From the NCBI RefSeq assembly GCF_013426735.1, contig NZ_AP023273.1:806001-870000 (forward strand): a stretch of 64,000 nt of DNA. Direction: 5' to 3'. Below the pieces are notes generated by a model. The model searched no databases and was not told where the DNA came from. It was given only the letters and a program-made list of their open reading frames with translations. Position 1 is the stretch's first letter. Each line of letters begins with the position of its first letter. Made by a program: the position numbers and the translations under genes. The DNA comes from Agrobacterium vitis. Lineage in GTDB: Bacteria; Pseudomonadota; Alphaproteobacteria; Rhizobiales; Rhizobiaceae. Below are positions 1-64,000 of this stretch, in pieces.

Positions 1-2
1 GG

Positions 3-833
3 CAACAGGCCATCGAACACAATATCGAATGTATCGAACTTGGCGATCAACTCGGCTCGAAAGCTCTGACCGTCTGGGTTGGCGACGGCTCCAACTTTCC
101 AGGCCAGAGCAATTTTACCAAGTCATTCGAGCGCTATCTCGCGTCGATGGCCGAGATCTACAAAACGCTGCCGGATGATTGGCGGCTATTTTCCGAACAC
201 AAGATGTATGAACCGGCCTTCTATTCCACCATCGTTCAGGATTGGGGCACCAACTACCTGATTGCCCAGACGCTGGGGCCGAAGGCACAGTGCCTTGTCG
301 ATCTCGGACACCACGCGCCTAATACCAATATTGAAATGATCGTGGCGCGGCTGATCCAGTTCGGCAAGCTGGGCGGCTTCCACTTCAACGACTCGAAATA
401 TGGCGATGACGATCTGGATGCCGGTTCCATCGACCCTTACCGCTTGTTTCTGGTGTTCAACGAGCTTGTCGATGCGCAGTATCGCGGCGTTGAAGGCTTC
501 CACCCTGCCCATATGATAGACCAGTCGCATAATGTGACTGATCCGATTGAAAGCCTGATTGCCAGCGCCAACGAAATCCGCCGGGCTTTTGCCCAGGCCC
601 TGCTGGTGGATCGCGCCGCACTGGACGGCTATCAGAATGATAATGATGCGCTGATGGCAACCGACACGTTGAAACGCGCCTATCGCACCGATGTGGAGCC
701 GATCCTGGCAAAGGCCCGGCTGGACGCAGGCGGCGCAATCGATCCGGTCTCGGCTTATCGTGCCTCCGGTTACCGCGCCAAAGTTGCGGCAGAACGGCCA
801 GCGGTCAAAGGAGGCTCTGGCGGCATAGTATAG
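3..833 (+). CDS. rhaI: L-rhamnose isomerase (5' end outside window)
   Basis: C-terminal 276 residues of a TIM-barrel sugar isomerase that converts L-rhamnose to L-rhamnulose, the first step of rhamnose catabolism. The frame is open from the first bases of the window, so the gene starts upstream. The segment VDLGHHAPNTN, the metal-site region around GGFHFNDSKYGDDDLDAGS and the following DPYRLFLVFNELVDA are typical of the rhizobial/Pseudomonas type of isomerase (RhaI), not the E. coli RhaA type. No related gene follows it here, so any rest of a rhamnose operon must lie upstream. The family call is secure; the symbol follows rhizobial usage. Confidence 0.88.
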   Translation, partial: QQAIEHNIECIELGDQLGSKALTVWVGDGSNFPGQSNFTKSFERYLASMAEIYKTLPDDWRLFSEHKMYEPAFYSTIVQDWGTNYLIAQTLGPKAQCLVDLGHHAPNTNIEMIVARLIQFGKLGGFHFNDSKYGDDDLDAGSIDPYRLFLVFNELVDAQYRGVEGFHPAHMIDQSHNVTDPIESLIASANEIRRAFAQALLVDRAALDGYQNDNDALMATDTLKRAYRTDVEPILAKARLDAGGAIDPVSAYRASGYRAKVAAERPAVKGGSGGIV

Positions 834-939
834 TTACACGCTCACAAACGGTTCTTGGTTCCAGTGAATTTTGAAGCTATGCATCAAGGGGCCGGGGCGG
901 CAATTTTGTCGCGCCCGGTCTTTTCTGTCGGAGCCCTGC

Positions 940-1662
940 GTGTCCAACATTTCTCCCACATCCAGCCATCAGTCGCATCAATGCTGCCTCTGCCATAAAA
1001 CCGTTCCGCCAAGGCATTTGCATGCCGTCAACTCGATGCGATCTTCGTTGATAGAATTGATCGAGGCGCAATGCGGCCCCGTGGCCGCCGATGCCCGGAT
1101 CTGCGACGACGACCTGTCAGCACTGCGTCGCCAGCGGGTCGAAAAACTGCTTCAGGAAGAACGCGGTGAGCTTTCGGACCTTGACCGACGCGTGATCGCC
1201 GATCTTGGCCGCGATGTTTCCACGGTTCAGACCGCTGCGGCGGAGAACGAAAGGCCGCTTCGGTTTGGGGATCGCGCCTCGGACGCCGTCGCCTCTTTTG
1301 GCGGTTCGTGGCGATTCATCATCATCTTTTCCATCATCCTCGTCACCTGGATGGCAATCAACTCTATCGGGCTATTTCTTCGGCCTTTCGACCCCTATCC
1401 CTACATCCTCCTGAATCTGCTACTGTCCTGTGTCGCCGCAATGCAGGCGCCAATCATCATGATGAGCCAGAAGCGCCAGGAGGAAAAGGATAGGCAGCGG
1501 GCGGAAAACGATTACATGATCAACTTGCGCGCCGAACTGGAAATCCGCCAATTGCATGAAAAGATCGACCACCAGATGGCCCATCAATGGGCGCGCTTGG
1601 CAGAGTTGCAGCAGATACAGATCGACCTGCTTGAGGGACGGATTTATAAAAAAGATATATGA
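940..1662 (+). CDS. DUF1003 family membrane protein
   Basis: A 240-residue protein of the DUF1003 family; function unknown. I chose the GTG at 940 because GGAG lies 6 bases upstream and because the residues that follow carry the family's N-terminal Cys/His segment (HQCCLCHK). The upstream TTG at 871 has no ribosome site. Two hydrophobic segments (about residues 124-146 and 153-176) form a hairpin in the inner membrane. The charged C-terminus (from about residue 178) looks like a coiled coil. The Cys-x2-Cys and nearby His residues could bind a metal, but this is inference. The gene stands alone between rhaI and a candidate small RNA. Confidence 0.75.
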   Translation: MSNISPTSSHQSHQCCLCHKTVPPRHLHAVNSMRSSLIELIEAQCGPVAADARICDDDLSALRRQRVEKLLQEERGELSDLDRRVIADLGRDVSTVQTAAAENERPLRFGDRASDAVASFGGSWRFIIIFSIILVTWMAINSIGLFLRPFDPYPYILLNLLLSCVAAMQAPIIMMSQKRQEEKDRQRAENDYMINLRAELEIRQLHEKIDHQMAHQWARLAELQQIQIDLLEGRIYKKDI

Positions 1663-1728
1663 GGCTCCATTTTATTAGATTTATTTAATATTAAGGTAAG
1701 AAACTGGTTCTACATTGTTTCTCACAGG

Positions 1729-1859
1729 GAATGGATCTTCCTCCGGCGTCCCCTCTGCCATTCTGAGATCCATTCGCCCAACCTGTGGCCGCCCGAAGAA
1801 GTCCCCTCGACTTCGGGAATTGATTTAGCGCCGCGCCTCAAAACGCGGCGCTTTTTTTT
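1729..1859 (+). ncRNA. Candidate trans-acting small RNA, three hairpins
   Basis: Three consecutive stem-loops are visible. The first has perfect 10-base arms (GAATGGATCT at 1729-1738, AGATCCATTC at 1766-1775) with a pyrimidine-rich loop containing TCCTCC. The second pairs CCCGAAG (1792-1798) with CTTCGGG (1811-1817). The third is a strong intrinsic terminator (AGCGCCGCG / CGCGGCGCT, then eight T). A structured stretch ending in a U-run between two unrelated genes is how rhizobial trans-sRNAs look, and several alphaproteobacterial families expose C-rich anti-Shine-Dalgarno loops. No family was identified and the 5' end is a guess. It could instead be a structured 3' UTR of the DUF1003 gene. 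Confidence 0.45.
1827..1859 (+). terminator. Rho-independent terminator
   Basis: A nine-base GC-rich stem (1827-1835 with 1844-1852) is followed directly by a run of eight T on the plus strand. It ends the candidate small RNA, or the DUF1003 transcript. Confidence 0.85.
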
Positions 1860-1915
1860 GCCCAACGTTGTGGTTCCGCTATGGAATGGGGCAATAGATG
1901 ACCGTATCAAAGCGC

Positions 1916-2176
1916 TCAGTCTTTCTGGTCAATCGGCTTAAACGTTTTCGGATCGAAATAAGCTTCGACGGCGTTGCCGCTGGAATCGACAGCGTGGGCC
2001 TCATAGCACCCGTCGCCGCTCCTGATGGAGCGAACATTCCAGCCCTCTCCTTCAAGCTTTCTCTGCAAACTCTCTCGGGGTTGCCATTCTTTCAGCGGCA
2101 CCGCGCATTTTTCCCCAGCCAGAATCGGGCCTGCCAGAGCCAGAGTGATAGACAACGCAATCAGCACAATCTTCAT
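1916..2176 (-). CDS. PepSY-domain secreted protein
   Basis: An 86-residue protein with a cleavable signal peptide (MKIVLIALSITLALAGPILAG) and one PepSY-like domain, seen in the pattern GWNVRSIRSGDGCYEAHAVDSSGNAVEAYFDP in short form. The ATG at 2176 was chosen over upstream starts because AGAAGGG precedes it and the signal peptide begins there. PepSY proteins are periplasmic and often sit beside QseBC/TctDE-type two-component systems; here one is divergently transcribed 260 bases away, so regulation by that system, or modulation of its sensor, is likely but inferred. Two Cys residues remain in the mature protein. Confidence 0.7.
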   Translation of the reverse strand: MKIVLIALSITLALAGPILAGEKCAVPLKEWQPRESLQRKLEGEGWNVRSIRSGDGCYEAHAVDSSGNAVEAYFDPKTFKPIDQKD

Positions 2177-2436
2177 ATCGACCCTTCTGTCTACCAACCC
2201 ATCAACTGCTTCGGGGAACTGTCGCCGCACGCAGATAACGAACGTAGAAAATGCCGTTTATCGACGCGACTGCCCTTTATCGTCGGTTGCGCTGACACCA
2301 AGCTGAAGATCCGCTGTGTGCAGCCTTCCAAGATTTTTCTGAAATTTCGACCCGCTTAAGCTAGGTGTCATAAAGAACGTCAAAAGCTTTTTATTTCGGG
2401 CGTCTCGCGCCTCTGCCGTTCTGATCGGAGATATGC

Positions 2437-3099
2437 ATGCGGGTATTACTTGTAGAGGACGACGCTGTTCTGGGTCAGGCCATTCGCGATCATGTCGGGG
2501 CAGCCGGTCATGCGGTGGACTGGATGAAGGGGCTACAGGACGCTGAGGCCTGCACCAGAACCGTTGCCTATGGCCTGATCCTGCTCGACCTGCGTTTGCC
2601 TGATGGCAACGGCATCGACTTTCTGAAACGGTTGCGCGAGCATGGCGACGTGACCCCGATCATCATCCTCACCGCCCATGACCAGATCTCGGATCGGATC
2701 GAGGGCCTCAACTCCGGCGCTGACGACTATCTGGTCAAGCCATTCAATCTCGATGAGCTGACGGCGCGCATATTGGCGGTCGCGCGTCGCTATGCAGCAA
2801 AGCCAAATCCGGTCATTCGGATCGGCACATTGGAAATCAACCCCGCAGAGCGACGTATTGCCGATGGTGCCGAGGCCATTAGCCTCTCCAGCCGTGAATG
2901 GGCGGTGCTTGATGCGCTTTTGGCAAGGCCTGGTGCCGTAGTCTCCAAAGCCCGCATTGAGGAAGCCCTCTATGCGTTCGGATCGGAAATCGAAAGCAAT
3001 ACGGTGGAAGTCTATGTCAGCCGGTTGCGCAAGAAGATCGGTAAGGATCGCCTGCTAACCGTCCGAGGCGTCGGCTACAGCATTGCGGGAGCGGCATGA
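2437..3099 (+). CDS. OmpR-family response regulator
   Basis: A 220-residue two-domain regulator. The receiver has the acidic pair E8-D9-D10, the phospho-acceptor D51 in LILLDLRLPDG and the conserved K in DDYLVKPF. The winged-helix output domain occupies roughly residues 125-220 (SREWAVLDALLARPGAVVSK ... VYVSRLRKKIG). GGAG lies 6 bases before the ATG. Its stop overlaps the start of the kinase gene (ATGA), so the two are co-translated. The closest named relatives by pattern are QseB/TctD/PmrA. The signal is not known, but the divergent PepSY gene is a likely target. Confidence 0.88.
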   Translation: MRVLLVEDDAVLGQAIRDHVGAAGHAVDWMKGLQDAEACTRTVAYGLILLDLRLPDGNGIDFLKRLREHGDVTPIIILTAHDQISDRIEGLNSGADDYLVKPFNLDELTARILAVARRYAAKPNPVIRIGTLEINPAERRIADGAEAISLSSREWAVLDALLARPGAVVSKARIEEALYAFGSEIESNTVEVYVSRLRKKIGKDRLLTVRGVGYSIAGAA

Positions 3100-4418
3100 C
3101 CATGCCAAGCATTACCCGCAAACTTCTCTTGTGGCTTTCCGGCGCGATTACCGTGCTTTGGCTGGTCGCGGCAAGCTGTGGCGCCATCGTCATGCAGGCT
3201 GAGTTTGGCGAGATTTTCGACAGCGCTCTGCAGGAGACCGGTGACAGGCTTTTGCCATTGGTCGTTGATGACATCATGCAGCGCGACCCGCTGAAAAGCC
3301 CCGTGCAAATCCTCAGCACTGTCGATCCCAATTCCGATGGATATCTGATCTATCAGGTGAGGGACGCAAGCGGTCGAGTGCTGATGCACTCCCATGCCGA
3401 GGCAGCAGCCCCCCTGCCCGCGCCGCTGACACCCGGCTTCTGGCAAAACGACAAATACCGGATCTATACGACCACAGCGGTCAGCGACACGATCATCGTT
3501 CAGGTGGCCGACTCGATGAAACATCGGCATATCTCGGCTCTTGCGGCGGGTCTTGCCATGTTGCTGCCGGTGATTGCGCTCGTCCCACTCAGCGTTTTAG
3601 CAGCATGGCTGATCATCCGCCGTTCGCTCCTTCCCGTTGAACAGTTTCGACAGGAAATCAGCGAGAAAGATCACGGCAATCTGGCGGAAATCGACCTTAG
3701 CCCACTGCCCAAGGAATTGCAGCCCATAGGACGTTCCGTCAATCTTCTGCTCACCCGATTGCGGGCCGCTTTGGATGCCGAGCGCGAATTTACCGCCAAT
3801 AGTGCCCACGAATTGCGCACCCCCATTGCCGGCGCCCTGGCGCAAACGCAATTGATGCTGGCCCAGTTGAAGGAGCCGGAAGCCCGTGCCAGGGCGAGTC
3901 AGGTGGAAACTTCGCTGCAAAAGCTAGCCAGCCTCGCGGAAAAACTGTTGCAATTGTCTCGTGCAGAAGCGGGCATCGGCTCGACCGGGCAGCCTGTCGA
4001 TCTCGTACCCGTGCTCGATCTTGTCGTGGAGGATTTCCAGCGCGCCACGGGAAATGCCATTGTTTATCGACACCCGCCAACAGCAACCCTGCCACGCGCC
4101 GTCAGCGAAGACGCCTTTGCCATCGTCATTCGTAACATGATCGAGAATGCTGTGCGACATGGAACACAGGGTGCGCCGGTTGAGGTGACACTTGGCGAAG
4201 ACGGCACGATCCGCGTCGTCAACGGTTCACCGGTTTTGCCACCCGAACAATTGATAGCCATCCGAAAACGCTTCCAACGTGCCAATGCAACCACGCCCGG
4301 ATCGGGCCTCGGCTTGTCGATTATCGAGCGTTTGTCAGAGCAGATGAATGCCCGCTTCGACATCCTGTCACCCGCCAGCGGACGACAGGATGGATTTGAA
4401 GCCCGGATAAGGATTTAA
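3096..4418 (+). CDS. Sensor histidine kinase of the PepSY-linked system
   Basis: A 440-residue inner-membrane kinase. Transmembrane segments lie at about residues 10-33 and 148-175, flanking a periplasmic region of roughly 110 residues. A HAMP-like linker follows, then the dimerisation/phospho-acceptor helix with H238 in NSAHELRTPIAG, and an ATPase domain with the N box (IRNMIENAVRHG) and a G box (GSGLGLSI). Architecture and size fit the QseC/TctE group. It forms a four-base-overlap operon with the response regulator and is convergent with the beta-glucosidase gene, whose 3' end is 8 bases away. Confidence 0.88.
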   Translation: MTMPSITRKLLLWLSGAITVLWLVAASCGAIVMQAEFGEIFDSALQETGDRLLPLVVDDIMQRDPLKSPVQILSTVDPNSDGYLIYQVRDASGRVLMHSHAEAAAPLPAPLTPGFWQNDKYRIYTTTAVSDTIIVQVADSMKHRHISALAAGLAMLLPVIALVPLSVLAAWLIIRRSLLPVEQFRQEISEKDHGNLAEIDLSPLPKELQPIGRSVNLLLTRLRAALDAEREFTANSAHELRTPIAGALAQTQLMLAQLKEPEARARASQVETSLQKLASLAEKLLQLSRAEAGIGSTGQPVDLVPVLDLVVEDFQRATGNAIVYRHPPTATLPRAVSEDAFAIVIRNMIENAVRHGTQGAPVEVTLGEDGTIRVVNGSPVLPPEQLIAIRKRFQRANATTPGSGLGLSIIERLSEQMNARFDILSPASGRQDGFEARIRI

Positions 4419-4426
4419 GCCTCCGA

Positions 4427-6898
4427 TCAGATCGCCCTGTCGTCAACAGCACAAAGCCATTCCTGCGGATTGTGAATCGTGATCGTGCTGCGGATGTCCT
4501 GTGCATGGGCGCCGATCAATAGCCGATACTGACCCGCTACCGCCCGGAATGCCGCTGCATCGACATCGTAATAACTCAGGTCGCGCGGGCTGATTTCAAG
4601 GGTCACTTCGCCGCATTCACCTGGCTCCAGGGCAATCTTGGCGAAGGCCCGCAACTCCTTCAATGGGCGTCCAACACCAGAGACAGGTGCCTCGACATAA
4701 AGTTGCACCACATCGGACCCTGCCCGTTTTCCGGTATTGGTGACCCTGACGGAGACTGTCACGCCGGATGCGGTCATTTCGGAAACGGAGCCCTGAGGCT
4801 GATCCCAATGAAAGCTGGTATAGCCTAGCCCGAACCCGAAGGGAAAAAGCGGCTCGATGTTACGGCTGTCGTGATGACGGTAACCGACAAACACCCCTTC
4901 CTCATAACGCACATGGCCATCCTTGCCGGGATAGATCGACGGGTCATTTGTGATGGCGGAATTATCCGACAACCGCTTTGGAAACGTCTGCGGGAGACGC
5001 CCGCCCGGCTCCTGATCGCCAAACAGCATATCAGCCACGGCATTGCCAAGCTCCTGGCCTGGATACCAGACCTGAAGCACCGCCTTGACCTTTTCCAACC
5101 AAGGCATTTCAACCGGCCCACCCGTTTGCAGCACAACAATGCAATTCGGATTAACGGCGCTAACGCGCTCGATCAATTCTTCCTGACGGCCCGGCAGGCG
5201 CATATCGGGCAGATCGAGACCTTCCGTATCCCATTGCCCCTCGCGCCCAACAAAGAGCAACGCCACATCCGCGCCTTTTGCGCATTCTACTGCTTCCACC
5301 ATCGCGTCTTCACCGAGAATTCTTTCGATGCCGAAGCGAATCGCGGTGATATGGATGCCGTATTCTTCTGGGGGTGGCGACAGGTATTCAACTTTGATTG
5401 CGTAACTACGGCCAGCCTTCATCTCCACCGAGTGCCGAATTTCATCATTGGCGGTGCCAAAGAAATTTTCGCCGCGCTTCCAATCGGTATAGCCGTCAAC
5501 TACCAGTTCTTCATCGACATATAGCTTGGCAAGGCCGGAGTTGGTCATGCCCAGCAGATGCGGACCATCCTCCTGCGGCATGAAGGTGCCGGTGAAACGC
5601 ACTGAGAAATCCGTCAGAGACAGATCCGGCGACGGCAATTCGAACCAGAAAAACTCCCCTGTCTGCACCGCATCCGTTGCAACAGGAGTACCCTTACAAT
5701 TGACGCCCTTGAAATACTCGACAGTGACCGGCTGCGAGAACAGCTTGACCAACCGGCTATTGCCGCAGGCCACACTGTGCTGCACATCAGCAGTGCCTTG
5801 CAAAGCCGCGCGAATGCCCTCCAGCGGGCTGATTGTATAATGGGCATTGATCTGGGCGCTGCCGCCGCCCATCACCCGGGCAACAGCCGCATTTGGCCCA
5901 ATAACCGCGACACGCTTCAGGGAAGCTTTTTCCAACGGCAGGATGTTGTCATTCTTCAGAAGGACCGCACCTTCAGCGCCAATTTTGCGGATTAACGCCC
6001 GATCAGCGGGAAGATCTTCGGCATGCTCGGACAGGTCAGGCGCGGACGAAAACGCCCCGACACGCTCCAACAGAGTGAGAATGCGCCCCGCCGCTTCGCG
6101 CACCGTTTCTGGCCTGACGGTGCCGTCGCGAACCGCCTGCACCAGCTTTTCACCACGATCACGAGTTGGGCCGGGCATTTCCAGATCAAGCCCGGCATTG
6201 ATGGTGTCTGATGTGGAATGCGAGCCGAACCAGTCAGACATGACAATGCCGTCAAAGCCCCATTGCTCGCGCAGCACATCCGTCAACAACCAGTTATGTT
6301 CGCTTGTATAGGTACCGTTCAGCCGGTTATAGGAGGACATAACCGCCATAACACCCGCCTTTTTCACCGCCTGTTCGAAGGGCAGAAGATAGATTTCGCG
6401 CAAGGCGCGTTCATCGATATCCGAGGACATCGTCTGCCGTTCGATCTCGGATTCATTGCCGGCGAAATGCTTGATCGTGGCCGCCACGCCCTGGCTCTGC
6501 ACGCCTTTGATATAAGCAACAGCCAAAGCCGCCGTCAGCATCGGGTCTTCGGAATAGCATTCGAAATTGCGCCCGTTCAACCCGGACCGATGGATATTGA
6601 CGGTTGGCGCAAGAAGGACGCTCGCACCCTTGCTCTTCACCTGTCCCGCCAAAGAGACACCCATCGCCTCGATAAGCGCCGGGTTCCAGGTGGCACCAAG
6701 CGCAATCGCCACGGGATAGCATGTCGCCTTCACACCACCCACCAGTGACCCGCCGCCGCGCGCGCCGTTTGGCCCGTCAGTCACCTTGATCTTTGGAATA
6801 CCGAGCCGCTCCACCGGCACAGTGGTCCAGAAATCCGCACCTGATAGCACGGAAACCTGCTCCTCAAGGGTCATCTCATCAAGCAGACTGTCGATCAT
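4427..6898 (-). CDS. GH3 beta-glucosidase with PA14 domain
   Basis: An 823-residue glycoside hydrolase family 3 enzyme. The N-terminal TIM barrel carries the substrate motifs KHFAGNE (143-149) and the nucleophile D222 in GIVMSDWFG. A PA14 insert lies at about 395-525 inside the second catalytic domain, and a fibronectin-III-like domain ends the protein (about 730-810). Length and domain order match the Agrobacterium broad-specificity beta-glucosidase that cleaves coniferin and cello-oligosaccharides. There is no signal peptide, so it should act in the cytoplasm on imported glucosides. A TetR gene is divergent from it and may control it; the region between them contains an intergenic repeat. 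Confidence 0.92.
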   Translation of the reverse strand: MIDSLLDEMTLEEQVSVLSGADFWTTVPVERLGIPKIKVTDGPNGARGGGSLVGGVKATCYPVAIALGATWNPALIEAMGVSLAGQVKSKGASVLLAPTVNIHRSGLNGRNFECYSEDPMLTAALAVAYIKGVQSQGVAATIKHFAGNESEIERQTMSSDIDERALREIYLLPFEQAVKKAGVMAVMSSYNRLNGTYTSEHNWLLTDVLREQWGFDGIVMSDWFGSHSTSDTINAGLDLEMPGPTRDRGEKLVQAVRDGTVRPETVREAAGRILTLLERVGAFSSAPDLSEHAEDLPADRALIRKIGAEGAVLLKNDNILPLEKASLKRVAVIGPNAAVARVMGGGSAQINAHYTISPLEGIRAALQGTADVQHSVACGNSRLVKLFSQPVTVEYFKGVNCKGTPVATDAVQTGEFFWFELPSPDLSLTDFSVRFTGTFMPQEDGPHLLGMTNSGLAKLYVDEELVVDGYTDWKRGENFFGTANDEIRHSVEMKAGRSYAIKVEYLSPPPEEYGIHITAIRFGIERILGEDAMVEAVECAKGADVALLFVGREGQWDTEGLDLPDMRLPGRQEELIERVSAVNPNCIVVLQTGGPVEMPWLEKVKAVLQVWYPGQELGNAVADMLFGDQEPGGRLPQTFPKRLSDNSAITNDPSIYPGKDGHVRYEEGVFVGYRHHDSRNIEPLFPFGFGLGYTSFHWDQPQGSVSEMTASGVTVSVRVTNTGKRAGSDVVQLYVEAPVSGVGRPLKELRAFAKIALEPGECGEVTLEISPRDLSYYDVDAAAFRAVAGQYRLLIGAHAQDIRSTITIHNPQEWLCAVDDRAI

Positions 6899-7000
6899 GT
6901 GATACTCCTCCCTATTTACCTACCAACTACTCGGTATTATTATTTCTAGCAAGAGATCCTGTCTGCCTTCACTCGGTTTTCGATTGAGCTCCAAAGGCGA

Positions 7001-7093
7001 TCAGGTTCGGATTGAGCCATCACCCTTGGCCTCTTACGTTTTCGTTTGTCTTTTCAGAAAATTGGGTTCCACTTTTCCCAAGACAAGCTCTAA
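7001..7093 (+). repeat. Dispersed rhizobial intergenic repeat, copy 1
   Basis: This stretch aligns over about 90 bases with 60015-60109. Shared blocks are TCAGGTTC-G/A-GATTGA-G/A-CC, GTTTTCGTTTGTCTTTTC, GGTTCCACTTTT and GACAA-A/G-CTCTAA. It lies between the divergent GH3 and TetR genes. Non-coding repeats of this wording are common in Rhizobiaceae genomes (from memory, not searched). Confidence 0.7.
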
Positions 7094-7127
7094 GGAGGGC
7101 ATGCGATGCAACCTGAAAGTGAGATAA

Positions 7128-7787
7128 ATGGCAAGACAGGACATATCCGATGCAGGCCTACCTCCCGTCGATACAGTCGCAGGCCGCCGCCGGAATTCGG
7201 TGAAAGGGGCCGCGCGGCGAGAAGAAATTCTGCAGGCTGCGCTCAACCGTTTTGCCAAGGATGGCTTTCAAAATGCTGCAATCGCAGACATTGCTGAGGA
7301 TGTCGGCCTGTCTCTTCCTGGTCTTCTGCATTATTTTCCGACCAAGGTTGACCTTCTCCTGGCGATCCTGGAACGACGAGACAAAGAGACAGCGCCGGAC
7401 TTAAACAAGAAAACCCCGCATTGGCGCGATTTCCTCGGCCTATTGGTTGAGGTCACCAACCAAAACATGCAATCGGAGGGGGTTGTGCGGGCATTTTCGA
7501 TCCTTAACGCCGAAAGCCTGCTTGCAGGGCACCCGGCCCAGGCGTGGTTTCACAAACGTAGCCTGCAACTGCGCCACAAACTGGCCAGTATCTTTGCAGA
7601 AGGCATTCTGAATCATGAGATCAAATCCGACATCGATCCCCAAGGGATAGCAACGGAAATTATCGGCCTGATGGATGGCCTACAAATGCTCTGGCTGCGG
7701 CTGCCCGATAGTACAGATATGGGCGTCCTGTTTGCCGCTTATGTCGAGCGGCTGATCGCATCGATTGAGGTCGCTGAAAAGCCTTAA
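7128..7787 (+). CDS. TetR/AcrR-family regulator
   Basis: A 219-residue regulator with an N-terminal TetR helix-turn-helix at about residues 27-73 (REEILQAALNRFAKDGFQNAAIADIA ... LLHYFPTK in pieces) and an all-helical ligand domain. The HTH includes the usual GLSLPGLLHYF recognition helix. It is divergent from the GH3 beta-glucosidase, 229 bases apart, so control of that gene by a glucoside or aglycone is a reasonable guess. The ligand is unknown. The ATG is preceded by GAGATAA. Confidence 0.85.
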   Translation: MARQDISDAGLPPVDTVAGRRRNSVKGAARREEILQAALNRFAKDGFQNAAIADIAEDVGLSLPGLLHYFPTKVDLLLAILERRDKETAPDLNKKTPHWRDFLGLLVEVTNQNMQSEGVVRAFSILNAESLLAGHPAQAWFHKRSLQLRHKLASIFAEGILNHEIKSDIDPQGIATEIIGLMDGLQMLWLRLPDSTDMGVLFAAYVERLIASIEVAEKP

Positions 7788-7946
7788 AATCGGAAGGTAA
7801 AGCTTTTCAGCAAAGCCGCAGTGTCGCTGGCGCATGCCTGCGCTCTCGACCTTTCCCCCCTGAGAGCCTATTTCTCATTTCGATTAGATGGAGGATTGCG
7901 GCGATAGCGCAGAGTCCACCATCCTCTAGGCGAAAGTTGGAAGACA

Positions 7947-8339
7947 ATGACTGAGATTGACGAGCCTCAGGGCGAATTGACATTACGCACACTCGCGATG
8001 CCAGCCGATACCAATCCCGCCGGAGATATTTTTGGTGGCTGGGTTCTGGCGCAGATGGACGCAGCTGCTGGCATCCGCTCTTCCGAGCGTGCGAAAGGCC
8101 GCACGGTCACAGCAGCGGTCAAAGAAGTCAGCTTCAAGCGGCCGGTCAAGGTCGGCGATACCGTGTGCATCTACACATCCATCAGCCACGTCGGTCGCAC
8201 CTCCATGACACTCTATGTCGAATGCTGGGTCCGCCGGCAGTTTACGCAGGAGCGCCAAAAGGTCACCGACGCCCATTTCATCATGGTGGCGCTGGACGAA
8301 AAAGGCGCGCCGCGCCAGGTGGAACCGGCAGCCGTATAG
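7947..8339 (+). CDS. YciA-type acyl-CoA thioesterase
   Basis: A 130-residue single hotdog-fold protein. The motif NPAGDIFGGWVLAQMD (with the catalytic Asp and the active-site Gly-Gly) and the following AVKEVSFKRPVKVGD are diagnostic of the YciA/acyl-CoA thioester hydrolase family, which hydrolyses short- to long-chain acyl-CoA in the cytoplasm as a hexamer. It is monocistronic and convergent with cutC, whose stop lies 4 bases beyond. The family assignment is firm; substrate range cannot be read from the sequence. Confidence 0.87.
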   Translation: MTEIDEPQGELTLRTLAMPADTNPAGDIFGGWVLAQMDAAAGIRSSERAKGRTVTAAVKEVSFKRPVKVGDTVCIYTSISHVGRTSMTLYVECWVRRQFTQERQKVTDAHFIMVALDEKGAPRQVEPAAV

Positions 8340-8343
8340 TCCA

Positions 8344-9099
8344 TCAAGGCAGGGTACGGCAGTTTCCGATTGCCTCGGCAAGTCTCCGGACCACATCACT
8401 GTCGGTCTGCATCTGCCCTGCCTTGGCAAAACCAAACTCGACCAGAACCGGATCAGCCTCGATCGGCGCGCTGCAAGAGGCGTGAAACTCCCGCAGGCCT
8501 GCCTGCCAGAACGGCGCAATGCGATCAGGCCTCAACCCGCCACCGGGCATGATGACGATCCTGCCATCTGCCGCCTTTGAAAGCGATTTCAGTCGATCGA
8601 AACCGGAGACGACGGATTGCGCGCCACCGGACGTGAGAATTCGGCCAAACCCCAGCGCAATCGCCTGCTCCAGCGCTTCCTCAAAGTCCGGCACAAGATC
8701 GAAAGCCCGGTGCAATGTCATGGCGAGGCCAGACGCGACCGCCGTAAGTTTGCCAAGCACCTCAAGGTCCAGCCGTCCATCAGGCAGAGACGCCCCGAGA
8801 ACGACACCCGCCAGCCCTGCCTGCCGCGCAGCTTGGATATCCGCCCCCATGACGGCGACCTCATCGGTTGAGAACACGAAACTGCCTGCCCGTGGCCTGA
8901 TCATCGCAAAAACCGGGATCGGTGCCTGAGCGGCGCGCTGCATCAGACCTGACGTCGGCGTCAGCCCCCCGCAGTCAAGAGCGGCGCAAAGCTCAATCCG
9001 ATCGGCGCCACCGACAATCGCCGCCTCCAGCCCTGCAACGGAATCGACGCAGACTTCCAGCAAACCGCCATGGTTCTTTTCTGGTTCACGTTCTGCCAT
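8344..9099 (-). CDS. cutC: CutC-family TIM-barrel protein
   Basis: A 251-residue CutC homologue; family motifs include LEVCVDSV, GADRIELCAAL and GGLTPTSG in the first 50 residues and TSGGAQSV and PGGGLRPD in the second half. Members are named for copper homeostasis, but a direct copper role is disputed and the fold is that of a metabolic TIM barrel. Here it is the last gene of a seven-gene minus-strand unit with hexosaminidase, M81 peptidase and sugar-type carrier genes, and no copper genes are near. A sugar- or amino-sugar-related catalytic role is therefore more likely (inference). Confidence 0.85.
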   Translation of the reverse strand: MAEREPEKNHGGLLEVCVDSVAGLEAAIVGGADRIELCAALDCGGLTPTSGLMQRAAQAPIPVFAMIRPRAGSFVFSTDEVAVMGADIQAARQAGLAGVVLGASLPDGRLDLEVLGKLTAVASGLAMTLHRAFDLVPDFEEALEQAIALGFGRILTSGGAQSVVSGFDRLKSLSKAADGRIVIMPGGGLRPDRIAPFWQAGLREFHASCSAPIEADPVLVEFGFAKAGQMQTDSDVVRRLAEAIGNCRTLP

Positions 9100-9123
9100 G
9101 ATGGTTTCTTCTCTGTATTCCGG

Positions 9124-10332
9124 TCATTGAGCGCCCCTGAAGGACCGTGGCTTTTCCAGTATCAGCAACAGCAAAATACCGCAGAAGCCAGCCAGGGCAC
9201 CGAGCATTGCCGTGCCTGAATAATTGCTGACCCCGGTGCCAAATGCAAAGAGCAGCGAGTTCAATCCACCGCTCAGGAAGATATTCACCGCAATGAGCGA
9301 ACTACCAAGGCCCGCGCGGTCAGCGATCAGGTTTTGCAGATAGGTAATCGGCACGCTGATAATCGCCGCCGCCCCGAAACCCGCAATGCCGGAGAGCAAA
9401 TAGACATGTTCTGGCCGCGAGGCGAGGCCGAGGCCCAGCAGATAGACGCAATAGATCAGCGCACCGGCGACAAGCGTTGCCACGCTGGAGGTCTTGCGCT
9501 CCACCCAGCCCCAGAACAGAATGAAGACGATTTCCAGAAAGGCGACGATACCGACGATAATACCGACATCACCGGTCGTGCCATGTGCTGGCCCGGTCAT
9601 GACAAGGGGCAGCACGACGCCGTTCATTTGCAGCATGGCGGTGATCAGCGCGATGGCGCCAAGCCGCAACAATAATCCTGGCGAAGCGATTTTCGACAAG
9701 GATGAAAAAAACGCCAGACTTGCGGAGGGTTCGGCCCGTGCCTCCGCCTTCGGCAGCCAGACCAGAAACAGCACGAAGCAGGCGAGTCCGCCAAGGCTGG
9801 CAAACAGAAAGGCAGGCAGCATGCTTTTCTGACCTGCCAGAAAGAAGCCCACCAGACCCGGCACCAAGACCCAGGAGGCCGAGATAACGGCCCGCACCCC
9901 GGAATTGACTGCAATCAACTCACGCACCGGCATATCCTTGGATGCGGCCCGCACATTGGCAAATATCAGCGAATTCAGGGCGTTATAAACCGGCAGCAAT
10001 AAGAGCGCGGAGCCGACGAAGATGATCTGGTTCGGTTCGAGAAACACGACCCCATAACCGACCACGCCAAACAAGCTGACAATCACCATCGGCATACGAA
10101 AATGTCCAAGCCTGTCGGCCAATATCCCCACGGCGATGCTGGCGGCGACATTGACGCAAGAAGCGATGAAAATCAGCAGCGAGTAATGCGCATTGCTCAA
10201 TCCCAACTCGTGTATGCCGATGATCGACATATAGGGAGCCGTGGTCGCACCGGACAAGCCGAAGAAGAAAATCGCAATCGCGCTAATCCGGATACCCGGA
10301 TTGGCGGCGATGATGGAGAGAACTGGCGGCAT
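9124..10332 (-). CDS. MFS transporter, SetA-like sugar efflux/uptake type
   Basis: A 402-residue major-facilitator protein with about twelve hydrophobic segments, a GILADRLGHFRMP loop between helices 2 and 3, and a C-terminal half of similar design. The pattern resembles the sugar-efflux (SetA/Set) group. Start is uncertain: ATG at 10332 matches family N-termini, while an in-frame GTG at 10383 would add 17 residues; neither has a clear ribosome site. It is 108 bases downstream of the M81 gene and 24 bases before cutC, so it probably exports or imports a product of this pathway. Confidence 0.8.
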   Translation of the reverse strand: MPPVLSIIAANPGIRISAIAIFFFGLSGATTAPYMSIIGIHELGLSNAHYSLLIFIASCVNVAASIAVGILADRLGHFRMPMVIVSLFGVVGYGVVFLEPNQIIFVGSALLLLPVYNALNSLIFANVRAASKDMPVRELIAVNSGVRAVISASWVLVPGLVGFFLAGQKSMLPAFLFASLGGLACFVLFLVWLPKAEARAEPSASLAFFSSLSKIASPGLLLRLGAIALITAMLQMNGVVLPLVMTGPAHGTTGDVGIIVGIVAFLEIVFILFWGWVERKTSSVATLVAGALIYCVYLLGLGLASRPEHVYLLSGIAGFGAAAIISVPITYLQNLIADRAGLGSSLIAVNIFLSGGLNSLLFAFGTGVSNYSGTAMLGALAGFCGILLLLILEKPRSFRGAQ

Positions 10333-10437
10333 GAACGCGCTATCTTTGTAAAAACAAGCTGCCGCTGGCTTTACCGGCGGCACCTTTGAGGAATGAGACG
10401 CTTATCTCTCGTTTAAAGTTTGCCTGAGCGTCTGACG

Positions 10438-10455
10438 GGTTCAATCTGAACCTGA
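10438..10455 (-). repeat. Fragment of the intergenic repeat forming a gene 3' end
   Basis: Eighteen bases, GGTTCAATCTGAACCTGA, are the exact reverse complement of 60015-60032. On the minus strand they supply the last residues (S-G-S-D) and the TGA stop of the M81 peptidase gene. Confidence 0.6.
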
Positions 10456-11907
10456 ACGATTATCGCTACCCGTCCACCGTGCTGAGGTCACCGCTTGCGG
10501 CTGATAGTCGAAATCCTTGACGAAAGGGTAGATCGGTTGCTTGCGACGCTTGCTCGGCAAGGCCTCGATATCCTGGTTGATCACCCCATCGGTCAGCGCC
10601 ATCAGGTTCGGATTGGAAATTGGCTGAAGCTCGGGAGAAAGATAGCCAGACTTTACCACCAGCAACCGCACTGTCTTCGGATCAATGCCATGCCGGGTGA
10701 AATCGGCCAGATTGTGGTAGGGCCTGCGCTTACTGGCGAGAATAAGGGTAATACCACCGATTTTGACGATCGCCTGGCGCTCTGTCGCCGCACCCGGATC
10801 ATCCAGTTGAAGCACCTCGCAATCAACCTCAACCGACGGACTTGCCGGATCGAGTGAGCCACCGACCTTCAGCGCCAATTTCGCCCCCACGCCTGCGGAA
10901 AAACAGGCATCAACTGCGGGCTTGTCGGTAATCCCACCAATCACCGCCCCATCGAAATTGCGGGCGATCAAGGCCGCCAGCACGTCTGCACGGTCACCCA
11001 CTCCGCCGCCAGTGGGGTTGTCGCCAGAGTCAGCGAGAACAATCGGCCGGTTCTGAGTTGTTTCTGCGATGTCGAGCATATCATTCAGTGCCCCCGTCAT
11101 CGGGCCGAACCGGAAGGCGTTACGCGCCTCCCAGTAAGACTGTGCGATCTCTTCAGCCACCTTTTGCGCCTCGCCTCGATCCACGCCTGTGACGACGGCA
11201 CAGGCCGTGGCGCGGGGCTCGTCGGCCCAGACATAACCAACCATCAGATTGGCATCCCATATGCCGGGACGCTTGTCATGCTGCGGCAATTGAAGGTAGA
11301 GGCTCTTGGCGGGTTCATCTTCGGTAGAGGTTCGTTCCCCTGGAAGAAGGACAGGCACAGGCGCCCAGACGACACCGGGTTTCTCGCCGGACCGCAGCGC
11401 CTTCATCAGCATCTCCCAGGCCCGGACCATGGTTTCGCGCACATCGATATGCGGCGCGGTCCGATAACCAGCGAAAATATCCAGTTGATCGATGATTTTC
11501 TGGGTAACATTGCCATGCAGATCGTAACTTGCCGCAACCGTGCAATCCAGTCCAACCACAGCGCGGGCAGCCGAAATCCAGTCACCCTCGGCATCGTCCA
11601 TGCCCTCGACATTCATGGCGCCATGCATGGCGAGATAGAGCCCGTCCAGCGGCAGAGTGGCTTGTAACCGATCCAGGAACTCGGCCTTGAAACTTTCATA
11701 GGTCTGACGCGAAACCGGGCCGCCCGGGACGGCACGGGCATGCAGCAAGGGAAAAGCGTTGACCCCATCCGTGCCAAGAAAGCTGAAATAATCTGCACCT
11801 AAGAGATCGTCACCGCGCAGCACGCGAAAATCCTCGGTCTGCATCAAAACCGGCGATGACGTACTGCATTCCGTGTGAATGCCACCAACGGCAATTCGAA
11901 ATTCCAT
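10441..11907 (-). CDS. M81-family metallopeptidase (MlrC-like), copy 1
   Basis: A 488-residue member of peptidase family M81, named after microcystin-degrading MlrC. The zinc ligands are visible: D129 and H131 in SYDLHGN and H153 in RTAPHID, with the His-to-His spacing of 22 seen in MlrC. The DNPTGGG element (in ADSGDNPTGGGVGD) is also present. The N-terminus GGIHTECSTSSP is typical, and there is no signal peptide, so it acts in the cytoplasm. It lies 11 bases after the GH20 gene. Substrates of most M81 proteins are unknown; an amide bond in an imported conjugate is the best guess. A second, diverged copy lies at 16563. Confidence 0.88.
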   Translation of the reverse strand: MEFRIAVGGIHTECSTSSPVLMQTEDFRVLRGDDLLGADYFSFLGTDGVNAFPLLHARAVPGGPVSRQTYESFKAEFLDRLQATLPLDGLYLAMHGAMNVEGMDDAEGDWISAARAVVGLDCTVAASYDLHGNVTQKIIDQLDIFAGYRTAPHIDVRETMVRAWEMLMKALRSGEKPGVVWAPVPVLLPGERTSTEDEPAKSLYLQLPQHDKRPGIWDANLMVGYVWADEPRATACAVVTGVDRGEAQKVAEEIAQSYWEARNAFRFGPMTGALNDMLDIAETTQNRPIVLADSGDNPTGGGVGDRADVLAALIARNFDGAVIGGITDKPAVDACFSAGVGAKLALKVGGSLDPASPSVEVDCEVLQLDDPGAATERQAIVKIGGITLILASKRRPYHNLADFTRHGIDPKTVRLLVVKSGYLSPELQPISNPNLMALTDGVINQDIEALPSKRRKQPIYPFVKDFDYQPQAVTSARWTGSDNRSGSD

Positions 11908-11918
11908 GTCCGATTTCC

Positions 11919-13838
11919 TTAAAAACGTGGCATCAGCGGTGCGAGAGCTGCAAAGCGCAGCCAGTTCTTCTGATCCCTAGGTGCCCAGGCAGCCTCGGCA
12001 ACAGCCGGTAGGCGCGGAAAGACCAGGTGGTTGAAGTAATCCCGGTTCAGAAAATGCTCCGACCAGATACAGGCCTGCACACCCCGCATCCTCGGCTTTA
12101 ATTCCTCAGGAAATTCCGCGACGGCTTCATAGGTATAGGTATGGTGCGGCGGCACGGTGCCGGCCCAGCTGGCGCCCGGCTCCTGCCACGCCTCGTCCTG
12201 CACCATGTCGAGATAATAGGCCTGACCCGGCGTCATCACCACGTCATAGCCCTGCCGCGCCAGATCCAGTCCTACCTCCGGCTTCTGCCAGGCCATCAGC
12301 AGCGTTCCCTGCGGATCGACACCGCCGCCGTGGGAGACTTCGTCCCAACCAGCCAGTTTCTTGCCGCGGTCTTTCAACATCTGCTGAATGCGCTTCATGA
12401 AATGGCTTTGCAGCCCGAATGTGCCGTCAATGCCCTCCTGCTCCATCAGCTTTTTTGCCAATGGCGAGGCCATCCAGGTATTGGCCGCAACCTCATCCCC
12501 ACCGACATGCACGAGATCGGATGGAAAGAGCTTGGCCATCTCATCCAAGACCTTGCCGAGAAACACATAGGTCTGCTCAATGGCCGGGTTGAGCGCGTTA
12601 TTCGGATAGCCTTGGACGGAGCGGTAGCTGTCAGGCGCTTCCTGGCCATCGACCAGTTCAGGCAAGGCCGTCAAGATCGCGGTGCTATGACCGGGAATAT
12701 CGATCTCAGGCACGATTTCGACATGCAGCAAGGCGGCATGGGCGACGATGTGGCCAACATCCTCCTGGGTGTAAAAACCACCGACCGGCTCCGCGCCATT
12801 GCCAAGCTGCGGCAACATCGGCTCATCCGGGCCACGCAGCACACCAACTGTCGTCAGTTGCGGATAAGCCTTTATTTCCAACCGCCAAGCCTCGTCATCG
12901 GTCAGATGCCAGTGGAAAATATTCAGCTTCATCCAGGCCATGATATCGATCAGCCGCAGCACGTCCTGCGTCGGATAAAATTGCCGGGACACATCCAGAT
13001 GGCAGCCGCGCCAGCCATAACGCGGCGCATCCTTGATCTGGCCGGAGACCGGAAACCGGAACTGAACGGGGTCCTGTCTTGCTCCATGCAGCATTTGCGC
13101 CAATGCTGTCAGTCCATATTGCCGTCCCGCCTCATCGCTAAAGGAGAGCGTAATCTCCTCAGCAAAATCGAGCCGATAGGCGGATACGCCGATAGCAGGA
13201 TCATGGGCGAGGCGCAAAGCCTTGCCCTGATCGACCGGGGCCAGCGAAAAAGGCACATGGCCAACTGCAAATAGCCGCCGGTAAAGCGCATTAACCCCCT
13301 CGATCGCACGCAAACCAGCAAGATCCGTAGTCTTTTCGGGATAGATCGCTACGGGAAAACCATCGCCTGCGGCAAGGTGCGCCTCGGCAGGCCAGGGCAG
13401 AAGAAAAAACGGCTCAGTGACCTCACCTTTGGGAAGCAGGATAGGAGCAGGCTCGCTCACCCGGCCTTGCAACATCAGGTCATCGACGGAGACGGTGACA
13501 TGCCGCCCATCCGCAAGGGTCAGATAAGCGGATTTTGCACCATCAGTGCGGTGCCGGGCGGGCCGCCAAAGGCCCTGAACCGTAAACCGCCAGCACGCTC
13601 CTGGCGCCAAAACCAGGCCTTCCGGTGGCGCAAACTGGTGAAAATTGGCGTTGCGCCGCAGGAAAACCGCGTTGTCGCAGACCGGACCATCTTTCACCCG
13701 CGTCAAAGCGGTATAGGCAAGTTTGAAACCGCTGACAGGCTCGGACGACAAATTGTAGAGGGTGAAGACGAAACCACCGCCGTCATCGCCCTCGACAGGA
13801 TACCAAGCATTGTCCAGACGAAAAGCTGCTTCAGCCAT
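11919..13838 (-). CDS. GH20 beta-N-acetylhexosaminidase, cytoplasmic
   Basis: A 639-residue family-20 glycosidase that removes terminal beta-linked GlcNAc/GalNAc. The N-terminal region (to about 230) holds a bacterial pre-domain. The GH20 barrel follows with GWRGCHLDVSRQFYP, MKLNIFHWHLTDDEAWR and the catalytic Asp-Glu pair in VHVGGDEV (about residue 446). The aromatic -1 subsite is seen in IWSEH. No signal peptide is present, so it should act on imported oligosaccharides such as chitobiose. AGGGGAA precedes the ATG. Its place in an operon with RpiR and next to an ABC importer plus NagA/NagB/kinase genes supports amino-sugar catabolism. Confidence 0.93.
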   Translation of the reverse strand: MAEAAFRLDNAWYPVEGDDGGGFVFTLYNLSSEPVSGFKLAYTALTRVKDGPVCDNAVFLRRNANFHQFAPPEGLVLAPGACWRFTVQGLWRPARHRTDGAKSAYLTLADGRHVTVSVDDLMLQGRVSEPAPILLPKGEVTEPFFLLPWPAEAHLAAGDGFPVAIYPEKTTDLAGLRAIEGVNALYRRLFAVGHVPFSLAPVDQGKALRLAHDPAIGVSAYRLDFAEEITLSFSDEAGRQYGLTALAQMLHGARQDPVQFRFPVSGQIKDAPRYGWRGCHLDVSRQFYPTQDVLRLIDIMAWMKLNIFHWHLTDDEAWRLEIKAYPQLTTVGVLRGPDEPMLPQLGNGAEPVGGFYTQEDVGHIVAHAALLHVEIVPEIDIPGHSTAILTALPELVDGQEAPDSYRSVQGYPNNALNPAIEQTYVFLGKVLDEMAKLFPSDLVHVGGDEVAANTWMASPLAKKLMEQEGIDGTFGLQSHFMKRIQQMLKDRGKKLAGWDEVSHGGGVDPQGTLLMAWQKPEVGLDLARQGYDVVMTPGQAYYLDMVQDEAWQEPGASWAGTVPPHHTYTYEAVAEFPEELKPRMRGVQACIWSEHFLNRDYFNHLVFPRLPAVAEAAWAPRDQKNWLRFAALAPLMPRF

Positions 13839-13871
13839 GACGGTTCCCCTAAGGTCTGAATGGATGGAGGA

Positions 13872-14648
13872 TCAATAATGCTCGGACTGCGAAAATGTCC
13901 GGGCGAGTTCGCTTTGGCCTGCTGTCAACCCGCAATCGACGGGAAGGCAAACGCCGGTAATGGCTGCGGCCTGATCGCCAGCCAGAAAATACACTGCATT
14001 AGCAACATCCTGCGCCGTGGCGATCCGTTGCAGCGCATACCAGCGCTTGGCCTCTTCAAACACGGCAGGATTGGCGGCGGCGCGCGCTTCCCAGGCCTGG
14101 GTCCGCACCGTGCCGGGTGCCACAGCATTGGCGCGAATGCCGAACTTGCCATATTCCACAGCGATCAATCGGGTTAGATGGATCAGGCCAGCCTTCGCCG
14201 CGCTATAGGCTGGATGGCCGAACACGGCCATGCCATTGACCGACGCAATATTGATGACCGAGCCTTGCGATTGCTTCAACTGACCTTCCAACGCCCTGAA
14301 GGTCAGAAATGCAGCTTCCAGGTTGAGCGCATTATCCTGACGCCAGATCGCCGCATCGGTATCGTGCAGACTGACGGCCCTTGCAGCCCCGGCATTGTTG
14401 ACAAGAGTTTTGGTGACGCCAATCTCCTGCACCGCAAATACCAGCGTTTTGATACTGACCTCATCGGTAACATCACAGACCAGCGGTACGAATATATTTG
14501 ACTCGCCGAGGCTTACCGCAGCCGCATTCACCGCGGTCTCATCGATATCAGCCAGCACCACCACATCGTGGCTTGCGGCCAGACGGCTAGCAATCGCCCG
14601 CCCGATGTCACCAGCGGCACCTGTTACCACAGCCACGGATTTCGCCAT
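13872..14648 (-). CDS. SDR-family oxidoreductase
   Basis: A 258-residue classical short-chain dehydrogenase. The NAD(P) site TGAAGDIGRAIA lies at the start, NNAG follows the fourth strand, and the catalytic Ser-Tyr-Lys set is visible in INIASVNG and PAYSAAKAGL. The ATG at 14648 overlaps the rpiR stop and puts the Rossmann glycine motif at its usual distance from the N-terminus; an earlier in-frame start would run into the upstream gene. Asp after the second strand (VLADID) favours NAD+ over NADP+. The substrate is unknown; oxidation of a sugar or hydroxy-acid product of this island is likely. Confidence 0.85.
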   Translation of the reverse strand: MAKSVAVVTGAAGDIGRAIASRLAASHDVVVLADIDETAVNAAAVSLGESNIFVPLVCDVTDEVSIKTLVFAVQEIGVTKTLVNNAGAARAVSLHDTDAAIWRQDNALNLEAAFLTFRALEGQLKQSQGSVINIASVNGMAVFGHPAYSAAKAGLIHLTRLIAVEYGKFGIRANAVAPGTVRTQAWEARAAANPAVFEEAKRWYALQRIATAQDVANAVYFLAGDQAAAITGVCLPVDCGLTAGQSELARTFSQSEHY

Positions 14649-14649
14649 C

Positions 14650-15513
14650 CTAGTCTCCGAGAATCTGACGGTCGTCGCCATCGCGATGTTCGACCAATTG
14701 TTGTTTGATATGGCGCAGCGTCACCATGGAAAGCTTGCGATTGCGATAGGCAACCAGGCTGGCGATGACATCGACCATCGCCAGATAGGCAAAACGGGTC
14801 GAAGTCGGACGAAAGATATTGTCGCCCTCTGGCAGATCGATTCCAACAACCAGTTCAGCCGTCTTGGCGACAGCGCTGTCACTCTGGGTCAGGGCGATCG
14901 TGGTAATGCCATTGTCGCGGGCCAGCTCGAAACAGCGTGCCAGTTCCAGATTGCGGCCAGAGAAGGATGATCCGACAATGATATCATTGCTGCGTGCCGC
15001 CGCCGTCAACATCAGCTGCATATGGTGATCGTTACAGGCCGTGACCCGCGACCCCAGCCGAAACAGCCGGTTTTGCAATTCCGAAGCAATCATCGAGGAA
15101 TTGCCGCCCGAGCCGAACGCGTAGATCATCTCAGCCCGCGAAATCCGGTCCGCAACCTTTTCGATCATAACTGCGTCGAGAGAGCGATGCATCATGAACA
15201 GCGCGTTCTGCGCCTTGGTGATCACATCCTCAGCAACATCCGGCGGCTCAGTGCTTTTCGCTTCCGGGTTCAGGTAACGCACGCCGACATAGGCGGTCTT
15301 GGCCAGATTGACCTTGAAATCCGAAAAGCTCTGGCACCCAAGCCTGCGGCAAAAACGGGTCACCGTCGGCGGCGACACTTGCGCCCTTTCCGCCAGCTCG
15401 ATGATCGATGCGCCGACGGCAAAATCCAGCTCGCTCAGGAGAATGTCGGCAATCCGCTGTTCGGAAGGCGAAAATTGCGCGCGATCTTCCTGTATGGTGG
15501 CAAAGATATCCAT
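14650..15513 (-). CDS. MurR/RpiR-family regulator
   Basis: A 287-residue regulator with an N-terminal HTH_6 domain (FSPSEQRIADILL ... SPPTVTRFCRRLGC) and a C-terminal SIS domain (about 125-260; YAFGSGGNS, GSSFSGRN) that normally senses a phosphosugar. Family members control amino-sugar and sugar-acid operons. It sits inside the unit it probably regulates: 19 bases after ridA and overlapping the SDR gene. Candidate operators are the repeated ATTATTTTC/TTTATTTTC motifs in the two divergent promoter regions of the island (15933-16014 and 24638-24721). Effector unknown. Confidence 0.88.
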   Translation of the reverse strand: MDIFATIQEDRAQFSPSEQRIADILLSELDFAVGASIIELAERAQVSPPTVTRFCRRLGCQSFSDFKVNLAKTAYVGVRYLNPEAKSTEPPDVAEDVITKAQNALFMMHRSLDAVMIEKVADRISRAEMIYAFGSGGNSSMIASELQNRLFRLGSRVTACNDHHMQLMLTAAARSNDIIVGSSFSGRNLELARCFELARDNGITTIALTQSDSAVAKTAELVVGIDLPEGDNIFRPTSTRFAYLAMVDVIASLVAYRNRKLSMVTLRHIKQQLVEHRDGDDRQILGD

Positions 15514-15532
15514 AAGCCCTCACAAACCAACC

Positions 15533-15919
15533 TTATTTGGTCGCCTTATAGGCTATGCAGTCGATCTCGACCTTGCAATCGACCATCATCGAGGCCTGCA
15601 CGCAGGCGCGGGCTGGCGGATGTTCGCCGAAATAGCCCTGATAGATCTTGTTGAAGCTCCAGAAGTCACGGGGATCATCAATCCAGACACCGCAGCGCAC
15701 GACATGCTCCACGCCGTAGCCAGCCTCATGCAAAATGGCGATCAGGTTGCCAATCGCCTTATGGCTCTGCTCGACAATGCCACCCTGGATGATCTCGCCG
15801 TCTTCCATCGCCACCTGGCCGGAGACATGCAGCCAGCCATCGGCCTCAACTGCTCTTGCGAACGGCAGTTTCTGCCCGCCAGCACCTGCTTTTTCCGCGC
15901 CATACCGCTTGATCGTCAT
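15533..15919 (-). CDS. RidA-family enamine/imine deaminase
   Basis: A 128-residue YjgF/YER057c/UK114 protein. The ATG at 15919 was chosen because GAGGT lies just upstream. Family features are seen in LPFARAVEADGWLHVSGQVA, in the conserved Arg at PPARACVQ and in the C-terminal VEIDCIAY. RidA proteins hydrolyse reactive 2-aminoacrylate and related enamines released by PLP dehydratases. First gene of the minus-strand unit and divergent from a unit that encodes a D-serine-dehydratase-like enzyme, which gives it a clear potential partner (inference). Confidence 0.87.
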   Translation of the reverse strand: MTIKRYGAEKAGAGGQKLPFARAVEADGWLHVSGQVAMEDGEIIQGGIVEQSHKAIGNLIAILHEAGYGVEHVVRCGVWIDDPRDFWSFNKIYQGYFGEHPPARACVQASMMVDCKVEIDCIAYKATK

Positions 15920-15932
15920 CTCGACCTCATGC

Positions 15933-16014
15933 AAATTATTTTCGTGATCAATTGACAATTCATCATAGAAAACCGATTTTGCCTAGAGATTTTCATAGAA
16001 GATGAAAATAATTT
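15933..16014. promoter_or_regulatory. Divergent promoter region with candidate RpiR operators
   Basis: Between ridA and the NTF2-like gene, AAATTATTTTC occurs at 15933-15943 and again inverted at 16004-16014. The second copy overlaps a perfect dyad ATTTTCAT-N5-ATGAAAAT (15989-16009). A nearly identical 11-mer occurs twice in the ABC-importer promoter. Assignment to the RpiR protein is inference. Confidence 0.5.
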
Positions 16015-16031
16015 AGACAAAGGCGGCTGAG

Positions 16032-16523
16032 ATGCGCGATCCCTTCAAAAACCCCTTCCCGGAAACCGATACTGCGCGACATTCGATCTGGGAGATGCTG
16101 GTTCCCCGCGACATCAATGCTTTTCTGGCCGCAGACTGGTCGATGGTGGAAGGTGATTTCGTCGAGGACGGCTTCATCGGTATCAACGGCAATCGCGATC
16201 CCAATCCGGATCATTGGCGTCTTACTTTCCCCAATCTCGCGGCCTATCGCGACGAATGGCTGCGCCAGGCCAAGGATTTTGCCGGTCAGAGCCATGGTGA
16301 AGATCCGCGCACGGCGATTTTCTTTACCACCACGCTGGAAGAGATCGAAATCGAAGGCGAAACCGCTTTGGTGCGTAAGAAATTCGACGGCGGCATCAAA
16401 AAAGCCGATGGCGGTTTCGATACCATGCTGTGGCAAACGCTCTATTATTGCCGCCTGCATGAAGGCCGCTGGAAAATTTCAGGCTTTACCGGTTATTTGC
16501 CCAACCCGATGGGCGTAGCCTGA
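16032..16523 (+). CDS. SnoaL/NTF2-like protein of unknown function
   Basis: A 163-residue soluble protein with no signal peptide. I do not recognise a named family. Its layout (helical N-terminus with WEMLVPRDINAFLAADWSMVE, then strand-rich segments such as AIFFTTTLEEIEIEGE and WQTLYYCRLHEGRWKISGF) resembles the NTF2/SnoaL fold used by polyketide cyclases, isomerases and dehydratases. Several His, Asp and Trp residues could line a cone-shaped active site. First gene of a three-gene unit with an M81 peptidase and a PLP enzyme; 39 bases separate it from the M81 start. It is one of the least explained proteins in the island. Confidence 0.6.
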   Translation: MRDPFKNPFPETDTARHSIWEMLVPRDINAFLAADWSMVEGDFVEDGFIGINGNRDPNPDHWRLTFPNLAAYRDEWLRQAKDFAGQSHGEDPRTAIFFTTTLEEIEIEGETALVRKKFDGGIKKADGGFDTMLWQTLYYCRLHEGRWKISGFTGYLPNPMGVA

Positions 16524-16562
16524 GAAATATTCGTTCCATCAACCGTGATTGGAGGCCACTCC

Positions 16563-18044
16563 GTGCGCATTTTTACAGCCGCCTTTGCAACGGAAACCAA
16601 CACGTTCTCGCCGATCTGCATCGACCGGCGCGCTTTCGAGGCTTCCCTTTACGCGCCACCCGGCCAGCACCCGGCAACGCCGACCCTCTGCACCGCGCCG
16701 ATTACCGTTGGCCGGGAGGTATGCAGCCAGAAAGACTGGATGTTGATCGAAGGCACCGCCACCTGGGCCGATCCGGCTGGGTTGGTCAATCGGCAGACTT
16801 ATGAGAGCCTGCGCGATGAAATTCTTGACCAGTTGACAGCCGCGCTTCCCGTTGATGCCGTTGTGCTCGGCCTGCATGGTGCCATGGTGGCGGATGGCTA
16901 CCTAGACCCAGAAGGCGATTTCCTGAGCCACATCCGCGCCATTATCGGGCCGGATGTGCTGCTTGCTGCAGAACTGGACCCGCATAGCCACCTGACAGCC
17001 AAGCGGGTTGAAGCGGCGGACGTGCTCGTTGTCTTCAAGGAATTTCCCCATACGGATTTTGTTGACCGCGCCCGTGACCTTTGGCGGATCGTCATCGATA
17101 CGCTGGAAGGTCGCATCACCCCCGTCATGTCGGTCTTCGACTGCCAGATGATCGATGTCTTCCCCACCTCGCGCCAGCCGATGCGCGCCTTTGTGGACAA
17201 AATGATGCAGATCGAACGGGAAGATCCCGACGTCCTGTCGCTATCGGTTATTCACGGCTTCATGGCCGGAGACGTGCCGGAAATGGGGACGAAAACCATC
17301 GCCATCACCAATGGCAATGCAACAAAAGGCGAGGCGCTGGCCCGCACACTTGGCCTTGAACTGTTTGAAAAACGCGGCACGTTCATGATGCCGCAGATTA
17401 ACGAAAAGCAGGCCGTTGCCCAGGCGCTTGCAAATCCCGCCGGGCCGGTGGTGATTGCCGACATGTGGGACAATCCCGGCGGCGGCACAGCAGGCGATGC
17501 GACTGTGCTGCTTGAGGAACTTCTGGCGCAGGGTGCGACGAATACCGCCGTTGGGATGATCTGGGACCCGATTGCCGTGCAGATCTGCATGGCCGCAGGC
17601 GAAGGTGCAGAAATCCCGTTGCGTTTTGGGGCCAAATCCGCGCCGGGAACCGGCAACCCAATCGATGGGCTGGTGAAGGTGGTCAAGGTCGTACCCAATG
17701 CCGAAATGCAGTTTGGCGAAAGTGTCGCGCCTTTTGGTGACGCCGCCCATATCCACCTGAACGGTATCGATATCGTGCTCAGTTCCGTTCGGGTGCAAAG
17801 CTACGACCCTTCGCTGTTCACAGCGCTCGGCATCGATCCAACGTCCAAACATATCCTTGCGATCAAATCCACCAATCATTTCTACGCGGCATTTTCGAAG
17901 ATCGCCTCTGACATCCTTTACTGTTCAGCGGGATCGCCTTATCCCAATAATCCGGCTACCAACCCTTATCGGCGGGTTCGCCGCGACATCTGGCCGATCA
18001 GCGCCGATCCTTTCAACCTTGTCCAGGACACGGAGACTGCCTGA
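16563..18044 (+). CDS. M81-family metallopeptidase (MlrC-like), copy 2
   Basis: A 493-residue M81 protein, clearly diverged from the copy at 10441. The GTG at 16563 is chosen because GGAGG lies 7 bases upstream and the N-terminus becomes MRIFTAAFATETNTFSP, the family start. Zinc ligands are D139 and H141 in ELDPHSH and H163 in EFPHTD, again with a His-His spacing of 22. DNPGGGTAGD follows in the C-terminal half. There is no signal peptide. It is followed after one base by the PLP-enzyme gene, so the two are translationally linked and may process the same compound in sequence. Confidence 0.87.
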   Translation: MRIFTAAFATETNTFSPICIDRRAFEASLYAPPGQHPATPTLCTAPITVGREVCSQKDWMLIEGTATWADPAGLVNRQTYESLRDEILDQLTAALPVDAVVLGLHGAMVADGYLDPEGDFLSHIRAIIGPDVLLAAELDPHSHLTAKRVEAADVLVVFKEFPHTDFVDRARDLWRIVIDTLEGRITPVMSVFDCQMIDVFPTSRQPMRAFVDKMMQIEREDPDVLSLSVIHGFMAGDVPEMGTKTIAITNGNATKGEALARTLGLELFEKRGTFMMPQINEKQAVAQALANPAGPVVIADMWDNPGGGTAGDATVLLEELLAQGATNTAVGMIWDPIAVQICMAAGEGAEIPLRFGAKSAPGTGNPIDGLVKVVKVVPNAEMQFGESVAPFGDAAHIHLNGIDIVLSSVRVQSYDPSLFTALGIDPTSKHILAIKSTNHFYAAFSKIASDILYCSAGSPYPNNPATNPYRRVRRDIWPISADPFNLVQDTETA

Positions 18045-18045
18045 G

Positions 18046-19146
18046 ATGGACCGCCCAATTGACATTCCTGGTCCAAGACCCGGCGATCCAGTTCTCTCGC
18101 TGTCAACACCGCTGCCGTTAATCGACGAGGATCGGCTCGCCGCCAATATCGCCCGGGTTCAATCCTATATGGATGTCCACGGCTTAGCCTTTCGCCCGCA
18201 TATCAAGACCCACAAGATTCCACCCCTCGCCCGCCAGCAGCAGGAGGCCGGTGCGACCGGTATCAATTGCCAGAAAATTACCGAGGCGGAGGTGTTTGCC
18301 GGTGCCGGGTTCGAGGACATATTGATTACTTTCAATATCCTTGGGCCTGAAAAGCTCGTGAGGCTCGCCGCCCTGAATGAGCGGATTTCCGGCCTGAAGG
18401 TAGTGGCCGATAGCATCGTCACCGTCGAAGGCCTTGCAAGCTATTTTTCAAACCGCAAACCTCTGACCGTATTGGTGGAATGCGACACCGGTGCCGGACG
18501 CTGCGGTGTGCAGACACCAGCAGACGCCGTTGGCCTGGCGCAAGCGATTTCCGCCAGCAAAGGCCTACGGTTCGGCGGAATAATGACATATCCCAAGGCT
18601 CACACCGAGCTAGCAGTCGAAAGCTTTTTTACGCAAATCCTCACAAGCCTTACCACTCTCGGTATTACCTGTCCGATTGTCTCGAATGGAGGAACGCCAA
18701 GCCTGTTTTCCGCCCATCTTGTGCCATCGGCCACCGAACATCGCGCCGGCACCTATATCTATAGCGACCGGAGCATGGCGAAGGCTGGACATGGCACGCT
18801 TGACGATTGCGCAATGCATATCCTAGCCACCGTCGTGTCGCGCCCGACACCGGATCGTGCCATTCTGGATGCTGGCTCTAAAGCGCTGACATCCGACCTG
18901 CTCGACTTTAGCGACTACGGCCTGATCGTTGACTATCCGGATGCTGTCATCACCGGCCTGTCCGAAGAACACGGCACCGTCGATCTCTCGAAGATTAGCG
19001 GTAAGCGGCCCGAGATCGGCGAAAAAGTGCGGATCATTCCCAACCACACCTGCGTCGTGTCAAACCTGTTCGACATCATGACATTTCACCGGAATGGTGT
19101 GGTGACGCGGGTGGAACAAGTGGCGGCACGCGGCCTGGTCTGGTAG
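18046..19146 (+). CDS. PLP enzyme of the D-serine dehydratase / D-threonine aldolase fold
   Basis: A 366-residue fold-type III PLP protein. The PLP-lysine lies in FRPHIKTHK near residue 50 (LIDEDRLAANIARVQ precedes it) and the C-terminal metal site is PNHTCVVSN. In characterised eukaryotic-type D-serine dehydratases zinc is held by His-x-Cys, whereas D-threonine aldolases use His-x-Asp; the His-x-Cys seen here favours a D-serine ammonia-lyase-like reaction, though this rule is not absolute. The ATG at 18046 is one base after the M81 stop. Products of such a dehydratase would need RidA, which is encoded by the divergent unit. Confidence 0.8.
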   Translation: MDRPIDIPGPRPGDPVLSLSTPLPLIDEDRLAANIARVQSYMDVHGLAFRPHIKTHKIPPLARQQQEAGATGINCQKITEAEVFAGAGFEDILITFNILGPEKLVRLAALNERISGLKVVADSIVTVEGLASYFSNRKPLTVLVECDTGAGRCGVQTPADAVGLAQAISASKGLRFGGIMTYPKAHTELAVESFFTQILTSLTTLGITCPIVSNGGTPSLFSAHLVPSATEHRAGTYIYSDRSMAKAGHGTLDDCAMHILATVVSRPTPDRAILDAGSKALTSDLLDFSDYGLIVDYPDAVITGLSEEHGTVDLSKISGKRPEIGEKVRIIPNHTCVVSNLFDIMTFHRNGVVTRVEQVAARGLVW

Positions 19147-19164
19147 CCGCGGCTCCGCCTATTT

Positions 19165-20298
19165 TTAGTCCTGAACTGCCCTCAGCGCGTCCGGCAATGT
19201 TTCTGCCTGCCAATTGATATGGCGTTCCAGCGCCTCACCATCGGCATCGAACAGATGGCAGTCGCTGGCCTTGATGACCGTCGTCATCGGCTGGTCAGGC
19301 TGAACGGGAGCAGATCCAGGGAAGACCGCACAATAGGGCTCACCATTTGCGAGCGACGCATAGGCGATTGTGCTGGCACCGAGCCGCTCAACGACACTGG
19401 GTGTCACAGTGATGGAAAAATCACCTTTGCCGAGCGCCAGATGTTCTGGACGGATGCCAAGCGTCAGCTCCTGACCCAGCATATCGGGGCGTCCGGAGAC
19501 AGGAATAGTCACCAACCGGCCTTCGTAGGCAACGGTAACGCCATCAGGCCCAACGCCCTTGCAGGAAACCGGCACGAAATTCATCTTCGGATTGCCGATA
19601 AAGCCAGCAACAAACAGGTTTTGCGGTTTGTGGTAAAGCTCCAGAGGTGCGCCCACCTGGGCAATATGACCACCATGCAACACCACGATTCGGTCGGCCA
19701 TGGTCATTGCTTCGATCTGGTCGTGGGTGACGTAGATCATCGTTGCTTTCAACTGCCGGTGCAGTCGCGTCAGTTCGATGCGCATGTCGGCACGCAAGGC
19801 GGCATCGAGATTGGAAAGCGGTTCATCGAACAGAAAAATCTTCGGTTCGCGCACGATGGCCCGGCCAATCGCCACCCGCTGCCGCTGTCCGCCGGAAAGC
19901 TGGCCCGGCTTCTGCTGCAAGCGCTGATCTAGCTGCAAAACCTTAGCCACTGCGCCGATCTTTTCACGGATCTGCGCCTCGGGCATTTTCTCGACCCGCA
20001 GCGGAAAGGCGATATTTTCAAACACCGTCATATGCGGATAGAGTGCATAGGACTGAAACACCATGGCAATGCCGCGCTCAACCGGCGGCAGCGCATTGAC
20101 CCGAGCCCCATCGATAACGATATCGCCGCTGGTCGTATCGTCCAGTCCGGCGATCATCCGAAGCAGCGTGGACTTGCCACAGCCGGATGGGCCGACAAAA
20201 ACCATGAATTCGCCGTCCTTGATGTCGAGCGAGACGCCCTTGATGACATCGAAATGGCCAAAGGATTTGACGACTTTGTTGAGATAAAGCTGGCCCAC
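19165..20298 (-). CDS. ABC importer ATP-binding protein (UgpC/MalK type)
   Basis: A 377-residue ATPase energising the sugar importer encoded upstream. Walker A is GPSGCGKST, the signature LSGGQRQRV, Walker B IFLFDEPLSNLD and the switch His in VTHDQ. The C-terminal TOBE/OB regulatory domain (from about 240) marks the CUT1 group. The start is uncertain: GTG at 20298 gives the family-like N-terminus MGQLYLNKVVKSFG and has GGAGA upstream; more distal starts would add up to 18 basic residues. It is separated from the binding-protein gene by a terminator-like hairpin, so it is probably made in smaller amounts. Confidence 0.9.
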   Translation of the reverse strand: MGQLYLNKVVKSFGHFDVIKGVSLDIKDGEFMVFVGPSGCGKSTLLRMIAGLDDTTSGDIVIDGARVNALPPVERGIAMVFQSYALYPHMTVFENIAFPLRVEKMPEAQIREKIGAVAKVLQLDQRLQQKPGQLSGGQRQRVAIGRAIVREPKIFLFDEPLSNLDAALRADMRIELTRLHRQLKATMIYVTHDQIEAMTMADRIVVLHGGHIAQVGAPLELYHKPQNLFVAGFIGNPKMNFVPVSCKGVGPDGVTVAYEGRLVTIPVSGRPDMLGQELTLGIRPEHLALGKGDFSITVTPSVVERLGASTIAYASLANGEPYCAVFPGSAPVQPDQPMTTVIKASDCHLFDADGEALERHINWQAETLPDALRAVQD

Positions 20299-20353
20299 CG
20301 CGCTGCGTCTCCATACCGACCGGCGACCAAACGGCGACCGGCGAAATTCCAAA

Positions 20354-20390
20354 CAAAAACCGGCTGCGAACCCGTATGATCCGCAGCCGG
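20354..20390 (-). terminator. Intercistronic terminator/attenuator
   Basis: CCGGCTGCG (20360-20368) pairs with CGCAGCCGG (20382-20390); on the minus strand the stem is followed by TTTTTG. It lies between the binding-protein and ATPase genes and should reduce read-through into the latter. Confidence 0.7.
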
Positions 20391-20401
20391 AGCCCCGATG
20401 T

Positions 20402-21625
20402 TTACTTGTACTGGTCGATAGCAGCCGAAGCCTTCTTCAAGGCGTCCGCAGGCTCGGCCTTACCCGTGACGACAGACTGGACCATTTCGATCATCACATT
20501 CTGGAAGCCTTTGTAATCCTTGAACAAAGGTTCAGGTCCACCGAAGGCGATACCATCAATCAACGGCTTCCAGTAAGGCTTATCCTTGATCAACTGATCG
20601 ACCTTAGCGGAAGGACGAAGCGGCGTCAGGCCGGAATCGGTCGTCAGTTCGTATTCTTCCTGCGGTTCTGGCGAGGTAATGTATTTGGCAAATTCCGTTG
20701 CCTTGTCCTCGACACCGGAGCCCTTGAAGATCGCCAGGCTATCGGTGATCAACAGCGTGCCGGGGCCCTTAGCCGAAGGACCAAGTGGCAAGGTCGTCAC
20801 GCCCCAGTGGATATCGGTCTTCAGCAGGCGATAGGCAGCGCCTGAGCTGTTCTGGATCATCCCGGCCTTGCCGTCGAGAAAGATGGCGCGGATTTCGTTC
20901 TGCTCGTAAGCGGTTGCCCCTTCAACCGAATAGGGAGCGATGTCCTTGTATGCCTGAAGCGCTGCCAACACTTCCGGGCTGTCCATGACGATCTTGCCGT
21001 CCTTGTCCATCACCTGACCATTATTGGTGTAAACCCAGTGCATGAACTGGTGCATGGTGTTGTCGAAGGTTTTGGCAGGCAGGCCATAACCGGCAATACC
21101 GGTCTTTTCCTTGATCTGCTTGGCAAAGGCAATTTCCTCAGCCCAAGTCTTCGGTGGGGTCTCCGGGTCAAGACCAGCTTTCTTGAACAGGTCCTTGTTC
21201 CAGAACAGTGCCTTGGTGGAGAAGGCAATCGGCACGCCCCACTGGGTATCGTCAAAGGTCACGGTATCGACGATGTTCGGATAATAGCTCTTCTTTTCGG
21301 CATCCGTCATCGGCACCTTGACGATCAGGTCGTTCTCGGCGAACTCCTTCAATGTGCGCGAACCAACATAAGCCATGGCAACCGGCGTCCCGGCGGCGGC
21401 CAAGGTGGTTGCCTTGTCCTGGCACTGTTCCCAGCCAACCACTTCAGGCGCAATCTTCCAGCCCGGTTTTTTGCCTTCCCAGACCTTGATATATTTCTCA
21501 TGGATCGGGTCGATCTTGTCGCCACAATAGATCCAGCTGATTTCCTTATCCGCCGCAAAACTCGACAGAGCCGAGCTTGCCAGCAGCGCCAGCGCGCCCG
21601 CCATGATGGTCAAAGTGTTTTTCAT
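20402..21625 (-). CDS. Sugar ABC transporter substrate-binding protein
   Basis: A 407-residue periplasmic binding protein (family 1 solute-binding, CUT1). The signal peptide ends at SSFAA-DKE (about residue 25). Conserved blocks include WGVPIAFSTKALFWNKDLF and the late WKPLIDGIAFGGPEP. It feeds the permeases encoded just upstream. Because it is first before the hairpin at 20354 it can be over-produced relative to the ATPase, as usual for binding proteins. Ligand not readable; the divergent NagA/NagB/kinase genes argue for an N-acetylhexosamine oligosaccharide. Confidence 0.9.
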   Translation of the reverse strand: MKNTLTIMAGALALLASSALSSFAADKEISWIYCGDKIDPIHEKYIKVWEGKKPGWKIAPEVVGWEQCQDKATTLAAAGTPVAMAYVGSRTLKEFAENDLIVKVPMTDAEKKSYYPNIVDTVTFDDTQWGVPIAFSTKALFWNKDLFKKAGLDPETPPKTWAEEIAFAKQIKEKTGIAGYGLPAKTFDNTMHQFMHWVYTNNGQVMDKDGKIVMDSPEVLAALQAYKDIAPYSVEGATAYEQNEIRAIFLDGKAGMIQNSSGAAYRLLKTDIHWGVTTLPLGPSAKGPGTLLITDSLAIFKGSGVEDKATEFAKYITSPEPQEEYELTTDSGLTPLRPSAKVDQLIKDKPYWKPLIDGIAFGGPEPLFKDYKGFQNVMIEMVQSVVTGKAEPADALKKASAAIDQYK

Positions 21626-21681
21626 CGATGGTTCCCCTTTGTTGACATTAAACGTGTCTTGGTTGTTTCGAAACCGGCTGC

Positions 21682-22542
21682 CTACTTGACTGCTCCCGCC
21701 GTCAGGCCACTGACCAGATAGCGTTGCAGGAAGAAGATCATGATCATCGCCGGCGCAATACCGACGAAGCTTGCGGCCATCAACTCGTTCCAGATCACTT
21801 CCTGACGGCCGAAATAGGCAAACAGGCCAATCGGCAGTGGCATGTATTCCGTCTTCGAGTTGAAGGTCAGTGCGAAGATGAAATGCTGCGCATAGGCGGT
21901 AATGAAGGTGGTGATGCCGACGACGGCAATCCCCGGCATGGCAAGCGGCAGAACCACGCGCCGGAACGTATAGAAATAGCTTGCCCCGTCCACATACGCC
22001 GCCTCCTCAAGCTCCCGTGGAATCCGCATCATATAGGTTCTCAGCAACCAGATGGCGGTCGGGATCAGGAAGGCGATCAGCGGCACGATCAGCGCGAAAT
22101 AGGTGTTCAGCATTCCCGAAATCCGCATCAGCCGAAAGATCGGAATGAGCAGGACCGCGCCTGAAAACATGTTGACGGCGAGGAACGTCCCCAGCAACAC
22201 ACCCCTGCCACGGAATTCGAAACGGGCAAAGGCATACGCTGCCGGGACGACGAGCAGCAGAACCACCACCGTTGCCGTGATCGAGATAAAGAACGAATTG
22301 AAGATATAGCGGCCAAAGCCCGGAACGTGGTCCCACATGGTTCGGTAGGCTTCGAATGAACCATTTTCCGGCCAAAACCGATAAGGTGACGAAAACAGCT
22401 GGCTGAGCGGCTTCAACGACACCAGGAACCCTTCCACGAAAGGCGCCAGCACGAAAGTGAGAAACACCGCGACACCGCAATAGATGCCGATGATTTCATA
22501 CCATTTGTAGCGATTGATCATCGCCTGCCTGTTGGTGCTCAT
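21682..22542 (-). CDS. Carbohydrate ABC permease (MalG type)
   Basis: A 286-residue inner-membrane permease with about six transmembrane segments and the EAA loop seen as EEAAYVDGASYFYTFRRVVLP. The last residues VSGLTAGAVK are typical of MalG-like subunits. Its start overlaps the stop of the MalF-type gene by four bases, so the two permeases are translationally coupled. It pairs with that protein to form the membrane channel of the importer. Confidence 0.9.
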   Translation of the reverse strand: MSTNRQAMINRYKWYEIIGIYCGVAVFLTFVLAPFVEGFLVSLKPLSQLFSSPYRFWPENGSFEAYRTMWDHVPGFGRYIFNSFFISITATVVVLLLVVPAAYAFARFEFRGRGVLLGTFLAVNMFSGAVLLIPIFRLMRISGMLNTYFALIVPLIAFLIPTAIWLLRTYMMRIPRELEEAAYVDGASYFYTFRRVVLPLAMPGIAVVGITTFITAYAQHFIFALTFNSKTEYMPLPIGLFAYFGRQEVIWNELMAASFVGIAPAMIMIFFLQRYLVSGLTAGAVK

Positions 22543-23429
22543 CGGGAATGCTCCTGCGAAAGACGGCTGGTGACGCGGAAGTAGAAATAGCTGAAGATCG
22601 ACAGGAAGATGCAGATCAGCACGGCGCGCGCCGCCCCTTCACCGTATTTGTACGACCCAATTGCCGTCTTATAGGTATCGATGATCATCGTCGTCGTGCC
22701 GCCGCTTGGGCCACCTCGGGTCAATATCCAGATGATATCGAAGGAATTGAAGGTCGAGATTAGCGAAATCATTGACATGGTGATCATCGCTGGCATCAGC
22801 AGCGGCAGGGTGATGCGGCGGAACCGGTAGAACCGCCCGGCACCGTCCGTCCAAGCCGCCTCATGCAGATCCTGCGGGATCGCCTGCATAGCTGCCAGCA
22901 GATAAAGCGTCACCATCGGCACGCCGATCCATACATCGGTGAAGATCGTAGCCCAGAACGCCGTCGATCCATAAGCAAGGAAGGCGACAGGCCCATCGAC
23001 CAGACCGAACCGCTGCAACATGCCGGAAATCATCCCGAACTGGCCGTTATACATCCAGCCCCACATGAAGATGCCGATAGCCATCGGCACGATCCAGGGT
23101 GGCATGGTCAGGATGCGGAACAAGGTTCGCCCCGGCACGGCAGTGTTCAGAAGCGTCGCGCCGAACGTGCCGATAATCATCTTGAACAGCACGGAGAAGA
23201 ACGTCCACACGAAGGTGCGGATAATGACATCCGCGAAGGTGGCGTTGAAAATCTTGTTGTAATTATCCCAGCCGACCCAATTCGTCACCCGCTTCAGCGA
23301 CGCATCGGTGAAGGACAGGATGAAAGTATCGACCAGCGGATAAGCAACGATGATGGCGATATAGATGGTTGCCGGCAACAGCAGGCACCAGGCGAAGAAA
23401 ACGGCTCTGCGTTTCGCCTCCATGACCAT
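22539..23429 (-). CDS. Carbohydrate ABC permease (MalF type)
   Basis: A 296-residue permease with six hydrophobic segments and an EAA loop (HEAAWTDGAGRFYRFRRITLP). The first helix FFAWCLLLPATIYIAIIVAYP and the following PLVDTFILSFTD are characteristic of MalF/UgpA-like subunits. It begins 3 bases after the oxidoreductase stop and overlaps the next permease gene, which makes a tight operon. Confidence 0.9.
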   Translation of the reverse strand: MVMEAKRRAVFFAWCLLLPATIYIAIIVAYPLVDTFILSFTDASLKRVTNWVGWDNYNKIFNATFADVIIRTFVWTFFSVLFKMIIGTFGATLLNTAVPGRTLFRILTMPPWIVPMAIGIFMWGWMYNGQFGMISGMLQRFGLVDGPVAFLAYGSTAFWATIFTDVWIGVPMVTLYLLAAMQAIPQDLHEAAWTDGAGRFYRFRRITLPLLMPAMITMSMISLISTFNSFDIIWILTRGGPSGGTTTMIIDTYKTAIGSYKYGEGAARAVLICIFLSIFSYFYFRVTSRLSQEHSR

Positions 23430-23432
23430 CCC

Positions 23433-24614
23433 CTATGCCGACTTTGCAGGGGCGGCGGACGCCTCGCCATGCAGGCAGGCATCGTAACGCGCCCAGACAG
23501 GCGCGAGGTCCACCACTTTACGCTCAGCTCGGGCCTGATCCAGCGCCAGGGCCAAAATGCCCGCCTCAATGGCGTCGAGAGCCGAAACCGGTTGCTTCGC
23601 TCCGGTTTCAATGAAGGCCAGCACGTCGGCTGCCATTTGTTCGTCGGCACCGTAATGCTGCGACTTCTCGGACGGCGCACTATAGGTTTTGGCAATGACC
23701 TTGCCATTGTTGCGGGCATTGTGGACATCGAGGAATCCACGCACGAAATCACCCTCAGCCATGCCCTTCGAGCCGATCACGCAGAAACGGCGAAACTGAT
23801 CGGGCACATTGAGATTGGTGTGAAATGTCATCGCCACGCCATTCTCATATTCGATGATCGCGGTCTGATAATCGATAATGTCGGCATCGCTATCAAAGAC
23901 CTTGTCGGAACCCAACCAACCGCTTGGCTTGCGGTGATAGACTTCCATGTCGTTGACGCCATCCTGCTCCGGCGCGTTTTCCGGAATGAAGCTCTTGCGA
24001 CCACCAAAACTGGCGACGAAACGGGGCCGTGCGCCCACCACACCATTGTAAAGATCAAGGTCGTGGCAGCATTTCTCCAGCATGAAGCCGCCGGTATAGC
24101 GCCCGTAACGACGCCAATCGCGCATGAAGAACGCGCCATGATAAGGCTCGATATGCTCCGAAGCCTCAATGGAGACGACATTGCCAAGCAGGCCATCCGC
24201 CTGCGCCTGACGCAAATCGCGGTAGAGCGGCGAATAGCGAAGAACAAGACCAACCAACAACCGGTCATGACCATAGGTATGCAGAAGCGAGGCGAGTTCG
24301 AGGCTTTCCTCGATGGAAATCACGATCGGCTTTTCGGTAAAGACTGTCAGTCCGGCTTCAAGTCCTAACCGGATATGCTGGATATGCAGGTGATTGGGCG
24401 AACCGATCATCAGCAGATCGAAGCCGCCCCCGGTAATCAGCTGTTCTGGTGTTTCATATGCCTTGCCTGCCGATACACCCGCCTCGACCAATCCAGGCAG
24501 GCCTGCCGGATCAGGATCGACATAGCCGACAATCTCGAAAGACGGATCGATCTCACTAAGCACTCGACCGAGATAACCAAGCCGGAAACCAAGCCCGATA
24601 ATGGCGACTTTCAT
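23433..24614 (-). CDS. Gfo/Idh/MocA-family oxidoreductase
   Basis: A 393-residue NAD(P)-dependent dehydrogenase. The Rossmann glycine motif (MKVAIIGLGFRLGYLG) begins at residue 1 with the ATG at 24614; an upstream start would add 26 residues that do not fit the family. The EKP element (TEKPI) lies near residue 100 and a second alpha/beta domain follows. Members oxidise or epimerise sugars and inositols. As first gene of the importer operon it probably modifies the imported sugar or a released moiety; the exact substrate is unknown. GGGGAAAG precedes the start. Confidence 0.87.
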   Translation of the reverse strand: MKVAIIGLGFRLGYLGRVLSEIDPSFEIVGYVDPDPAGLPGLVEAGVSAGKAYETPEQLITGGGFDLLMIGSPNHLHIQHIRLGLEAGLTVFTEKPIVISIEESLELASLLHTYGHDRLLVGLVLRYSPLYRDLRQAQADGLLGNVVSIEASEHIEPYHGAFFMRDWRRYGRYTGGFMLEKCCHDLDLYNGVVGARPRFVASFGGRKSFIPENAPEQDGVNDMEVYHRKPSGWLGSDKVFDSDADIIDYQTAIIEYENGVAMTFHTNLNVPDQFRRFCVIGSKGMAEGDFVRGFLDVHNARNNGKVIAKTYSAPSEKSQHYGADEQMAADVLAFIETGAKQPVSALDAIEAGILALALDQARAERKVVDLAPVWARYDACLHGEASAAPAKSA

Positions 24615-24637
24615 GCTGGAACTTTCCCCGTTCACGT

Positions 24638-24721
24638 AATTTATTTTCTTGAGACTGCGAATTTTTGGCGGTTTCGTCAATAGAGAAAGCAATTCTCCGC
24701 AAGGTCGTGAAATTTATTTTC
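24638..24721. promoter_or_regulatory. Candidate RpiR operators upstream of importer operon
   Basis: AATTTATTTTC occurs at 24638-24648 and 24711-24721. The second copy is the core of a perfect dyad, GTGAAA-N5-TTTCAC (24707-24723). The start-to-start distance is 73 bases, against 71 for the sister motifs at 15933 and 16004. The assignment to the RpiR protein is inference. Confidence 0.5.
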
Positions 24722-24844
24722 ACAATCAGCGAAACCACCTCAAGGCCTTCACAAGTGCATCACCAATTCCGCACACATCCGGGAACATTGAGTTCGACGA
24801 GCTATGCACGATTGTTCCATTTATTTATTCTTGTTAATGAATAA

Positions 24845-24861
24845 TACCAAAAAAATGCCAA
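24845..24861 (-). promoter_or_regulatory. Candidate GntR (NagR-like) operator, site 1
   Basis: Read on the minus strand, TTGGCA and TTGGTA are separated by five T. The same half-sites with the same five-base spacing recur at 24977-24993. This fits an operator for the adjacent UTRA regulator that controls both divergent operons. Confidence 0.45.
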
Positions 24862-24969
24862 TCGTCCAGACTGAATGATAATTTCCCCTATTTTTTGAGG
24901 GAAATATCTGTTTTTTCAGCACAATTTACGCTGCCATCCTGAACTTTGAGAAGACCAATGAAACATTAT

Positions 24970-24993
24970 TGCCAAATTGGTATTGCCTTGGTA
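24970..24993 (+). promoter_or_regulatory. Candidate GntR (NagR-like) operator, site 2
   Basis: TTGGTA occurs at 24977-24982 and 24988-24993 with a five-base spacer, and an inverted TGCCAA at 24970-24975 forms a short dyad with the first. It lies 53-76 bases before the GntR start codon, a suitable place for autoregulation. Confidence 0.5.
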
Positions 24994-25045
24994 CTGTAAT
25001 CAAAAAATAACCATCAGCATTCGGCTAGGATACGGGGAACGTGAC

Positions 25046-25798
25046 ATGCAGACGGATGTGCTTGCTTTTGCGAGCCTGCAATCCAGCCGGGGCGGCCCGC
25101 TTTATATCAAGTTAAAGACGCTGATCGAAGATGCCATCGAAGCTGGACAGCTTAAGCATGGCGACGCCCTGCCTGCGGAGCGCGACATTGCCGAGGCCGC
25201 AGGTATCAGCCGCGTCACCGTGCGCAAGGCAATAGACGACCTCGTTGCTGAAGGCCTTTTGGTTCGGCGCCGGGGTGCTGGAACCTTTGTCGTCAAGCCA
25301 GTCAAGCGCATGCAGCAACCGCTGACACGGCTGACATCCTTTACCGAGGATATGGCCCGGCGCGGCATGGTCAGCGGTTCACGTTGGCTGGAGCGCGGCT
25401 TGTTTTTGCCAACGCCGGAAGAAACCATGGCGCTTGGGCTTTCCGGCACCGCGCGAGTGGCACGGCTGGTGCGGCTGCGCACCGCCAGCGACATGCCGAT
25501 TGCGTTGGAACGTACCAATCTTCCAGATGATCTGCTGCCAGATCCCTCTCGCGTCGAGAACTCTCTCTATGCCGCACTTGGCAGTGTCGGGATTAGACCC
25601 GTGCGCGCCAATCAGCGCATTTCGGCGGTCATATTAACGGATGAAGATACCAAATTGCTCGGCATGCCGCCGGGTTCTGCCGCGCTTTCGGTGCAGCGGA
25701 TCGCCTATCTCGACACGGGCCGGGTGATGGAAGTGTCGCGAGCGCTATATCGCAGCGACGCCTATGACCTGGTTGCAGAATTGACCATCGGTTCCTGA
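25046..25798 (+). CDS. GntR-family regulator with UTRA domain (NagR-like)
   Basis: A 250-residue regulator. A winged helix-turn-helix occupies about residues 14-80 (GDALPAERDIAEAAGISRVTVRK in pieces, then GLLVRRRGAGTFV), and a UTRA ligand domain follows (about 100-240). The ATG at 25046 with GGGGA upstream is preferred to a TTG 69 bases earlier. UTRA proteins of this kind repress nag operons and respond to GlcN-6-P or GlcNAc-6-P. It heads the SIS-nagA-kinase operon and faces the importer operon, so it probably controls both. Confidence 0.88.
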   Translation: MQTDVLAFASLQSSRGGPLYIKLKTLIEDAIEAGQLKHGDALPAERDIAEAAGISRVTVRKAIDDLVAEGLLVRRRGAGTFVVKPVKRMQQPLTRLTSFTEDMARRGMVSGSRWLERGLFLPTPEETMALGLSGTARVARLVRLRTASDMPIALERTNLPDDLLPDPSRVENSLYAALGSVGIRPVRANQRISAVILTDEDTKLLGMPPGSAALSVQRIAYLDTGRVMEVSRALYRSDAYDLVAELTIGS

Positions 25799-25826
25799 TC
25801 GGAAGCCGCAGGATAAGGAAAATACG

Positions 25827-26849
25827 ATGACGACGACTATGCGCCAGGAAATAAACGAGATTCCGCAAGCGGTCAGTAGACTGCTACGCGATAGCCGGGA
25901 GAGTTTGGAACAAGCGGGTGCAGCACTCCGCAAGCGCGATCCTGCGGTGCTGGTCACTATTGCGCGTGGTTCTTCAGACCACGCCGCCCATTTCCTGAAA
26001 TATGCTGTCGAACTGGAGCTCGGGATCGTCGTTGCCTCGCTCGGCCCGTCTCTCGCCTCGATTTATCAAGCGCCGCTGAAACTGGACCGGGCTGCGGCAC
26101 TTGCGATCTCGCAATCCGGGGCCAGCCCGGACCTCGTAGCGCTCGCCAAGTCTGCCGTAGCCGGTGGGGCAACGACAATTTCGCTGCTCAATACTATTTC
26201 TTCGCCGCTGGCCGCAGCCTCTGATATCGCTATCGACATTCAGGCCGGACCGGAAATTGCGGTTGCGGCGACAAAATCCTTCGTCAATTCCATTGTTGCT
26301 GGCCTGTCCTTGATCAGTGCCTGGAGCGACAACGCTCGCCTGGCAGCCGCAGTCGAAGCCCTTCCCACGCATCTTGAAAAAGCGCTCGCCCTGGATTGGA
26401 GTAGCCTGGTCGAGGTGTTGAAAGACGCCGATTCGCTCTACATGCTCGGGCGCGGCCCAACGTTGGCCATTGCCTGCGAAGCGGCACTGAAATGCAAGGA
26501 AACCTCTGAACTGCATGCGGAGGCCTATTCTTCGGCTGAAGTGTTGCATGGTCCGGTCTCCCTGGTGTCTGCAAATTTCCCGATCATCGCCTTTGCCGCC
26601 CGTGACAAGGCGGAAGCTTCTATCGCCGCGACGGCCAATGGACTGGCCGCCAAGAATGCCTCTGTTTTCCTGACATCGTCTTTGGCAAAGGAGTCCAACC
26701 ATTTGCCCTTCATCGAAACCGGCCACCCGCTGACCGATGCACTGGCATTGATTGTACCGTATTATGGCATGGTGGAATCACTATCGCGCGCCCGTGGCCT
26801 TGATCCGGACAAGCCAGCCGCTCTGAAGAAAGTAACGGAAACCCGATGA
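25827..26849 (+). CDS. SIS-domain glucosamine-6-P deaminase (NagB-II type)
   Basis: A 340-residue protein with two SIS domains (about 35-165 and 195-320), homologous to the isomerase half of GlmS but without a glutaminase domain. Typical elements are ARGSSDHAAHFLKYA, SQSGASPDLV and the late AEAYSSAEVLHGPVSLV. Such stand-alone proteins act as alternative GlcN-6-P deaminases that yield fructose-6-P and ammonia. Its overlap (ATGA) with nagA and the kinase gene downstream support that role. A related aldose-ketose isomerase (AgaS) cannot be excluded. Confidence 0.85.
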   Translation: MTTTMRQEINEIPQAVSRLLRDSRESLEQAGAALRKRDPAVLVTIARGSSDHAAHFLKYAVELELGIVVASLGPSLASIYQAPLKLDRAAALAISQSGASPDLVALAKSAVAGGATTISLLNTISSPLAAASDIAIDIQAGPEIAVAATKSFVNSIVAGLSLISAWSDNARLAAAVEALPTHLEKALALDWSSLVEVLKDADSLYMLGRGPTLAIACEAALKCKETSELHAEAYSSAEVLHGPVSLVSANFPIIAFAARDKAEASIAATANGLAAKNASVFLTSSLAKESNHLPFIETGHPLTDALALIVPYYGMVESLSRARGLDPDKPAALKKVTETR

Positions 26850-28048
26850 ACTCGTCTCTTGCGGCTCCCTCCTCATTCGCTGTGACAGGCGGCCGGATTT
26901 TTGACGGCACGCGTTTCCATGACGATCAGGCCCTGATTGTCGATCAGGGGCGAATCGCTGATATCGTCTCCAACAATGCCGTGCCTGCTAGCCTTGCCAG
27001 AATCGAGGTAGGGTCGGCTCTGGTCGTGCCTGGCTTTATCGATCTGCAAGTCAATGGCGGCGGCGGTGTGTTGCTGAACAACCAGCCGGATCTTGATGGT
27101 ATCCGGACGATTTGCGCCGCCCATGCAAGGTTTGGCACCACAGCGCTATTACCGACATTGATTACTGACCATCCTGCCCTGCGCGATCAGGTTTTGAGCC
27201 TTGGCAGCCAAGCCCTTGCCGAGCGGATACCAGGCTATCTGGGGCTTCACCTGGAAGGTCCACATCTATCGCTGGCGCGCAAGGGTACCCATGATCCCGC
27301 CCTGATCAGGCCCATGAACGACGATGATCTGGCAAAGCTTATTGCCGCCGCCGGCACATTTGGCACTGCACTGATCACCATAGCGCCGGAAAGCGTTACC
27401 CCGCAGCAGGTGAAAACCCTGCGAGCAGCGGGTTATCACATCAGCCTGGGCCACACGGATGCGAGTTGCGCGCAGATTGGCGCCTATGTCGAGGCCGGCG
27501 CGACGCTCGTCACTCATTTATTCAATGCCATGAGCCAGATGGGCAATCGCGAACCGGGCCTTGTCGGAGCAGCCCTTGCTTCAGACACACTGTTCTGCGG
27601 GATTATCGCTGACGGTTTCCATGTCGATCCGGTCTCGATGGGCATTGCCCTTCGCGCCAAACGCGGGTCTGGCCGGATTTTCCTGGTCACCGACGCCATG
27701 TCGAGCATCGGCACCGATGAAACCGGCTTCATGCTGAATGGTCGCCCGGTCTACCGCCAGGGCGGACGGTTGACTTTAGCCGATGGAACCCTGGCAGGTG
27801 CCGATATCGATATGCTGTCCTGCATTCGGTTTGTCCATGAAAAGCTCCAAGCATCGCTTGAGGAGGCGTTGAACATGGCGTCGCTTTATCCAGCCCATGC
27901 GATTGGATGCGAGACGAAAGGTCAGCTTGCGCCTGGCAAGGACGCCGACTTCCTGTTGCTCACCCCGCAACTCGATCTGGTTTCCACCTGGATCGCTGGA
28001 ACATGCGTTCATAGCACAGCAACACATTCCGAGGCCCGGCGCGCATGA
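26846..28048 (+). CDS. nagA: N-acetylglucosamine-6-phosphate deacetylase
   Basis: A 400-residue amidohydrolase that removes acetate from GlcNAc-6-P. The metal ligands seen in the family are present: Glu in HLEGPHLS, His in SLGHTDAS and His in VTHLFNAMS; the catalytic Asp lies in LVTDAMSS. The amidohydrolase signature GFIDLQVNGGGG is near residue 60. It overlaps the upstream deaminase gene by four bases and the downstream kinase gene by four bases, so the three steps from GlcNAc to fructose-6-P are encoded as one block. Confidence 0.93.
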   Translation: MNSSLAAPSSFAVTGGRIFDGTRFHDDQALIVDQGRIADIVSNNAVPASLARIEVGSALVVPGFIDLQVNGGGGVLLNNQPDLDGIRTICAAHARFGTTALLPTLITDHPALRDQVLSLGSQALAERIPGYLGLHLEGPHLSLARKGTHDPALIRPMNDDDLAKLIAAAGTFGTALITIAPESVTPQQVKTLRAAGYHISLGHTDASCAQIGAYVEAGATLVTHLFNAMSQMGNREPGLVGAALASDTLFCGIIADGFHVDPVSMGIALRAKRGSGRIFLVTDAMSSIGTDETGFMLNGRPVYRQGGRLTLADGTLAGADIDMLSCIRFVHEKLQASLEEALNMASLYPAHAIGCETKGQLAPGKDADFLLLTPQLDLVSTWIAGTCVHSTATHSEARRA

Positions 28049-28953
28049 TCGTCTGTTTCGATATTGGCGGAACCGCCATCAAGGGCGCAATTGCCTATTC
28101 GCCTGAGGATATTCGTCCCTTTCCACGCCAGCCAACGCCGGGACAGGATTTCGATGCATTTGTCAGCGTCATCAGGTCCATCATTGCCGAGGCGGGAGAG
28201 ATACCAAGCTGCGTGGCAATTTCCATCTGCGGCATTATAGATGTGGATACCAGCCGCGCTGTTGTCGCCAATATACCCTGCATCCATGGCCGTTTGCTGC
28301 AACACGATCTGGAAGAGGCCTTGGGCCTGCCTGTGCTGATTGCCAATGATGCCGATTGTTTCGCAATCGCTGAGGCCGGATTGGGCGCGGGACGCGGCCA
28401 CCGCGTGGTGTTCGGCGTCATTCTCGGCACCGGCGTCGGCGGCGGACTGGTAGTCGATGGCAAACTGATCAATAGCGACGGCGGCTTTGCCGGAGAATGG
28501 GGCCATGGACCAATTGCCGCAACCGAGGTCGGCGAACCGCCCGTCACCATCCCTCGGCTTCCGTGCGGCTGCGGTCAGAAAGGTTGTATCGACACAATCT
28601 GCAGCGCGCGCGGCATGGAAAAGCTCCATACGCACCTGACCGGCGAAAACCGAACGAGTGAGGATATCGTCAAGGATTGGGAAACCGGCGAACCAAAGGC
28701 AAGCCAAACCATCGCGGCATTTGTCGAATTACTTTCCAGTCCGTTGGCTCTGGTCGTCAATACGACGGGGGCGAGCATACTGCCGGTCGGCGGCGGCCTG
28801 TCCAATGCGACAAAGCTCGTTGACGCCATCGATTTAGCCGTCAGAACCAAGATCTTGCGACGGTTCAACCATCCTATTGTGGTTCCAGCGCAATGCCGAC
28901 TGGAGCCGGGCCTGATCGGTGCAGCCTTGCTCGGGCTTGCAAGGCCAAATTAA
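28045..28953 (+). CDS. nagK: ROK-family N-acetylhexosamine kinase
   Basis: A 302-residue ROK sugar kinase. The phosphate loop is DIGGTAIKGA at residues 5-14, the catalytic Asp is in IANDADCFA, GEWGHGP carries a zinc His and the ROK zinc cluster is CGCGQKGC. Presence of the zinc cluster and the gene context (overlapping nagA) indicate a GlcNAc kinase that makes GlcNAc-6-P in the cytoplasm. This fits an ABC importer, which delivers an unphosphorylated sugar, in contrast to PTS-based nag systems. Confidence 0.88.
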   Translation: MIVCFDIGGTAIKGAIAYSPEDIRPFPRQPTPGQDFDAFVSVIRSIIAEAGEIPSCVAISICGIIDVDTSRAVVANIPCIHGRLLQHDLEEALGLPVLIANDADCFAIAEAGLGAGRGHRVVFGVILGTGVGGGLVVDGKLINSDGGFAGEWGHGPIAATEVGEPPVTIPRLPCGCGQKGCIDTICSARGMEKLHTHLTGENRTSEDIVKDWETGEPKASQTIAAFVELLSSPLALVVNTTGASILPVGGGLSNATKLVDAIDLAVRTKILRRFNHPIVVPAQCRLEPGLIGAALLGLARPN

Positions 28954-28982
28954 AGGCCTGCCGTCAATTTCCGCTTTTCTTG

Positions 28983-29174
28983 TCAAATCCCGACGATCAT
29001 AGCCCCGACAAACAGGAAGGCGGCTGCGCAAACAATAAAGGGAATGGCACGGCCGACCTTTTCACGCAGGCCAATCGAATGGTCCGTGACAGACTGGGTG
29101 GCAGATTGAGTGGCTCCGGCACTGGCCAATATAGGCGAGACGGCATCAAGCATCAGACGTTCAACAATACTCAT
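28983..29174 (-). CDS. Small membrane protein, 63 residues
   Basis: Short protein starting MSIVERLMLDAVSPILASAG and ending in one hydrophobic segment (about residues 44-63). The ATG at 29174 has a perfect AAGGAGG eight bases upstream, which strongly supports translation. I do not recognise a family. It follows another small gene on the same strand after 26 bases, so the two may form a transcript. Confidence 0.5.
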   Translation of the reverse strand: MSIVERLMLDAVSPILASAGATQSATQSVTDHSIGLREKVGRAIPFIVCAAAFLFVGAMIVGI

Positions 29175-29200
29175 CACAGCCTCCTTCACAAACGTGCTTT

Positions 29201-29497
29201 TTACAAAATCGGGAAGAAACCACCGAGGAGAATTGCGTGGCAATTCTTCCGTTCTTCCCGGAGCTTTTCCTCCTGCTCGGCATCTCGATCCTTGCCGGGC
29301 TGATCGTTAGCTGGGTTGTCGTTCCAGAACCTCGAAAACAACGATGATTTCTTGACCTTCCGGGTCATTACCGACTTTGCCACAACAGGCTTCTGTGTAT
29401 GGCCCTCACCGCAAGATTTGCTGTTTTCAACCAGATCGTGGGGAACCCGTGTCAACCCAAACAGGTCGTAAGAAAACATATTTACAGCTATCGGCAT
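29201..29497 (-). CDS. Hypothetical protein, 98 residues
   Basis: A reading frame starting MPIAVNMFSYDLFGLTR with AAAAGGGG before the ATG. The middle and C-terminal parts are basic and then Glu/Lys-rich (about 70-85), with no membrane segment. No family is recognised. It is supported mainly by the ribosome site and by its position directly upstream of a small gene on the same strand. Confidence 0.35.
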   Translation of the reverse strand: MPIAVNMFSYDLFGLTRVPHDLVENSKSCGEGHTQKPVVAKSVMTRKVKKSSLFSRFWNDNPANDQPGKDRDAEQEEKLREERKNCHAILLGGFFPIL

Positions 29498-29829
29498 CGT
29501 CACCCCTTTTGAAAATTGCAGGATATTTGTCCCGTTTATTTTCACTCCAACGCTGTGCAATGGTGACAGTGGCAAGCGTTTCCGTCAATATAGTCTATAA
29601 AATTACTATTCTACTTTTGCAGACAAATGGAGAAATTTTGTTTTCAAAACATCGAAAAGCCTAAAAGACGCTGTCCACATCGGCGCACCCGCATCTTAGC
29701 CGATCATTCACTCCGAATTCACAGCCCCCAATCACAATTTACAGATTCTGCATGCACGTAATTAACCGACGCGATGTATTTCATGTAAATCTAATTTTGA
29801 ATTTCGAAATACCATAAAGTGAGATTCCC
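29498..29829. other. AT-rich intergenic region
   Basis: No convincing gene is seen in these 332 bases. The region holds the promoters of the small minus-strand genes and of the TetR gene. A ten-base palindrome, ATTTCGAAAT (29801-29810), 20 bases before the TetR start is a possible autoregulatory operator. Confidence 0.5.
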
Positions 29830-30552
29830 ATGACAGGCCAGCGGCTGGAACAGACTTTCGAGGAAGTGCCTGATCCTGAAGCGGAAAGCCCAGCACCCGC
29901 GCAATGCCGTCAGGGGCGTATGATCCGCCATCCCGATGCGACCCGAGCAATCATTCTGGATGCGGCGATTCAAGAGTTTGCCGCAAAGGGTTTTGCAGGC
30001 GCCCGAGTCGACGCCATCGCGTTGCGTTCGAAAACCAACAAACGAATGCTCTACCATTTCTTTGGAGACAAGGAGGGCCTTTACGTCGCGGTTCTCGAGG
30101 TGATTTTCTCCAATGTCACCGCGGCTGGAAAAAGCCTTCACCTGTCGCGACGTCAACCGCTTGATGGCATACGCGAACTGGCTTTACACACCTGGACCTA
30201 TTTTCTGACCCACCCGGAATTCGTCAGTCTGCTGGCCACCGAAAACATTCTGAGGGCTGAATATTCGAGCCGATCAAAGACCATTCCCTCGACCCATGGT
30301 CCATTGCTCGCGGAAATCGAAAAGCTTTTGCAGCGAGGGATTGAGCAAGGTGTGTTTCGTGCCGATGTCAATCCGGTGACGGTCTACATGACGATTGCTG
30401 GCTTAAGCTTCTTCTACATCAATAATCGCTACACGCTGGCGCTCAATCTTAACCCGGACGTCTGGCAACCGACCGCCATCGACGCCTGGGGCGAACATAT
30501 TGTGACGGTCACACTGGCTTTCCTTGCACCGGCAACCATACCCGGCACCTGA
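29830..30552 (+). CDS. TetR/AcrR-family regulator
   Basis: A 240-residue regulator with a proline- and glutamate-rich leader of about 30 residues, then the TetR DNA-binding domain (about 37-83: IILDAAIQEFAAKGF ... RMLYHFFGDKEGLY) and a helical effector domain with a C-terminal part of the RutR/YcdC-like type. It is convergent with dctD (27 bases apart). No neighbour gives a firm clue to its target or ligand. Confidence 0.83.
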   Translation: MTGQRLEQTFEEVPDPEAESPAPAQCRQGRMIRHPDATRAIILDAAIQEFAAKGFAGARVDAIALRSKTNKRMLYHFFGDKEGLYVAVLEVIFSNVTAAGKSLHLSRRQPLDGIRELALHTWTYFLTHPEFVSLLATENILRAEYSSRSKTIPSTHGPLLAEIEKLLQRGIEQGVFRADVNPVTVYMTIAGLSFFYINNRYTLALNLNPDVWQPTAIDAWGEHIVTVTLAFLAPATIPGT

Positions 30553-30578
30553 CTGTTCCTCATCACATTGTTGATTGC

Positions 30579-31955
30579 TCAGCCTTCTTCCCCACCCGCA
30601 AATGCCTTGCGGACAATGCCATGACGCTGAAGTTTGTCGTAAAAGGTCTTGCGGGGAATTTTCAGAGCCTCGATGGTCTTGCGTACATCACCCTCATAGT
30701 GGCTAAGGGTCTCACGCATGATATCCGCCTCATAGCGATCAAGCCGTTCCGGCAAGGATAAACCAGGCCGATCGGCGGCAACCACACTCCCGCCGCCCGA
30801 ATCCATATCTTCCAACCCAAGAACGAAGCGTTCGGCAAAATGCGTTAATTCTCGCACATTGCCTGGCCAGTCATGATCTCGCAAATAACGCTCAACACCG
30901 GCTGACACCGGCGGAGGCTCACGCCGGAACCGGCTAGCGGCCCGCTCGATGAAATGGGCAAACAACAGTGGCACGTCATCACGGCGTTCGCGCAACGGCG
31001 GGATGGTCAATGTCACCACATTCAGCCGGTAATAAAGGTCCTCACGGAATTCACCGCGCTGGGCAGGATCACTGAGATCAACTTTGGCCGCAGCAACCAC
31101 GCGCAGGTCCACCGGGCGCACGTCGTTGATGCCGAGCGGCGAGACTTCCCGCATTTCCAGCACTCGCAGCATCTGCACCTGGGTCGCCGCGGGCATGCTC
31201 TCGATTTCGTCGAGAAACAATGTGCCGCCGCTTGCATGTTCGATCCGACCGATCCGCTTTTTCTGCGCACCGGTAAAGGCGCCGGCCTCGTGGCCAAACA
31301 ACTCGCTTTCGATCATGCTTTCCGGCAGGGTTCCGCAATTCAAGGCAACAAAATTGCCCTTGGCGCGTCGGCTCCAGCTGTGTAGCAGGCTCGCCACCAC
31401 TTCCTTGCCGCTGCCGGTTTCGCCTGTCACCAGCACATCGACGTCGGTATCGGCGATCTGGCGCAAAGTGCGCCGTAGCCGTTCCATGGCAGGGGTCTGG
31501 CCAATCAGCGGCAATCCATCCTGGGCCGCATCGGCCACCTGTCGCAGCTTGCGATTTTCCAGCACGAGCCGTCGCATTTCCGCGGCGCGATGAACACTCT
31601 GTTGGAGCCTGTCGGTGGCAAAGGGCTTCGTGATGAAATCATAAGCGCCGTCCTTGATCGCCTGTACCGCCATGGCGATATCGCCATGGCCGGTGACCAG
31701 AATGACCGGCAATTCCGGATCCAGTGCCTTGACCCTGCTGAACAATTCCAAGCCGTCGATATCAGGCATTCGAATATCGGAAACGACAACGCCGCGAAAA
31801 TCATTGGAAATCCGACGCAGCGCATCCAGCGGCGCTGAAAACGCCTGAACGGAAAATCCCGCCAGCTCAAGGGTCTGCCCCGTGGCCGCCAGTAGATCTC
31901 GATCATTATCAATCAGGATGACATTATTGGTCGCCGTCGCTTGCGATGACGTCAT
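30579..31955 (-). CDS. dctD: C4-dicarboxylate response regulator DctD
   Basis: A 458-residue NtrC-family activator of sigma-54 promoters. The receiver domain has its acceptor Asp in [11 protein letters not shown]. The AAA+ domain follows with Walker A GETGSGKE, the sigma-54 contact loop GAFTGA and the R finger region [12 protein letters not shown] Fis-type helix-turn-helix ends the protein ([14 protein letters not shown]). The ATG at 31955 overlaps the dctB stop by four bases; an upstream start would add 12 residues. With DctB it activates dctA in response to succinate, fumarate or malate. Confidence 0.93.
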
Positions 31956-33826
31956 GATATATCCGCTTTCAAAAGATGGATGGTAAAGCATGTACCGGAT
32001 GGCGTGCTTTCGACACCAATCCGGCCGCCATAGTCACTGATAATGTCACGGGAAATCACCAGGCCGAGACCAAGACCTTTTTCCTTTGAGGTGGTGAAGG
32101 GGGTAAAAAGCAGACGCCTGATATCCTCTGGAATGCCCGGGCCGTTGTCCTCAATGGTCACCACGACATGTTGCTCCGTCTCTTGAACCGAGACCTCGAC
32201 CCGGCCATCGCTGCGCTGCTCCAATGCTTCGAGCGCATTCTGCAGAAGATTGATCAGGACCTGCTCCAGGCGAACCCTGTTGCCCTTCACCGTCAGATCC
32301 GGCGCCACATCGGGAAGGGAAAGCGCCTCCAGCCGCCCGGCAAAACGGCTGCGCAGCAGCATGACCGCGCCCTCGATCGCCGCTCCAAGCGGCACTGGTT
32401 CCGGCGCGGTCCGCCCCTTGCGCGCAAAAGCCTTCAATTCATCGGTGATCGTACCGATCCGCTCCGTCAGCGAGGCAATGGCGCCAAGATTGCTGTTTGC
32501 CTGCTCCGGCTGGGCACGCTCCAGAAACACCCTGGCATTTTCAGCATAGGCCCTGATCGTTGCGACAGGCTGGTTGATTTCATGGGCAACGCCCGCCGCC
32601 ACCTGCCCCAGGATAGCCAGCCGGTTGGCCTGGACCAATTCCTGCTGGACACCTTGCAGCCGCTGTTCGGTAGTCTTGTGGCCGGCGATCTCCAATTCCA
32701 GCCGGTCTCGAGCCTGTGAAAGGTCGTGGGTTCGTTCATCCACCCGCCGCTCCAGCTCCAGCTGGTCAGCCTCCACCCGCGCCAGACGGATAACCGTTGC
32801 CTGTCGCCGCCAAAGCACCAGCGAGACGACGAGGAAAAATGGCGCCAACAGGGCCAAGGTCAACAGTCGCCATTCCCGCGTCGAGGCTGCGATTGCCGGT
32901 TCAGTCGGGACGAGATAATTGAGATGCCAGTTGGTGGTCGGCACGGCAACCGATAGATCAAGATAGTCAGCGGGTATGGCACCGGGAAAAATCGTACGCA
33001 CCAGAAGCTCATCCGGTATAGCACTCCCTGGTACCTGCTGGGCGCGATTGATCGGCAAGGCCTGCAAAGGCGCATCGCCGAACTGCAAACTGTTGCGTAT
33101 TTGGGTCAATTCCTCTGGCTGCAACATCGACAATGTCATGAAGCGCCAAGACGGAAGACTTGAAATTAGCACTACCCCATTCCCGTCGGTGACAAAAGCC
33201 GCTCGGCCCTCCTCTCGCCAATCGCTTTCCAATTGCGCGAACTCTGCCTTCACGACCACAACACCCAAAGGGGCATTAACCGGACCGACACGCCTTGAAA
33301 TATAGAGGCCTGGACGCTTGCTAATGTTACCGAGCGCGAAATGTTCGGCGGCACCGACCGCCATGGATCGACGAAAATAGTCCCGAAAAGAATAATCGAC
33401 ACCAACAAAGCTCACCGGCTCGCGCCAATTGCTGGAGGCAATGGCATGTCCTGTCGCGTCCGTGACGTAAAGGACTGAAGCACTCGTACCGGCAACCAAA
33501 CGCTCGAGCTTGTCGTTCAAACGTTCCGTTGCAGCGACTGTGCGCAGGCTCAAGGCATCGACAACCTGCTGATCCTCCGACAAGAGCAGTGGCAACGAGC
33601 GCGGTCGCTCCAACACCGCCCGCAGGAAGGCAACCTTGAGATTGGCACTCGTGCGTGCTTGCTCGGACAAATCTTCCAATGCGGCAGTGCGGGCATAAAG
33701 CCCAGCCAAATAAAGCGCAAGGAGGGTGACAACACAGGCTAGGAACGCCAGCAAAAGCCATGGCCTTCGTGGGCGTCTCACATTGGCAGGGACGGATCTG
33801 GGCTTGTCATGCACGGTCATCATCAT
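31952..33826 (-). CDS. dctB: C4-dicarboxylate sensor kinase DctB
   Basis: A 624-residue membrane kinase. One helix at about residues 20-40 and a second near 315-335 flank a large periplasmic sensor of the double-PAS (dCache) type. The phospho-acceptor His lies in [15 protein letters not shown], followed by ATPase boxes ([25 protein letters not shown]). The start is one of three clustered ATGs (33826, 33823, 33820); no strong ribosome site distinguishes them, and longer frames upstream run through the promoter region of dctA and are unlikely. Confidence 0.92.
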
Positions 33827-33831
33827 CAACT

Positions 33832-33851
33832 TTGTGCATTTTTCCGCACAA
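33832..33851. promoter_or_regulatory. Candidate DctD upstream activating site
   Basis: TTGTGC (33832-33837) and GCACAA (33846-33851) form a perfect dyad with eight bases between, about 95-115 bases upstream of the sigma-54 promoter. A second GC-and-A-rich dyad, GCGAAAATTCGC, is at 33867-33878. Paired sites of this general form bind DctD in rhizobia. Confidence 0.55.
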
Positions 33852-33944
33852 CACACAAGGCACTGAGCGAAAATTCGCGCGAAAATCCGCCACGGATCAT
33901 GGCTGAAACGCGGCTTTTCAAAGGCTTGGCACGAAGCTACACTC

Positions 33945-33960
33945 TGGCACGGCGATTGCA
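33945..33960 (+). promoter_or_regulatory. Sigma-54 promoter of dctA
   Basis: TGGCACGGCGATTGCA fits the -24/-12 consensus exactly: GG at 33946-33947 and GC at 33958-33959 are 12 bases apart. It lies about 95 bases before the dctA start codon. Confidence 0.92.
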
Positions 33961-34054
33961 TTGACGAAACCGAACATCGGTGTCGATGTTGACACGTTGC
34001 ATAAGCTCCCGGGAGGCCGATGACATCGGTTGGGAGCACCTACCGGAGGATCCG

Positions 34055-35389
34055 ATGCATATTTCTACCACCACCGCCCCGCAGGGCGGAAAGCTCCCAT
34101 TTTACCGTCATTTGTATTTCCAGGTTATCGTTGCGATTATCGGCGGCATCCTGCTCGGTCATTTTTATCCACAAACTGGCGAAGCCCTCAAACCGCTCGG
34201 TGATGCTTTCATCAAGCTCGTCAAAATGGTCATCGCGCCGGTTATCTTCCTGACCGTGGCCACCGGCATCGCCGGCATGTCCGACCTGAAGAAGGTTGGT
34301 CGCGTCGCCGGCAAGGCGATGATCTACTTCCTGTGCTTCTCCACGCTGGCGCTCGTTGTCGGCATGCTGGTGTCCAACATCCTGCAACCTGGCGCAGGCA
34401 TGCATATCAATCCCGCGACGCTGGATGGCAAGGCTGTTGCCAGCTATGCCCAGCAGGCCCATGATTCGACGATCACCGGCTTCCTGATGAACATCATCCC
34501 CGACACGATTGTCGGCGCTTTTGCCAAGGGCGACATTCTCCAGGTCCTGTTCTTCTCAGTGCTGTTCGGCTTGGCTCTCGCCATGGTCGGCGATCTCGGA
34601 AAGCCGGTCACCAACTTCTTGCAGGCGTTGACCGCGCCGGTCTTCAAGCTGGTCGCCATCCTGATGAAGGCCGCACCAATTGGCGCTTTCGGCGCAATGG
34701 CCTTCACTATCGGTAAATACGGCATTGGCTCGATCGCCAACCTGGCTTTCCTGATCGGGACATTCTACCTGACGTCGCTGTTATTTGTTCTCGTCGTGCT
34801 TGGCGGCGTTGCCCGCTATAACGGCTTCTCCATCCTGGCCCTGATCCGCTACATTAAAGAGGAACTGCTGCTGGTACTGGGAACCTCGTCTTCAGAAGCC
34901 GCCCTTCCCGGCCTGATGGCCAAGATGGAACGGGCAGGCTGCAAGCGCTCGGTTGTCGGCCTGGTCATTCCAACCGGCTATTCCTTCAACCTTGATGGTA
35001 CCAACATCTACATGACCCTGGCGGCCCTGTTCATCGCCCAGGCAACGGATATCCAGCTTTCGCTTGGCGACCAGATTCTTCTGCTGCTGGTGGCCATGCT
35101 CAGCTCCAAGGGTGCTGCAGGCATCACTGGCGCCGGCTTTATCACCTTGGCTGCAACACTGTCCGTTGTCCCTTCGGTCCCGGTCGCCGGCATGGCGCTG
35201 ATCCTCGGTATCGACCGTTTCATGTCGGAATGCCGGGCACTGACCAATTTCATTGGCAATGCCGTCGCAACAGTGGTCGTCGCCCGCTGGGAGAACGAAC
35301 TCGATCAGACACAGTTCCGCGCCGCCATGGCGGGTGAATTGCCGGAAGAAATCGATGTCGTGGCCGAACCGGTTCCAACCGCCGCGTGA
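34055..35389 (+). CDS. dctA: C4-dicarboxylate transporter DctA
   Basis: A 444-residue secondary transporter of the DAACS family that imports succinate, fumarate and malate with protons or sodium. Family features include the serine-rich re-entrant loop [13 protein letters not shown], the following [13 protein letters not shown], and [12 protein letters not shown] in the form [20 protein letters not shown] precedes the ATG at 34055. It is divergent from dctBD with a sigma-54 promoter between, the classical rhizobial arrangement needed for growth on dicarboxylates and, in symbionts, for nitrogen fixation. Confidence 0.95.
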
Positions 35390-35401
35390 TAAATTTCTAG
35401 T

Positions 35402-35447
35402 GCATCGGACCGAAAAATGGGAACCGGTTTTCGGATAAATCCGATGC
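35402..35447. repeat. Palindromic intergenic repeat element
   Basis: GCATCGGA (35402-35409) and TCCGATGC (35440-35447) flank a core with GGGAACCGGTTTTCGG. A related TAGAGCAT...ATCCGATGAT tail follows to 35480. Elements of this wording are frequent between rhizobial genes (from memory). Confidence 0.6.
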
Positions 35448-35495
35448 GCAAACAGAAATTTAGAGCATAGATCCGATGATCTAACGCGCAAACAC

Positions 35496-35527
35496 AAAAA
35501 GCCCCTGCAATCCAGCTGGGGCTTTTT
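35496..35527. terminator. Bidirectional terminator between dctA and GH16 gene
   Basis: AAAAAGCCCC pairs with GGGGCTTTTT around a 12-base loop. T-runs on both strands suit termination of dctA and of the convergent glycanase gene. Confidence 0.88.
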
Positions 35528-35548
35528 GTTTGAGGAATGCAGGCCTGA

Positions 35549-36976
35549 TTAAAGAAGATGATCGGTGGTCGCTGTGGTGGCCGCCGCATACTCATCAAGG
35601 GAATAGGCCTTGATATAGTCAATCTTCAACTCTGAGCCATCGCTGAAATCAGAGCTGCTTGGCGTCCCAGCCATCCCGCCAACCGCCAGATTGACCACCA
35701 TATACATGGGCTCATTCATATCTGACGGCGTATCTGTTTGATGCACGGCAACGTCATCAATATACCAGGTCAACGTCGTTTCCGTCCACAACACGCCGTA
35801 GGTATGATAGCCTTCGGTATCGGTGTAAACCGTCGTGGCATCGGATGTCTGCTCGCCAGTTTCATTGCTGTGCGCGGTGACAATTACCTCGCCTTGATTC
35901 TGGCCACGCATTTCAACCACATCCAGTTCCGGTGGCCAGCTCCCGTCCGCCGGCAGCAGCCAGAATGCCGGCCATGCGCCCTGATCATCAGGCATATCCG
36001 CGCGGATTTCAAAATAACCATAGGTCTGGCTAAACGTGGACTCAGTGCTGAGCATGCCCGAGGTATACTCATAGCCATTGATCTGGCTCTGGATATCTTC
36101 CGAAGCAACGGATGCGGTGATGGTCAACACGCCGTCAGAGATGGAGAAAGGATTGACCGACGACGTCCCCTCATAGGAGGGATTGATATACCACTGCAAT
36201 TCGCTGTTATCGACCAAAGTGCCGCCATTGGACGCAAACCAGCTATAGCCCGTATCCCACGTTCCGCTCGTTCCGTCATGCAGGGACAAGCTGTTGAAAT
36301 CATCTGAAAATGTTTGCGTGAGATTAGTGCGATCCAGTGTCAGCTGAAACTGGTCGGAGGTAAAATCAGAAATTACCGTATCGCTGAACAGGATGCTTTC
36401 ACCATTACCGAGATCAAGTGAAACATCACTTCCTGTCTGGGTCATATGACTTTGCACCTCGGTAAAGTCCGAGAAATCATAATTCTGCAGGCGCACGGTA
36501 TCATCGCTGGAAAAATCAGTGATCCTGTCGCTACCATTGCCGCTGCTGAATACAAAAGTATCGGCACCACCGCCGCCGATCAGGACATCGTTGCCACCAT
36601 AACCGTCAATAGTCTGGATGCCAGTACCGCCGGTGATGATGTTGTTCAGGCTGTTGCCGAAAGCATATCGGTTATCGCCTGTCACGACCAGGTTTTCAAT
36701 GCCATCACCAAGCGTGTAACTCATCCAGGTATTGACTGTGTCAACACCCGCCCCCCCTGATTCACTGGCTCGATTAATACTGGAATAGAGATAATAGACA
36801 TCGTCGCCCGCACCACCATTCATGGTGACATTGACCGAGCTATCGCCATACATTGCGTCGTTGCCGCTTGATCCATTCAGCGTCAAGCCACTTCCCGTTG
36901 CTGAATACCAATGGGTCGGATCACCACTATAATAAAGCGCCTCGCCCAAGCTGTTGAGAAGATATTTGCTGGCCAT
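35549..36976 (-). CDS. exsH: Secreted RTX/GH16 beta-glycanase (ExsH-like)
   Basis: A 475-residue protein with N-terminal calcium-binding nonapeptide (RTX) repeats (for example GGAGDDVYYL and YGGNDVLIGGGGADTFVF, about residues 30-150) and a C-terminal GH16 domain (about 220-460) with catalytic ELDVVE near residue 350 and the nearby WPAFWLLP. This unusual order and the length match S. meliloti ExsH, which trims succinoglycan after export by the type I PrsDE system. No signal peptide is present, as expected for type I substrates. The product here probably cleaves the cell's own exopolysaccharide. No prsDE genes are in the window. Confidence 0.82.
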   Translation of the reverse strand: MASKYLLNSLGEALYYSGDPTHWYSATGSGLTLNGSSGNDAMYGDSSVNVTMNGGAGDDVYYLYSSINRASESGGAGVDTVNTWMSYTLGDGIENLVVTGDNRYAFGNSLNNIITGGTGIQTIDGYGGNDVLIGGGGADTFVFSSGNGSDRITDFSSDDTVRLQNYDFSDFTEVQSHMTQTGSDVSLDLGNGESILFSDTVISDFTSDQFQLTLDRTNLTQTFSDDFNSLSLHDGTSGTWDTGYSWFASNGGTLVDNSELQWYINPSYEGTSSVNPFSISDGVLTITASVASEDIQSQINGYEYTSGMLSTESTFSQTYGYFEIRADMPDDQGAWPAFWLLPADGSWPPELDVVEMRGQNQGEVIVTAHSNETGEQTSDATTVYTDTEGYHTYGVLWTETTLTWYIDDVAVHQTDTPSDMNEPMYMVVNLAVGGMAGTPSSSDFSDGSELKIDYIKAYSLDEYAAATTATTDHLL

Positions 36977-37154
36977 GCGAACCTCTTTCAGTTGCAGTCA
37001 ACACCTTACCCCTTTGGGAATGATAGGACTTTATTCGCCGAGAACCAAACGATCTTTCCCATAATGGTAATGTTTTTTCAATTTCGCAGGCCCTGAATGA
37101 GACATCTCGGATTGTTTCAAAGCAATTGTATCAAAATAGAACGACTATCTTGTT

Positions 37155-37844
37155 TTAAACCCCGTAGAGCGCCAGCAGCAGAGGATCGACATCGAACAAC
37201 ACCTCATGGAAGGCAAACAGCAAAGCGAAGGTGCCGGCTGCGGTCAGCACAAGCGCGATCGCCATGTCGCGGTCCAGACGCAATCTGGCACGGCCAGACA
37301 AAATGGCGGCGAAGGGCAAAACTGACGTTGCGGCACCCACTTTCGGGCTGGCTACGTCAATAGTTTTCCGGCTTCGGCGGTCCAGTATCGCCATTCCCAC
37401 CAGCGAGAAAAGCGAAAATCCGCCGAATAGAATAACGCCACGCATTTCACCATTTGGGAAAACATGACCGAAAGCCCAGAGAAAAAAACCCCACAAAACC
37501 GGATGACGGGTTATCGAAACGATAGCTCCAGGCTTTCGCCCTGCCCTGAAGGTCACCGAATATGGATTGGGGCTGATCAATCCGCACACCACCAGATAAA
37601 GGCCGATCGGTACGAGTACCAGCGTCAACCATGCTTGCCAGGCCCTGTCCATCCAAAGTGCCACATCATCGGCCTCCATGAAGGCAACGAAAATCCACAG
37701 CAAGCCTGCCAGCGACAGGATGGAATAAAGAACCATATAGCTCGTCCGACCCAGACGGGACACAAGCCGACCTTTGATGCTGGGTATTGCCGGGACGGAA
37801 TGGGTCAACACAAAGAAAATCAAAGCAAGGACCAGGTTAGCCAT
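37155..37844 (-). CDS. nnrU: NnrU-family membrane protein
   Basis: A 229-residue protein with about six transmembrane segments; motifs RNPHPVLWGF in the form SITRHPVLWGFFLWAFGH and GLISPNPYSVTFRAG identify NnrU, found with nitrite/nitric-oxide reduction genes and needed for nitric-oxide-linked respiration in some alphaproteobacteria. The ATG at 37844 (MANLVLALIFF) was chosen over an upstream start that would add a polar stretch. It is divergent from a pseudoazurin gene, another denitrification-linked product, although no nitrite or nitric-oxide reductase is in this window. Confidence 0.85.
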   Translation of the reverse strand: MANLVLALIFFVLTHSVPAIPSIKGRLVSRLGRTSYMVLYSILSLAGLLWIFVAFMEADDVALWMDRAWQAWLTLVLVPIGLYLVVCGLISPNPYSVTFRAGRKPGAIVSITRHPVLWGFFLWAFGHVFPNGEMRGVILFGGFSLFSLVGMAILDRRSRKTIDVASPKVGAATSVLPFAAILSGRARLRLDRDMAIALVLTAAGTFALLFAFHEVLFDVDPLLLALYGV

Positions 37845-37932
37845 GGAACCATCCCGTAACACACACATCAATGAGAGACAGCAAACCACACACTCCTACG
37901 GCCGAGGCGCTGCACCATCACCGCAGGGAAAC

Positions 37933-37957
37933 TGCGAGGTCCAGTCTGGACCTTGCA
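37933..37957. promoter_or_regulatory. 25-base near-perfect palindrome (candidate operator)
   Basis: AGGTCCAG and CTGGACCT surround a single central T; the dyad extends to 12 base pairs per arm with one G-T step. It lies between nnrU and pseudoazurin, about 90 bases before the nnrU start. The cognate regulator is unknown. Confidence 0.55.
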
Positions 37958-37979
37958 CCCCCAGGCTTCTTGATAGCAC

Positions 37980-38033
37980 GTCTCTTTTCTAGGAAACCGC
38001 ATTCCACCTTTCCCAGATAAACTCAAGCCAAGC
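37980..38033 (+). repeat. Degenerate intergenic repeat, 3' part
   Basis: TCTCTTTTCTAGGAAACC, then ATTCCACCTTTCCC and a GATAAACTCAA end, resemble the 3' half of the repeats at 7001 and 60015 (CTTTTCGGGAAAACC ... GTTCCACTTTT ... GACAAACTCTAA). Confidence 0.4.
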
Positions 38034-38064
38034 CCCCACCTTTTGAGGGTCACAAATGCGCGAT

Positions 38065-38078
38065 TTGCGCAAGATCAA
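38065..38078. promoter_or_regulatory. FNR/FixK/NnrR-type box
   Basis: TTGCG-N4-ATCAA fits the CRP/FNR-family dyad (TTG-N8-CAA type). It is 64-77 bases before the pseudoazurin start, a distance suited to activation under low oxygen or nitric oxide. Confidence 0.65.
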
Positions 38079-38141
38079 AGTGATGCCGTATCCGGTGATT
38101 TAAAAGCGTTAGCGAAGAGACACAAAAGAGAGTGAAACACC

Positions 38142-38591
38142 ATGCATATCGCCTTGAAGCGCCTCGCCGCCCTGACCATCATCGGCGCGATCTCAACGGC
38201 ATCCGCCTTCGCCGCTGATTACGAAATTCATATGCTGAACAAGGGCGCCGATGGCACAGCCATGGTATTCGAGCCCGCCGCGCTGAAAATCGCTCCTGGC
38301 GACACCGTAACCTTCATTCCAACCGACAAGGCCCACAGTGCCGAAGCCATTACCGGCCTGGTGCCTGAGGGTGCGGAGGTCTTCAAAGGCAAGATCAATG
38401 AAACTGTGAAGGTGACATTCACCCAACCCGGTGCTTACGGCATCAAATGCGCACCGCATGTTGGCATGGGCATGGTGGCTGTTGTGGTGGTCGGCGATGT
38501 GCCGCCCGCCAACGCTGCCGCCTTTGCAGCCTCCACCCTGCCCAAAAAAGCCAAGGACAAATTGCTGGCTGAACTGGATACCCTGCACTGA
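38142..38591 (+). CDS. Pseudoazurin
   Basis: A 149-residue type I blue-copper protein of the periplasm that donates electrons to nitrite reductase or other acceptors. After a 25-residue signal peptide (AFAA-DYEIH), the copper ligands H65, C103, H106 and M111 become H40, C78, H81 and M86, the exact numbering of known pseudoazurins. An FNR-type box lies upstream, and nnrU is divergent. The downstream stem-loop ends the transcript. Confidence in the family is very high; the electron partner is not in the window. Confidence 0.95.
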
Positions 38592-38628
38592 AAATCGACT
38601 GCGCAGGCCGAAGGGCCACTATCAACAC

Positions 38629-38663
38629 AAAGCCGCCGATCCCTCAGGACCGGCGGCTTTATT
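38629..38663 (+). terminator. Terminator after pseudoazurin
   Basis: AAAGCCGCCG (38629-38638) pairs with CGGCGGCTTT (38651-38660), with T-rich ends on both strands. It separates the convergent pseudoazurin and Bax-inhibitor genes. Confidence 0.82.
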
Positions 38664-38683
38664 GTCTCTATTGCATTTCAGCC

Positions 38684-38717
38684 AAGACTATTCGCGTTCA
38701 AAGACTATTCACGTTCA
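38684..38717. repeat. 17-base tandem duplication at a gene 3' end
   Basis: AAGACTATTCGCGTTCA (38684-38700) is followed at once by AAGACTATTCACGTTCA (38701-38717), one mismatch. The second copy holds the stop codon of the Bax-inhibitor gene on the minus strand. Confidence 0.75.
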
Positions 38718-39421
38718 CCGGTGAAATTCAGCAGAAGCTGGAAGATGTTGACGAAGTTCAGGTAAAGCGACAGGGCGCCGAATACCGCCAGTTTCTGGCG
38801 CGATTCCTGATCGATATTTTCGGCATATTGCTCCTTGATATTCTGGGTGTCCCAAGCCGTCAGGCCGACGAAAACCAGGATACCGATCACCGAGATCGCA
38901 AATTGCAGCGCGCTGGAGCCTAAGAAAATGTTGACGATGGAGGCGATGACCACGCCGATCAGGCCCATCATCAGGAAGGAGCCGAATTTCGACAGGTCAC
39001 GCTTCGTGGTATAGCCGTAGAGGCTCATGGAGCCGAACATGGTGGCGGCGATGAAGAATGTCCGGGCGATGCTGGTGCCGGTAAAGACCAGGAAGACCGA
39101 CGCCATAGACAGGCCCATGACCGCACAAAACGCCCAGAATGCCATCTGCGCCGCACTGGCCGACATGGTCTGAATGCGGAAGGAGAAGAAAAATACGAAG
39201 GCGAGCGGCGCCAGCATCACCACCCATTTTAGCGGCGACTGGAAAATCGGCACATAAAGCGCCGGCGTCGAACCGACGATAAACGCCACAATGCCGGTAA
39301 TAACTAGGCCAAGGCCCATATAGTTGTAGACGCGCAGCATATGTTGACGCAGGCCCTGGTCGAACAAGGCCCCCGCCTGCGCCTGCGCGCCGAAGGGATA
39401 ATGTTTATTCACAGGTTCCAT
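38705..39421 (-). CDS. Bax inhibitor-1/YccA family membrane protein
   Basis: A 238-residue protein with seven hydrophobic segments and a short polar tail, typical of BI-1/YbhL. Elements such as RVYNYMGLGLVITGIVAF and the late GLTAWDTQNIKEQY are family marks; the latter holds the Asp residues linked to pH-gated calcium leak in bacterial homologues. The ATG at 39421 has AAGGAGA upstream. Role in the cell is not settled (calcium leak, envelope stress). It lies beside an ECF sigma/anti-sigma pair on the same strand, 93 bases downstream. Confidence 0.88.
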   Translation of the reverse strand: MEPVNKHYPFGAQAQAGALFDQGLRQHMLRVYNYMGLGLVITGIVAFIVGSTPALYVPIFQSPLKWVVMLAPLAFVFFFSFRIQTMSASAAQMAFWAFCAVMGLSMASVFLVFTGTSIARTFFIAATMFGSMSLYGYTTKRDLSKFGSFLMMGLIGVVIASIVNIFLGSSALQFAISVIGILVFVGLTAWDTQNIKEQYAENIDQESRQKLAVFGALSLYLNFVNIFQLLLNFTGERE

Positions 39422-39514
39422 GATCGAGATCTCCTTGATGTTCAGGCTGACAATCGATGTCACGCCGTAAGTCATTGCAGGCACACCGCTTTTTAACGCG
39501 GTGCCAACCCGGTT

Positions 39515-40339
39515 TCAGTAAAGCGTCCTGGCAAGCTGGCCCGCCACATCTGTCAATTCGTCGCCCGAGCGGTCCTTCGACACCAGCGCGTAAGCCACTT
39601 CGCCGATCTGCCAATAAGCAGCCTTTGCACCATCCGTCTGAGCGAGCGTGACATTCTGGACAGCGAAGGAGCCGGTGCGGGCGGCAAACAACGTCACCTC
39701 TGAGCCCCGCTTCGGCTTGACGGCGATTTCAACACTCGGCCCGTAATCCGAAGGGAAAATCTGGCTATCGGCAATCGTCCAATTGCTGGGCAGATCTGGC
39801 ATGACGATGCCAGTGGCAGAGCGAATTTCCTTGCGATCAAACATCGGCGACCCAGATCGGCCCTGACCGACTTGATCTTGGGCGATCTGCTGAGGATGAA
39901 GACTTTCGCGCAGCAAGGTCGTTTCATGGGCTTGCAGTGCTTCCCGCACAAAAGCTGGTGTCGGTACGGAGGCTATGACCTGCGTCGCCGCGAATGGATT
40001 GATAACGGAATGCGCGACCCAACCGACGCCAATGAAAATTGCTATGGCAGCCGCCCGGCGGAGCACCGTCATACGGCCTGCGCGCGTCAAAGCCTGCTCC
40101 AGCCGGCGAGCCGCATCACGTGTTGCCGGCCGTGCCGCCCCCATATCAAGTGCCATTCGGTCATGGGCCAACCCCAAGCGCAACTCGTCTCGCACGCGCA
40201 AGTCGGCCATCATCCGCGCAGCCGCATCGGGATGCCTGGAAAGATAGGCCTCGACCTCGATCCGCCGCTGAACATTCAGCTGATCGTCGATATAGGCCTG
40301 TAGATCGAAATCCAATATCGGATCAGGATGGTGTGTCAT
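39515..40339 (-). CDS. Anti-sigma factor, membrane-anchored
   Basis: A 274-residue protein whose N-terminal 70 residues (DLQAYIDDQLNVQRRIEVEAYLSRHPDAA in part) form an anti-sigma helix bundle without the Cys of the zinc class. One transmembrane helix (about 82-100) follows, then a periplasmic domain of some 165 residues. It overlaps the sigma gene by 17 bases and GGAGG precedes its ATG. It should hold the sigma factor at the membrane until an envelope signal arrives. Confidence 0.82.
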   Translation of the reverse strand: MTHHPDPILDFDLQAYIDDQLNVQRRIEVEAYLSRHPDAAARMMADLRVRDELRLGLAHDRMALDMGAARPATRDAARRLEQALTRAGRMTVLRRAAAIAIFIGVGWVAHSVINPFAATQVIASVPTPAFVREALQAHETTLLRESLHPQQIAQDQVGQGRSGSPMFDRKEIRSATGIVMPDLPSNWTIADSQIFPSDYGPSVEIAVKPKRGSEVTLFAARTGSFAVQNVTLAQTDGAKAAYWQIGEVAYALVSKDRSGDELTDVAGQLARTLY

Positions 40340-40922
40340 CAGAACCTCCAACGATGCGAAGGCCAGCCGGTTTCGAGCCGCCCTGCCCTCTATGGGCTGG
40401 TTTCTCAACCGGCGGCGGTAGCGCCCGCCGTCCCGCATCTGTCATTTCAAGATCGCGCAGCCGAGCCCGAGCCCGCGACAGCCGTGACATCAGCGTGCCC
40501 ATGGGAATATCCAGAACCTCCGCAGCCTCCTGGTAAGAGAGCTCTTCGATCGCCACCAGATGCAGGGCTTGGCGCTGCTCTTCCGGCAAGTCCAGAAATG
40601 CGCGGCGCACCTGGGCAAGCCGCACTACGTGCTCCTGCTCTGCACCGATGACCGGATCGACAAGATCGGCTGCCAGCGCATCGCGTCTTGCCGCAGATCG
40701 CCTCCGTCGCAAGCTATCCACGTGGGTATTGTGCAGGATCGAAAACAGCCAGTGACGAATATTGCCCCCACGCCGGAAGCTGTTCTGGTGCTCATAGGCC
40801 CTGACCAGCGCGTCGTTGACGAGATCCTCGGCTTCATCGGCATTGCGCACAAGTGACAGGGCATAACGCCTCAGCGCTGCCAATTGTCCAATCACGTCAA
40901 AGGGGCCGGATCTGTTGTTCAT
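40323..40922 (-). CDS. ECF RNA polymerase sigma factor
   Basis: A 199-residue sigma-70 family protein with region 2 (LRRYALSLVRNADEAEDLVNDALVRAY in part, RHWLFSILHN) and region 4 (LPEEQRQALHLVAIEELSYQEAAEVLDIPMGTLMSRLSRAR in part). A 25-residue basic tail follows. It pairs with the overlapping anti-sigma gene. A sequence like an ECF promoter (GGGAAT-N17-CGTATA) lies so close to the ATG that the message would have almost no leader. Confidence 0.9.
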   Translation of the reverse strand: MNNRSGPFDVIGQLAALRRYALSLVRNADEAEDLVNDALVRAYEHQNSFRRGGNIRHWLFSILHNTHVDSLRRRRSAARRDALAADLVDPVIGAEQEHVVRLAQVRRAFLDLPEEQRQALHLVAIEELSYQEAAEVLDIPMGTLMSRLSRARARLRDLEMTDAGRRALPPPVEKPAHRGQGGSKPAGLRIVGGSDDTPS

Positions 40923-41281
40923 ACCCCTATATACGCAGGAGGAACCTTTCTTATTCCCGGGTGCGAATAATTTTTTCTGTTTTTCCGATTCCCGGTGAAA
41001 CCGTTAGCCCACTCGCGATGGTCAGCCAATTTTTCAAGGGTGCGACAATTTGATTATTGCCATTTCGGACTGCTCACAACGACAAAAACTGGTATTTTTC
41101 ATCTCGCAACTGCGAAGAGAACTTGGATAGAACCCACTGATTCGCAAGGGTTATTGAAAAGCGAACTCTTGACACGACGATCCAACACAACAACCATAGG
41201 AGGATATATTTCCTATATTAGCGACACTCCCTGCGACAAAACGCGCATTTAATCTCACCGGAAAAGGATTAATTCGCGCTT
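40923..41281. other. Divergent promoter region of sigma and cyo operons
   Basis: No gene is seen in 359 AT-rich bases. The left end holds a candidate ECF promoter. Near cyoA a dyad, ATAGGA (41196-41201) with TCCTAT (41211-41216), is a possible operator, and TTGACA occurs at 41169-41174. Confidence 0.5.
40930..40958 (-). promoter_or_regulatory. Candidate autoregulated ECF promoter
   Basis: On the minus strand GGGAAT (40953-40958) and CGTATA (40930-40935) are 17 bases apart, the usual look of an ECF -35/-10 pair. The start codon is only 7 bases further on. Confidence 0.45.
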
Positions 41282-42484
41282 ATGCGCTTGATGAGAGTCA
41301 AAGTAATGAAAAAATTCCCGATCCTATCCTCCCTCCTGCTTTTGCCCATGCTGCTGCTTTCGGGCTGTAACATGGTGGTGATGTCCCCCGCTGGCGACAT
41401 TGCAGCGCAGCAACGCGACCTGGTGGTCTTCGCCACCGTGTTGATGCTGATCATTATCGTCCCAGTGATCCTGCTGACGTTTTTCTTTGCTTGGAAATAT
41501 CGCTCTTCCAACACATCGGCGGTCTACCTGCCGGATTGGAACCACTCCACAAAGATCGAAATTCTGATCTGGTCGGCGCCGGTCGCCATCATTCTGGTTC
41601 TGGGAACGGTAACCTGGATCTCCACGCATAAGCTCGATCCTTACCGCCCCCTGGAGCGGATTGATGCCGAGCGGACCATTCCCGCCGACGTGAAGCCGCT
41701 GACGGTTGAAGTCGTCGCTCTCGACTGGAAGTGGATGTTCATCTATCCAGATCTCGGGATTGCCACGGTCAACGAACTGGCAGCACCTGTCGATGTTCCG
41801 ATCAATTTCAAAATTACCGCTCAGTCGGTGATGAACTCCTTCTATATCCCAGCGCTTGCTGGTCAGATCTACGCCATGCCCGGCATGCAGACCAAGCTGC
41901 ACGGTGTGATCAACAAGGAAGGCGTTTATGACGGCTTCTCGGCCAACTATTCCGGCGCTGGCTTTTCCAACATGCGCTTCAAGTTCCACGGCCTGAGCGA
42001 TCAGGGCTTTGCGGACTGGGTGGCACAGGTCAAGGCGAAGGGCACCGCACTCAACCGCGACGCCTATATCAAGCTTGAAAAGCCTAGCGAAAAAGATCCG
42101 GTGCGCTACTACGCATCCGCCGACAATGACCTTTTCAACGCCATCATCAATATGTGTGTCGATCCTGCCAAGATGTGCATGAGCAACATGATGCATATCG
42201 ACATGATGGGTGGAGCTGGCAAGGAAAGCGCCGAGAACCGCGAGAAACTGAAATACGACAATCGTGGTGTCGATCTGAGCGTCACTCCAGGCCATGGAGC
42301 CGACGCGAATGCGCCACAGGATCATTCGCAGGCCGCTCCTGCTACCGATAGCATGCCCGTCGCCTCCACAACCGACGCAGGCAGCCACGCGATGCATCAC
42401 TCCATGGCCGATCATTCCATGCCTGGAATGGACATGCCTGACACAGATAACGGCGCGACCGCACTAGCTCAGCCCAAAAACTGA
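41282..42484 (+). CDS. cyoA: Cytochrome bo ubiquinol oxidase subunit II
   Basis: A 400-residue lipoprotein subunit of the proton-pumping quinol oxidase. The lipobox LLLSGC puts the lipid-anchored Cys at residue 29. Two transmembrane helices follow and then the periplasmic cupredoxin fold (LDWKWMFIYPDLGIATVNE in part), which lacks the CuA ligands, as expected for a quinol oxidase. The C-terminal 70 residues are rich in Met and His (for example HAMHHSMADHSMPGMDMP). ATG at 41282 is taken as start; an ATG at 41306 is possible. First gene of cyoABCD. Confidence 0.93.
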   Translation: MRLMRVKVMKKFPILSSLLLLPMLLLSGCNMVVMSPAGDIAAQQRDLVVFATVLMLIIIVPVILLTFFFAWKYRSSNTSAVYLPDWNHSTKIEILIWSAPVAIILVLGTVTWISTHKLDPYRPLERIDAERTIPADVKPLTVEVVALDWKWMFIYPDLGIATVNELAAPVDVPINFKITAQSVMNSFYIPALAGQIYAMPGMQTKLHGVINKEGVYDGFSANYSGAGFSNMRFKFHGLSDQGFADWVAQVKAKGTALNRDAYIKLEKPSEKDPVRYYASADNDLFNAIINMCVDPAKMCMSNMMHIDMMGGAGKESAENREKLKYDNRGVDLSVTPGHGADANAPQDHSQAAPATDSMPVASTTDAGSHAMHHSMADHSMPGMDMPDTDNGATALAQPKN

Positions 42485-42524
42485 GCCGGTAATCTCGCGA
42501 TATTCAACTTAAACGGGGCCTCCC

Positions 42525-44528
42525 ATGTTCTCAAACCCTGACCTTATGAAGTTCATCTTCGGCCGGTTGACCCTAGATGCGATCCCGTATCACGAACCCA
42601 TTCTCGTGCTGACCTTTCTGGCTGTCGCGATCGGTGGCATTGCCGTGCTCGGCGCCGTTACCTATTTCCGCCTCTGGGGCTATCTCTGGAATGAATGGTT
42701 CACCAGCGTCGACCACAAGAAGATCGGCGTGATGTATGTCATTCTGGCGCTGATCATGCTGTTGCGCGGCTTTGCCGATGCCTTGATGATGCGTGGCCAA
42801 CAGGCCATGGCCTTCAATGGCAATGAAGGCTTCCTGCCGCCGCATCACTATGACCAGGTCTTCACCGCGCATGGCGTGATCATGATCTTCTTCATGGCCA
42901 TGCCGTTTGTAACCGGTTTGATGAACCTCGTCGTTCCCTTGCAGATCGGCGCACGCGACGTGTCCTTCCCGTTCCTCAACAACTTCTCCTTCTGGATGAC
43001 GGTTGCTGGCGCGGTGATCGTAATGATTTCGCTGTTCGTCGGTGAATTCGCTCGCACCGGCTGGCTGGCGTATCCGCCGCTTTCGGGTGGAGATTACAGC
43101 CCCGGCGTCGGCGTCGATTATTATATCTGGGGACTTCAGGTGGCCGGTGTCGGAACGACATTATCAGGCATCAACCTGATCGCCACTATCGTCAAAATGC
43201 GCGCTCCGGGCATGACGATGATGAAGATGCCAATCTTCACCTGGACCTCGCTCTGCACCAACGTGCTGATCGTTGCCAGCTTCCCGATCCTGACCGCGAC
43301 GTTGGCCCTGCTGACTCTCGACCGTTATGTCGGCACCAATTTCTTCACCAACGATCTCGGCGGCAACCCGATGATGTATGTGAACCTGATCTGGATCTGG
43401 GGTCACCCGGAAGTCTATATCCTGGTTCTGCCCGCCTTCGGCATTTTCTCGGAAGTGGTCTCGACCTTTTCCGGCAAGCGCCTGTTTGGCTATACATCGA
43501 TGGTTTACGCCACGGTCTGTATTACGGTCCTGTCCTACCTGGTGTGGCTGCATCACTTCTTCACCATGGGTTCGGGCGCCAGCGTCAACTCGTTCTTCGG
43601 CATTACCACGATGATCATCTCGATCCCGACGGGCGCGAAGATCTTCAACTGGCTGTTCACGATGTATCGTGGCCGTATCCGGTTCGAAGTGCCGATGCTG
43701 TGGACCATGGGCTTCATGGTGACCTTCGTCATCGGCGGCATGACAGGCGTTCTTCTCGCCGTGCCACCAGCTGACTTCGTCCTGCACAACTCGCTGTTCC
43801 TGATCGCCCACTTCCATAACGTCATCATCGGCGGCGTGGTATTCGGGCTGATGGCTGGTGTCACCTTCTGGTTCCCGAAAGCGTTCGGCTACAAGCTCGA
43901 TCCGTTCTGGGGCAAGATGTCCTTCTGGTTCTGGTTGGTCGGCTTCTACTTCGCCTTCATGCCGCTTTATGTACTTGGCCTGATGGGTGTAACCCGCCGC
44001 ATGAGCCAGTTCGACGATCCATCGCTGCAAATCTGGTTCATCATCGCCGCATTCGGTGCCTGCCTGATTGCGCTTGGCATCGCCTCCTTCGTCATCCAGC
44101 TTGTGGTCAGCTATTTCAAGCGCCATGAACTGGCCGACCTGACAGGTGATCCCTGGAATGGACGGACTCTGGAATGGTCTATTTCATCTCCACCACCGGC
44201 TTATAACTTCGCCTTTACGCCTGTCGTCCATGACACCGATGCCTGGGACGACATGAAGAAGCGCGGCTATAGCCGTCCTCTGCTGGGCTTCAAGCCGATC
44301 CACATGCCGAAGAATACCGGCACGGGTGTTATCCTTGCGGGCCTCAGCGTTGCTATGGCATTCGGCCTGATCTGGTACATGTGGTGGTTGGCGATCGTGT
44401 CTTTCGTGGCGATCGTTGCAGTGTCGATCTCGCACACGTTCAACTACAACCGCGACTTCTATATTTCCGCCGAAGAGGTGGTGAATACCGAGGCAACGCG
44501 GACCGCGCTTCTGGCAAGGAAGGGGTGA
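42525..44528 (+). CDS. cyoB: Cytochrome bo ubiquinol oxidase subunit I
   Basis: A 667-residue catalytic subunit with about 15 transmembrane helices. Heme and copper ligands are visible: [12 protein letters not shown] for low-spin heme, WGHPEVYIL for CuB and the Tyr cross-link, WLHHFFTMG for the other CuB His pair, and HFHNVIIGG for the heme axial ligands. Length matches E. coli CyoB (663). Reduces oxygen to water and pumps protons. Gap of 40 bases after cyoA and 4 bases before cyoC. Confidence 0.97.
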
Positions 44529-44532
44529 TCAA

Positions 44533-45150
44533 ATGGATCCCAGAACTTTAAAAACCGCAAAGCCGGAATTCTATCTGGTCGAAGAGCATCATCCGGAAAG
44601 CAGCACGAACCTTGGGTTCTGGCTCTATCTGATGAGCGACTGCCTGATCTTTGCTATGCTGTTCGCTACCTATGCGGTGCTCGGTCGCAATTATGCGGCT
44701 GGTCCGGCTCCGGCTGACCTGTTCGACCTGAAACTGGTCGCGATCAATACAGCCATGCTGCTGTTTTCCTCGATCACCTATGGCTTTGCCATGCTGTCGA
44801 TGGAGAGGAACAACAAGGCCGCCACGCTGATCTGGCTGGGCGTAACCGGTGTATTCGGTGCAATCTTCCTGGCGCTCGAACTCTATGAGTTCGTTCACCT
44901 GATCCATGAAGGTGCAGGTCCAAATCGCAGCGCCTTCCTGTCGGCCTTCTTTACCCTGGTCGGCACACATGGATTGCACGTGACCTTCGGCATTATCTGG
45001 CTGGTGACCCTGATGGCCCAGGTCGGCAAGCATGGACTGATCGAAGCAAACCGCCGTCGCCTGATGTGCCTGTCGATGTTCTGGCACTTCCTCGACGTTA
45101 TCTGGATTGGCGTATTCTCCTACGTCTACCTGCTGGGAGTAATCGGATGA
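44533..45150 (+). CDS. cyoC: Cytochrome bo ubiquinol oxidase subunit III
   Basis: A 205-residue subunit with five transmembrane helices. The stretch LGFWLYLMSDCLIFAMLFATY and the late WHFLDVIWIGVFSYVYLLG are diagnostic of subunit III of heme-copper oxidases. Its stop overlaps the cyoD start by four bases. Confidence 0.95.
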   Translation: MDPRTLKTAKPEFYLVEEHHPESSTNLGFWLYLMSDCLIFAMLFATYAVLGRNYAAGPAPADLFDLKLVAINTAMLLFSSITYGFAMLSMERNNKAATLIWLGVTGVFGAIFLALELYEFVHLIHEGAGPNRSAFLSAFFTLVGTHGLHVTFGIIWLVTLMAQVGKHGLIEANRRRLMCLSMFWHFLDVIWIGVFSYVYLLGVIG

Positions 45151-45545
45151 ACGACCAAACGCACGCACATCCCCACGGCCACGGCCATGGTCATAACCAT
45201 GGCGGCCATGAGGCCAGCCACGGCTCGATGAAGACCTATATGATCGGCTTTATTTTGTCGGTCATCCTGACGTCGATACCGTTCTATCTGGTGATGAGCG
45301 GCAGCCTGACCAACAAGGCCTTGCTGGCTGGCATCGTCATGGGCCTTGGTGCCATCCAGGTCGTGGTTCATATGATCTACTTCCTGCATATGAATACAAA
45401 GTCGGAAGGCGGCTGGAACATGATGGCGCTGATCTTCACCATCATCGTTGTCGTTATCGCACTCTCCGGCTCACTCTGGGTCATGCATCACTTGAACACC
45501 AATATGATGCCGATGAGCCCCGAAATGATGCGTAACGTCCCGTAA
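45147..45545 (+). CDS. cyoD: Cytochrome bo ubiquinol oxidase subunit IV
   Basis: A 132-residue subunit with three helices (about 27-50, 55-77, 90-110). The start ATG at 45147 overlaps cyoC; a longer in-frame start would lie inside cyoC. The first 25 residues are unusually His-rich (HAHPHGHGHGHNHGGHEASHG in part), unlike the short polar N-terminus of E. coli CyoD, and could bind copper or other metals. The remaining sequence (HMIYFLHMNTKSEGGWNMMA in part) is normal for the family. Confidence 0.92.
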   Translation: MNDQTHAHPHGHGHGHNHGGHEASHGSMKTYMIGFILSVILTSIPFYLVMSGSLTNKALLAGIVMGLGAIQVVVHMIYFLHMNTKSEGGWNMMALIFTIIVVVIALSGSLWVMHHLNTNMMPMSPEMMRNVP

Positions 45546-45610
45546 GGACGCCGATATCCGATCGGGCGGCATAACGCTTATCGCCCGATCCGTACCAGGA
45601 TGATTGGAAA

Positions 45611-46363
45611 ATGTCAGACCAGCAGGCCATCAGGCATATTTCGATAAAGAAGGTTGCACTATCCAGCTTTCTCCTGCTGGCAACAGCCTTATTTATCGCG
45701 CTCGGCATCTGGCAAATCGAACGCCTTGGTTGGAAACAGGCATTGATCGCTCGCGTCGATGCGCGTGTTCATGCCGAGCCGGTAGATGCACCATCACCAC
45801 CGCAATGGCCTGCCGTCAATCGCGACGCCGATGAATACCGCCATATCAAGGCCTCTGGCATTTACGAGCACGACAAGGAAACCCTGGTCTACGCCGCCAC
45901 GGAATTGGGCGCCGGCTATTGGGTCATGACCCCTCTCAAGACCGAAAGAGATGGAACCCTGTTAATCAACAGGGGCTTTGTGCCGATGGACCGCAAAGAC
46001 CCGTCACGCCGGGCGCAAGGCCAGATCCCTGGAAACGTGACAGTAAGCGGCCTTTTGCGCATCAGCGAACCGAACGGAACCTTGCTCCGCTCCAACGATG
46101 CGAATGCCGATCGCTGGTATTCACGCGACGTTTCAGCCATTGCCGCCAAACGCAATCTGACGCAAGTAGCGCCGTTTTTTATGGATGCCGACAAAAGCGA
46201 TGTGCCGGGCGGCTATCCGGTCGGCGGCTTAACCCAGATCCGTTTTCCGAATAGCCATCTCCAATATGCAATAACCTGGTTTGCCATGGCCGCCATGAGC
46301 CTGGCATTCCTGTGGTTCCTGCTGAAACGCAGAAGCGCTGCACAAGACACCCACGACATGTGA
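45611..46363 (+). CDS. SURF1-family oxidase assembly protein
   Basis: A 250-residue membrane protein with two transmembrane helices (about 18-38 and 216-236) around a periplasmic domain. LGIWQIERLGWKQALIARVDAR (in part), GYWVMTPLK and LINRGFVP are the family marks. SURF1 helps insert heme into subunit I of terminal oxidases. It takes the place where cyoE is found in E. coli; no heme O synthase gene is in the window. Gap to cyoD is 65 bases. Confidence 0.88.
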   Translation: MSDQQAIRHISIKKVALSSFLLLATALFIALGIWQIERLGWKQALIARVDARVHAEPVDAPSPPQWPAVNRDADEYRHIKASGIYEHDKETLVYAATELGAGYWVMTPLKTERDGTLLINRGFVPMDRKDPSRRAQGQIPGNVTVSGLLRISEPNGTLLRSNDANADRWYSRDVSAIAAKRNLTQVAPFFMDADKSDVPGGYPVGGLTQIRFPNSHLQYAITWFAMAAMSLAFLWFLLKRRSAAQDTHDM

Positions 46364-46536
46364 TCGCGACCAAGGACGTAGGAAACGCAGCGCTATTTCA
46401 TAATGATACAATCACCCAAGACGCCCCTCCCCTTCGAAGTAGGAGGGCGAAACGAGAACATAAAGTGTCAAACCGAGCCTAATAGCTTGACAATTCAACG
46501 CGTAACCAACTGATTTTATTGATCTTTTTTTCAGAA

Positions 46537-46626
46537 TGGCGGAAGAGGTGGGATTCGAACCCACGGTACGGTCTCCCGCACGCCGGTTTTCAAGACCGGT
46601 TCCTTAAACCACTCGGACACTCTTCC
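46537..46626 (-). tRNA. tRNA-Ser (anticodon UGA)
   Basis: A 90-base class II tRNA including an encoded CCA. The acceptor arms GGAAGAG and CTCTTCC pair, the T arm carries GTTCGAATC, the anticodon loop is CTTGAAA with stems CCGGT/ACCGG, and a long variable arm (GCGGGAGACCGTACC region) is typical of tRNA-Ser. Confidence 0.96.
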
Positions 46627-46765
46627 TAAGCCCGACGCCGGATGCCGACATCCAGACTCTGTCTGGTTTGCAACAGAATCTCTGGCAGGCGTTATATCCA
46701 GCCAAACAGGAACGTCAACCACTTTACAGCGCGTCAATGACACAACATGCGGACCGGATTTACCT

Positions 46766-47518
46766 TCAGCGCTGCTTTTGGGAGGAATAGTCCTCAAGCA
46801 TCGGATAGAGAGCGGCGAGCGCCAGAGGTATCGCCAGAAACGCCGCTGCGGAAACGCCGATTCGTTGAAACAGGATAGCCCCGACCACGCCTCCGCCGAA
46901 AAACAATCCAACCATGCGCACCAGCAGCCAAAGCTTGGCTAAATCGGCCCGGACCGGTGGGTATGTAACTTTACCATTTGAGTATCCGTTCCAATACAAT
47001 AGTTTGCCAAGTTCGATGCCGGTATCGGTGACCAAGCCCGTCACATGGGTCGTTCTAATGCGCGCACCGGAGAGTTTTGTGATGATGGCATTCTGCAAGC
47101 CCATGATGAAGCAGAGAAGCATAACGACAAAAGCCACTGCCTCGCCCTTTTCGCTGAAGTTGATTGCCCCGGAAAGGGCAAACACCCCCATCAGCCACGC
47201 CTCGACCGCCAACGGCAGCGCGTAGACCGACCTCAAATCTCGTCTGCGGCCCCAATTGATCAAAATTGCAGAAAACCCAGCGCCTGCAAGAAAGAAACAA
47301 AGCGCGAGCAATCCCATCATCAAAAGTTTTAAATCGCCCAGCACCAGATTGTCCGCCATGGACGAGACAATGCCAGACATGTGAGAGGTATATTGACCGA
47401 CCGCCATAAACCCGCCAGCATTGGCCGCGCCGGCAATAAAGGTCAGATAAAATGCCAGATGGCGGTCGCTCGTCTCGGTGCGGTCGCGATGGGCAAGACT
47501 TTTCAAGTGGCTTTTCAT
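46766..47518 (-). CDS. DUF1275 (YoaK-like) membrane protein
   Basis: A 250-residue protein with six hydrophobic segments. AGAANAGGFMAVGQYTSHMSG (in part), GLQNAIITKLSGARIRTTHVTG (in part) and TDTGIELGK are diagnostic of DUF1275. Function is unknown in the family. The ATG at 47518 (MKSHLKSL) is preferred over a start nine codons upstream, because the shorter form places the basic segment first, but the choice is uncertain. Monocistronic, beside tRNA-Ser. Confidence 0.82.
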   Translation of the reverse strand: MKSHLKSLAHRDRTETSDRHLAFYLTFIAGAANAGGFMAVGQYTSHMSGIVSSMADNLVLGDLKLLMMGLLALCFFLAGAGFSAILINWGRRRDLRSVYALPLAVEAWLMGVFALSGAINFSEKGEAVAFVVMLLCFIMGLQNAIITKLSGARIRTTHVTGLVTDTGIELGKLLYWNGYSNGKVTYPPVRADLAKLWLLVRMVGLFFGGGVVGAILFQRIGVSAAAFLAIPLALAALYPMLEDYSSQKQR

Positions 47519-47766
47519 GATGGATACGAGTCGGGCAAGCGCCAAGTCGGCGGGTTAAAGATGCGATTTTCCGTCCGGCCTGATTGATTTGCAAGCCCAG
47601 TCATGGGCCGCTGGAGCCGCCGTTAACATCATGGCGACTCTAAACGTGCATGAACTGCTACCACATGTCGGGACAACATCTACCATAAGCACGTAAACTT
47701 ATGTAAAACTTGAACCCCTTGGTCGATTTTCACTTATAACAGGCCACCGCCACGAAGAGCTGAAAA

Positions 47767-48456
47767 ATGACGCGTGTTCTTTTGATTGATGACGACCTGG
47801 AATTTACCGGTTTGCTTTGCGAATATCTGACGGATGAAGGGTTTGATGTACTCGCGACAGACGATGGCGCCAAGGGCCTTGCTTTTGTCGACAGTGGCGC
47901 GACCGATATCATCGTTCTCGACGTCATGATGCCGATCATGAATGGTGTCGATGTCTTGCAGAATATCCGAAAATCGAGTGAAATTCCTATCGTCATGCTG
48001 ACAGCCAGGGGGGATGACAAGGACCGGATTACCGGGCTAGACCTTGGTGCCGACGACTACGTCTCCAAGCCCTGTTCGCCTGGTGAACTGGTGGCGCGGC
48101 TGCGGGCAATATTGCGTCGGACCGGCAAGACACCCCCTGAACATCCATCTCAACCGCTCAAAAGCGGCGAGCTCGTTCTTTATCCGACGAGCAGGCAGGC
48201 GCATATCAATGGTGAGGCTCTCGCCTTGACCGGGACGGAATACAATCTCCTGGAACTTCTGGTCCGCAATGGTGGCAAGGTCGTTTCCAAACATGACATT
48301 TCCCAAAGTGTATTCGGCAGGCCCCTGACGCCTTTCGACCGGCGTATTGACGTTCATCTCAGCAGTATCCGACAGAAACTCGGCCTCAGAAAAGACAGAC
48401 AAAGCTGGATCCAGTCTGTTCGGGGGCAGGGTTATATTCTGCTACAGGATAGCTGA
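47767..48456 (+). CDS. OmpR/CpxR-type response regulator
   Basis: A 229-residue regulator. The receiver has D8-D9-D10 and acceptor D52 in IIVLDVMMP, plus DDYVSKPCSPGEL. The winged-helix DNA-binding domain spans about 130-228 (LTGTEYNLLELLVRNGGKVVSK in part, RRIDVHLSSIRQKL). The pattern is nearest CpxR. The stop overlaps the kinase start by one base, so the pair is translationally coupled. Targets are not evident here; the next gene is convergent. Confidence 0.88.
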   Translation: MTRVLLIDDDLEFTGLLCEYLTDEGFDVLATDDGAKGLAFVDSGATDIIVLDVMMPIMNGVDVLQNIRKSSEIPIVMLTARGDDKDRITGLDLGADDYVSKPCSPGELVARLRAILRRTGKTPPEHPSQPLKSGELVLYPTSRQAHINGEALALTGTEYNLLELLVRNGGKVVSKHDISQSVFGRPLTPFDRRIDVHLSSIRQKLGLRKDRQSWIQSVRGQGYILLQDS

Positions 48457-49757
48457 TGCCTCGGCTTTTCTGGCGTTTTTTCGTCATTGTCTGGCTGACA
48501 ATCACGCTGACAACCATGCTGGGCATATCGCTTCCACGGTTCAACGGCCAGCTGCCGCCGCATATGCGCATTGCTGAGACGCAGAACAATATCATTGCCG
48601 CGCAAATCGCCGAGATGCTCCAGCGTGTCGGGCCGCAGGAAACACAGGCGTTTATCCGCAGCATTACACCCACAGGAGACGATGGGCATTTCCAACTCCA
48701 GGCAGTACCAGCCGCTGCCCAACAAGCCTGCGCAAAGGATCAATTTCCGGGCAGCATTGCCATATCCTACGCCAACCATTGTTATACGCTCACCATTGAT
48801 GAATCGACTATCGGCAATAACTGGCCACTTGTGTTGCCTTGGCTGATAGGCCTTGTCGCCAGCCTGTTTTCCGCCTACCTGCTGACGAAATATCTGCTGA
48901 CACCCATTGAGCGGCTTCGCCATGGGCTAAAAATGCTGGCAGAAGGCCACTTCAGCATCCGCATCCACGATCCTGTCAAAAACCGAAAGGATGAAATTGG
49001 AATTCTGACACAGCATTTCGATATCAGCGCCATGCGCCTGCAGGAACTGCATGAGAGCCGAGAACGGCTGTTTCATGATATTTCCCACGAACTCCGTTCA
49101 CCCTTATCGCGTCTGCAAGCCGTTACCGGCATCCTGCGGAAAAACCCTGTCCGTCTCCCAGGCCTGCTGGATCGCATGGACCACGAAATCGAACGGCTAG
49201 ACCGGCTGGTTGGTGAGATCCTCACCTTAGCCAGGCTGTCCTCGAAGACAGATGAAGAAAATCAGCTCCTGGTTATCGATATTCTCGATATTCTCGATGA
49301 GATTGTTCAGGATGCGACTTTTGAAGCGCAGGAAAAGGCCGTATCAATTGACTTTCAGCGGAGTGGCAGTTTTGTCGCAGCTGTCAATGGAGAGCTTATC
49401 TATCGCGCCATCGAGAATGTCTTGCGAAACGCGATCAAATATACCGGAGAAGCGACAGTAATCCGGATTTCGGCAACCGTTTCACCGAATGGCCTGACAC
49501 TCACCTTCACGGACGAGGGTCCTGGCGTCAAAGAAGATGATCTTGAAAGTATTTTTCGCCCCTTTATCAGTTCAGGCAGCAGCGGCAGTGGATCCGGATA
49601 CGGCCTTGGCCTGGCAATTGCAAAGACCGCCGTCGAACGGCATGGCGGCAAGGTCTTTGCCGGCAATGTCAAGCCGAAAGGCTTGCGGATCACCATGATA
49701 TTGCCTGGCGATAGCGACACACGGTCGGAATGCCACAACGCTATGCGGCAGACCTGA
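48456..49757 (+). CDS. CpxA-type sensor histidine kinase
   Basis: A 433-residue inner-membrane kinase. Helices lie at about residues 7-25 and 125-145, flanking a periplasmic region of about 100 residues with two Cys (C92 and C109). A HAMP domain follows, then H211 in FHDISHELRSPLSRL, the N box VLRNAIKYTG and the G boxes GPGVKEDDL and GYGLGLAI. Domain order and the partner regulator suit a CpxA-like envelope-stress sensor. The two periplasmic Cys could act as a redox switch (inference). Confidence 0.88.
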   Translation: MPRLFWRFFVIVWLTITLTTMLGISLPRFNGQLPPHMRIAETQNNIIAAQIAEMLQRVGPQETQAFIRSITPTGDDGHFQLQAVPAAAQQACAKDQFPGSIAISYANHCYTLTIDESTIGNNWPLVLPWLIGLVASLFSAYLLTKYLLTPIERLRHGLKMLAEGHFSIRIHDPVKNRKDEIGILTQHFDISAMRLQELHESRERLFHDISHELRSPLSRLQAVTGILRKNPVRLPGLLDRMDHEIERLDRLVGEILTLARLSSKTDEENQLLVIDILDILDEIVQDATFEAQEKAVSIDFQRSGSFVAAVNGELIYRAIENVLRNAIKYTGEATVIRISATVSPNGLTLTFTDEGPGVKEDDLESIFRPFISSGSSGSGSGYGLGLAIAKTAVERHGGKVFAGNVKPKGLRITMILPGDSDTRSECHNAMRQT

Positions 49758-49760
49758 ACC

Positions 49761-49783
49761 AAGGGCCATTTTCAATGGCCCTT
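49761..49783. terminator. Stem-loop between convergent genes
   Basis: AAGGGCCATT and AATGGCCCTT pair around a three-base loop. No clear T-run follows on either strand, so termination may be weak or factor-assisted. Confidence 0.5.
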
Positions 49784-49818
49784 GGTATGACGCAGAGCGT
49801 TTTTGTCCTAGAAAAAGC

Positions 49819-51630
49819 CTATTCTCCGAAGACCATGCCCTTGGTCAATTCCAACGCCTGACGCTCGAAGAGACCACGGTAAATGCCTGACTTCATCCTG
49901 ATCAAGCTCTCATGCGTCCCCTCCTCAGCGATCCGGCCGTGATCGAAGACCAGCAGCCGGTCGAGCGCCCGCACGGTCGACAACCGATGCGCCACGACCA
50001 AGGTGGTTCTGCCTTGCATAAGTCGTTCCATAGCTTCCTGGATCAGCATTTCCGATTCCGAATCCAGGCTTGACGTTGCCTCGTCCAGAATAAGAATCGG
50101 CGCATCTGCAAGGAAGGCACGGGCGATCGCAATCCGCTGGCGTTCACCACCCGAAAGCTTGATGCCACGCTCACCTACCAATGTACCGTACCCCTTCGGC
50201 AAGGCCTCGATAAAGCCGTGGGCGCTGGCAAGCCTTGCAGCGGTTTCGATGTCCTGCTGGCTGGCCGAGGGCCTTGCATAGGCGATGTTTTCCGCAAGCG
50301 AGCGATGGAACAGGATCGGCTCCTGCTGCACGATGGCGATCTGCTGGCGTAACGAGGTTTGGGCAACGAGTGCGATATCCTGACCGTCGATCCGGATCGC
50401 CCCACCGTTGACATCATGCAAACGCTGAATGAGCTTGATGAACGTCGTCTTGCCGGAGCCGGAATGGCCAACCAGCCCAACCTTCTCACCGGGCTGGATT
50501 ACAACGGAAAAGTCCTTGTAGAGCGGCGCAAAATGATTGCCGTAATGAAAGGACACCCGATCGAATTCGATCTTGCCGCGTTCGATGACAACAGGTTTTG
50601 CACCGGCCACATCCACGACGCCAAGGGGTTGACCATGCAGGAAAACCAGTTCCTCCATATCATTGACTGACCGTTGCAAGTTACGGATATGCATACCAAT
50701 TTCCCGCAGATAGCCCTGTAGGATGAAAAAGGCTGTCAGCACGAAAGTGATGTCACCGGGGCTGGCCTTTCCCGCACTCCATAGCCAAAGGGCCAGACCC
50801 AAAACCCCACCGCGCAGCACCATCAGCAAGGCCGCTTGCAGGCTGCCATTCAGTGTGCCGCGCGTCCAGGTGCGACGCGTCCGGTCCTGCCATTTTTGCA
50901 GCACCCAGCTCAGGCGGGTTTCCTCCCGGCTTTCCCCACCGAAGGCCTTGACCACAGCATTACAGGTCACCGCATCGGCCAGAGAACCACCCAGCTTGGT
51001 ATCCCAACTATTGGCCATGCTGGCCATTGGCGCGACGTAACGCAGAGCCATGATTGCCGTAAACAACACGAAGCAAACGGACCCGACCCCGACCAACAGG
51101 CCCATCATCGGCCAATGCCACGTCATCAGCACTGTGGAACCGATCAGCATGACCAGCGAGGGAAACAGCGCCACGAAAACCGTATCGTTCAGCAGATCGA
51201 GTGCCCACATGCCGCGCGTTACTTTGCGCACCGTCGAACCAGCGAAGCTATTGGCATGCCAATCGCTGGAAAAGCGTTGAATGCGAGAGAAAGCATCAGC
51301 GGCAATGTCCGACATGGAGCGCAGCGTAAAGCCGATGATGGTCGTAAACGTTGCATGGCGCAGCAAGACCGCTCCGGCGGAGAGGGCCATCAACCAGGCG
51401 AAAGCGGCAATGGCGCTGTCCCAGGCTAGGCTGTCATCGGCACGACCGGAGACGACCGCGTCAACCAAACGACCGGAGAACAGTGGCGTCAACACATCCG
51501 CCAAAGTGGAAAGCAATACTGCAAACAGCATGAAGACAACACGCCCCGGCTGCCGGCGCCAATGAACCGCACAGAAACCGAAAACGCTGCGAAATGCCCC
51601 GCCACGGCGAGATTTATAACCTAAAGCCAT
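49819..51630 (-). CDS. ABC exporter, fused permease and ATPase
   Basis: A 603-residue half-transporter of the MsbA/multidrug/lipid type. Six transmembrane helices (about 25-320) precede an ATPase with Walker A GHSGSGKTTF, signature LSGGERQRIA, Walker B ILILDEATSSLD and the switch His in VVAHRLS. As a homodimer it would export a lipid, drug or peptide; substrate cannot be told. The N-terminus is basic (MALGYKSRRGG). Monocistronic and convergent with the CpxRA-like genes. Confidence 0.9.
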   Translation of the reverse strand: MALGYKSRRGGAFRSVFGFCAVHWRRQPGRVVFMLFAVLLSTLADVLTPLFSGRLVDAVVSGRADDSLAWDSAIAAFAWLMALSAGAVLLRHATFTTIIGFTLRSMSDIAADAFSRIQRFSSDWHANSFAGSTVRKVTRGMWALDLLNDTVFVALFPSLVMLIGSTVLMTWHWPMMGLLVGVGSVCFVLFTAIMALRYVAPMASMANSWDTKLGGSLADAVTCNAVVKAFGGESREETRLSWVLQKWQDRTRRTWTRGTLNGSLQAALLMVLRGGVLGLALWLWSAGKASPGDITFVLTAFFILQGYLREIGMHIRNLQRSVNDMEELVFLHGQPLGVVDVAGAKPVVIERGKIEFDRVSFHYGNHFAPLYKDFSVVIQPGEKVGLVGHSGSGKTTFIKLIQRLHDVNGGAIRIDGQDIALVAQTSLRQQIAIVQQEPILFHRSLAENIAYARPSASQQDIETAARLASAHGFIEALPKGYGTLVGERGIKLSGGERQRIAIARAFLADAPILILDEATSSLDSESEMLIQEAMERLMQGRTTLVVAHRLSTVRALDRLLVFDHGRIAEEGTHESLIRMKSGIYRGLFERQALELTKGMVFGE

Positions 51631-52118
51631 AGGAAAATTCCGGCGCGAGCCGGCTCCGACATATGAATAGAATGGAAACCGCGCGGAAACGCGATAAAGT
51701 GGCGTTAGAGGGAGAAAATTCTATTCCCGGACAAACCGGATTCAACACAAAGTAACGGACTGATCGTTACGTACACGCAGATTAACTGCGGTTGGCGCCT
51801 GCCAACATGAAATTGGCGCTGGCCACCGGGGAGGTGGAAAAATATGCCATAAAGCCTCCCTGATTGGTGTTGAACATAAATAGTTTTTAGATCGACTCGA
51901 TTTTGAAGCCAATAAGTGATTTGCAATTTTGGAATAAAACGCAATGACTGCGGTATTTCCGCAACAGCCGCCCTTTCTAAAGGGAAGACTGTTGCGCCGA
52001 GAGTGGATGATTTCAGAAACGTCATTGACGAAGAGCGATTGCACGACAATGCATTATTTTCGCTTGTATATCTGAAATATCTACTTCTAGCATCTCGCTC
52101 AGATGCTGAAAGAAAAGA
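51631..52118. other. Intergenic region with small inverted repeats
   Basis: No convincing gene is seen in these 488 bases. Short dyads are present, for example GTAACG-N7-CGTTAC (51753-51771) and CCACC-N5-GGTGG (51823-51837). TTGGCGC occurs twice 21 bases apart. The ABC exporter promoter should lie at the left end. Confidence 0.4.
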
Positions 52119-52280
52119 TTACGGATTGGTTTGGCTTGAGCTGTTGAGTGGATTTTCCGGTTCCACTTCACCGGGATGGTAGCCAATCACATAGTAGCCA
52201 CCGATAAGGCAGCCAATGATGAAAAGGGAGCCGACGAAAATCTGCATGCGACGTCTTGGTTTGCTAGCGTGTTGAGTCAT
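52119..52280 (-). CDS. Small single-helix membrane protein, 53 residues
   Basis: A short frame starting MTQHASKPRRRM, with one transmembrane helix (about residues 13-33, IFVGSLFIIGCLIGGYYVIG) and a Pro/Glu-rich tail ending NSSSQTNP. GAGGTGAT lies directly before the ATG. The positive N-terminus predicts N-in topology. Unrecognised family. It follows the secreted-protein gene on the same strand 110 bases away. Confidence 0.55.
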   Translation of the reverse strand: MTQHASKPRRRMQIFVGSLFIIGCLIGGYYVIGYHPGEVEPENPLNSSSQTNP

Positions 52281-52390
52281 ATCACCTCAAAATTGTGTTT
52301 GGATTTATTTGCTTTTGTCGGGCGCGCTTACCCACGCTCTGAAATGCCACCATCCTCTTGGCAACGCTTCAAGGAAATGCATCAGAGCTG

Positions 52391-52753
52391 CTACTTCCTG
52401 TTCATCAACGCCTGCATTTCCTCGAAACGGCGGCGACGGTCGTCGGCGCGCTCACCTTGCGAATAGCACGTGCTGGAGATGCAGAATTTTGTCAGGCCGA
52501 AAGGTGCGGTCGCTTTTTGAAACTCGCAATCGATGACGTCATCCATCTTCGTGGCGTCCACGTCCTGTCGCTCGGAAAAGCTGATTCGTGCTCCTGGAGG
52601 GGTCAATTCAGGAAAGCTCTGCGTCTGGCCGATTTTCACATCCGGCTTCATCAGAAAATTTTGCAGCACCATATGACAAGCCTGCTCGAGCTGCGGCGAT
52701 TGGGCCATGGCCGGCATGGCTGTGGCCAATAGAATTGGGAGAACATATTTCAT
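52391..52753 (-). CDS. Secreted protein of unknown function, 120 residues
   Basis: The signal peptide MKYVLPILLATAMPAMAQ (cleavage after about residue 18) is followed by a roughly 100-residue domain with four Cys (QACHMV, IDCEF, FCISSTC) that could form disulfides in the periplasm. The ATG at 52753 is chosen because the signal peptide begins there. The family is not recognised. A polar, arginine-rich C-terminus (GERADDRRRRFEEM) is a visible feature. Confidence 0.6.
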   Translation of the reverse strand: MKYVLPILLATAMPAMAQSPQLEQACHMVLQNFLMKPDVKIGQTQSFPELTPPGARISFSERQDVDATKMDDVIDCEFQKATAPFGLTKFCISSTCYSQGERADDRRRRFEEMQALMNRK

Positions 52754-52957
52754 CGAGAACCGCTCGCGTTTGTGAAGTCCGCAATAAAGCCTCCACAGAG
52801 GATTTTGTTCCCGAGAACGTGAGCTGGCGGCGATTTTCATTTCGATGGCAAGAAACCCTCCAGAGGCAACTGCACACGCCCTAAATGCAGAACCAAGGAA
52901 CTTTTTGTATTGGCAAACAGTTTACGGGTTAATTCAAAGACGGAAACAGGTGAGGAA

Positions 52958-53431
52958 ATGAAAAAAATTGCCGCAATTCTGCTGTCAGCCGCGACACTGC
53001 TGACAGGTATGGTGCCGGTGGGCGCATCCGCCGCACCAACAGTGCTTTCGCAACCTGCACAGATGCAGAGCGTTCCCGGCGCCACAGCACAGGGCGGCGT
53101 CCAGGTCGCGGAAAATAGTTGGGCTGACGATCGTCGCCAGCGTCGCTATGTTCCTGGTCCACGTCGCCATAGCGATCGCAATTGGGACGGTCGTCGCGGC
53201 TATAACCGCTATGATCGTGACAGATATCACCGTCGCCATAACCGCAGCAATGCGGGCGCAATTATCGGTGGATTGGCCGCAGGTGCAATCATTGGCGGCG
53301 CCCTCAGCGCACGGCCACAGGGTGGAAACTCGCACACTCAATGGTGCTATAATCGCTACCGGTCCTACCGGGCCTCAGACAATACGTTCCAGCCCAATAA
53401 CGGCCCACGCCGCCAATGCGTTTCACCGTAA
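52958..53431 (+). CDS. BA14K-family protein
   Basis: A 157-residue secreted protein. After a signal peptide ([18 protein letters not shown] ... ASA) come an Arg/Tyr/His-rich stretch (residues 58-97), a hydrophobic glycine-rich segment ([20 protein letters not shown], 98-117) and a C-terminal motif [19 protein letters not shown] that defines the Brucella BA14K family. Members are immunoreactive, lectin-like envelope proteins common in Rhizobiales. An upstream in-frame start exists, but the signal peptide argues for the ATG at 52958, which follows GTGAGGAA. Confidence 0.85.
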
Positions 53432-53592
53432 ACATCTCCTCATAACTGGAAAATGGCGCGAGACTGGGTTTCGCGCCATTTTTGCATGAAAATTCCTGTC
53501 GCATCGCGATGGCTTTGCTGATTTTTCAGAAAATCGCGCTAATACTTCCCAAGGCATAGCATAGCCGGATGGCTAAACGCCGGGGGGAAGAG

Positions 53593-55773
53593 ATGACACA
53601 GCTTATCGCAAGGTGCCGGCATACCGGCCTGATCATCGCCATCCTCCTCCTCACAAGCCTTTCCAGTGGATTAATGTCAGGGGTTGCCGCGCAAGACAGC
53701 GCTAAGGGTCCGGCCAAAGCTGCAGCGGAACAGAACAATCTAGTGCCCCAGCAAGCCCTACCCGCTACCACCCCTGGACCATCCCCATCACCCGAAGTAA
53801 CCACTGCCCAAACTGCGCAGACCAATTCCGCCACCATGGAAGCTGACATGATGACTGCTGCCTACGGGGAAGTGGCAACTGCCCTTCGACGCGGCGGGAC
53901 CGTCGCATTGACCGGCCTGCAAAGCTTGCCGGCTGCGTTTAGCAACAGCATGCAATCGTTGCATGAAGAGCAAACGGGGATGAAGGAACTCAGCCTGACA
54001 GCCGCCGGTGCCATCGTTGCCGGGCTCGCGACATCAGCCGTGTTTCTGATGGCGTTCGCAAGGCTCATGCCGCGTCTTGGGCCAGATCGTGGCCCACTTG
54101 CCAAGGCCTTATTTGCAGGCCTGCGCCTCGCGGGAGATCTACTTGCGGTCGTCATATTCGTGGTTTTGGCACGCAATGGCGCCCAAATGGGCCTGGTCTC
54201 CGGCTCATTTGGCAAAGAGGTTACCTCCAGCTTCATTCATATTGCCATGACGACCGCGATTTTTGCCAGTTTCGGACGCCTGCTCTTTGCCAGGATCAAT
54301 GGTTTCGAACCGTTATTCGATATTGCCGACCCGTCCTGGCATCTGAAAATGATGGTGGGCTTCGGCTTTTTGTCCGGCTTTACCCATAGCAGCCTCAATC
54401 TGGCCGATGCCCGCGGGCTAGCCCCGATGGCGGTGGATGGCTGGCTGTTCCTCAGCTCCACCATCATCACCGCCTATCTGCTGGTCTGGTTTATCGTCGG
54501 ACGGAGCGACATCGCCAATTCTCATTCCGGCCATGCCAACGGATGGCAGCGTATTACCGGCAATCTCATCGCCAATTTCTACATCGTCTCCACAATTGTT
54601 ATATGGCTGCTTGGTCTTCTGGTGGCCGGAACGGCTCAAAACGTCCTCTGGGTGCGCGTGTCGGGCATCAGCCAGATAGTGTTCATACTGATTCCCATCC
54701 TGCATCGCGGTGTCTCTGGCTTGTTTCAATATCTGGCAATACGACGGGAAGCCGTCTATGGTCCGGGCTTCCATTCGGTCCTGCTCTGGGCCTTGCGCAT
54801 CCCATTTACCGGGGCAATCTGGCTGATCGGAATTCACATCACCGTCATCTTGTGGCAACCGCTTCTGGCCAATGCCGGGGTGGATGCTTCCTACTGGCTG
54901 AACCATTTACAGCAATTTGGCATTACCATTGTCTGTAGCGCCTTTGTCTGCGGCTTCCTCTGGAAGTTTTTCGAGACTATATCCCCGGTCAATACCGTCA
55001 AACTTCCGGGTCACGAGGATGATGGCGAACAGAAAACCACCAGCCGGTTATCGACGGTTCTGCCTGTCGTGCGCAATTTGGTTATGGGTGCGGTGCTCGC
55101 CGTCGCACTCCTGGTCATCCTGTCCTCGCTCGGCGTCAATGTCGCGCCGCTTCTCGCGGGCTTCGGCGTGCTTGGCCTTGCCGTCTCTTTCGGATCGCAA
55201 GCGCTCGTCAAGGATGTCGTTTCCGGCATATTCTTTCTGGCAGAAGACGCCTTCCGGATCGATGAATATATCGATGTCGGCAAGCTTCAGGGCACTGTCG
55301 AGCAGATTTCCCTGCGCTCCGTACGTTTGCGCCACCACAATGGACCCGTGCATACGGTGCCTTTTGGCCAGATTGCCGCCGTTACAAATTTCAGCCGTGA
55401 TTGGGGTACGATTAAATTCGAATTGCGCTTCGACCGCGACGCCGATCTGGAAATGATCCGAAAAACAGCAAAGAAAGTCGGTCTGTCACTGCTCGAAGAG
55501 CCAGAATTTGCGGGCGATTTTCTTATACCTCTCAAAATGCAGGGCATTCAGGAGGTCAATGAAAATTCCATGGTCATCCGCTTCAAGTTCACTTGCCGGC
55601 CCGGCAATCCCAGCCTGATCAAGCGCGAAGGTATCAAGCGTCTGCTCGCCGCCTTCAAGGCCGCAGGGCTCAATCTCGCTTCCAATGCTGTCGTCGTACG
55701 CTCCGATGGAACCGCAATCAATGATGCCGCTGCGGCCTCAACCCTATCCGCAAAGGCCGCCAACACCCCTTGA
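53593..55773 (+). CDS. MscS-family mechanosensitive channel
   Basis: A 726-residue channel. A signal peptide (to about residue 33, GVAAQ) and a Pro/Ala-rich periplasmic stretch precede about eleven hydrophobic segments. The MscS core near residues 480-690 includes the pore helix region LLAGFGVLGLAVSFGSQALVKD (in part), the beta domain (DVGKLQGTVEQISLRSVRLR) and an alpha/beta C-terminal domain. The ATG at 53593 has GGGGGAAGAG upstream and is preferred to the one at 53569. It should open on membrane tension during osmotic down-shock. Large members like this resemble YbdG/YnaI or MscM groups. Confidence 0.9.
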   Translation: MTQLIARCRHTGLIIAILLLTSLSSGLMSGVAAQDSAKGPAKAAAEQNNLVPQQALPATTPGPSPSPEVTTAQTAQTNSATMEADMMTAAYGEVATALRRGGTVALTGLQSLPAAFSNSMQSLHEEQTGMKELSLTAAGAIVAGLATSAVFLMAFARLMPRLGPDRGPLAKALFAGLRLAGDLLAVVIFVVLARNGAQMGLVSGSFGKEVTSSFIHIAMTTAIFASFGRLLFARINGFEPLFDIADPSWHLKMMVGFGFLSGFTHSSLNLADARGLAPMAVDGWLFLSSTIITAYLLVWFIVGRSDIANSHSGHANGWQRITGNLIANFYIVSTIVIWLLGLLVAGTAQNVLWVRVSGISQIVFILIPILHRGVSGLFQYLAIRREAVYGPGFHSVLLWALRIPFTGAIWLIGIHITVILWQPLLANAGVDASYWLNHLQQFGITIVCSAFVCGFLWKFFETISPVNTVKLPGHEDDGEQKTTSRLSTVLPVVRNLVMGAVLAVALLVILSSLGVNVAPLLAGFGVLGLAVSFGSQALVKDVVSGIFFLAEDAFRIDEYIDVGKLQGTVEQISLRSVRLRHHNGPVHTVPFGQIAAVTNFSRDWGTIKFELRFDRDADLEMIRKTAKKVGLSLLEEPEFAGDFLIPLKMQGIQEVNENSMVIRFKFTCRPGNPSLIKREGIKRLLAAFKAAGLNLASNAVVVRSDGTAINDAAAASTLSAKAANTP

Positions 55774-55996
55774 TAGGCGTCTGGATTGGCCCTCCCAAAT
55801 CAACGTTTCCGTTCTCCACATTACAATTCATTGTGATCCGGAACGCAGAACCGGTTGCACCCATAATGCGATAGCGTGCGATAAAAGGGCATCGAGCCCT
55901 TCATTCCCACGGCCATAGGCGTATCCAACAGTCGTTTTAGGCGCCGGATACAGCTAAGCCGTTCAGCGGCCACACACTTCCCAACCGAGAGTAACT

Positions 55997-56011
55997 TGAC
56001 TTTAATACTCA
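55997..56011. promoter_or_regulatory. Candidate iron-responsive (RirA/IRO) box
   Basis: TGA-N9-TCA, with a TTTAATAC centre, fits the short iron-responsive operator form described for rhizobial RirA. It lies 61-75 bases before the iron-binding-protein start, and TTGACT overlaps it. Confidence 0.4.
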
Positions 56012-56071
56012 GCTTACCTAACCAAGGTCCAGATTTGTAACTTCCTTCTGCCCTTCGACAAGGAGACTGAC

Positions 56072-57094
56072 TTGAAAATCTCTCGTATTTCCAACCTCCG
56101 CGCTATGGCTGTTCTTTCCGCCCTCTTCGCCACGACTGCAATTGTGCCGGCTTTCGCCGCCGACGGCGACGGCATTGTGGTTTACAATGCCCAGCACGAA
56201 AGCCTGGGCCGGGAATGGGTCGAGGCCTTTACCAAGCAGACGGGCATCAAGGTGACGATGCGCCAGGGCAGCGACATGCAATTTGCCAATCAGCTCTTGC
56301 AGGAAGGCGAAGCCTCACCAGCCGATGTGTTTCTGACGGAAAATTCGCCAGCCATGACGCTGGTTGATCAAGCTGGCCTGTTTGCTCCTGTTGATGCCGA
56401 TACCCTGGCGCAAGTGCCGGAGGAGTTTCGTCCAGCCAATGGCCAATGGATCGGCATTGCTGCCCGCTCCACGGTGTTTGCCTATGATAAGACCAAGCTC
56501 AGCGAAGATAAGCTGCCAAAATCCCTGCTCGATCTTGCCGATCCGGCTTGGAAAGGCCGTTGGGCAGCCTCTCCATCAGGTGCGGATTTCCAGGCCATCG
56601 TCAGCGCCCTCCTGGAGCTGAAGGGTGAGGAAGCGACCGCCAAGTGGCTGAAGGCCTTGAAGGAAAATGCGACCTTCTACAAGGGCAACAGCGTTGCCAT
56701 GAAGGCCGTGAATGCCGGTGAAGTCGAAGGCGCGGTGATCTATCATTATTACTGGTTCGGCGATCAGGCCAAGACCGCGGAAAACAGCGGTAACGTGGCG
56801 CTGCATTATTTCAAGCATCAGGACCCGGGCGCCTTTCTCAGCATTTCCGGCGGCGGTATCATCAAGTCCACGCAACACATGAAGGATGCCCAGGCCTTCT
56901 TGAAATTCATCACCGGCAAGGAAGGCCAGGCGATCCTGAAAACCGGCACATCCTATGAATATGCCGTCGGCAAGGGTGCGGAATCGAATGCCAAGCTGGT
57001 GCCGATCAAGGATCTGGATGCACCGAAGGTGGAGCCGACCAAGCTGAACAGCAAGAAGGTCACGGAAATGATGACGGCTGCCGGAATTCTGTAA
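56072..57094 (+). CDS. fbpA: Periplasmic ferric-iron-binding protein
   Basis: A 340-residue binding protein. The start is a TTG with AAGGAG six bases upstream. The signal peptide ends at PAFAA-DGDG (about residue 29). Mature-protein marks include IVVYNAQHESL, YDKTKLSEDKLPKSLLDLADPAWKGRW (in part), the paired tyrosines in VIYHYYWFG that bind iron in FbpA proteins, and KFITGKEGQ. It delivers Fe3+ to FbpBC. A terminator follows, so it can be made in excess over the permease. Confidence 0.9.
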   Translation: MKISRISNLRAMAVLSALFATTAIVPAFAADGDGIVVYNAQHESLGREWVEAFTKQTGIKVTMRQGSDMQFANQLLQEGEASPADVFLTENSPAMTLVDQAGLFAPVDADTLAQVPEEFRPANGQWIGIAARSTVFAYDKTKLSEDKLPKSLLDLADPAWKGRWAASPSGADFQAIVSALLELKGEEATAKWLKALKENATFYKGNSVAMKAVNAGEVEGAVIYHYYWFGDQAKTAENSGNVALHYFKHQDPGAFLSISGGGIIKSTQHMKDAQAFLKFITGKEGQAILKTGTSYEYAVGKGAESNAKLVPIKDLDAPKVEPTKLNSKKVTEMMTAAGIL

Positions 57095-57203
57095 TACGGG
57101 AATTCTCTAAAACAGTCGGCATGCGTTAAGGCAACCGGCCAGGTCCGTTGCCAGATGCCGCCGTCACTTCGAAACTATTGTCTTTCTCTCAAGAAAGGCT
57201 TAG

Positions 57204-57233
57204 GGCAATCGCCAATCGGCGATTGCCTTTTTT
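57204..57233 (+). terminator. Intercistronic terminator/attenuator
   Basis: GGCAATCGCC (57204-57213) and GGCGATTGCC (57218-57227) are followed by six T. It lies between the binding-protein and permease genes. Confidence 0.9.
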
Positions 57234-57344
57234 AGAGTCATTTTGGCTTTTCCAGACACGCCCGCATCGATATTGCCATAACAAGAAGATCGAATACCGT
57301 TGTTGCAGGACAATAGGCGAACAGCGCCCAAAGCGCAGACAGGG

Positions 57345-58886
57345 ATGACGGCAGGGCGCCAGCACCGGCCTGCCGGGCATATCGGTCTTCTGGCGATTGC
57401 AGGATTCGTCGCCGCCTTCAGCCTTGTGCCACTTGGCTTTATCGCCTGGGTGACGGTCGATGTCGGCTGGGAGACGGTGAAAGCCCTGGTCTTTCGTGGT
57501 CGTGTCGGCGACCTACTGATCAACACGGTCCTGCTGGAAGCGGCAACCATTCCCATTACCATCGTGCTTGCCGTGGCCCTCGCCTGGCTGATTGAGCGGA
57601 CACGCCTGCCCTGGGCCGGGCTTTGGTCCTGGCTGATGGTGACGCCGCTTGCTGTTCCAGCTTTTGTGCACAGCTATGCCTGGATCGGCATTTCGCCCGG
57701 TATGCATGGGCTGTGGAGCGCGGTGTTTATTTCGGTGCTCGCGTATTTCCCGTTTCTCTACTTACCCGTCGCCGCCTCTCTTCGCCGGCTCGATCCGGCC
57801 ATAGAGGATGCAGCAGCCTCGCTCGGCCTTGGACCGTGGCAGGTCTTCTTCCGCGTGGTCTTGCCGCAATTGCGTCTGGCCATTCTCGGGGGCGCATTGC
57901 TGGTGGCGCTGCACCTGTTGTCCGAATACGGCTTGTTCGTGATGATCCGGTTCGACACCTTTGCGACCGCCATCGTCGATCAGTTTCAATCGGCCTATAA
58001 CAGCCCTGCCGCCAATATGCTGAGCGGCGTTCTGGTTTTCTGCTGCTTGCTGCTCTTGGGTCTTGACGGAGTTCTGCGCGGCAGCGAACGCTATGCACGC
58101 GTCGGCTCTGGCGCCATTCGGCCGTCTCCGCGCCACGAGCTGGGCGGCTTTGTCGTTCCAGCCTTGCTGCTGCTGCTCACCGTAACGGTTCTGGCGCTTG
58201 GCGTGCCTGTCTATACGCTGCTGCGGTGGCTCTATATCGGCGGTTTCCGTGTCTGGCAGAATGACATGGTCGGCGCAGCCTTCGTCGAAACCATCGTGCT
58301 GGCACTGACCGGCGGCATCCTCTCGATGCTAGCCGCAGCGCCGATGGCCTGGTTGTCGGTGCGCGCACCGGGACGCCTGCAAAAGCTGCTGGAGGCCTGC
58401 CATTATTATGTCGGCTCTCTGCCCGGCGTCGTCGTGGCGCTGGCGCTGGTGACCATCACGGTGCGGGTAGCGCTGCCTTTCTACCAGACATTCGCCACGC
58501 TCATCGCTGCCTATATCCTGCTTTTCCTGCCGCGCGCCATGGTAGGTTTGCGTTCCAGCATTTCGCAGGCTCCGATGGAACTGGAAAGGGCCGCCATGAG
58601 CCTTGGTAAAAGCCCGACCCGAGCGGTCTGGCTGACAACGATGCGGTTGGCAGCACCGGGCGCCGCCGCAAGTATCGCGCTGGTTGCCATGGGCATCACC
58701 AATGAACTGACCGCAACGCTGATGCTGGCGCCCAACGGGGTCGACACACTTGCCACCAAATTCTGGTCACTGACCAGCGAAATCGACTATGTGGCAGCGG
58801 CTCCCTTCGCCTTGATGATGGTGGTCCTCTCCCTGCCCCTTACCCTGCTTTTGCAGTCGCAATCCAAACGCACGGCTGGCCAATGA
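57345..58886 (+). CDS. fbpB: Ferric-iron ABC permease
   Basis: A 513-residue double-length permease with about twelve transmembrane helices and two EAA-type loops ([22 protein letters not shown] in part, and [22 protein letters not shown] in part), as in FbpB/SfuB. The start is uncertain: an ATG at 57345 is used; a TTG-TTG pair at 57300 would add 15 residues, and neither has a strong ribosome site. It overlaps the ATPase gene by four bases. Confidence 0.9.
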
Positions 58887-59929
58887 CCTTTCTCGATATT
58901 CAATCCGTCAGCAAACAGTATGGTCATGTGCAGGCATTGAACGATGTCTCGCTGGCTATTCCCGCCGGTAGTCGCACCGCCATCGTCGGCCCTTCTGGCT
59001 CAGGGAAAACCACACTTTTGCGGTTGATCGCTGGCTTCGAAATGCCGGACGCGGGCCGGATCAGCCTTGGCGGCGCCCTTCAAGCCGAGCCGGGCTTCAT
59101 GCAGCCAGCCCATAAACGCGGCATCGGCATCGTCTCTCAGGACGGCGCCCTTTTTCCCCACCTGAGTGTTGCCGACAATATCGGCTTCGGCTTTGAACGC
59201 GGGTTGAAGAACCGCGTTGAGCGGATCAGCAATCTGGCCGAAATGGTCGAACTCGATCCCACCATGCTAACCCGGCGTCCTCATCAACTTTCAGGCGGCC
59301 AACAGCAACGGGTGGCCCTGGCGCGCGCCCTTGGCCGTCAACCTCGACTGATGTTGCTGGATGAGCCGTTTTCGGCACTCGACACCGGCTTGAGAGAAAC
59401 CATGCGCAAGGCAGTATCCAAACTGCTGGCCGCCGCCGGGATCACCACCATTCTTGTCACCCACGACCAGACAGAGGCACTGTCCTTCGCGGATCAGCTT
59501 GCTGTATTGCGCGATGGCAAGCTGGTACAGGCTGGCGCGCCCAGAGAGCTTTACGAGCGACCGATTGACCGCCAAACAGCGCTTTTCCTGGGCGAAGCCA
59601 TCATTGTTCCCGCAATATTTGCAGGTGAGAAAGCCAATTGTGCGCTTGGAGTGATCCCGATGGAAGGCGCCAACACCGGCAGTGGCGACATTATGTTGCG
59701 ACCGGAGCAGATATGCATCAAACCGGCAATGACAGATGCAAGCATACCAGTGCGGGTGCTGGATGTCGAGTTTTCAGGTGCAAGTGGAACGGTCACCTTG
59801 CAATTGCAGGGTAACGATGTGGCAATGCCGCCTCTTTCCGTGAGGATGTCACGCCTTGATCTGCCAAGGCCGGGCGATCTGTCTTATTTGACCGTCATCG
59901 GCAGCGCCCACGTCCTGCCGCCCGAATAA
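58883..59929 (+). CDS. fbpC: Ferric-iron ABC transporter ATPase
   Basis: A 348-residue ATPase with Walker [11 protein letters not shown], signature [10 protein letters not shown], Walker [13 protein letters not shown] and switch His in VTHDQTEAL. The C-terminal region carries TOBE-like regulatory folds (RPEQICI near residue 275). It energises iron import with the upstream permease. No terminator with a plus-strand T-run is seen after it. Confidence 0.9.
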
Positions 59930-59957
59930 TCCGTTCCGAATAGCCGTTGAAATGCAA

Positions 59958-59988
59958 AACGCCGTGCCCCTAGCAGAGGCACGGCGTT
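59958..59988 (-). terminator. Terminator for the FtsK-type gene
   Basis: AACGCCGTGCC and GGCACGGCGTT pair (11 bases) around a nine-base loop. On the minus strand the stem is followed by TTTTG. The long stem could also stop plus-strand transcription from fbpC, though no T-run is seen there. Confidence 0.65.
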
Positions 59989-60014
59989 GGTATCTATTAT
60001 GCGCCTAGACTTTG

Positions 60015-60109
60015 TCAGGTTCAGATTGAACCAGACAGGCTCTTGTTTCTTTTGTTTTCGTTTGTCTTTTCGGGAAAACCAGGTTCCACTTTTCACTGAC
60101 AAACTCTAA
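60015..60109 (+). repeat. Dispersed rhizobial intergenic repeat, copy 2
   Basis: This is the second full copy of the repeat at 7001. It begins TCAGGTTCAGATTGAACC, contains TTTTGTTTTCGTTTGTCTT, then TTCGGGAAAACCAGGTTCC and ends with GACAAACTCTAA. It lies between fbpC and the convergent FtsK-type gene. Confidence 0.7.
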
Positions 60110-60155
60110 TCATCTCCATCATCAAGAATGACGCAGTCGTCATCGGTCTCTCGCG

Positions 60156-63020
60156 TCAATCGACGTCATCAAAACCAATGCCACTCCCAACTGGTTCAGA
60201 TGAAGAACCGGCGATAATTTCCCGCTTGCCGACATGGTTTGCCGGACCGACGAGACCTTCGCGCTCCATGCGCTCCACCAGCGAAGCCGCACGGTTATAG
60301 CCAATCGAAAGACGGCGCTGGATGTAGGAGGTCGAGCATTTTTGATCCCGAAGCACCACCTTGACGGCCTTTTCATAAACCTCGTCGCTCTCTTCGCTAC
60401 CACCACCAACCGGGGCACGATCATAGCTCTCCTCAACAGCGGGTGCGCTCGCCATAGGTTCGCCGCCATCTTCCTCAGTTACCGTGCCGAGATATTCAGG
60501 GCGACCCTGCGTCTTCAGATGCGCTACGACTTGCTCGACTTCGGCATCCGAGACGAACGGCCCGTGGACGCGGCAGACCCGGCCACCGCCAACCATGTGC
60601 AGCATATCGCCCTGGCCCAGCAGATGTTCAGCACCTTGCTCGCCCAAAATGGTGCGGCTATCGATCTTGGATGTCACCTGGAAGGAAATCCGGGTCGGGA
60701 AATTCGCCTTGATCGTGCCGGTGATGACATCGACGGACGGCCGCTGGGTCGCCATGATCAAGTGAATGCCCGCCGCACGCGCCATCTGCGCCAGACGCTG
60801 GATCGCGCCTTCAATTTCCTTGCCGGCCACCATCATCAGGTCGGCCATTTCGTCGACGATGATGACGATATAAGGCATATGCGACATATCGAGATCCTGA
60901 TCCTCATAGAGGATCTCGCCTGAATGACGATCAAATCCGACCTGAACGCTGACGGTAATCACCTCGTTCTTTTCGCGTGCCTGGGCAGCGCGGGCATTAT
61001 AGCCATCGATATTGCGCACGCCGAGCCGCGACATCTTGCGGTAGCGGTCTTCCATCTCACGAACCGCCCATTTCAACGCCATGACGGCCTTTTTCGGATC
61101 GGTCACGACGGGGGTTAGCAAATGCGGAATGCCATCATAAACAGACAGTTCCAGCATTTTCGGGTCAACCATAATCAACCGGCATTCCTCCGGCTTTAGA
61201 CGGTAGAGCAGCGACAAGATCATCGTGTTGATCGCCACGGACTTGCCTGAACCCGTCGTGCCTGCCACCAGAAGATGCGGCATCTTGGCGAGTTCGGCGA
61301 TAACAGGTTCGCCGCCAATCGACTTGCCGAGGCAAAGCGCCAGCTTGAACCGGCTTTCCCAATAATCCTCGCATTCGATCAATTCGCGCAGATAAACGGT
61401 TTCGCGCACGGCATTGGGCAATTCGATGCCGATGACATTGCGACCGGGTACAACAGCAACACGGGCCGAGAGCGCTGACATTGAGCGAGCGATATCATCA
61501 GCAAGGCCGATAATCCGAGACGATTTGATGCCGGGGGCCGGTTCGAATTCATACAGCGTTACGACAGGGCCGGGACGCACGTCGATGACCTCGCCGCGAA
61601 TGCCGAAATCCTCCAGCACGCTTTCCAGCAAACCGGCGCTCTGCTCCAGTGCTTCCGGCAACATGGCTTCGGCGCGAGCAGCCGGCGGTTCCTGCAACAG
61701 GCCGATCGACGGGAAAACGAAATCACCATCGAACGGATGATGACGGTTCATTTCCAAGCCGCCAATGGCACGATTGGCTCGAATAGTTTCCGAAACGGGA
61801 CGAGCAATGGCCACCGGTGCCAAAACGACCGGTTGAGCTTCAACAAACGACAGGGCTTGAACCACCTCAGCAGGCTCGACCGGCTCTTCCCAAGGGGCGA
61901 GATCGACAGGAGCCGCTTCCGTTACGTCAACGACAATTTCAGGCTCCGCGGCGAGTTCGACTGTCTGCTCCATGACTGGCGCAGGCGGAAAGAGCTGCGC
62001 GGCATTCTCTTCGACAACGATGGCAGGAGCAGGCACCGAAATCGCCTGTTCCGCACCATGGCGCACCCGGATTTCCCTATAAAGTGCTGCCACCGAGCCA
62101 CTAACCGGCTGCGATACAGGTTCCACTGCGGGAATGGGCGTCCATACCGGCGCCAAAGCAACCTGGGGAGCCTCCACCTCGACGGGAAGATCAAAGGGAT
62201 CGGCGAGCATTTCAAAAAATGCAAAATCGGACACCGACAACTGGGCTGTAGCGACAACAGGCGCCGCCTGCCCTCTATCAGCTGGAATTTCGGCAGCAGC
62301 AGCCACCAACAGGCTCTCATTGCGCAGGTTCAACTCGATATTCTCTGCCATGCGCATGGCTGCCGCAGCCTGACGCAAACGCAGCGCCTCCGGCAATTGC
62401 GGCAGGTCCGCACCGATAGATTCGGCTTTCTGTGCGTTCGGCAAGGGCCGCACCAGTGTCTCCGGCGAAAATTGCGGGGCGATAACGATCTGTGGCACTT
62501 GAACCATCTCAGCCTGGGCAGCCTCATGTTCCTGAACAGGTTCAGCCACTGACACATCGGCAACGGGCTGCGGCGGGCGCGCATTCACCGGCCTTGGTGG
62601 AGGCGCACGGCGCGGGACGATCAACGGACTGCCCGTCTTCGGCAATCCGAAAAAGCCCGTGTTCTGCGCTGCTGAATCAGGAGCGATAGAGGTAGGCATC
62701 GCCGTGGTCGAGGCCAGATCGGGGGAGGCGGAGACCACAGGGGTGGATACGCGAGCCTGATCTACAGCCTTCTGCAAGGCGGCGACGACTGCCGCCTGCT
62801 CGGCTGCAGCTTCTGCTTCCCGGCGCTTGTTGATGGCGGCTTCCGGTGTGCGGGTAAAGCGCACATTCGGGCCCAAGACGAAGGCCGATTGCCAAGGCTC
62901 CAGCGGTCCGTTCGGACCGGACTGGCGGCCCTGATCGGATGAAGACACCGCGCCAGACTGCGGATCGTCATGACCGGACTGATCGGAAGAACGGGGACTA
63001 TTCTGTGTGGGAACGCGCAT
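60156..63020 (-). CDS. ftsK: FtsK/SpoIIIE-type DNA translocase without membrane domain
   Basis: A 954-residue protein. The first 440 residues are a Pro/Ala/Glu-rich linker with no transmembrane helix, unlike canonical FtsK with four. Then come the alpha domain, the RecA-like beta domain with Walker [12 protein letters not shown] (about residue 587) and Walker [14 protein letters not shown], and a C-terminal gamma winged helix (about 880-945; [21 protein letters not shown] in part) that reads KOPS-type sequences. It should pump DNA during chromosome dimer resolution, but membrane anchoring must come from a partner, or it is a second, soluble homologue. Confidence 0.9.
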
Positions 63021-63431
63021 GATGCCTAACAGTTCATTTGGAATGGCTCTTATCCCCTATAGAAGTAAAAAATAAAGGTTAATCACTCCTTTCCAAGCCG
63101 CATCATAACTGGGCGAAACCTTGCGAAACCCCGCGTATAACCCATTGTTTTTCAATGCGTGGCTGGAAGAGCACAGATCAACGCCCGCCCTCAGCGCCTT
63201 GAAAACAGGGGATAATCGCAGTCAGAATTTTTTTCGCCCCGGATAGGCCAGCGGACGCATTTTATTCGTCCGGCGAGAGGCACAGCGATGGGCCACACCC
63301 CATTCTTCATCGTTCTCAAAGGAATGCCGCTGGTTTGCCCATTCATACCCCAACCCGCTTAGACGAATCGACAGTAGCCAGGCCGGACTGGACATGGCAG
63401 TTTCCACGACACTGATAGTGAGGAGACAATC
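63021..63431. other. Intergenic region upstream of two divergent genes
   Basis: No convincing gene is seen in 411 bases. It should contain the FtsK-type promoter at the left and that of the oxidoreductase at the right. A small hairpin, CATTG-N5-CAATG, lies near 63142-63156. Confidence 0.45.
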
Positions 63432-64000
63432 ATGACCGAACCATTCACCGCAATCGTCATCGACACCATTGACGGCAAGCCAAAAGGCGTCTTTCGGCAA
63501 TTGACACTGGCCGATCTGGCCGATCACGATGTGCTGGTGGAGGTTTCCTATTCGACCTTGAACTATAAGGATGGATTGGCCTTTACAGGCGCCGGTCGGA
63601 TTGCCCGGCGCACCCCCATCATCGCCGGTGCCGATCTTGCTGGAACAGTGGTAGAATCGCGCTCGCCGGGTTGGAAACCCGGTGACCGCGTGGTCGTCAA
63701 CGGGTTTGGCATGACCGAGACAGAAGGCGGCGGCTATAGCCGCTACCAGCGGGTCAAGCCTGAATGGTTGCTGCGTTTGCCCGAAGGCTTTTCCTTGCAG
63801 GAAGCAATGGCCATCGGCACAGCTGGCTATACCGCAGCGCTGGCCGTGCTGGCTTTGGAGGATTGGAGCGCAATCCAGCCGGGGAGTGGCGAGGTTCTGG
63901 TAACAGGGGCTGGCGGCGGCCTTGGCTCCATGGCCGTCAGCCTTTTGGCTTCGCGGGGCTATCAGGTGACGGCATCCACTGGCAGGCCTGAGACCCATGA
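63432..64000 (+). CDS. AcuI/YhdH-like NADPH quinone/acrylyl-CoA reductase (3' end outside window)
   Basis: The first 189 residues of a medium-chain dehydrogenase/reductase. AGGAG precedes the ATG. The N-terminal GroES-like domain shows YSTLNYKDGLAFTG, PIIAGADLAGTV and GYSRYQRVKPEWL; the Rossmann domain begins with VTGAGGGLGSMAV. No zinc ligands are evident. These features match the YhdH/AcuI group, which reduces acrylyl-CoA or quinones with NADPH. The frame continues past the end of the window. Confidence 0.85.
   Translation, partial: MTEPFTAIVIDTIDGKPKGVFRQLTLADLADHDVLVEVSYSTLNYKDGLAFTGAGRIARRTPIIAGADLAGTVVESRSPGWKPGDRVVVNGFGMTETEGGGYSRYQRVKPEWLLRLPEGFSLQEAMAIGTAGYTAALAVLALEDWSAIQPGSGEVLVTGAGGGLGSMAVSLLASRGYQVTASTGRPETH

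Follow-up and report, generated by a model that had tools for sequence, protein, structure and literature searches.

The nearest functional parallel to the locus described here is the ong cluster of Pseudoalteromonas prydzensis (PMC9537276; PMC12017989). According to PMC9537276, this cluster converts N-acetyl-D-glucosaminate (GlcNAc1A) to 2-keto-3-deoxygluconate (KDG) with the GH20 enzyme OngA, the deacetylase OngB, the fold-III PLP deaminase OngC, and KdgK. The RidA protein OngD is required for growth, the RpiR-type repressor OngR governs part of the cluster, and OngC also deaminates D-serine and D-threonine. The same paper reports oxidised-chitin use in Gammaproteobacteria and one Betaproteobacterium. 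For peptidase family M81, the sole tested role named in the accessible literature excerpts is the cleavage of microcystin, a cyanobacterial toxin. The zinc site of the microcystinase MlrC includes Glu, Asp, and two His (PMC12474180).

Gene content and distribution of the island

The window, which is the whole 64-kb stretch analysed, contains all four units delimited by the initial annotation, and Pfam and NCBIfam matches back every gene label except one. Unit 1, on the minus strand, consists of ridA for an OngD-type Rid protein (15533-15919, ORF listed from 15958; Pfam Ribonuc_L-PSP), an RpiR/HexR-type regulator (14650-15513; HTH_6 and SIS; top NCBIfam model HexR at 185.7 bits, cut-off 296), an SDR oxidoreductase (13872-14648; NF005474, 418 bits, above the cut-off of 361), a GH20 beta-N-acetylhexosaminidase (11919-13838; PF00728, 374 bits, GGDE motif), M81a, a metallo-amidase/peptidase adjoining GH20 (10441-11907), an MFS transporter (9124-10383; PF07690), and a CutC family protein (8344-9099; PF03932). 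Unit 2, on the plus strand, begins with a small conserved protein (16032-16523), 69-95% identical to 29 orthologs, followed by M81b (16545-18044) and the PLP enzyme (18046-19146). The earlier NTF2-like label of the small protein gained no backing: the protein has no Pfam match, and its best hit in the PDB profile search is at E = 0.12; the ORF at 16117-16518 is off-frame and internal to this gene.

Unit 3, on the minus strand, has the order Gfo-permease-permease-SBP-ATPase. By Pfam or NCBIfam these are a Gfo/Idh/MocA oxidoreductase (23433-24614), ABC permeases 1 (22539-23429) and 2 (21682-22542), a sugar-type solute-binding protein (20402-21625; SBP_bac_8/1), and a MalK/UgpC-type importer ATPase (19165-20352). 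Unit 4, on the plus strand, encodes a GntR/UTRA regulator (25046-25798; Pfam), a NagB-II-like glucosamine-6-P deaminase (25827-26849; SIS; NF046059, 282.6 bits, cut-off 430), the N-acetylglucosamine-6-P deacetylase NagA (26846-28048; TIGR00221, 290.3 bits, above the cut-off of 225.65), and a ROK kinase whose top match is N-acetylglucosamine kinase (28045-28953; NF009835, 203 bits, cut-off 380). The scores of the ROK kinase and NagB-II thus fall below the curated cut-offs. Probable starts are internal to the listed ORFs for ridA (15919), SDR (14648), PLP (18046, one base past the end of the M81b gene), Gfo (24614), and GntR (25046).

Among 80 named loci collected with M81a as the query, 28 carry the full set of ABC, PLP, M81b, NTF2, RidA, RpiR, SDR, GH20, M81a, MFS, and cutC, and 16 carry all but cutC. 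The conservation of this gene set is beyond chance. The Nag unit, with its own GntR regulator, is the loosest part of the island; it was seen mainly in genomes of the same genus and in L107, and lies beyond most of the fetched flanks. On a plasmid of R. leguminosarum (L215), a different gene replaces it beside Gfo; SDR, Gfo, M81b-PLP, and a CUT1 sugar-type importer are kept there, with no M81a and no adjacent GH20. The island on S. meliloti pSymB, a stretch left unannotated in the record, has no PLP gene by tblastn, and two Martelella loci with M81b (L142, L149) have no SDR. Searches of the literature for the S. meliloti SMc028xx genes, for CutC with hexosaminidase, and for cog3964 returned nothing useful.

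The island shares with ong a GH20 enzyme, a RidA of the same kind, an RpiR-type regulator, and a fold-III PLP enzyme. It has an ABC importer in contrast to the SSS symporter and TonB receptors of ong, its GH20 protein has no signal peptide visible by eye, and it is found in Alphaproteobacteria, with no LPMO match and no kdgK inside the island. Probable ong clusters (L247-L251, L256) were recognised from gene content and order. By pairwise identity only, the island GH20 is 29-34% identical to the GH20 of these clusters and the island RpiR 34-37% to the proteins at the OngR position. Identity between the PLP enzyme and the protein at the OngC position is only 26-29%, and the enzyme belongs to a different subfamily, the D-threonine-aldolase/dehydratase type. 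No OngB-type, D-aminoacylase-like deacetylase is encoded in the island, where M81b is found instead. Because neither OngB nor OngC has a counterpart of its own type, the island is not classed as ong. Other Amidohydro_3 proteins are encoded elsewhere in the genome.

With the normal Nag route, the island shares the kinase, NagA, and NagB-II steps and the GntR regulator, all in unit 4, but that route does not need M81, PLP, or RidA. A parallel cluster in Martelella (L198) has a CUT1-like importer, SDR, PLP, RidA, CutC, and MFS in common with the island. Unlike the island, it carries a PRK09237-type amidohydrolase (399 bits, cut-off 371) and a LacI regulator, and no M81 or GH20 was found in 20 kb.

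The M81, PLP, and RidA proteins

Both M81 proteins contain DUF1485 and MlrC_C and the zinc-site residues Glu/His/Asp/His/His, which place them in family M81, and they are only 29% identical to each other. Judged by sequence, M81b is MlrC-like and M81a is distant from MlrC: the NCBIfam MlrC model NF041767 gives 382.5 and 145.7 bits, respectively, neither reaching the cut-off of 999. M81b aligns over the length of MlrC (PDB 7ylq, E=3e-107) and keeps all five active-centre residues. The M81 genes here sit among amino-sugar genes, unlike MlrC.

The alignments started from 30 loci. After exclusion of those that gave no match or whose read was interrupted by a stop, 29 rows remained for NTF2, 28 for M81a, 26 for M81b, and 20 for PLP; three M81b and six PLP rows with overlong starts were removed later. 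The zinc-site Glu, Asp, and two His known from MlrC are invariant in M81a (29/29; E13/D129/H131/H153) and in M81b (24/24), and the other His likewise falls in an invariant column. The M81a gene usually adjoins GH20. The Aureimonas version (L140) keeps GH20, M81a, and the importer in a genome where no PLP match was found; M81a must therefore serve another purpose. M81b is the proposed deacylase of N-acyl hexosaminic acid.

The PLP enzyme contains Ala_racemase_N and D-ser_dehydrat domains and is nearest by sequence to the D-TA/dehydratase structures. Its PNHTC motif aligns with PNHACA of 3wqc. This His-x-Cys pair, the metal ligands of the D-beta-hydroxyamino-acid dehydratase subgroup of fold-III PLP enzymes, is invariant in 15/15 aligned sequences and assigns the enzyme to that subgroup; D-threo-3-hydroxyaspartate dehydratase has H-x-C, while two D-threonine aldolases have H-x-D instead. 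The enzyme is proposed to be a hexosaminate deaminase. Identity as the 3-hydroxyaspartate aldolase BhcC was rejected, as NF045642 gives 195.3 bits, below the cut-off of 690; conserved four-gene loci (L167, L168, L171) are presumably bhc clusters, judged from gene order. D-glucosaminate dehydratase of Agrobacterium radiobacter, an enzyme of the older literature, was also considered and dropped; a literature search did not turn up the source.

The RidA protein is 53-57% identical to RidA of ong-type clusters, with which it shares the start IKRYG..GGQ.LPF; identities to four outgroup RidAs are 30-35%, and to the L198 RidA 40%. It belongs with OngD in these comparisons, and in the RidA tree most forks are weakly supported.

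Paired operators and the predicted regulon

The four top matches of the palindrome TGAAAATnATTTTCA in 64 kb form two pairs, with a spacing of exactly 73 bp in each. One pair lies between ridA and the small-protein gene, with site 1 (15930-15944, PWM 21.7) ahead of ridA and site 2 (16003-16017, PWM 21.8) ahead of the small-protein gene. The other lies ahead of the Gfo/importer operon, with site 3 at 24635-24649 (PWM 12.4) and site 4 at 24708-24722 (PWM 19.4). The PWM was built from 61 different intergenic sequences, each 95 bases or longer and lying between ridA and NTF2 or between rpiR and NTF2; many of them come from close relatives. The pairs are found again in relatives. One other operator-like site, at G000:C1:983974, stands alone, with no partner at 73 bp.

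From the common paired operators and the joint conservation, units 1-3 look like one regulon, in agreement with their earlier treatment as one system. The cluster RpiR protein is the probable repressor. The consensus of the HexR operator differs from the palindrome found. In the accessible parts of the literature on RpiR with rhizobial GlcNAc use, nothing useful was found.

The initial annotation had taken independent scattering of the M81/PLP unit and the Nag and importer units as counting against its reading. On this point the outcome is mixed. In three Agrobacterium-type genomes (L192, L199, L200), ridA-PLP-M81 is placed elsewhere with its operator pair kept at 72 bp. In L055 and L057, M81b-PLP-RidA lies apart from GH20 and the importer, again with same-kind pairs 72 bp apart, and L059 has one site. 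Six distant sets (L259, L260, L268, L270, L271, L299) have no such site at 10 bits.

Candidate substrates and the proposed pathway

We consider the chances about even that M81b, PLP, and RidA convert an N-acyl hexosaminic acid to KDG beside the normal GlcNAc route, making a two-armed amino-sugar catabolic system. In the scheme that we infer, with its reactions, substrate, repressor, and effector, the ABC importer would take up GlcNAc-containing oligosaccharides, including those whose terminal residue is an N-acyl hexosaminic acid, for example GlcNAc1A, and GH20 would split them in the cytoplasm. GlcNAc would pass through the ROK kinase, NagA, and NagB-II. The acid end would be deacylated by M81b and would then lose water and ammonia through the PLP enzyme, with RidA aiding the enamine/imine hydrolysis to KDG. 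KDG kinase and KDPG aldolase, encoded outside the island, would complete the route, and RpiR would repress units 1-3 via the paired operators. A KdgK-like gene adjoins uxaC in this genome, which also carries a KDPG-aldolase-family gene. No AA10 LPMO or GH18 chitinase match was found in it, so the oxidised oligomers would have to be supplied by other organisms, or the acid formed inside the cell. A route of this type was originally reported from marine bacteria, which use other enzymes for it.

A KDG-kinase-like gene adjoins M81b-PLP-RidA-RpiR in four (L259, L260, L270, L271) of the ten loci carrying all four genes. These loci were selected through homology to M81 or PLP and do not count as independent cases. 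For the kinases of L259, L270, and L271, the top NCBIfam model is KdgK (274-300 bits), and the next model gives 82-91 bits. L259 also carries a TRAP importer. The suggested link to KDG kinase rests on these four loci from two other alphaproteobacterial genera, alike in pairs and without this kind of operator.

It is rather unlikely that M81b-PLP-RidA instead degrades non-sugar N-acyl or peptide-bound D-beta-hydroxyamino acids of the D-serine or D-threonine type, with the operator held in common as both substrates share a source. The stand-alone set of L055 adjoins an SBP_bac_5 peptide-type importer, as do those of L057 and L059, and other PLP homologs (about 50%), without M81 or KdgK, have an amino-acid-type importer as neighbour in L161 and M20 peptidases with an amidase in L166. 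The MlrC-like nature of M81b and the action of OngC on D-serine and D-threonine (PMC9537276) point the same way. The KDG-kinase-like neighbours in four genomes, the OngD type of RidA, and the CUT1 sugar-type importer beside the set on the R. leguminosarum plasmid argue against it. There is a small chance that the acid is formed inside the cell, with SDR or Gfo oxidising C1 of GlcNAc before M81b, PLP, and RidA lead to KDG, a phosphate-free oxidative route parallel to the Nag route. SDR lies in the ridA operon and Gfo is first in the importer operon, both behind the common operator; they are kept on the R. leguminosarum plasmid, and the missing LPMO and chitinase matches also suit such a route. 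Their family matches give no sign of action on GlcNAc C1, however, and M81b occurs without SDR in the two Martelella loci.

The initial annotation proposed a single substrate in which an amino sugar is linked to a peptide-like or D-hydroxyamino-acid part, with the M81 enzymes as peptidases. Its pairing of an amino sugar with a D-hydroxyamino acid was well chosen, since in chemical terms N-acyl hexosaminic acids are N-acyl-D-beta-hydroxyamino acids. A peptide, wall fragment, glycopeptide, or amino-sugar antibiotic is very improbable, even with two M81 genes, one MlrC-like, together with GH20 and Nag genes. M81a-GH20 and M81b-PLP-RidA are evolutionarily separable (L140, L214, L215), no island gene falls in a muropeptide-specific family by Pfam or NCBIfam, and both the KDG-kinase link and the ong parallel point to sugar-acid catabolism. 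GlcNAc-Asn or N-glycan fragments, which we presume CutC and GH20 would suit, were dropped as they leave the D-specific PLP enzyme unexplained.

Returning to the N-acyl hexosaminic acid reading, a broader version is plausible, if somewhat doubtful. M81 enzymes would then also be sugar-acid amidases and, with the dehydratase-type PLP enzyme, RidA, and RpiR, form a second, independently assembled route to KDG in Alphaproteobacteria. The operator pair 73 bp apart would couple it to the normal GlcNAc route by looping, and M81a would add one more new activity, acting on the products of GH20. If true, M81, a widespread metalloenzyme family, would gain a general role in carbon metabolism. Oxidised-chitin use would extend to rhizobia and agrobacteria, and chitin oxidation by other organisms in soil would be linked to plant-associated bacteria.

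Gene order and the two M81 proteins

The host genome comprises 5.88 Mb on 7 contigs, and the window lies on contig C2. The initial annotation described an island of four back-to-back units, and gene coordinates together with family matches confirmed all four in the window. Unit 1, on the minus strand, includes ridA (15533-15919), rpiR (14650-15513), SDR (13872-14648), GH20 (11919-13838), the first M81 gene, M81a (10441-11907), MFS (9124-10383), and cutC (8344-9099). Unit 2, on the plus strand, encodes a small protein labelled "NTF2" (16032-16523), the second M81 protein, M81b (16545-18044), and a fold-III PLP enzyme (18046-19146). Unit 3, on the minus strand, contains Gfo (23433-24614) followed by permeases, a solute-binding protein, and an ATPase ending at 19165. 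Unit 4, on the plus strand (25046-28953), contains GntR, NagB-II-like, NagA, and ROK kinase genes.

M81a and M81b are 29% identical to each other. The closest named relatives of M81a are those of Agrobacterium (Allorhizobium) vitis CG78 (92%) and NCPPB 3554 (91%). M81b is MlrC-like (382 bits; PDB 7ylq, E=3e-107), and M81a is distant from MlrC (146 bits). The passages of PMC12474180 on the MlrC active centre name Glu56, His150, Asp184, His186, and His208. When these residues are placed on 7ylq with an offset of 17, all five are kept in both proteins. The Glu, the Asp, and two of the His do not vary in any of the 29 M81a and 24 M81b sequences, and the fifth residue (His95/His111) is also in invariant alignment columns. 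Three M81 genes in tandem are observed at G632:C1:3555278-3559788. In the open-licence literature, the phrase "M81 family metallopeptidase" was absent from the best matches listed, and papers on DUF1485, the MlrC C-terminus, or the M81 family showed no amino-sugar topic in their titles and abstract starts.

Gene modules in relatives

Presence of the island genes was scored in 80 named loci at an author-set threshold of 45% identity. GH20 is inside the flank in 79 of them, and the exception, L107, has GH20 fragments. The distance between M81a and GH20 is about 9 kb in G040 (L054). Excluding four loci cut by contig ends (L075, L079, L084, and L144), both M81b and the PLP enzyme are present in 54 of 76 loci, M81b only in 8, the PLP enzyme only in 1, and neither in 13. 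The last group consists of Aureimonas and 12 Agrobacterium-type loci; in these 12, ridA is jointly absent. The PLP enzyme was looked for in 19 of the genomes. A homolog is present elsewhere in 9/9 searched Agrobacterium-type genomes of the 12 (65-66%) and in 8/8 genomes with M81b but without a local PLP gene (49-71%); the search of the Aureimonas genome gave no match.

Other arrangements are also observed. Sinorhizobium sp. B11 has GH20, M81b, and the PLP enzyme without M81a. A plasmid of R. leguminosarum (L215) carries MFS-SDR-RpiR-RidA, M81b-PLP, and importer-Gfo without M81a, and its sole GH20 in 31 kb is distant (40%) and ~7 kb off beside other ABC genes. On pSymB of S. meliloti USDA1157 (L216), the island is present with no PLP gene separating M81b from the ABC ATPase. 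The survey indicates that M81a occurs mostly with GH20, and M81b with the PLP enzyme and RidA, although neither association is without exceptions. A parallel cluster in Martelella (L198, G067:C51:147000-166999) has the order LacI-MFS-PLP-ABC ATPase-SDR-SBP-permeases-RidA-PRK09237-type amidohydrolase-CutC, in which the amidohydrolase occupies the place expected for M81.

PLP chemistry and the possible nature of the substrate

The PNHTC sequence of the PLP enzyme aligns with PNHACA of D-threo-3-hydroxyaspartate dehydratase; two D-threonine aldolases have PSHVDP. The His-x-Cys pair is invariant in 15/15 sequences, and the aligned His/Cys positions (His/Asp in the aldolases) are presumably metal ligands. 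Enzymatic dehydration of a D-beta-hydroxyamino acid yields an enamine/imine, a product that fits RidA as a neighbour. The host genome contains no PF14031 match besides the island PLP enzyme, and no match to AA10 LPMO or GH18. It has two KDPG-aldolase-family matches and a gene similar to 2-keto-3-deoxygluconate (KDG) kinase, KdgK (247.7 bits, cut-off 400), near glucuronate isomerase.

The oxidative chitin cluster (ong) of Pseudoalteromonas prydzensis offers a comparison. In the relevant passages of PMC9537276, GH20, the deacetylase OngB, the fold-III PLP deaminase OngC, and a KDG kinase convert N-acetyl-D-glucosaminate to KDG-6-phosphate, growth requires the RidA protein OngD, and two of the operons are under an RpiR-type repressor. 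The terms M81, MlrC, Rhizob-, and Agrobacterium are absent from the main texts of PMC9537276 and PMC12017989. The PLP alignment matched 142 of 398 genomes of the phylum, and 20 neighbourhoods were fetched. Six of them (L247-L251 and L256) contain RpiR, a PLP gene at the place of OngC, an amidohydrolase-size gene, RidA, a 491-504-aa gene, and GH20, and 4/6 have a KdgK-like gene. In L247, the kinase scores 391 against the KdgK cut-off of 400, and the aldolase is above the eda cut-off. These six are putative ong clusters, by synteny and not by name. Their RidA proteins are 53-57% identical to that of the window, whereas four outgroup RidAs show 30-35% and the RidA of L198 40%. Identities are lower for RpiR (34-37%), GH20 (29-34%), and the PLP enzyme (26-29%). 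In L301 (G384:C29:137500-154499), OngB-like (60%) and OngIT-like (66%) genes share the locus with two RidA genes and a PLP gene of the window's type (37%).

KdgK-like genes also accompany M81b in some loci. Loci in two genomes of one alphaproteobacterial genus (L259 and L260) bring KDG-kinase-like, RpiR, RidA, and DctP/DctM-like TRAP genes together with M81b (55-56% to the window), PLP (52-53%), and "NTF2" (57-58%) genes. Loci in two genomes of another genus (L270 and L271), identical in all listed scores, have KDG-kinase-like, RpiR, RidA, and SBP_bac_5-like genes with M81b (53%) and PLP (58%). Among 98 loci selected for an M81 or PLP homolog and scored at author-chosen thresholds, a KdgK-like gene is present in 4/10 with M81b, PLP, RidA, and RpiR versus 6/88 others (Fisher p = 0.009, the loci not being independent), and every kinase scanned is below the NCBIfam cut-off of 400. 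The six are four ong-type clusters plus L257 and L286, which have an OngC- or PLP-type gene with RidA. In the 98 loci, none with M81b as the sole detected gene of the set has a KdgK-like gene.

The clear chemical rival to an amino-sugar substrate is an N-acyl-D-hydroxyamino acid other than a sugar. Several results count against the amino-sugar reading. PLP homologs of ~50% identity adjoin an amino-acid-type importer in L161, and M20 peptidases together with an amidase in L166, with no KdgK at either locus. In the class-wide search (385 genomes, match in 136), many M81b homologs lack PLP, and several of these adjoin SBP_bac_5-like genes. The distant M81b-PLP loci L259, L260, L268, L270, L271, and L299 have no operator site at 10 bits; four of these are the loci with KDG-kinase-like genes. 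In L160 (G050:C14:48700-68699), a 49% PLP homolog is directly 5' of a DgaE-family SelA-like lyase gene (166 bits, cut-off 385); the locus also encodes a ROK-type regulator and a BPD_transp_2 permease.

Paired putative operators

In relatives, the intergenic region 5' of the "NTF2" gene contains the palindrome TGAAAATnATTTTCA. A PWM trained on 61 non-identical intergenic sequences, with that of the window left out, has its top four matches in the 64 kb at 15930 (21.7), 16003 (21.8), 24635 (12.4), and 24708 (19.4); the fifth scores 9.2. Both pairs are spaced by exactly 73 bp. When the window was resampled 100 times at first order, the top score was 18.6, and matches of at least 12.4 numbered 0.98 on average and 3 at maximum. 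The exact pattern TGMAAWTWATTTTC is found at two places in the whole genome, both within the island; with one mismatch there are 8 matches (two being one place on both strands) versus 3 for the reversed control. At G000:C1:983974 (L210:7975), a lone operator-like site (21.9) without a 73-bp partner is 5' of a peptidase M19 gene (Pfam), which is followed by apparent peptide-importer genes, with kdgK-like and glucuronate isomerase genes alongside. A TTGGTATTGCCTTGGTACTG repeat at 24977-24996, 5' of gntR, is possibly the GntR operator of the Nag unit, and TTGGTATTG is kept in several relatives.

The spacing is conserved. In the ridA/"NTF2" region (rpiR/"NTF2" where ridA is absent), it is 73 bp in 93/97 loci and 72 bp in 4/97, these loci having fed the PWM and overlapping one another. 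In the Gfo/GntR region, outside the PWM training, a site and a partner of at least 6.3 bits are 72 or 73 bp apart in 19/19 loci. Both pairs, each with 73 bp spacing, are present in two further records, those of Sinorhizobium sp. B11 (L214) and the R. leguminosarum plasmid. Aureimonas (L140) has neither rpiR nor any site of at least 13 bits. At the three Agrobacterium-type places retrieved (L192, L199, and L200), ridA-PLP-M81b is preceded by an operator pair with 72 bp spacing. Three same-genus genomes have stand-alone sets that include an RpiR gene of their own: L055, with a verified peptide-type solute-binding protein, and L057 have 72-bp pairs, and L059 has a single site. Units 1 to 3 of the proposed amino-sugar system look like one regulon under the paired putative operators, and we infer that RpiR is the protein binding them.
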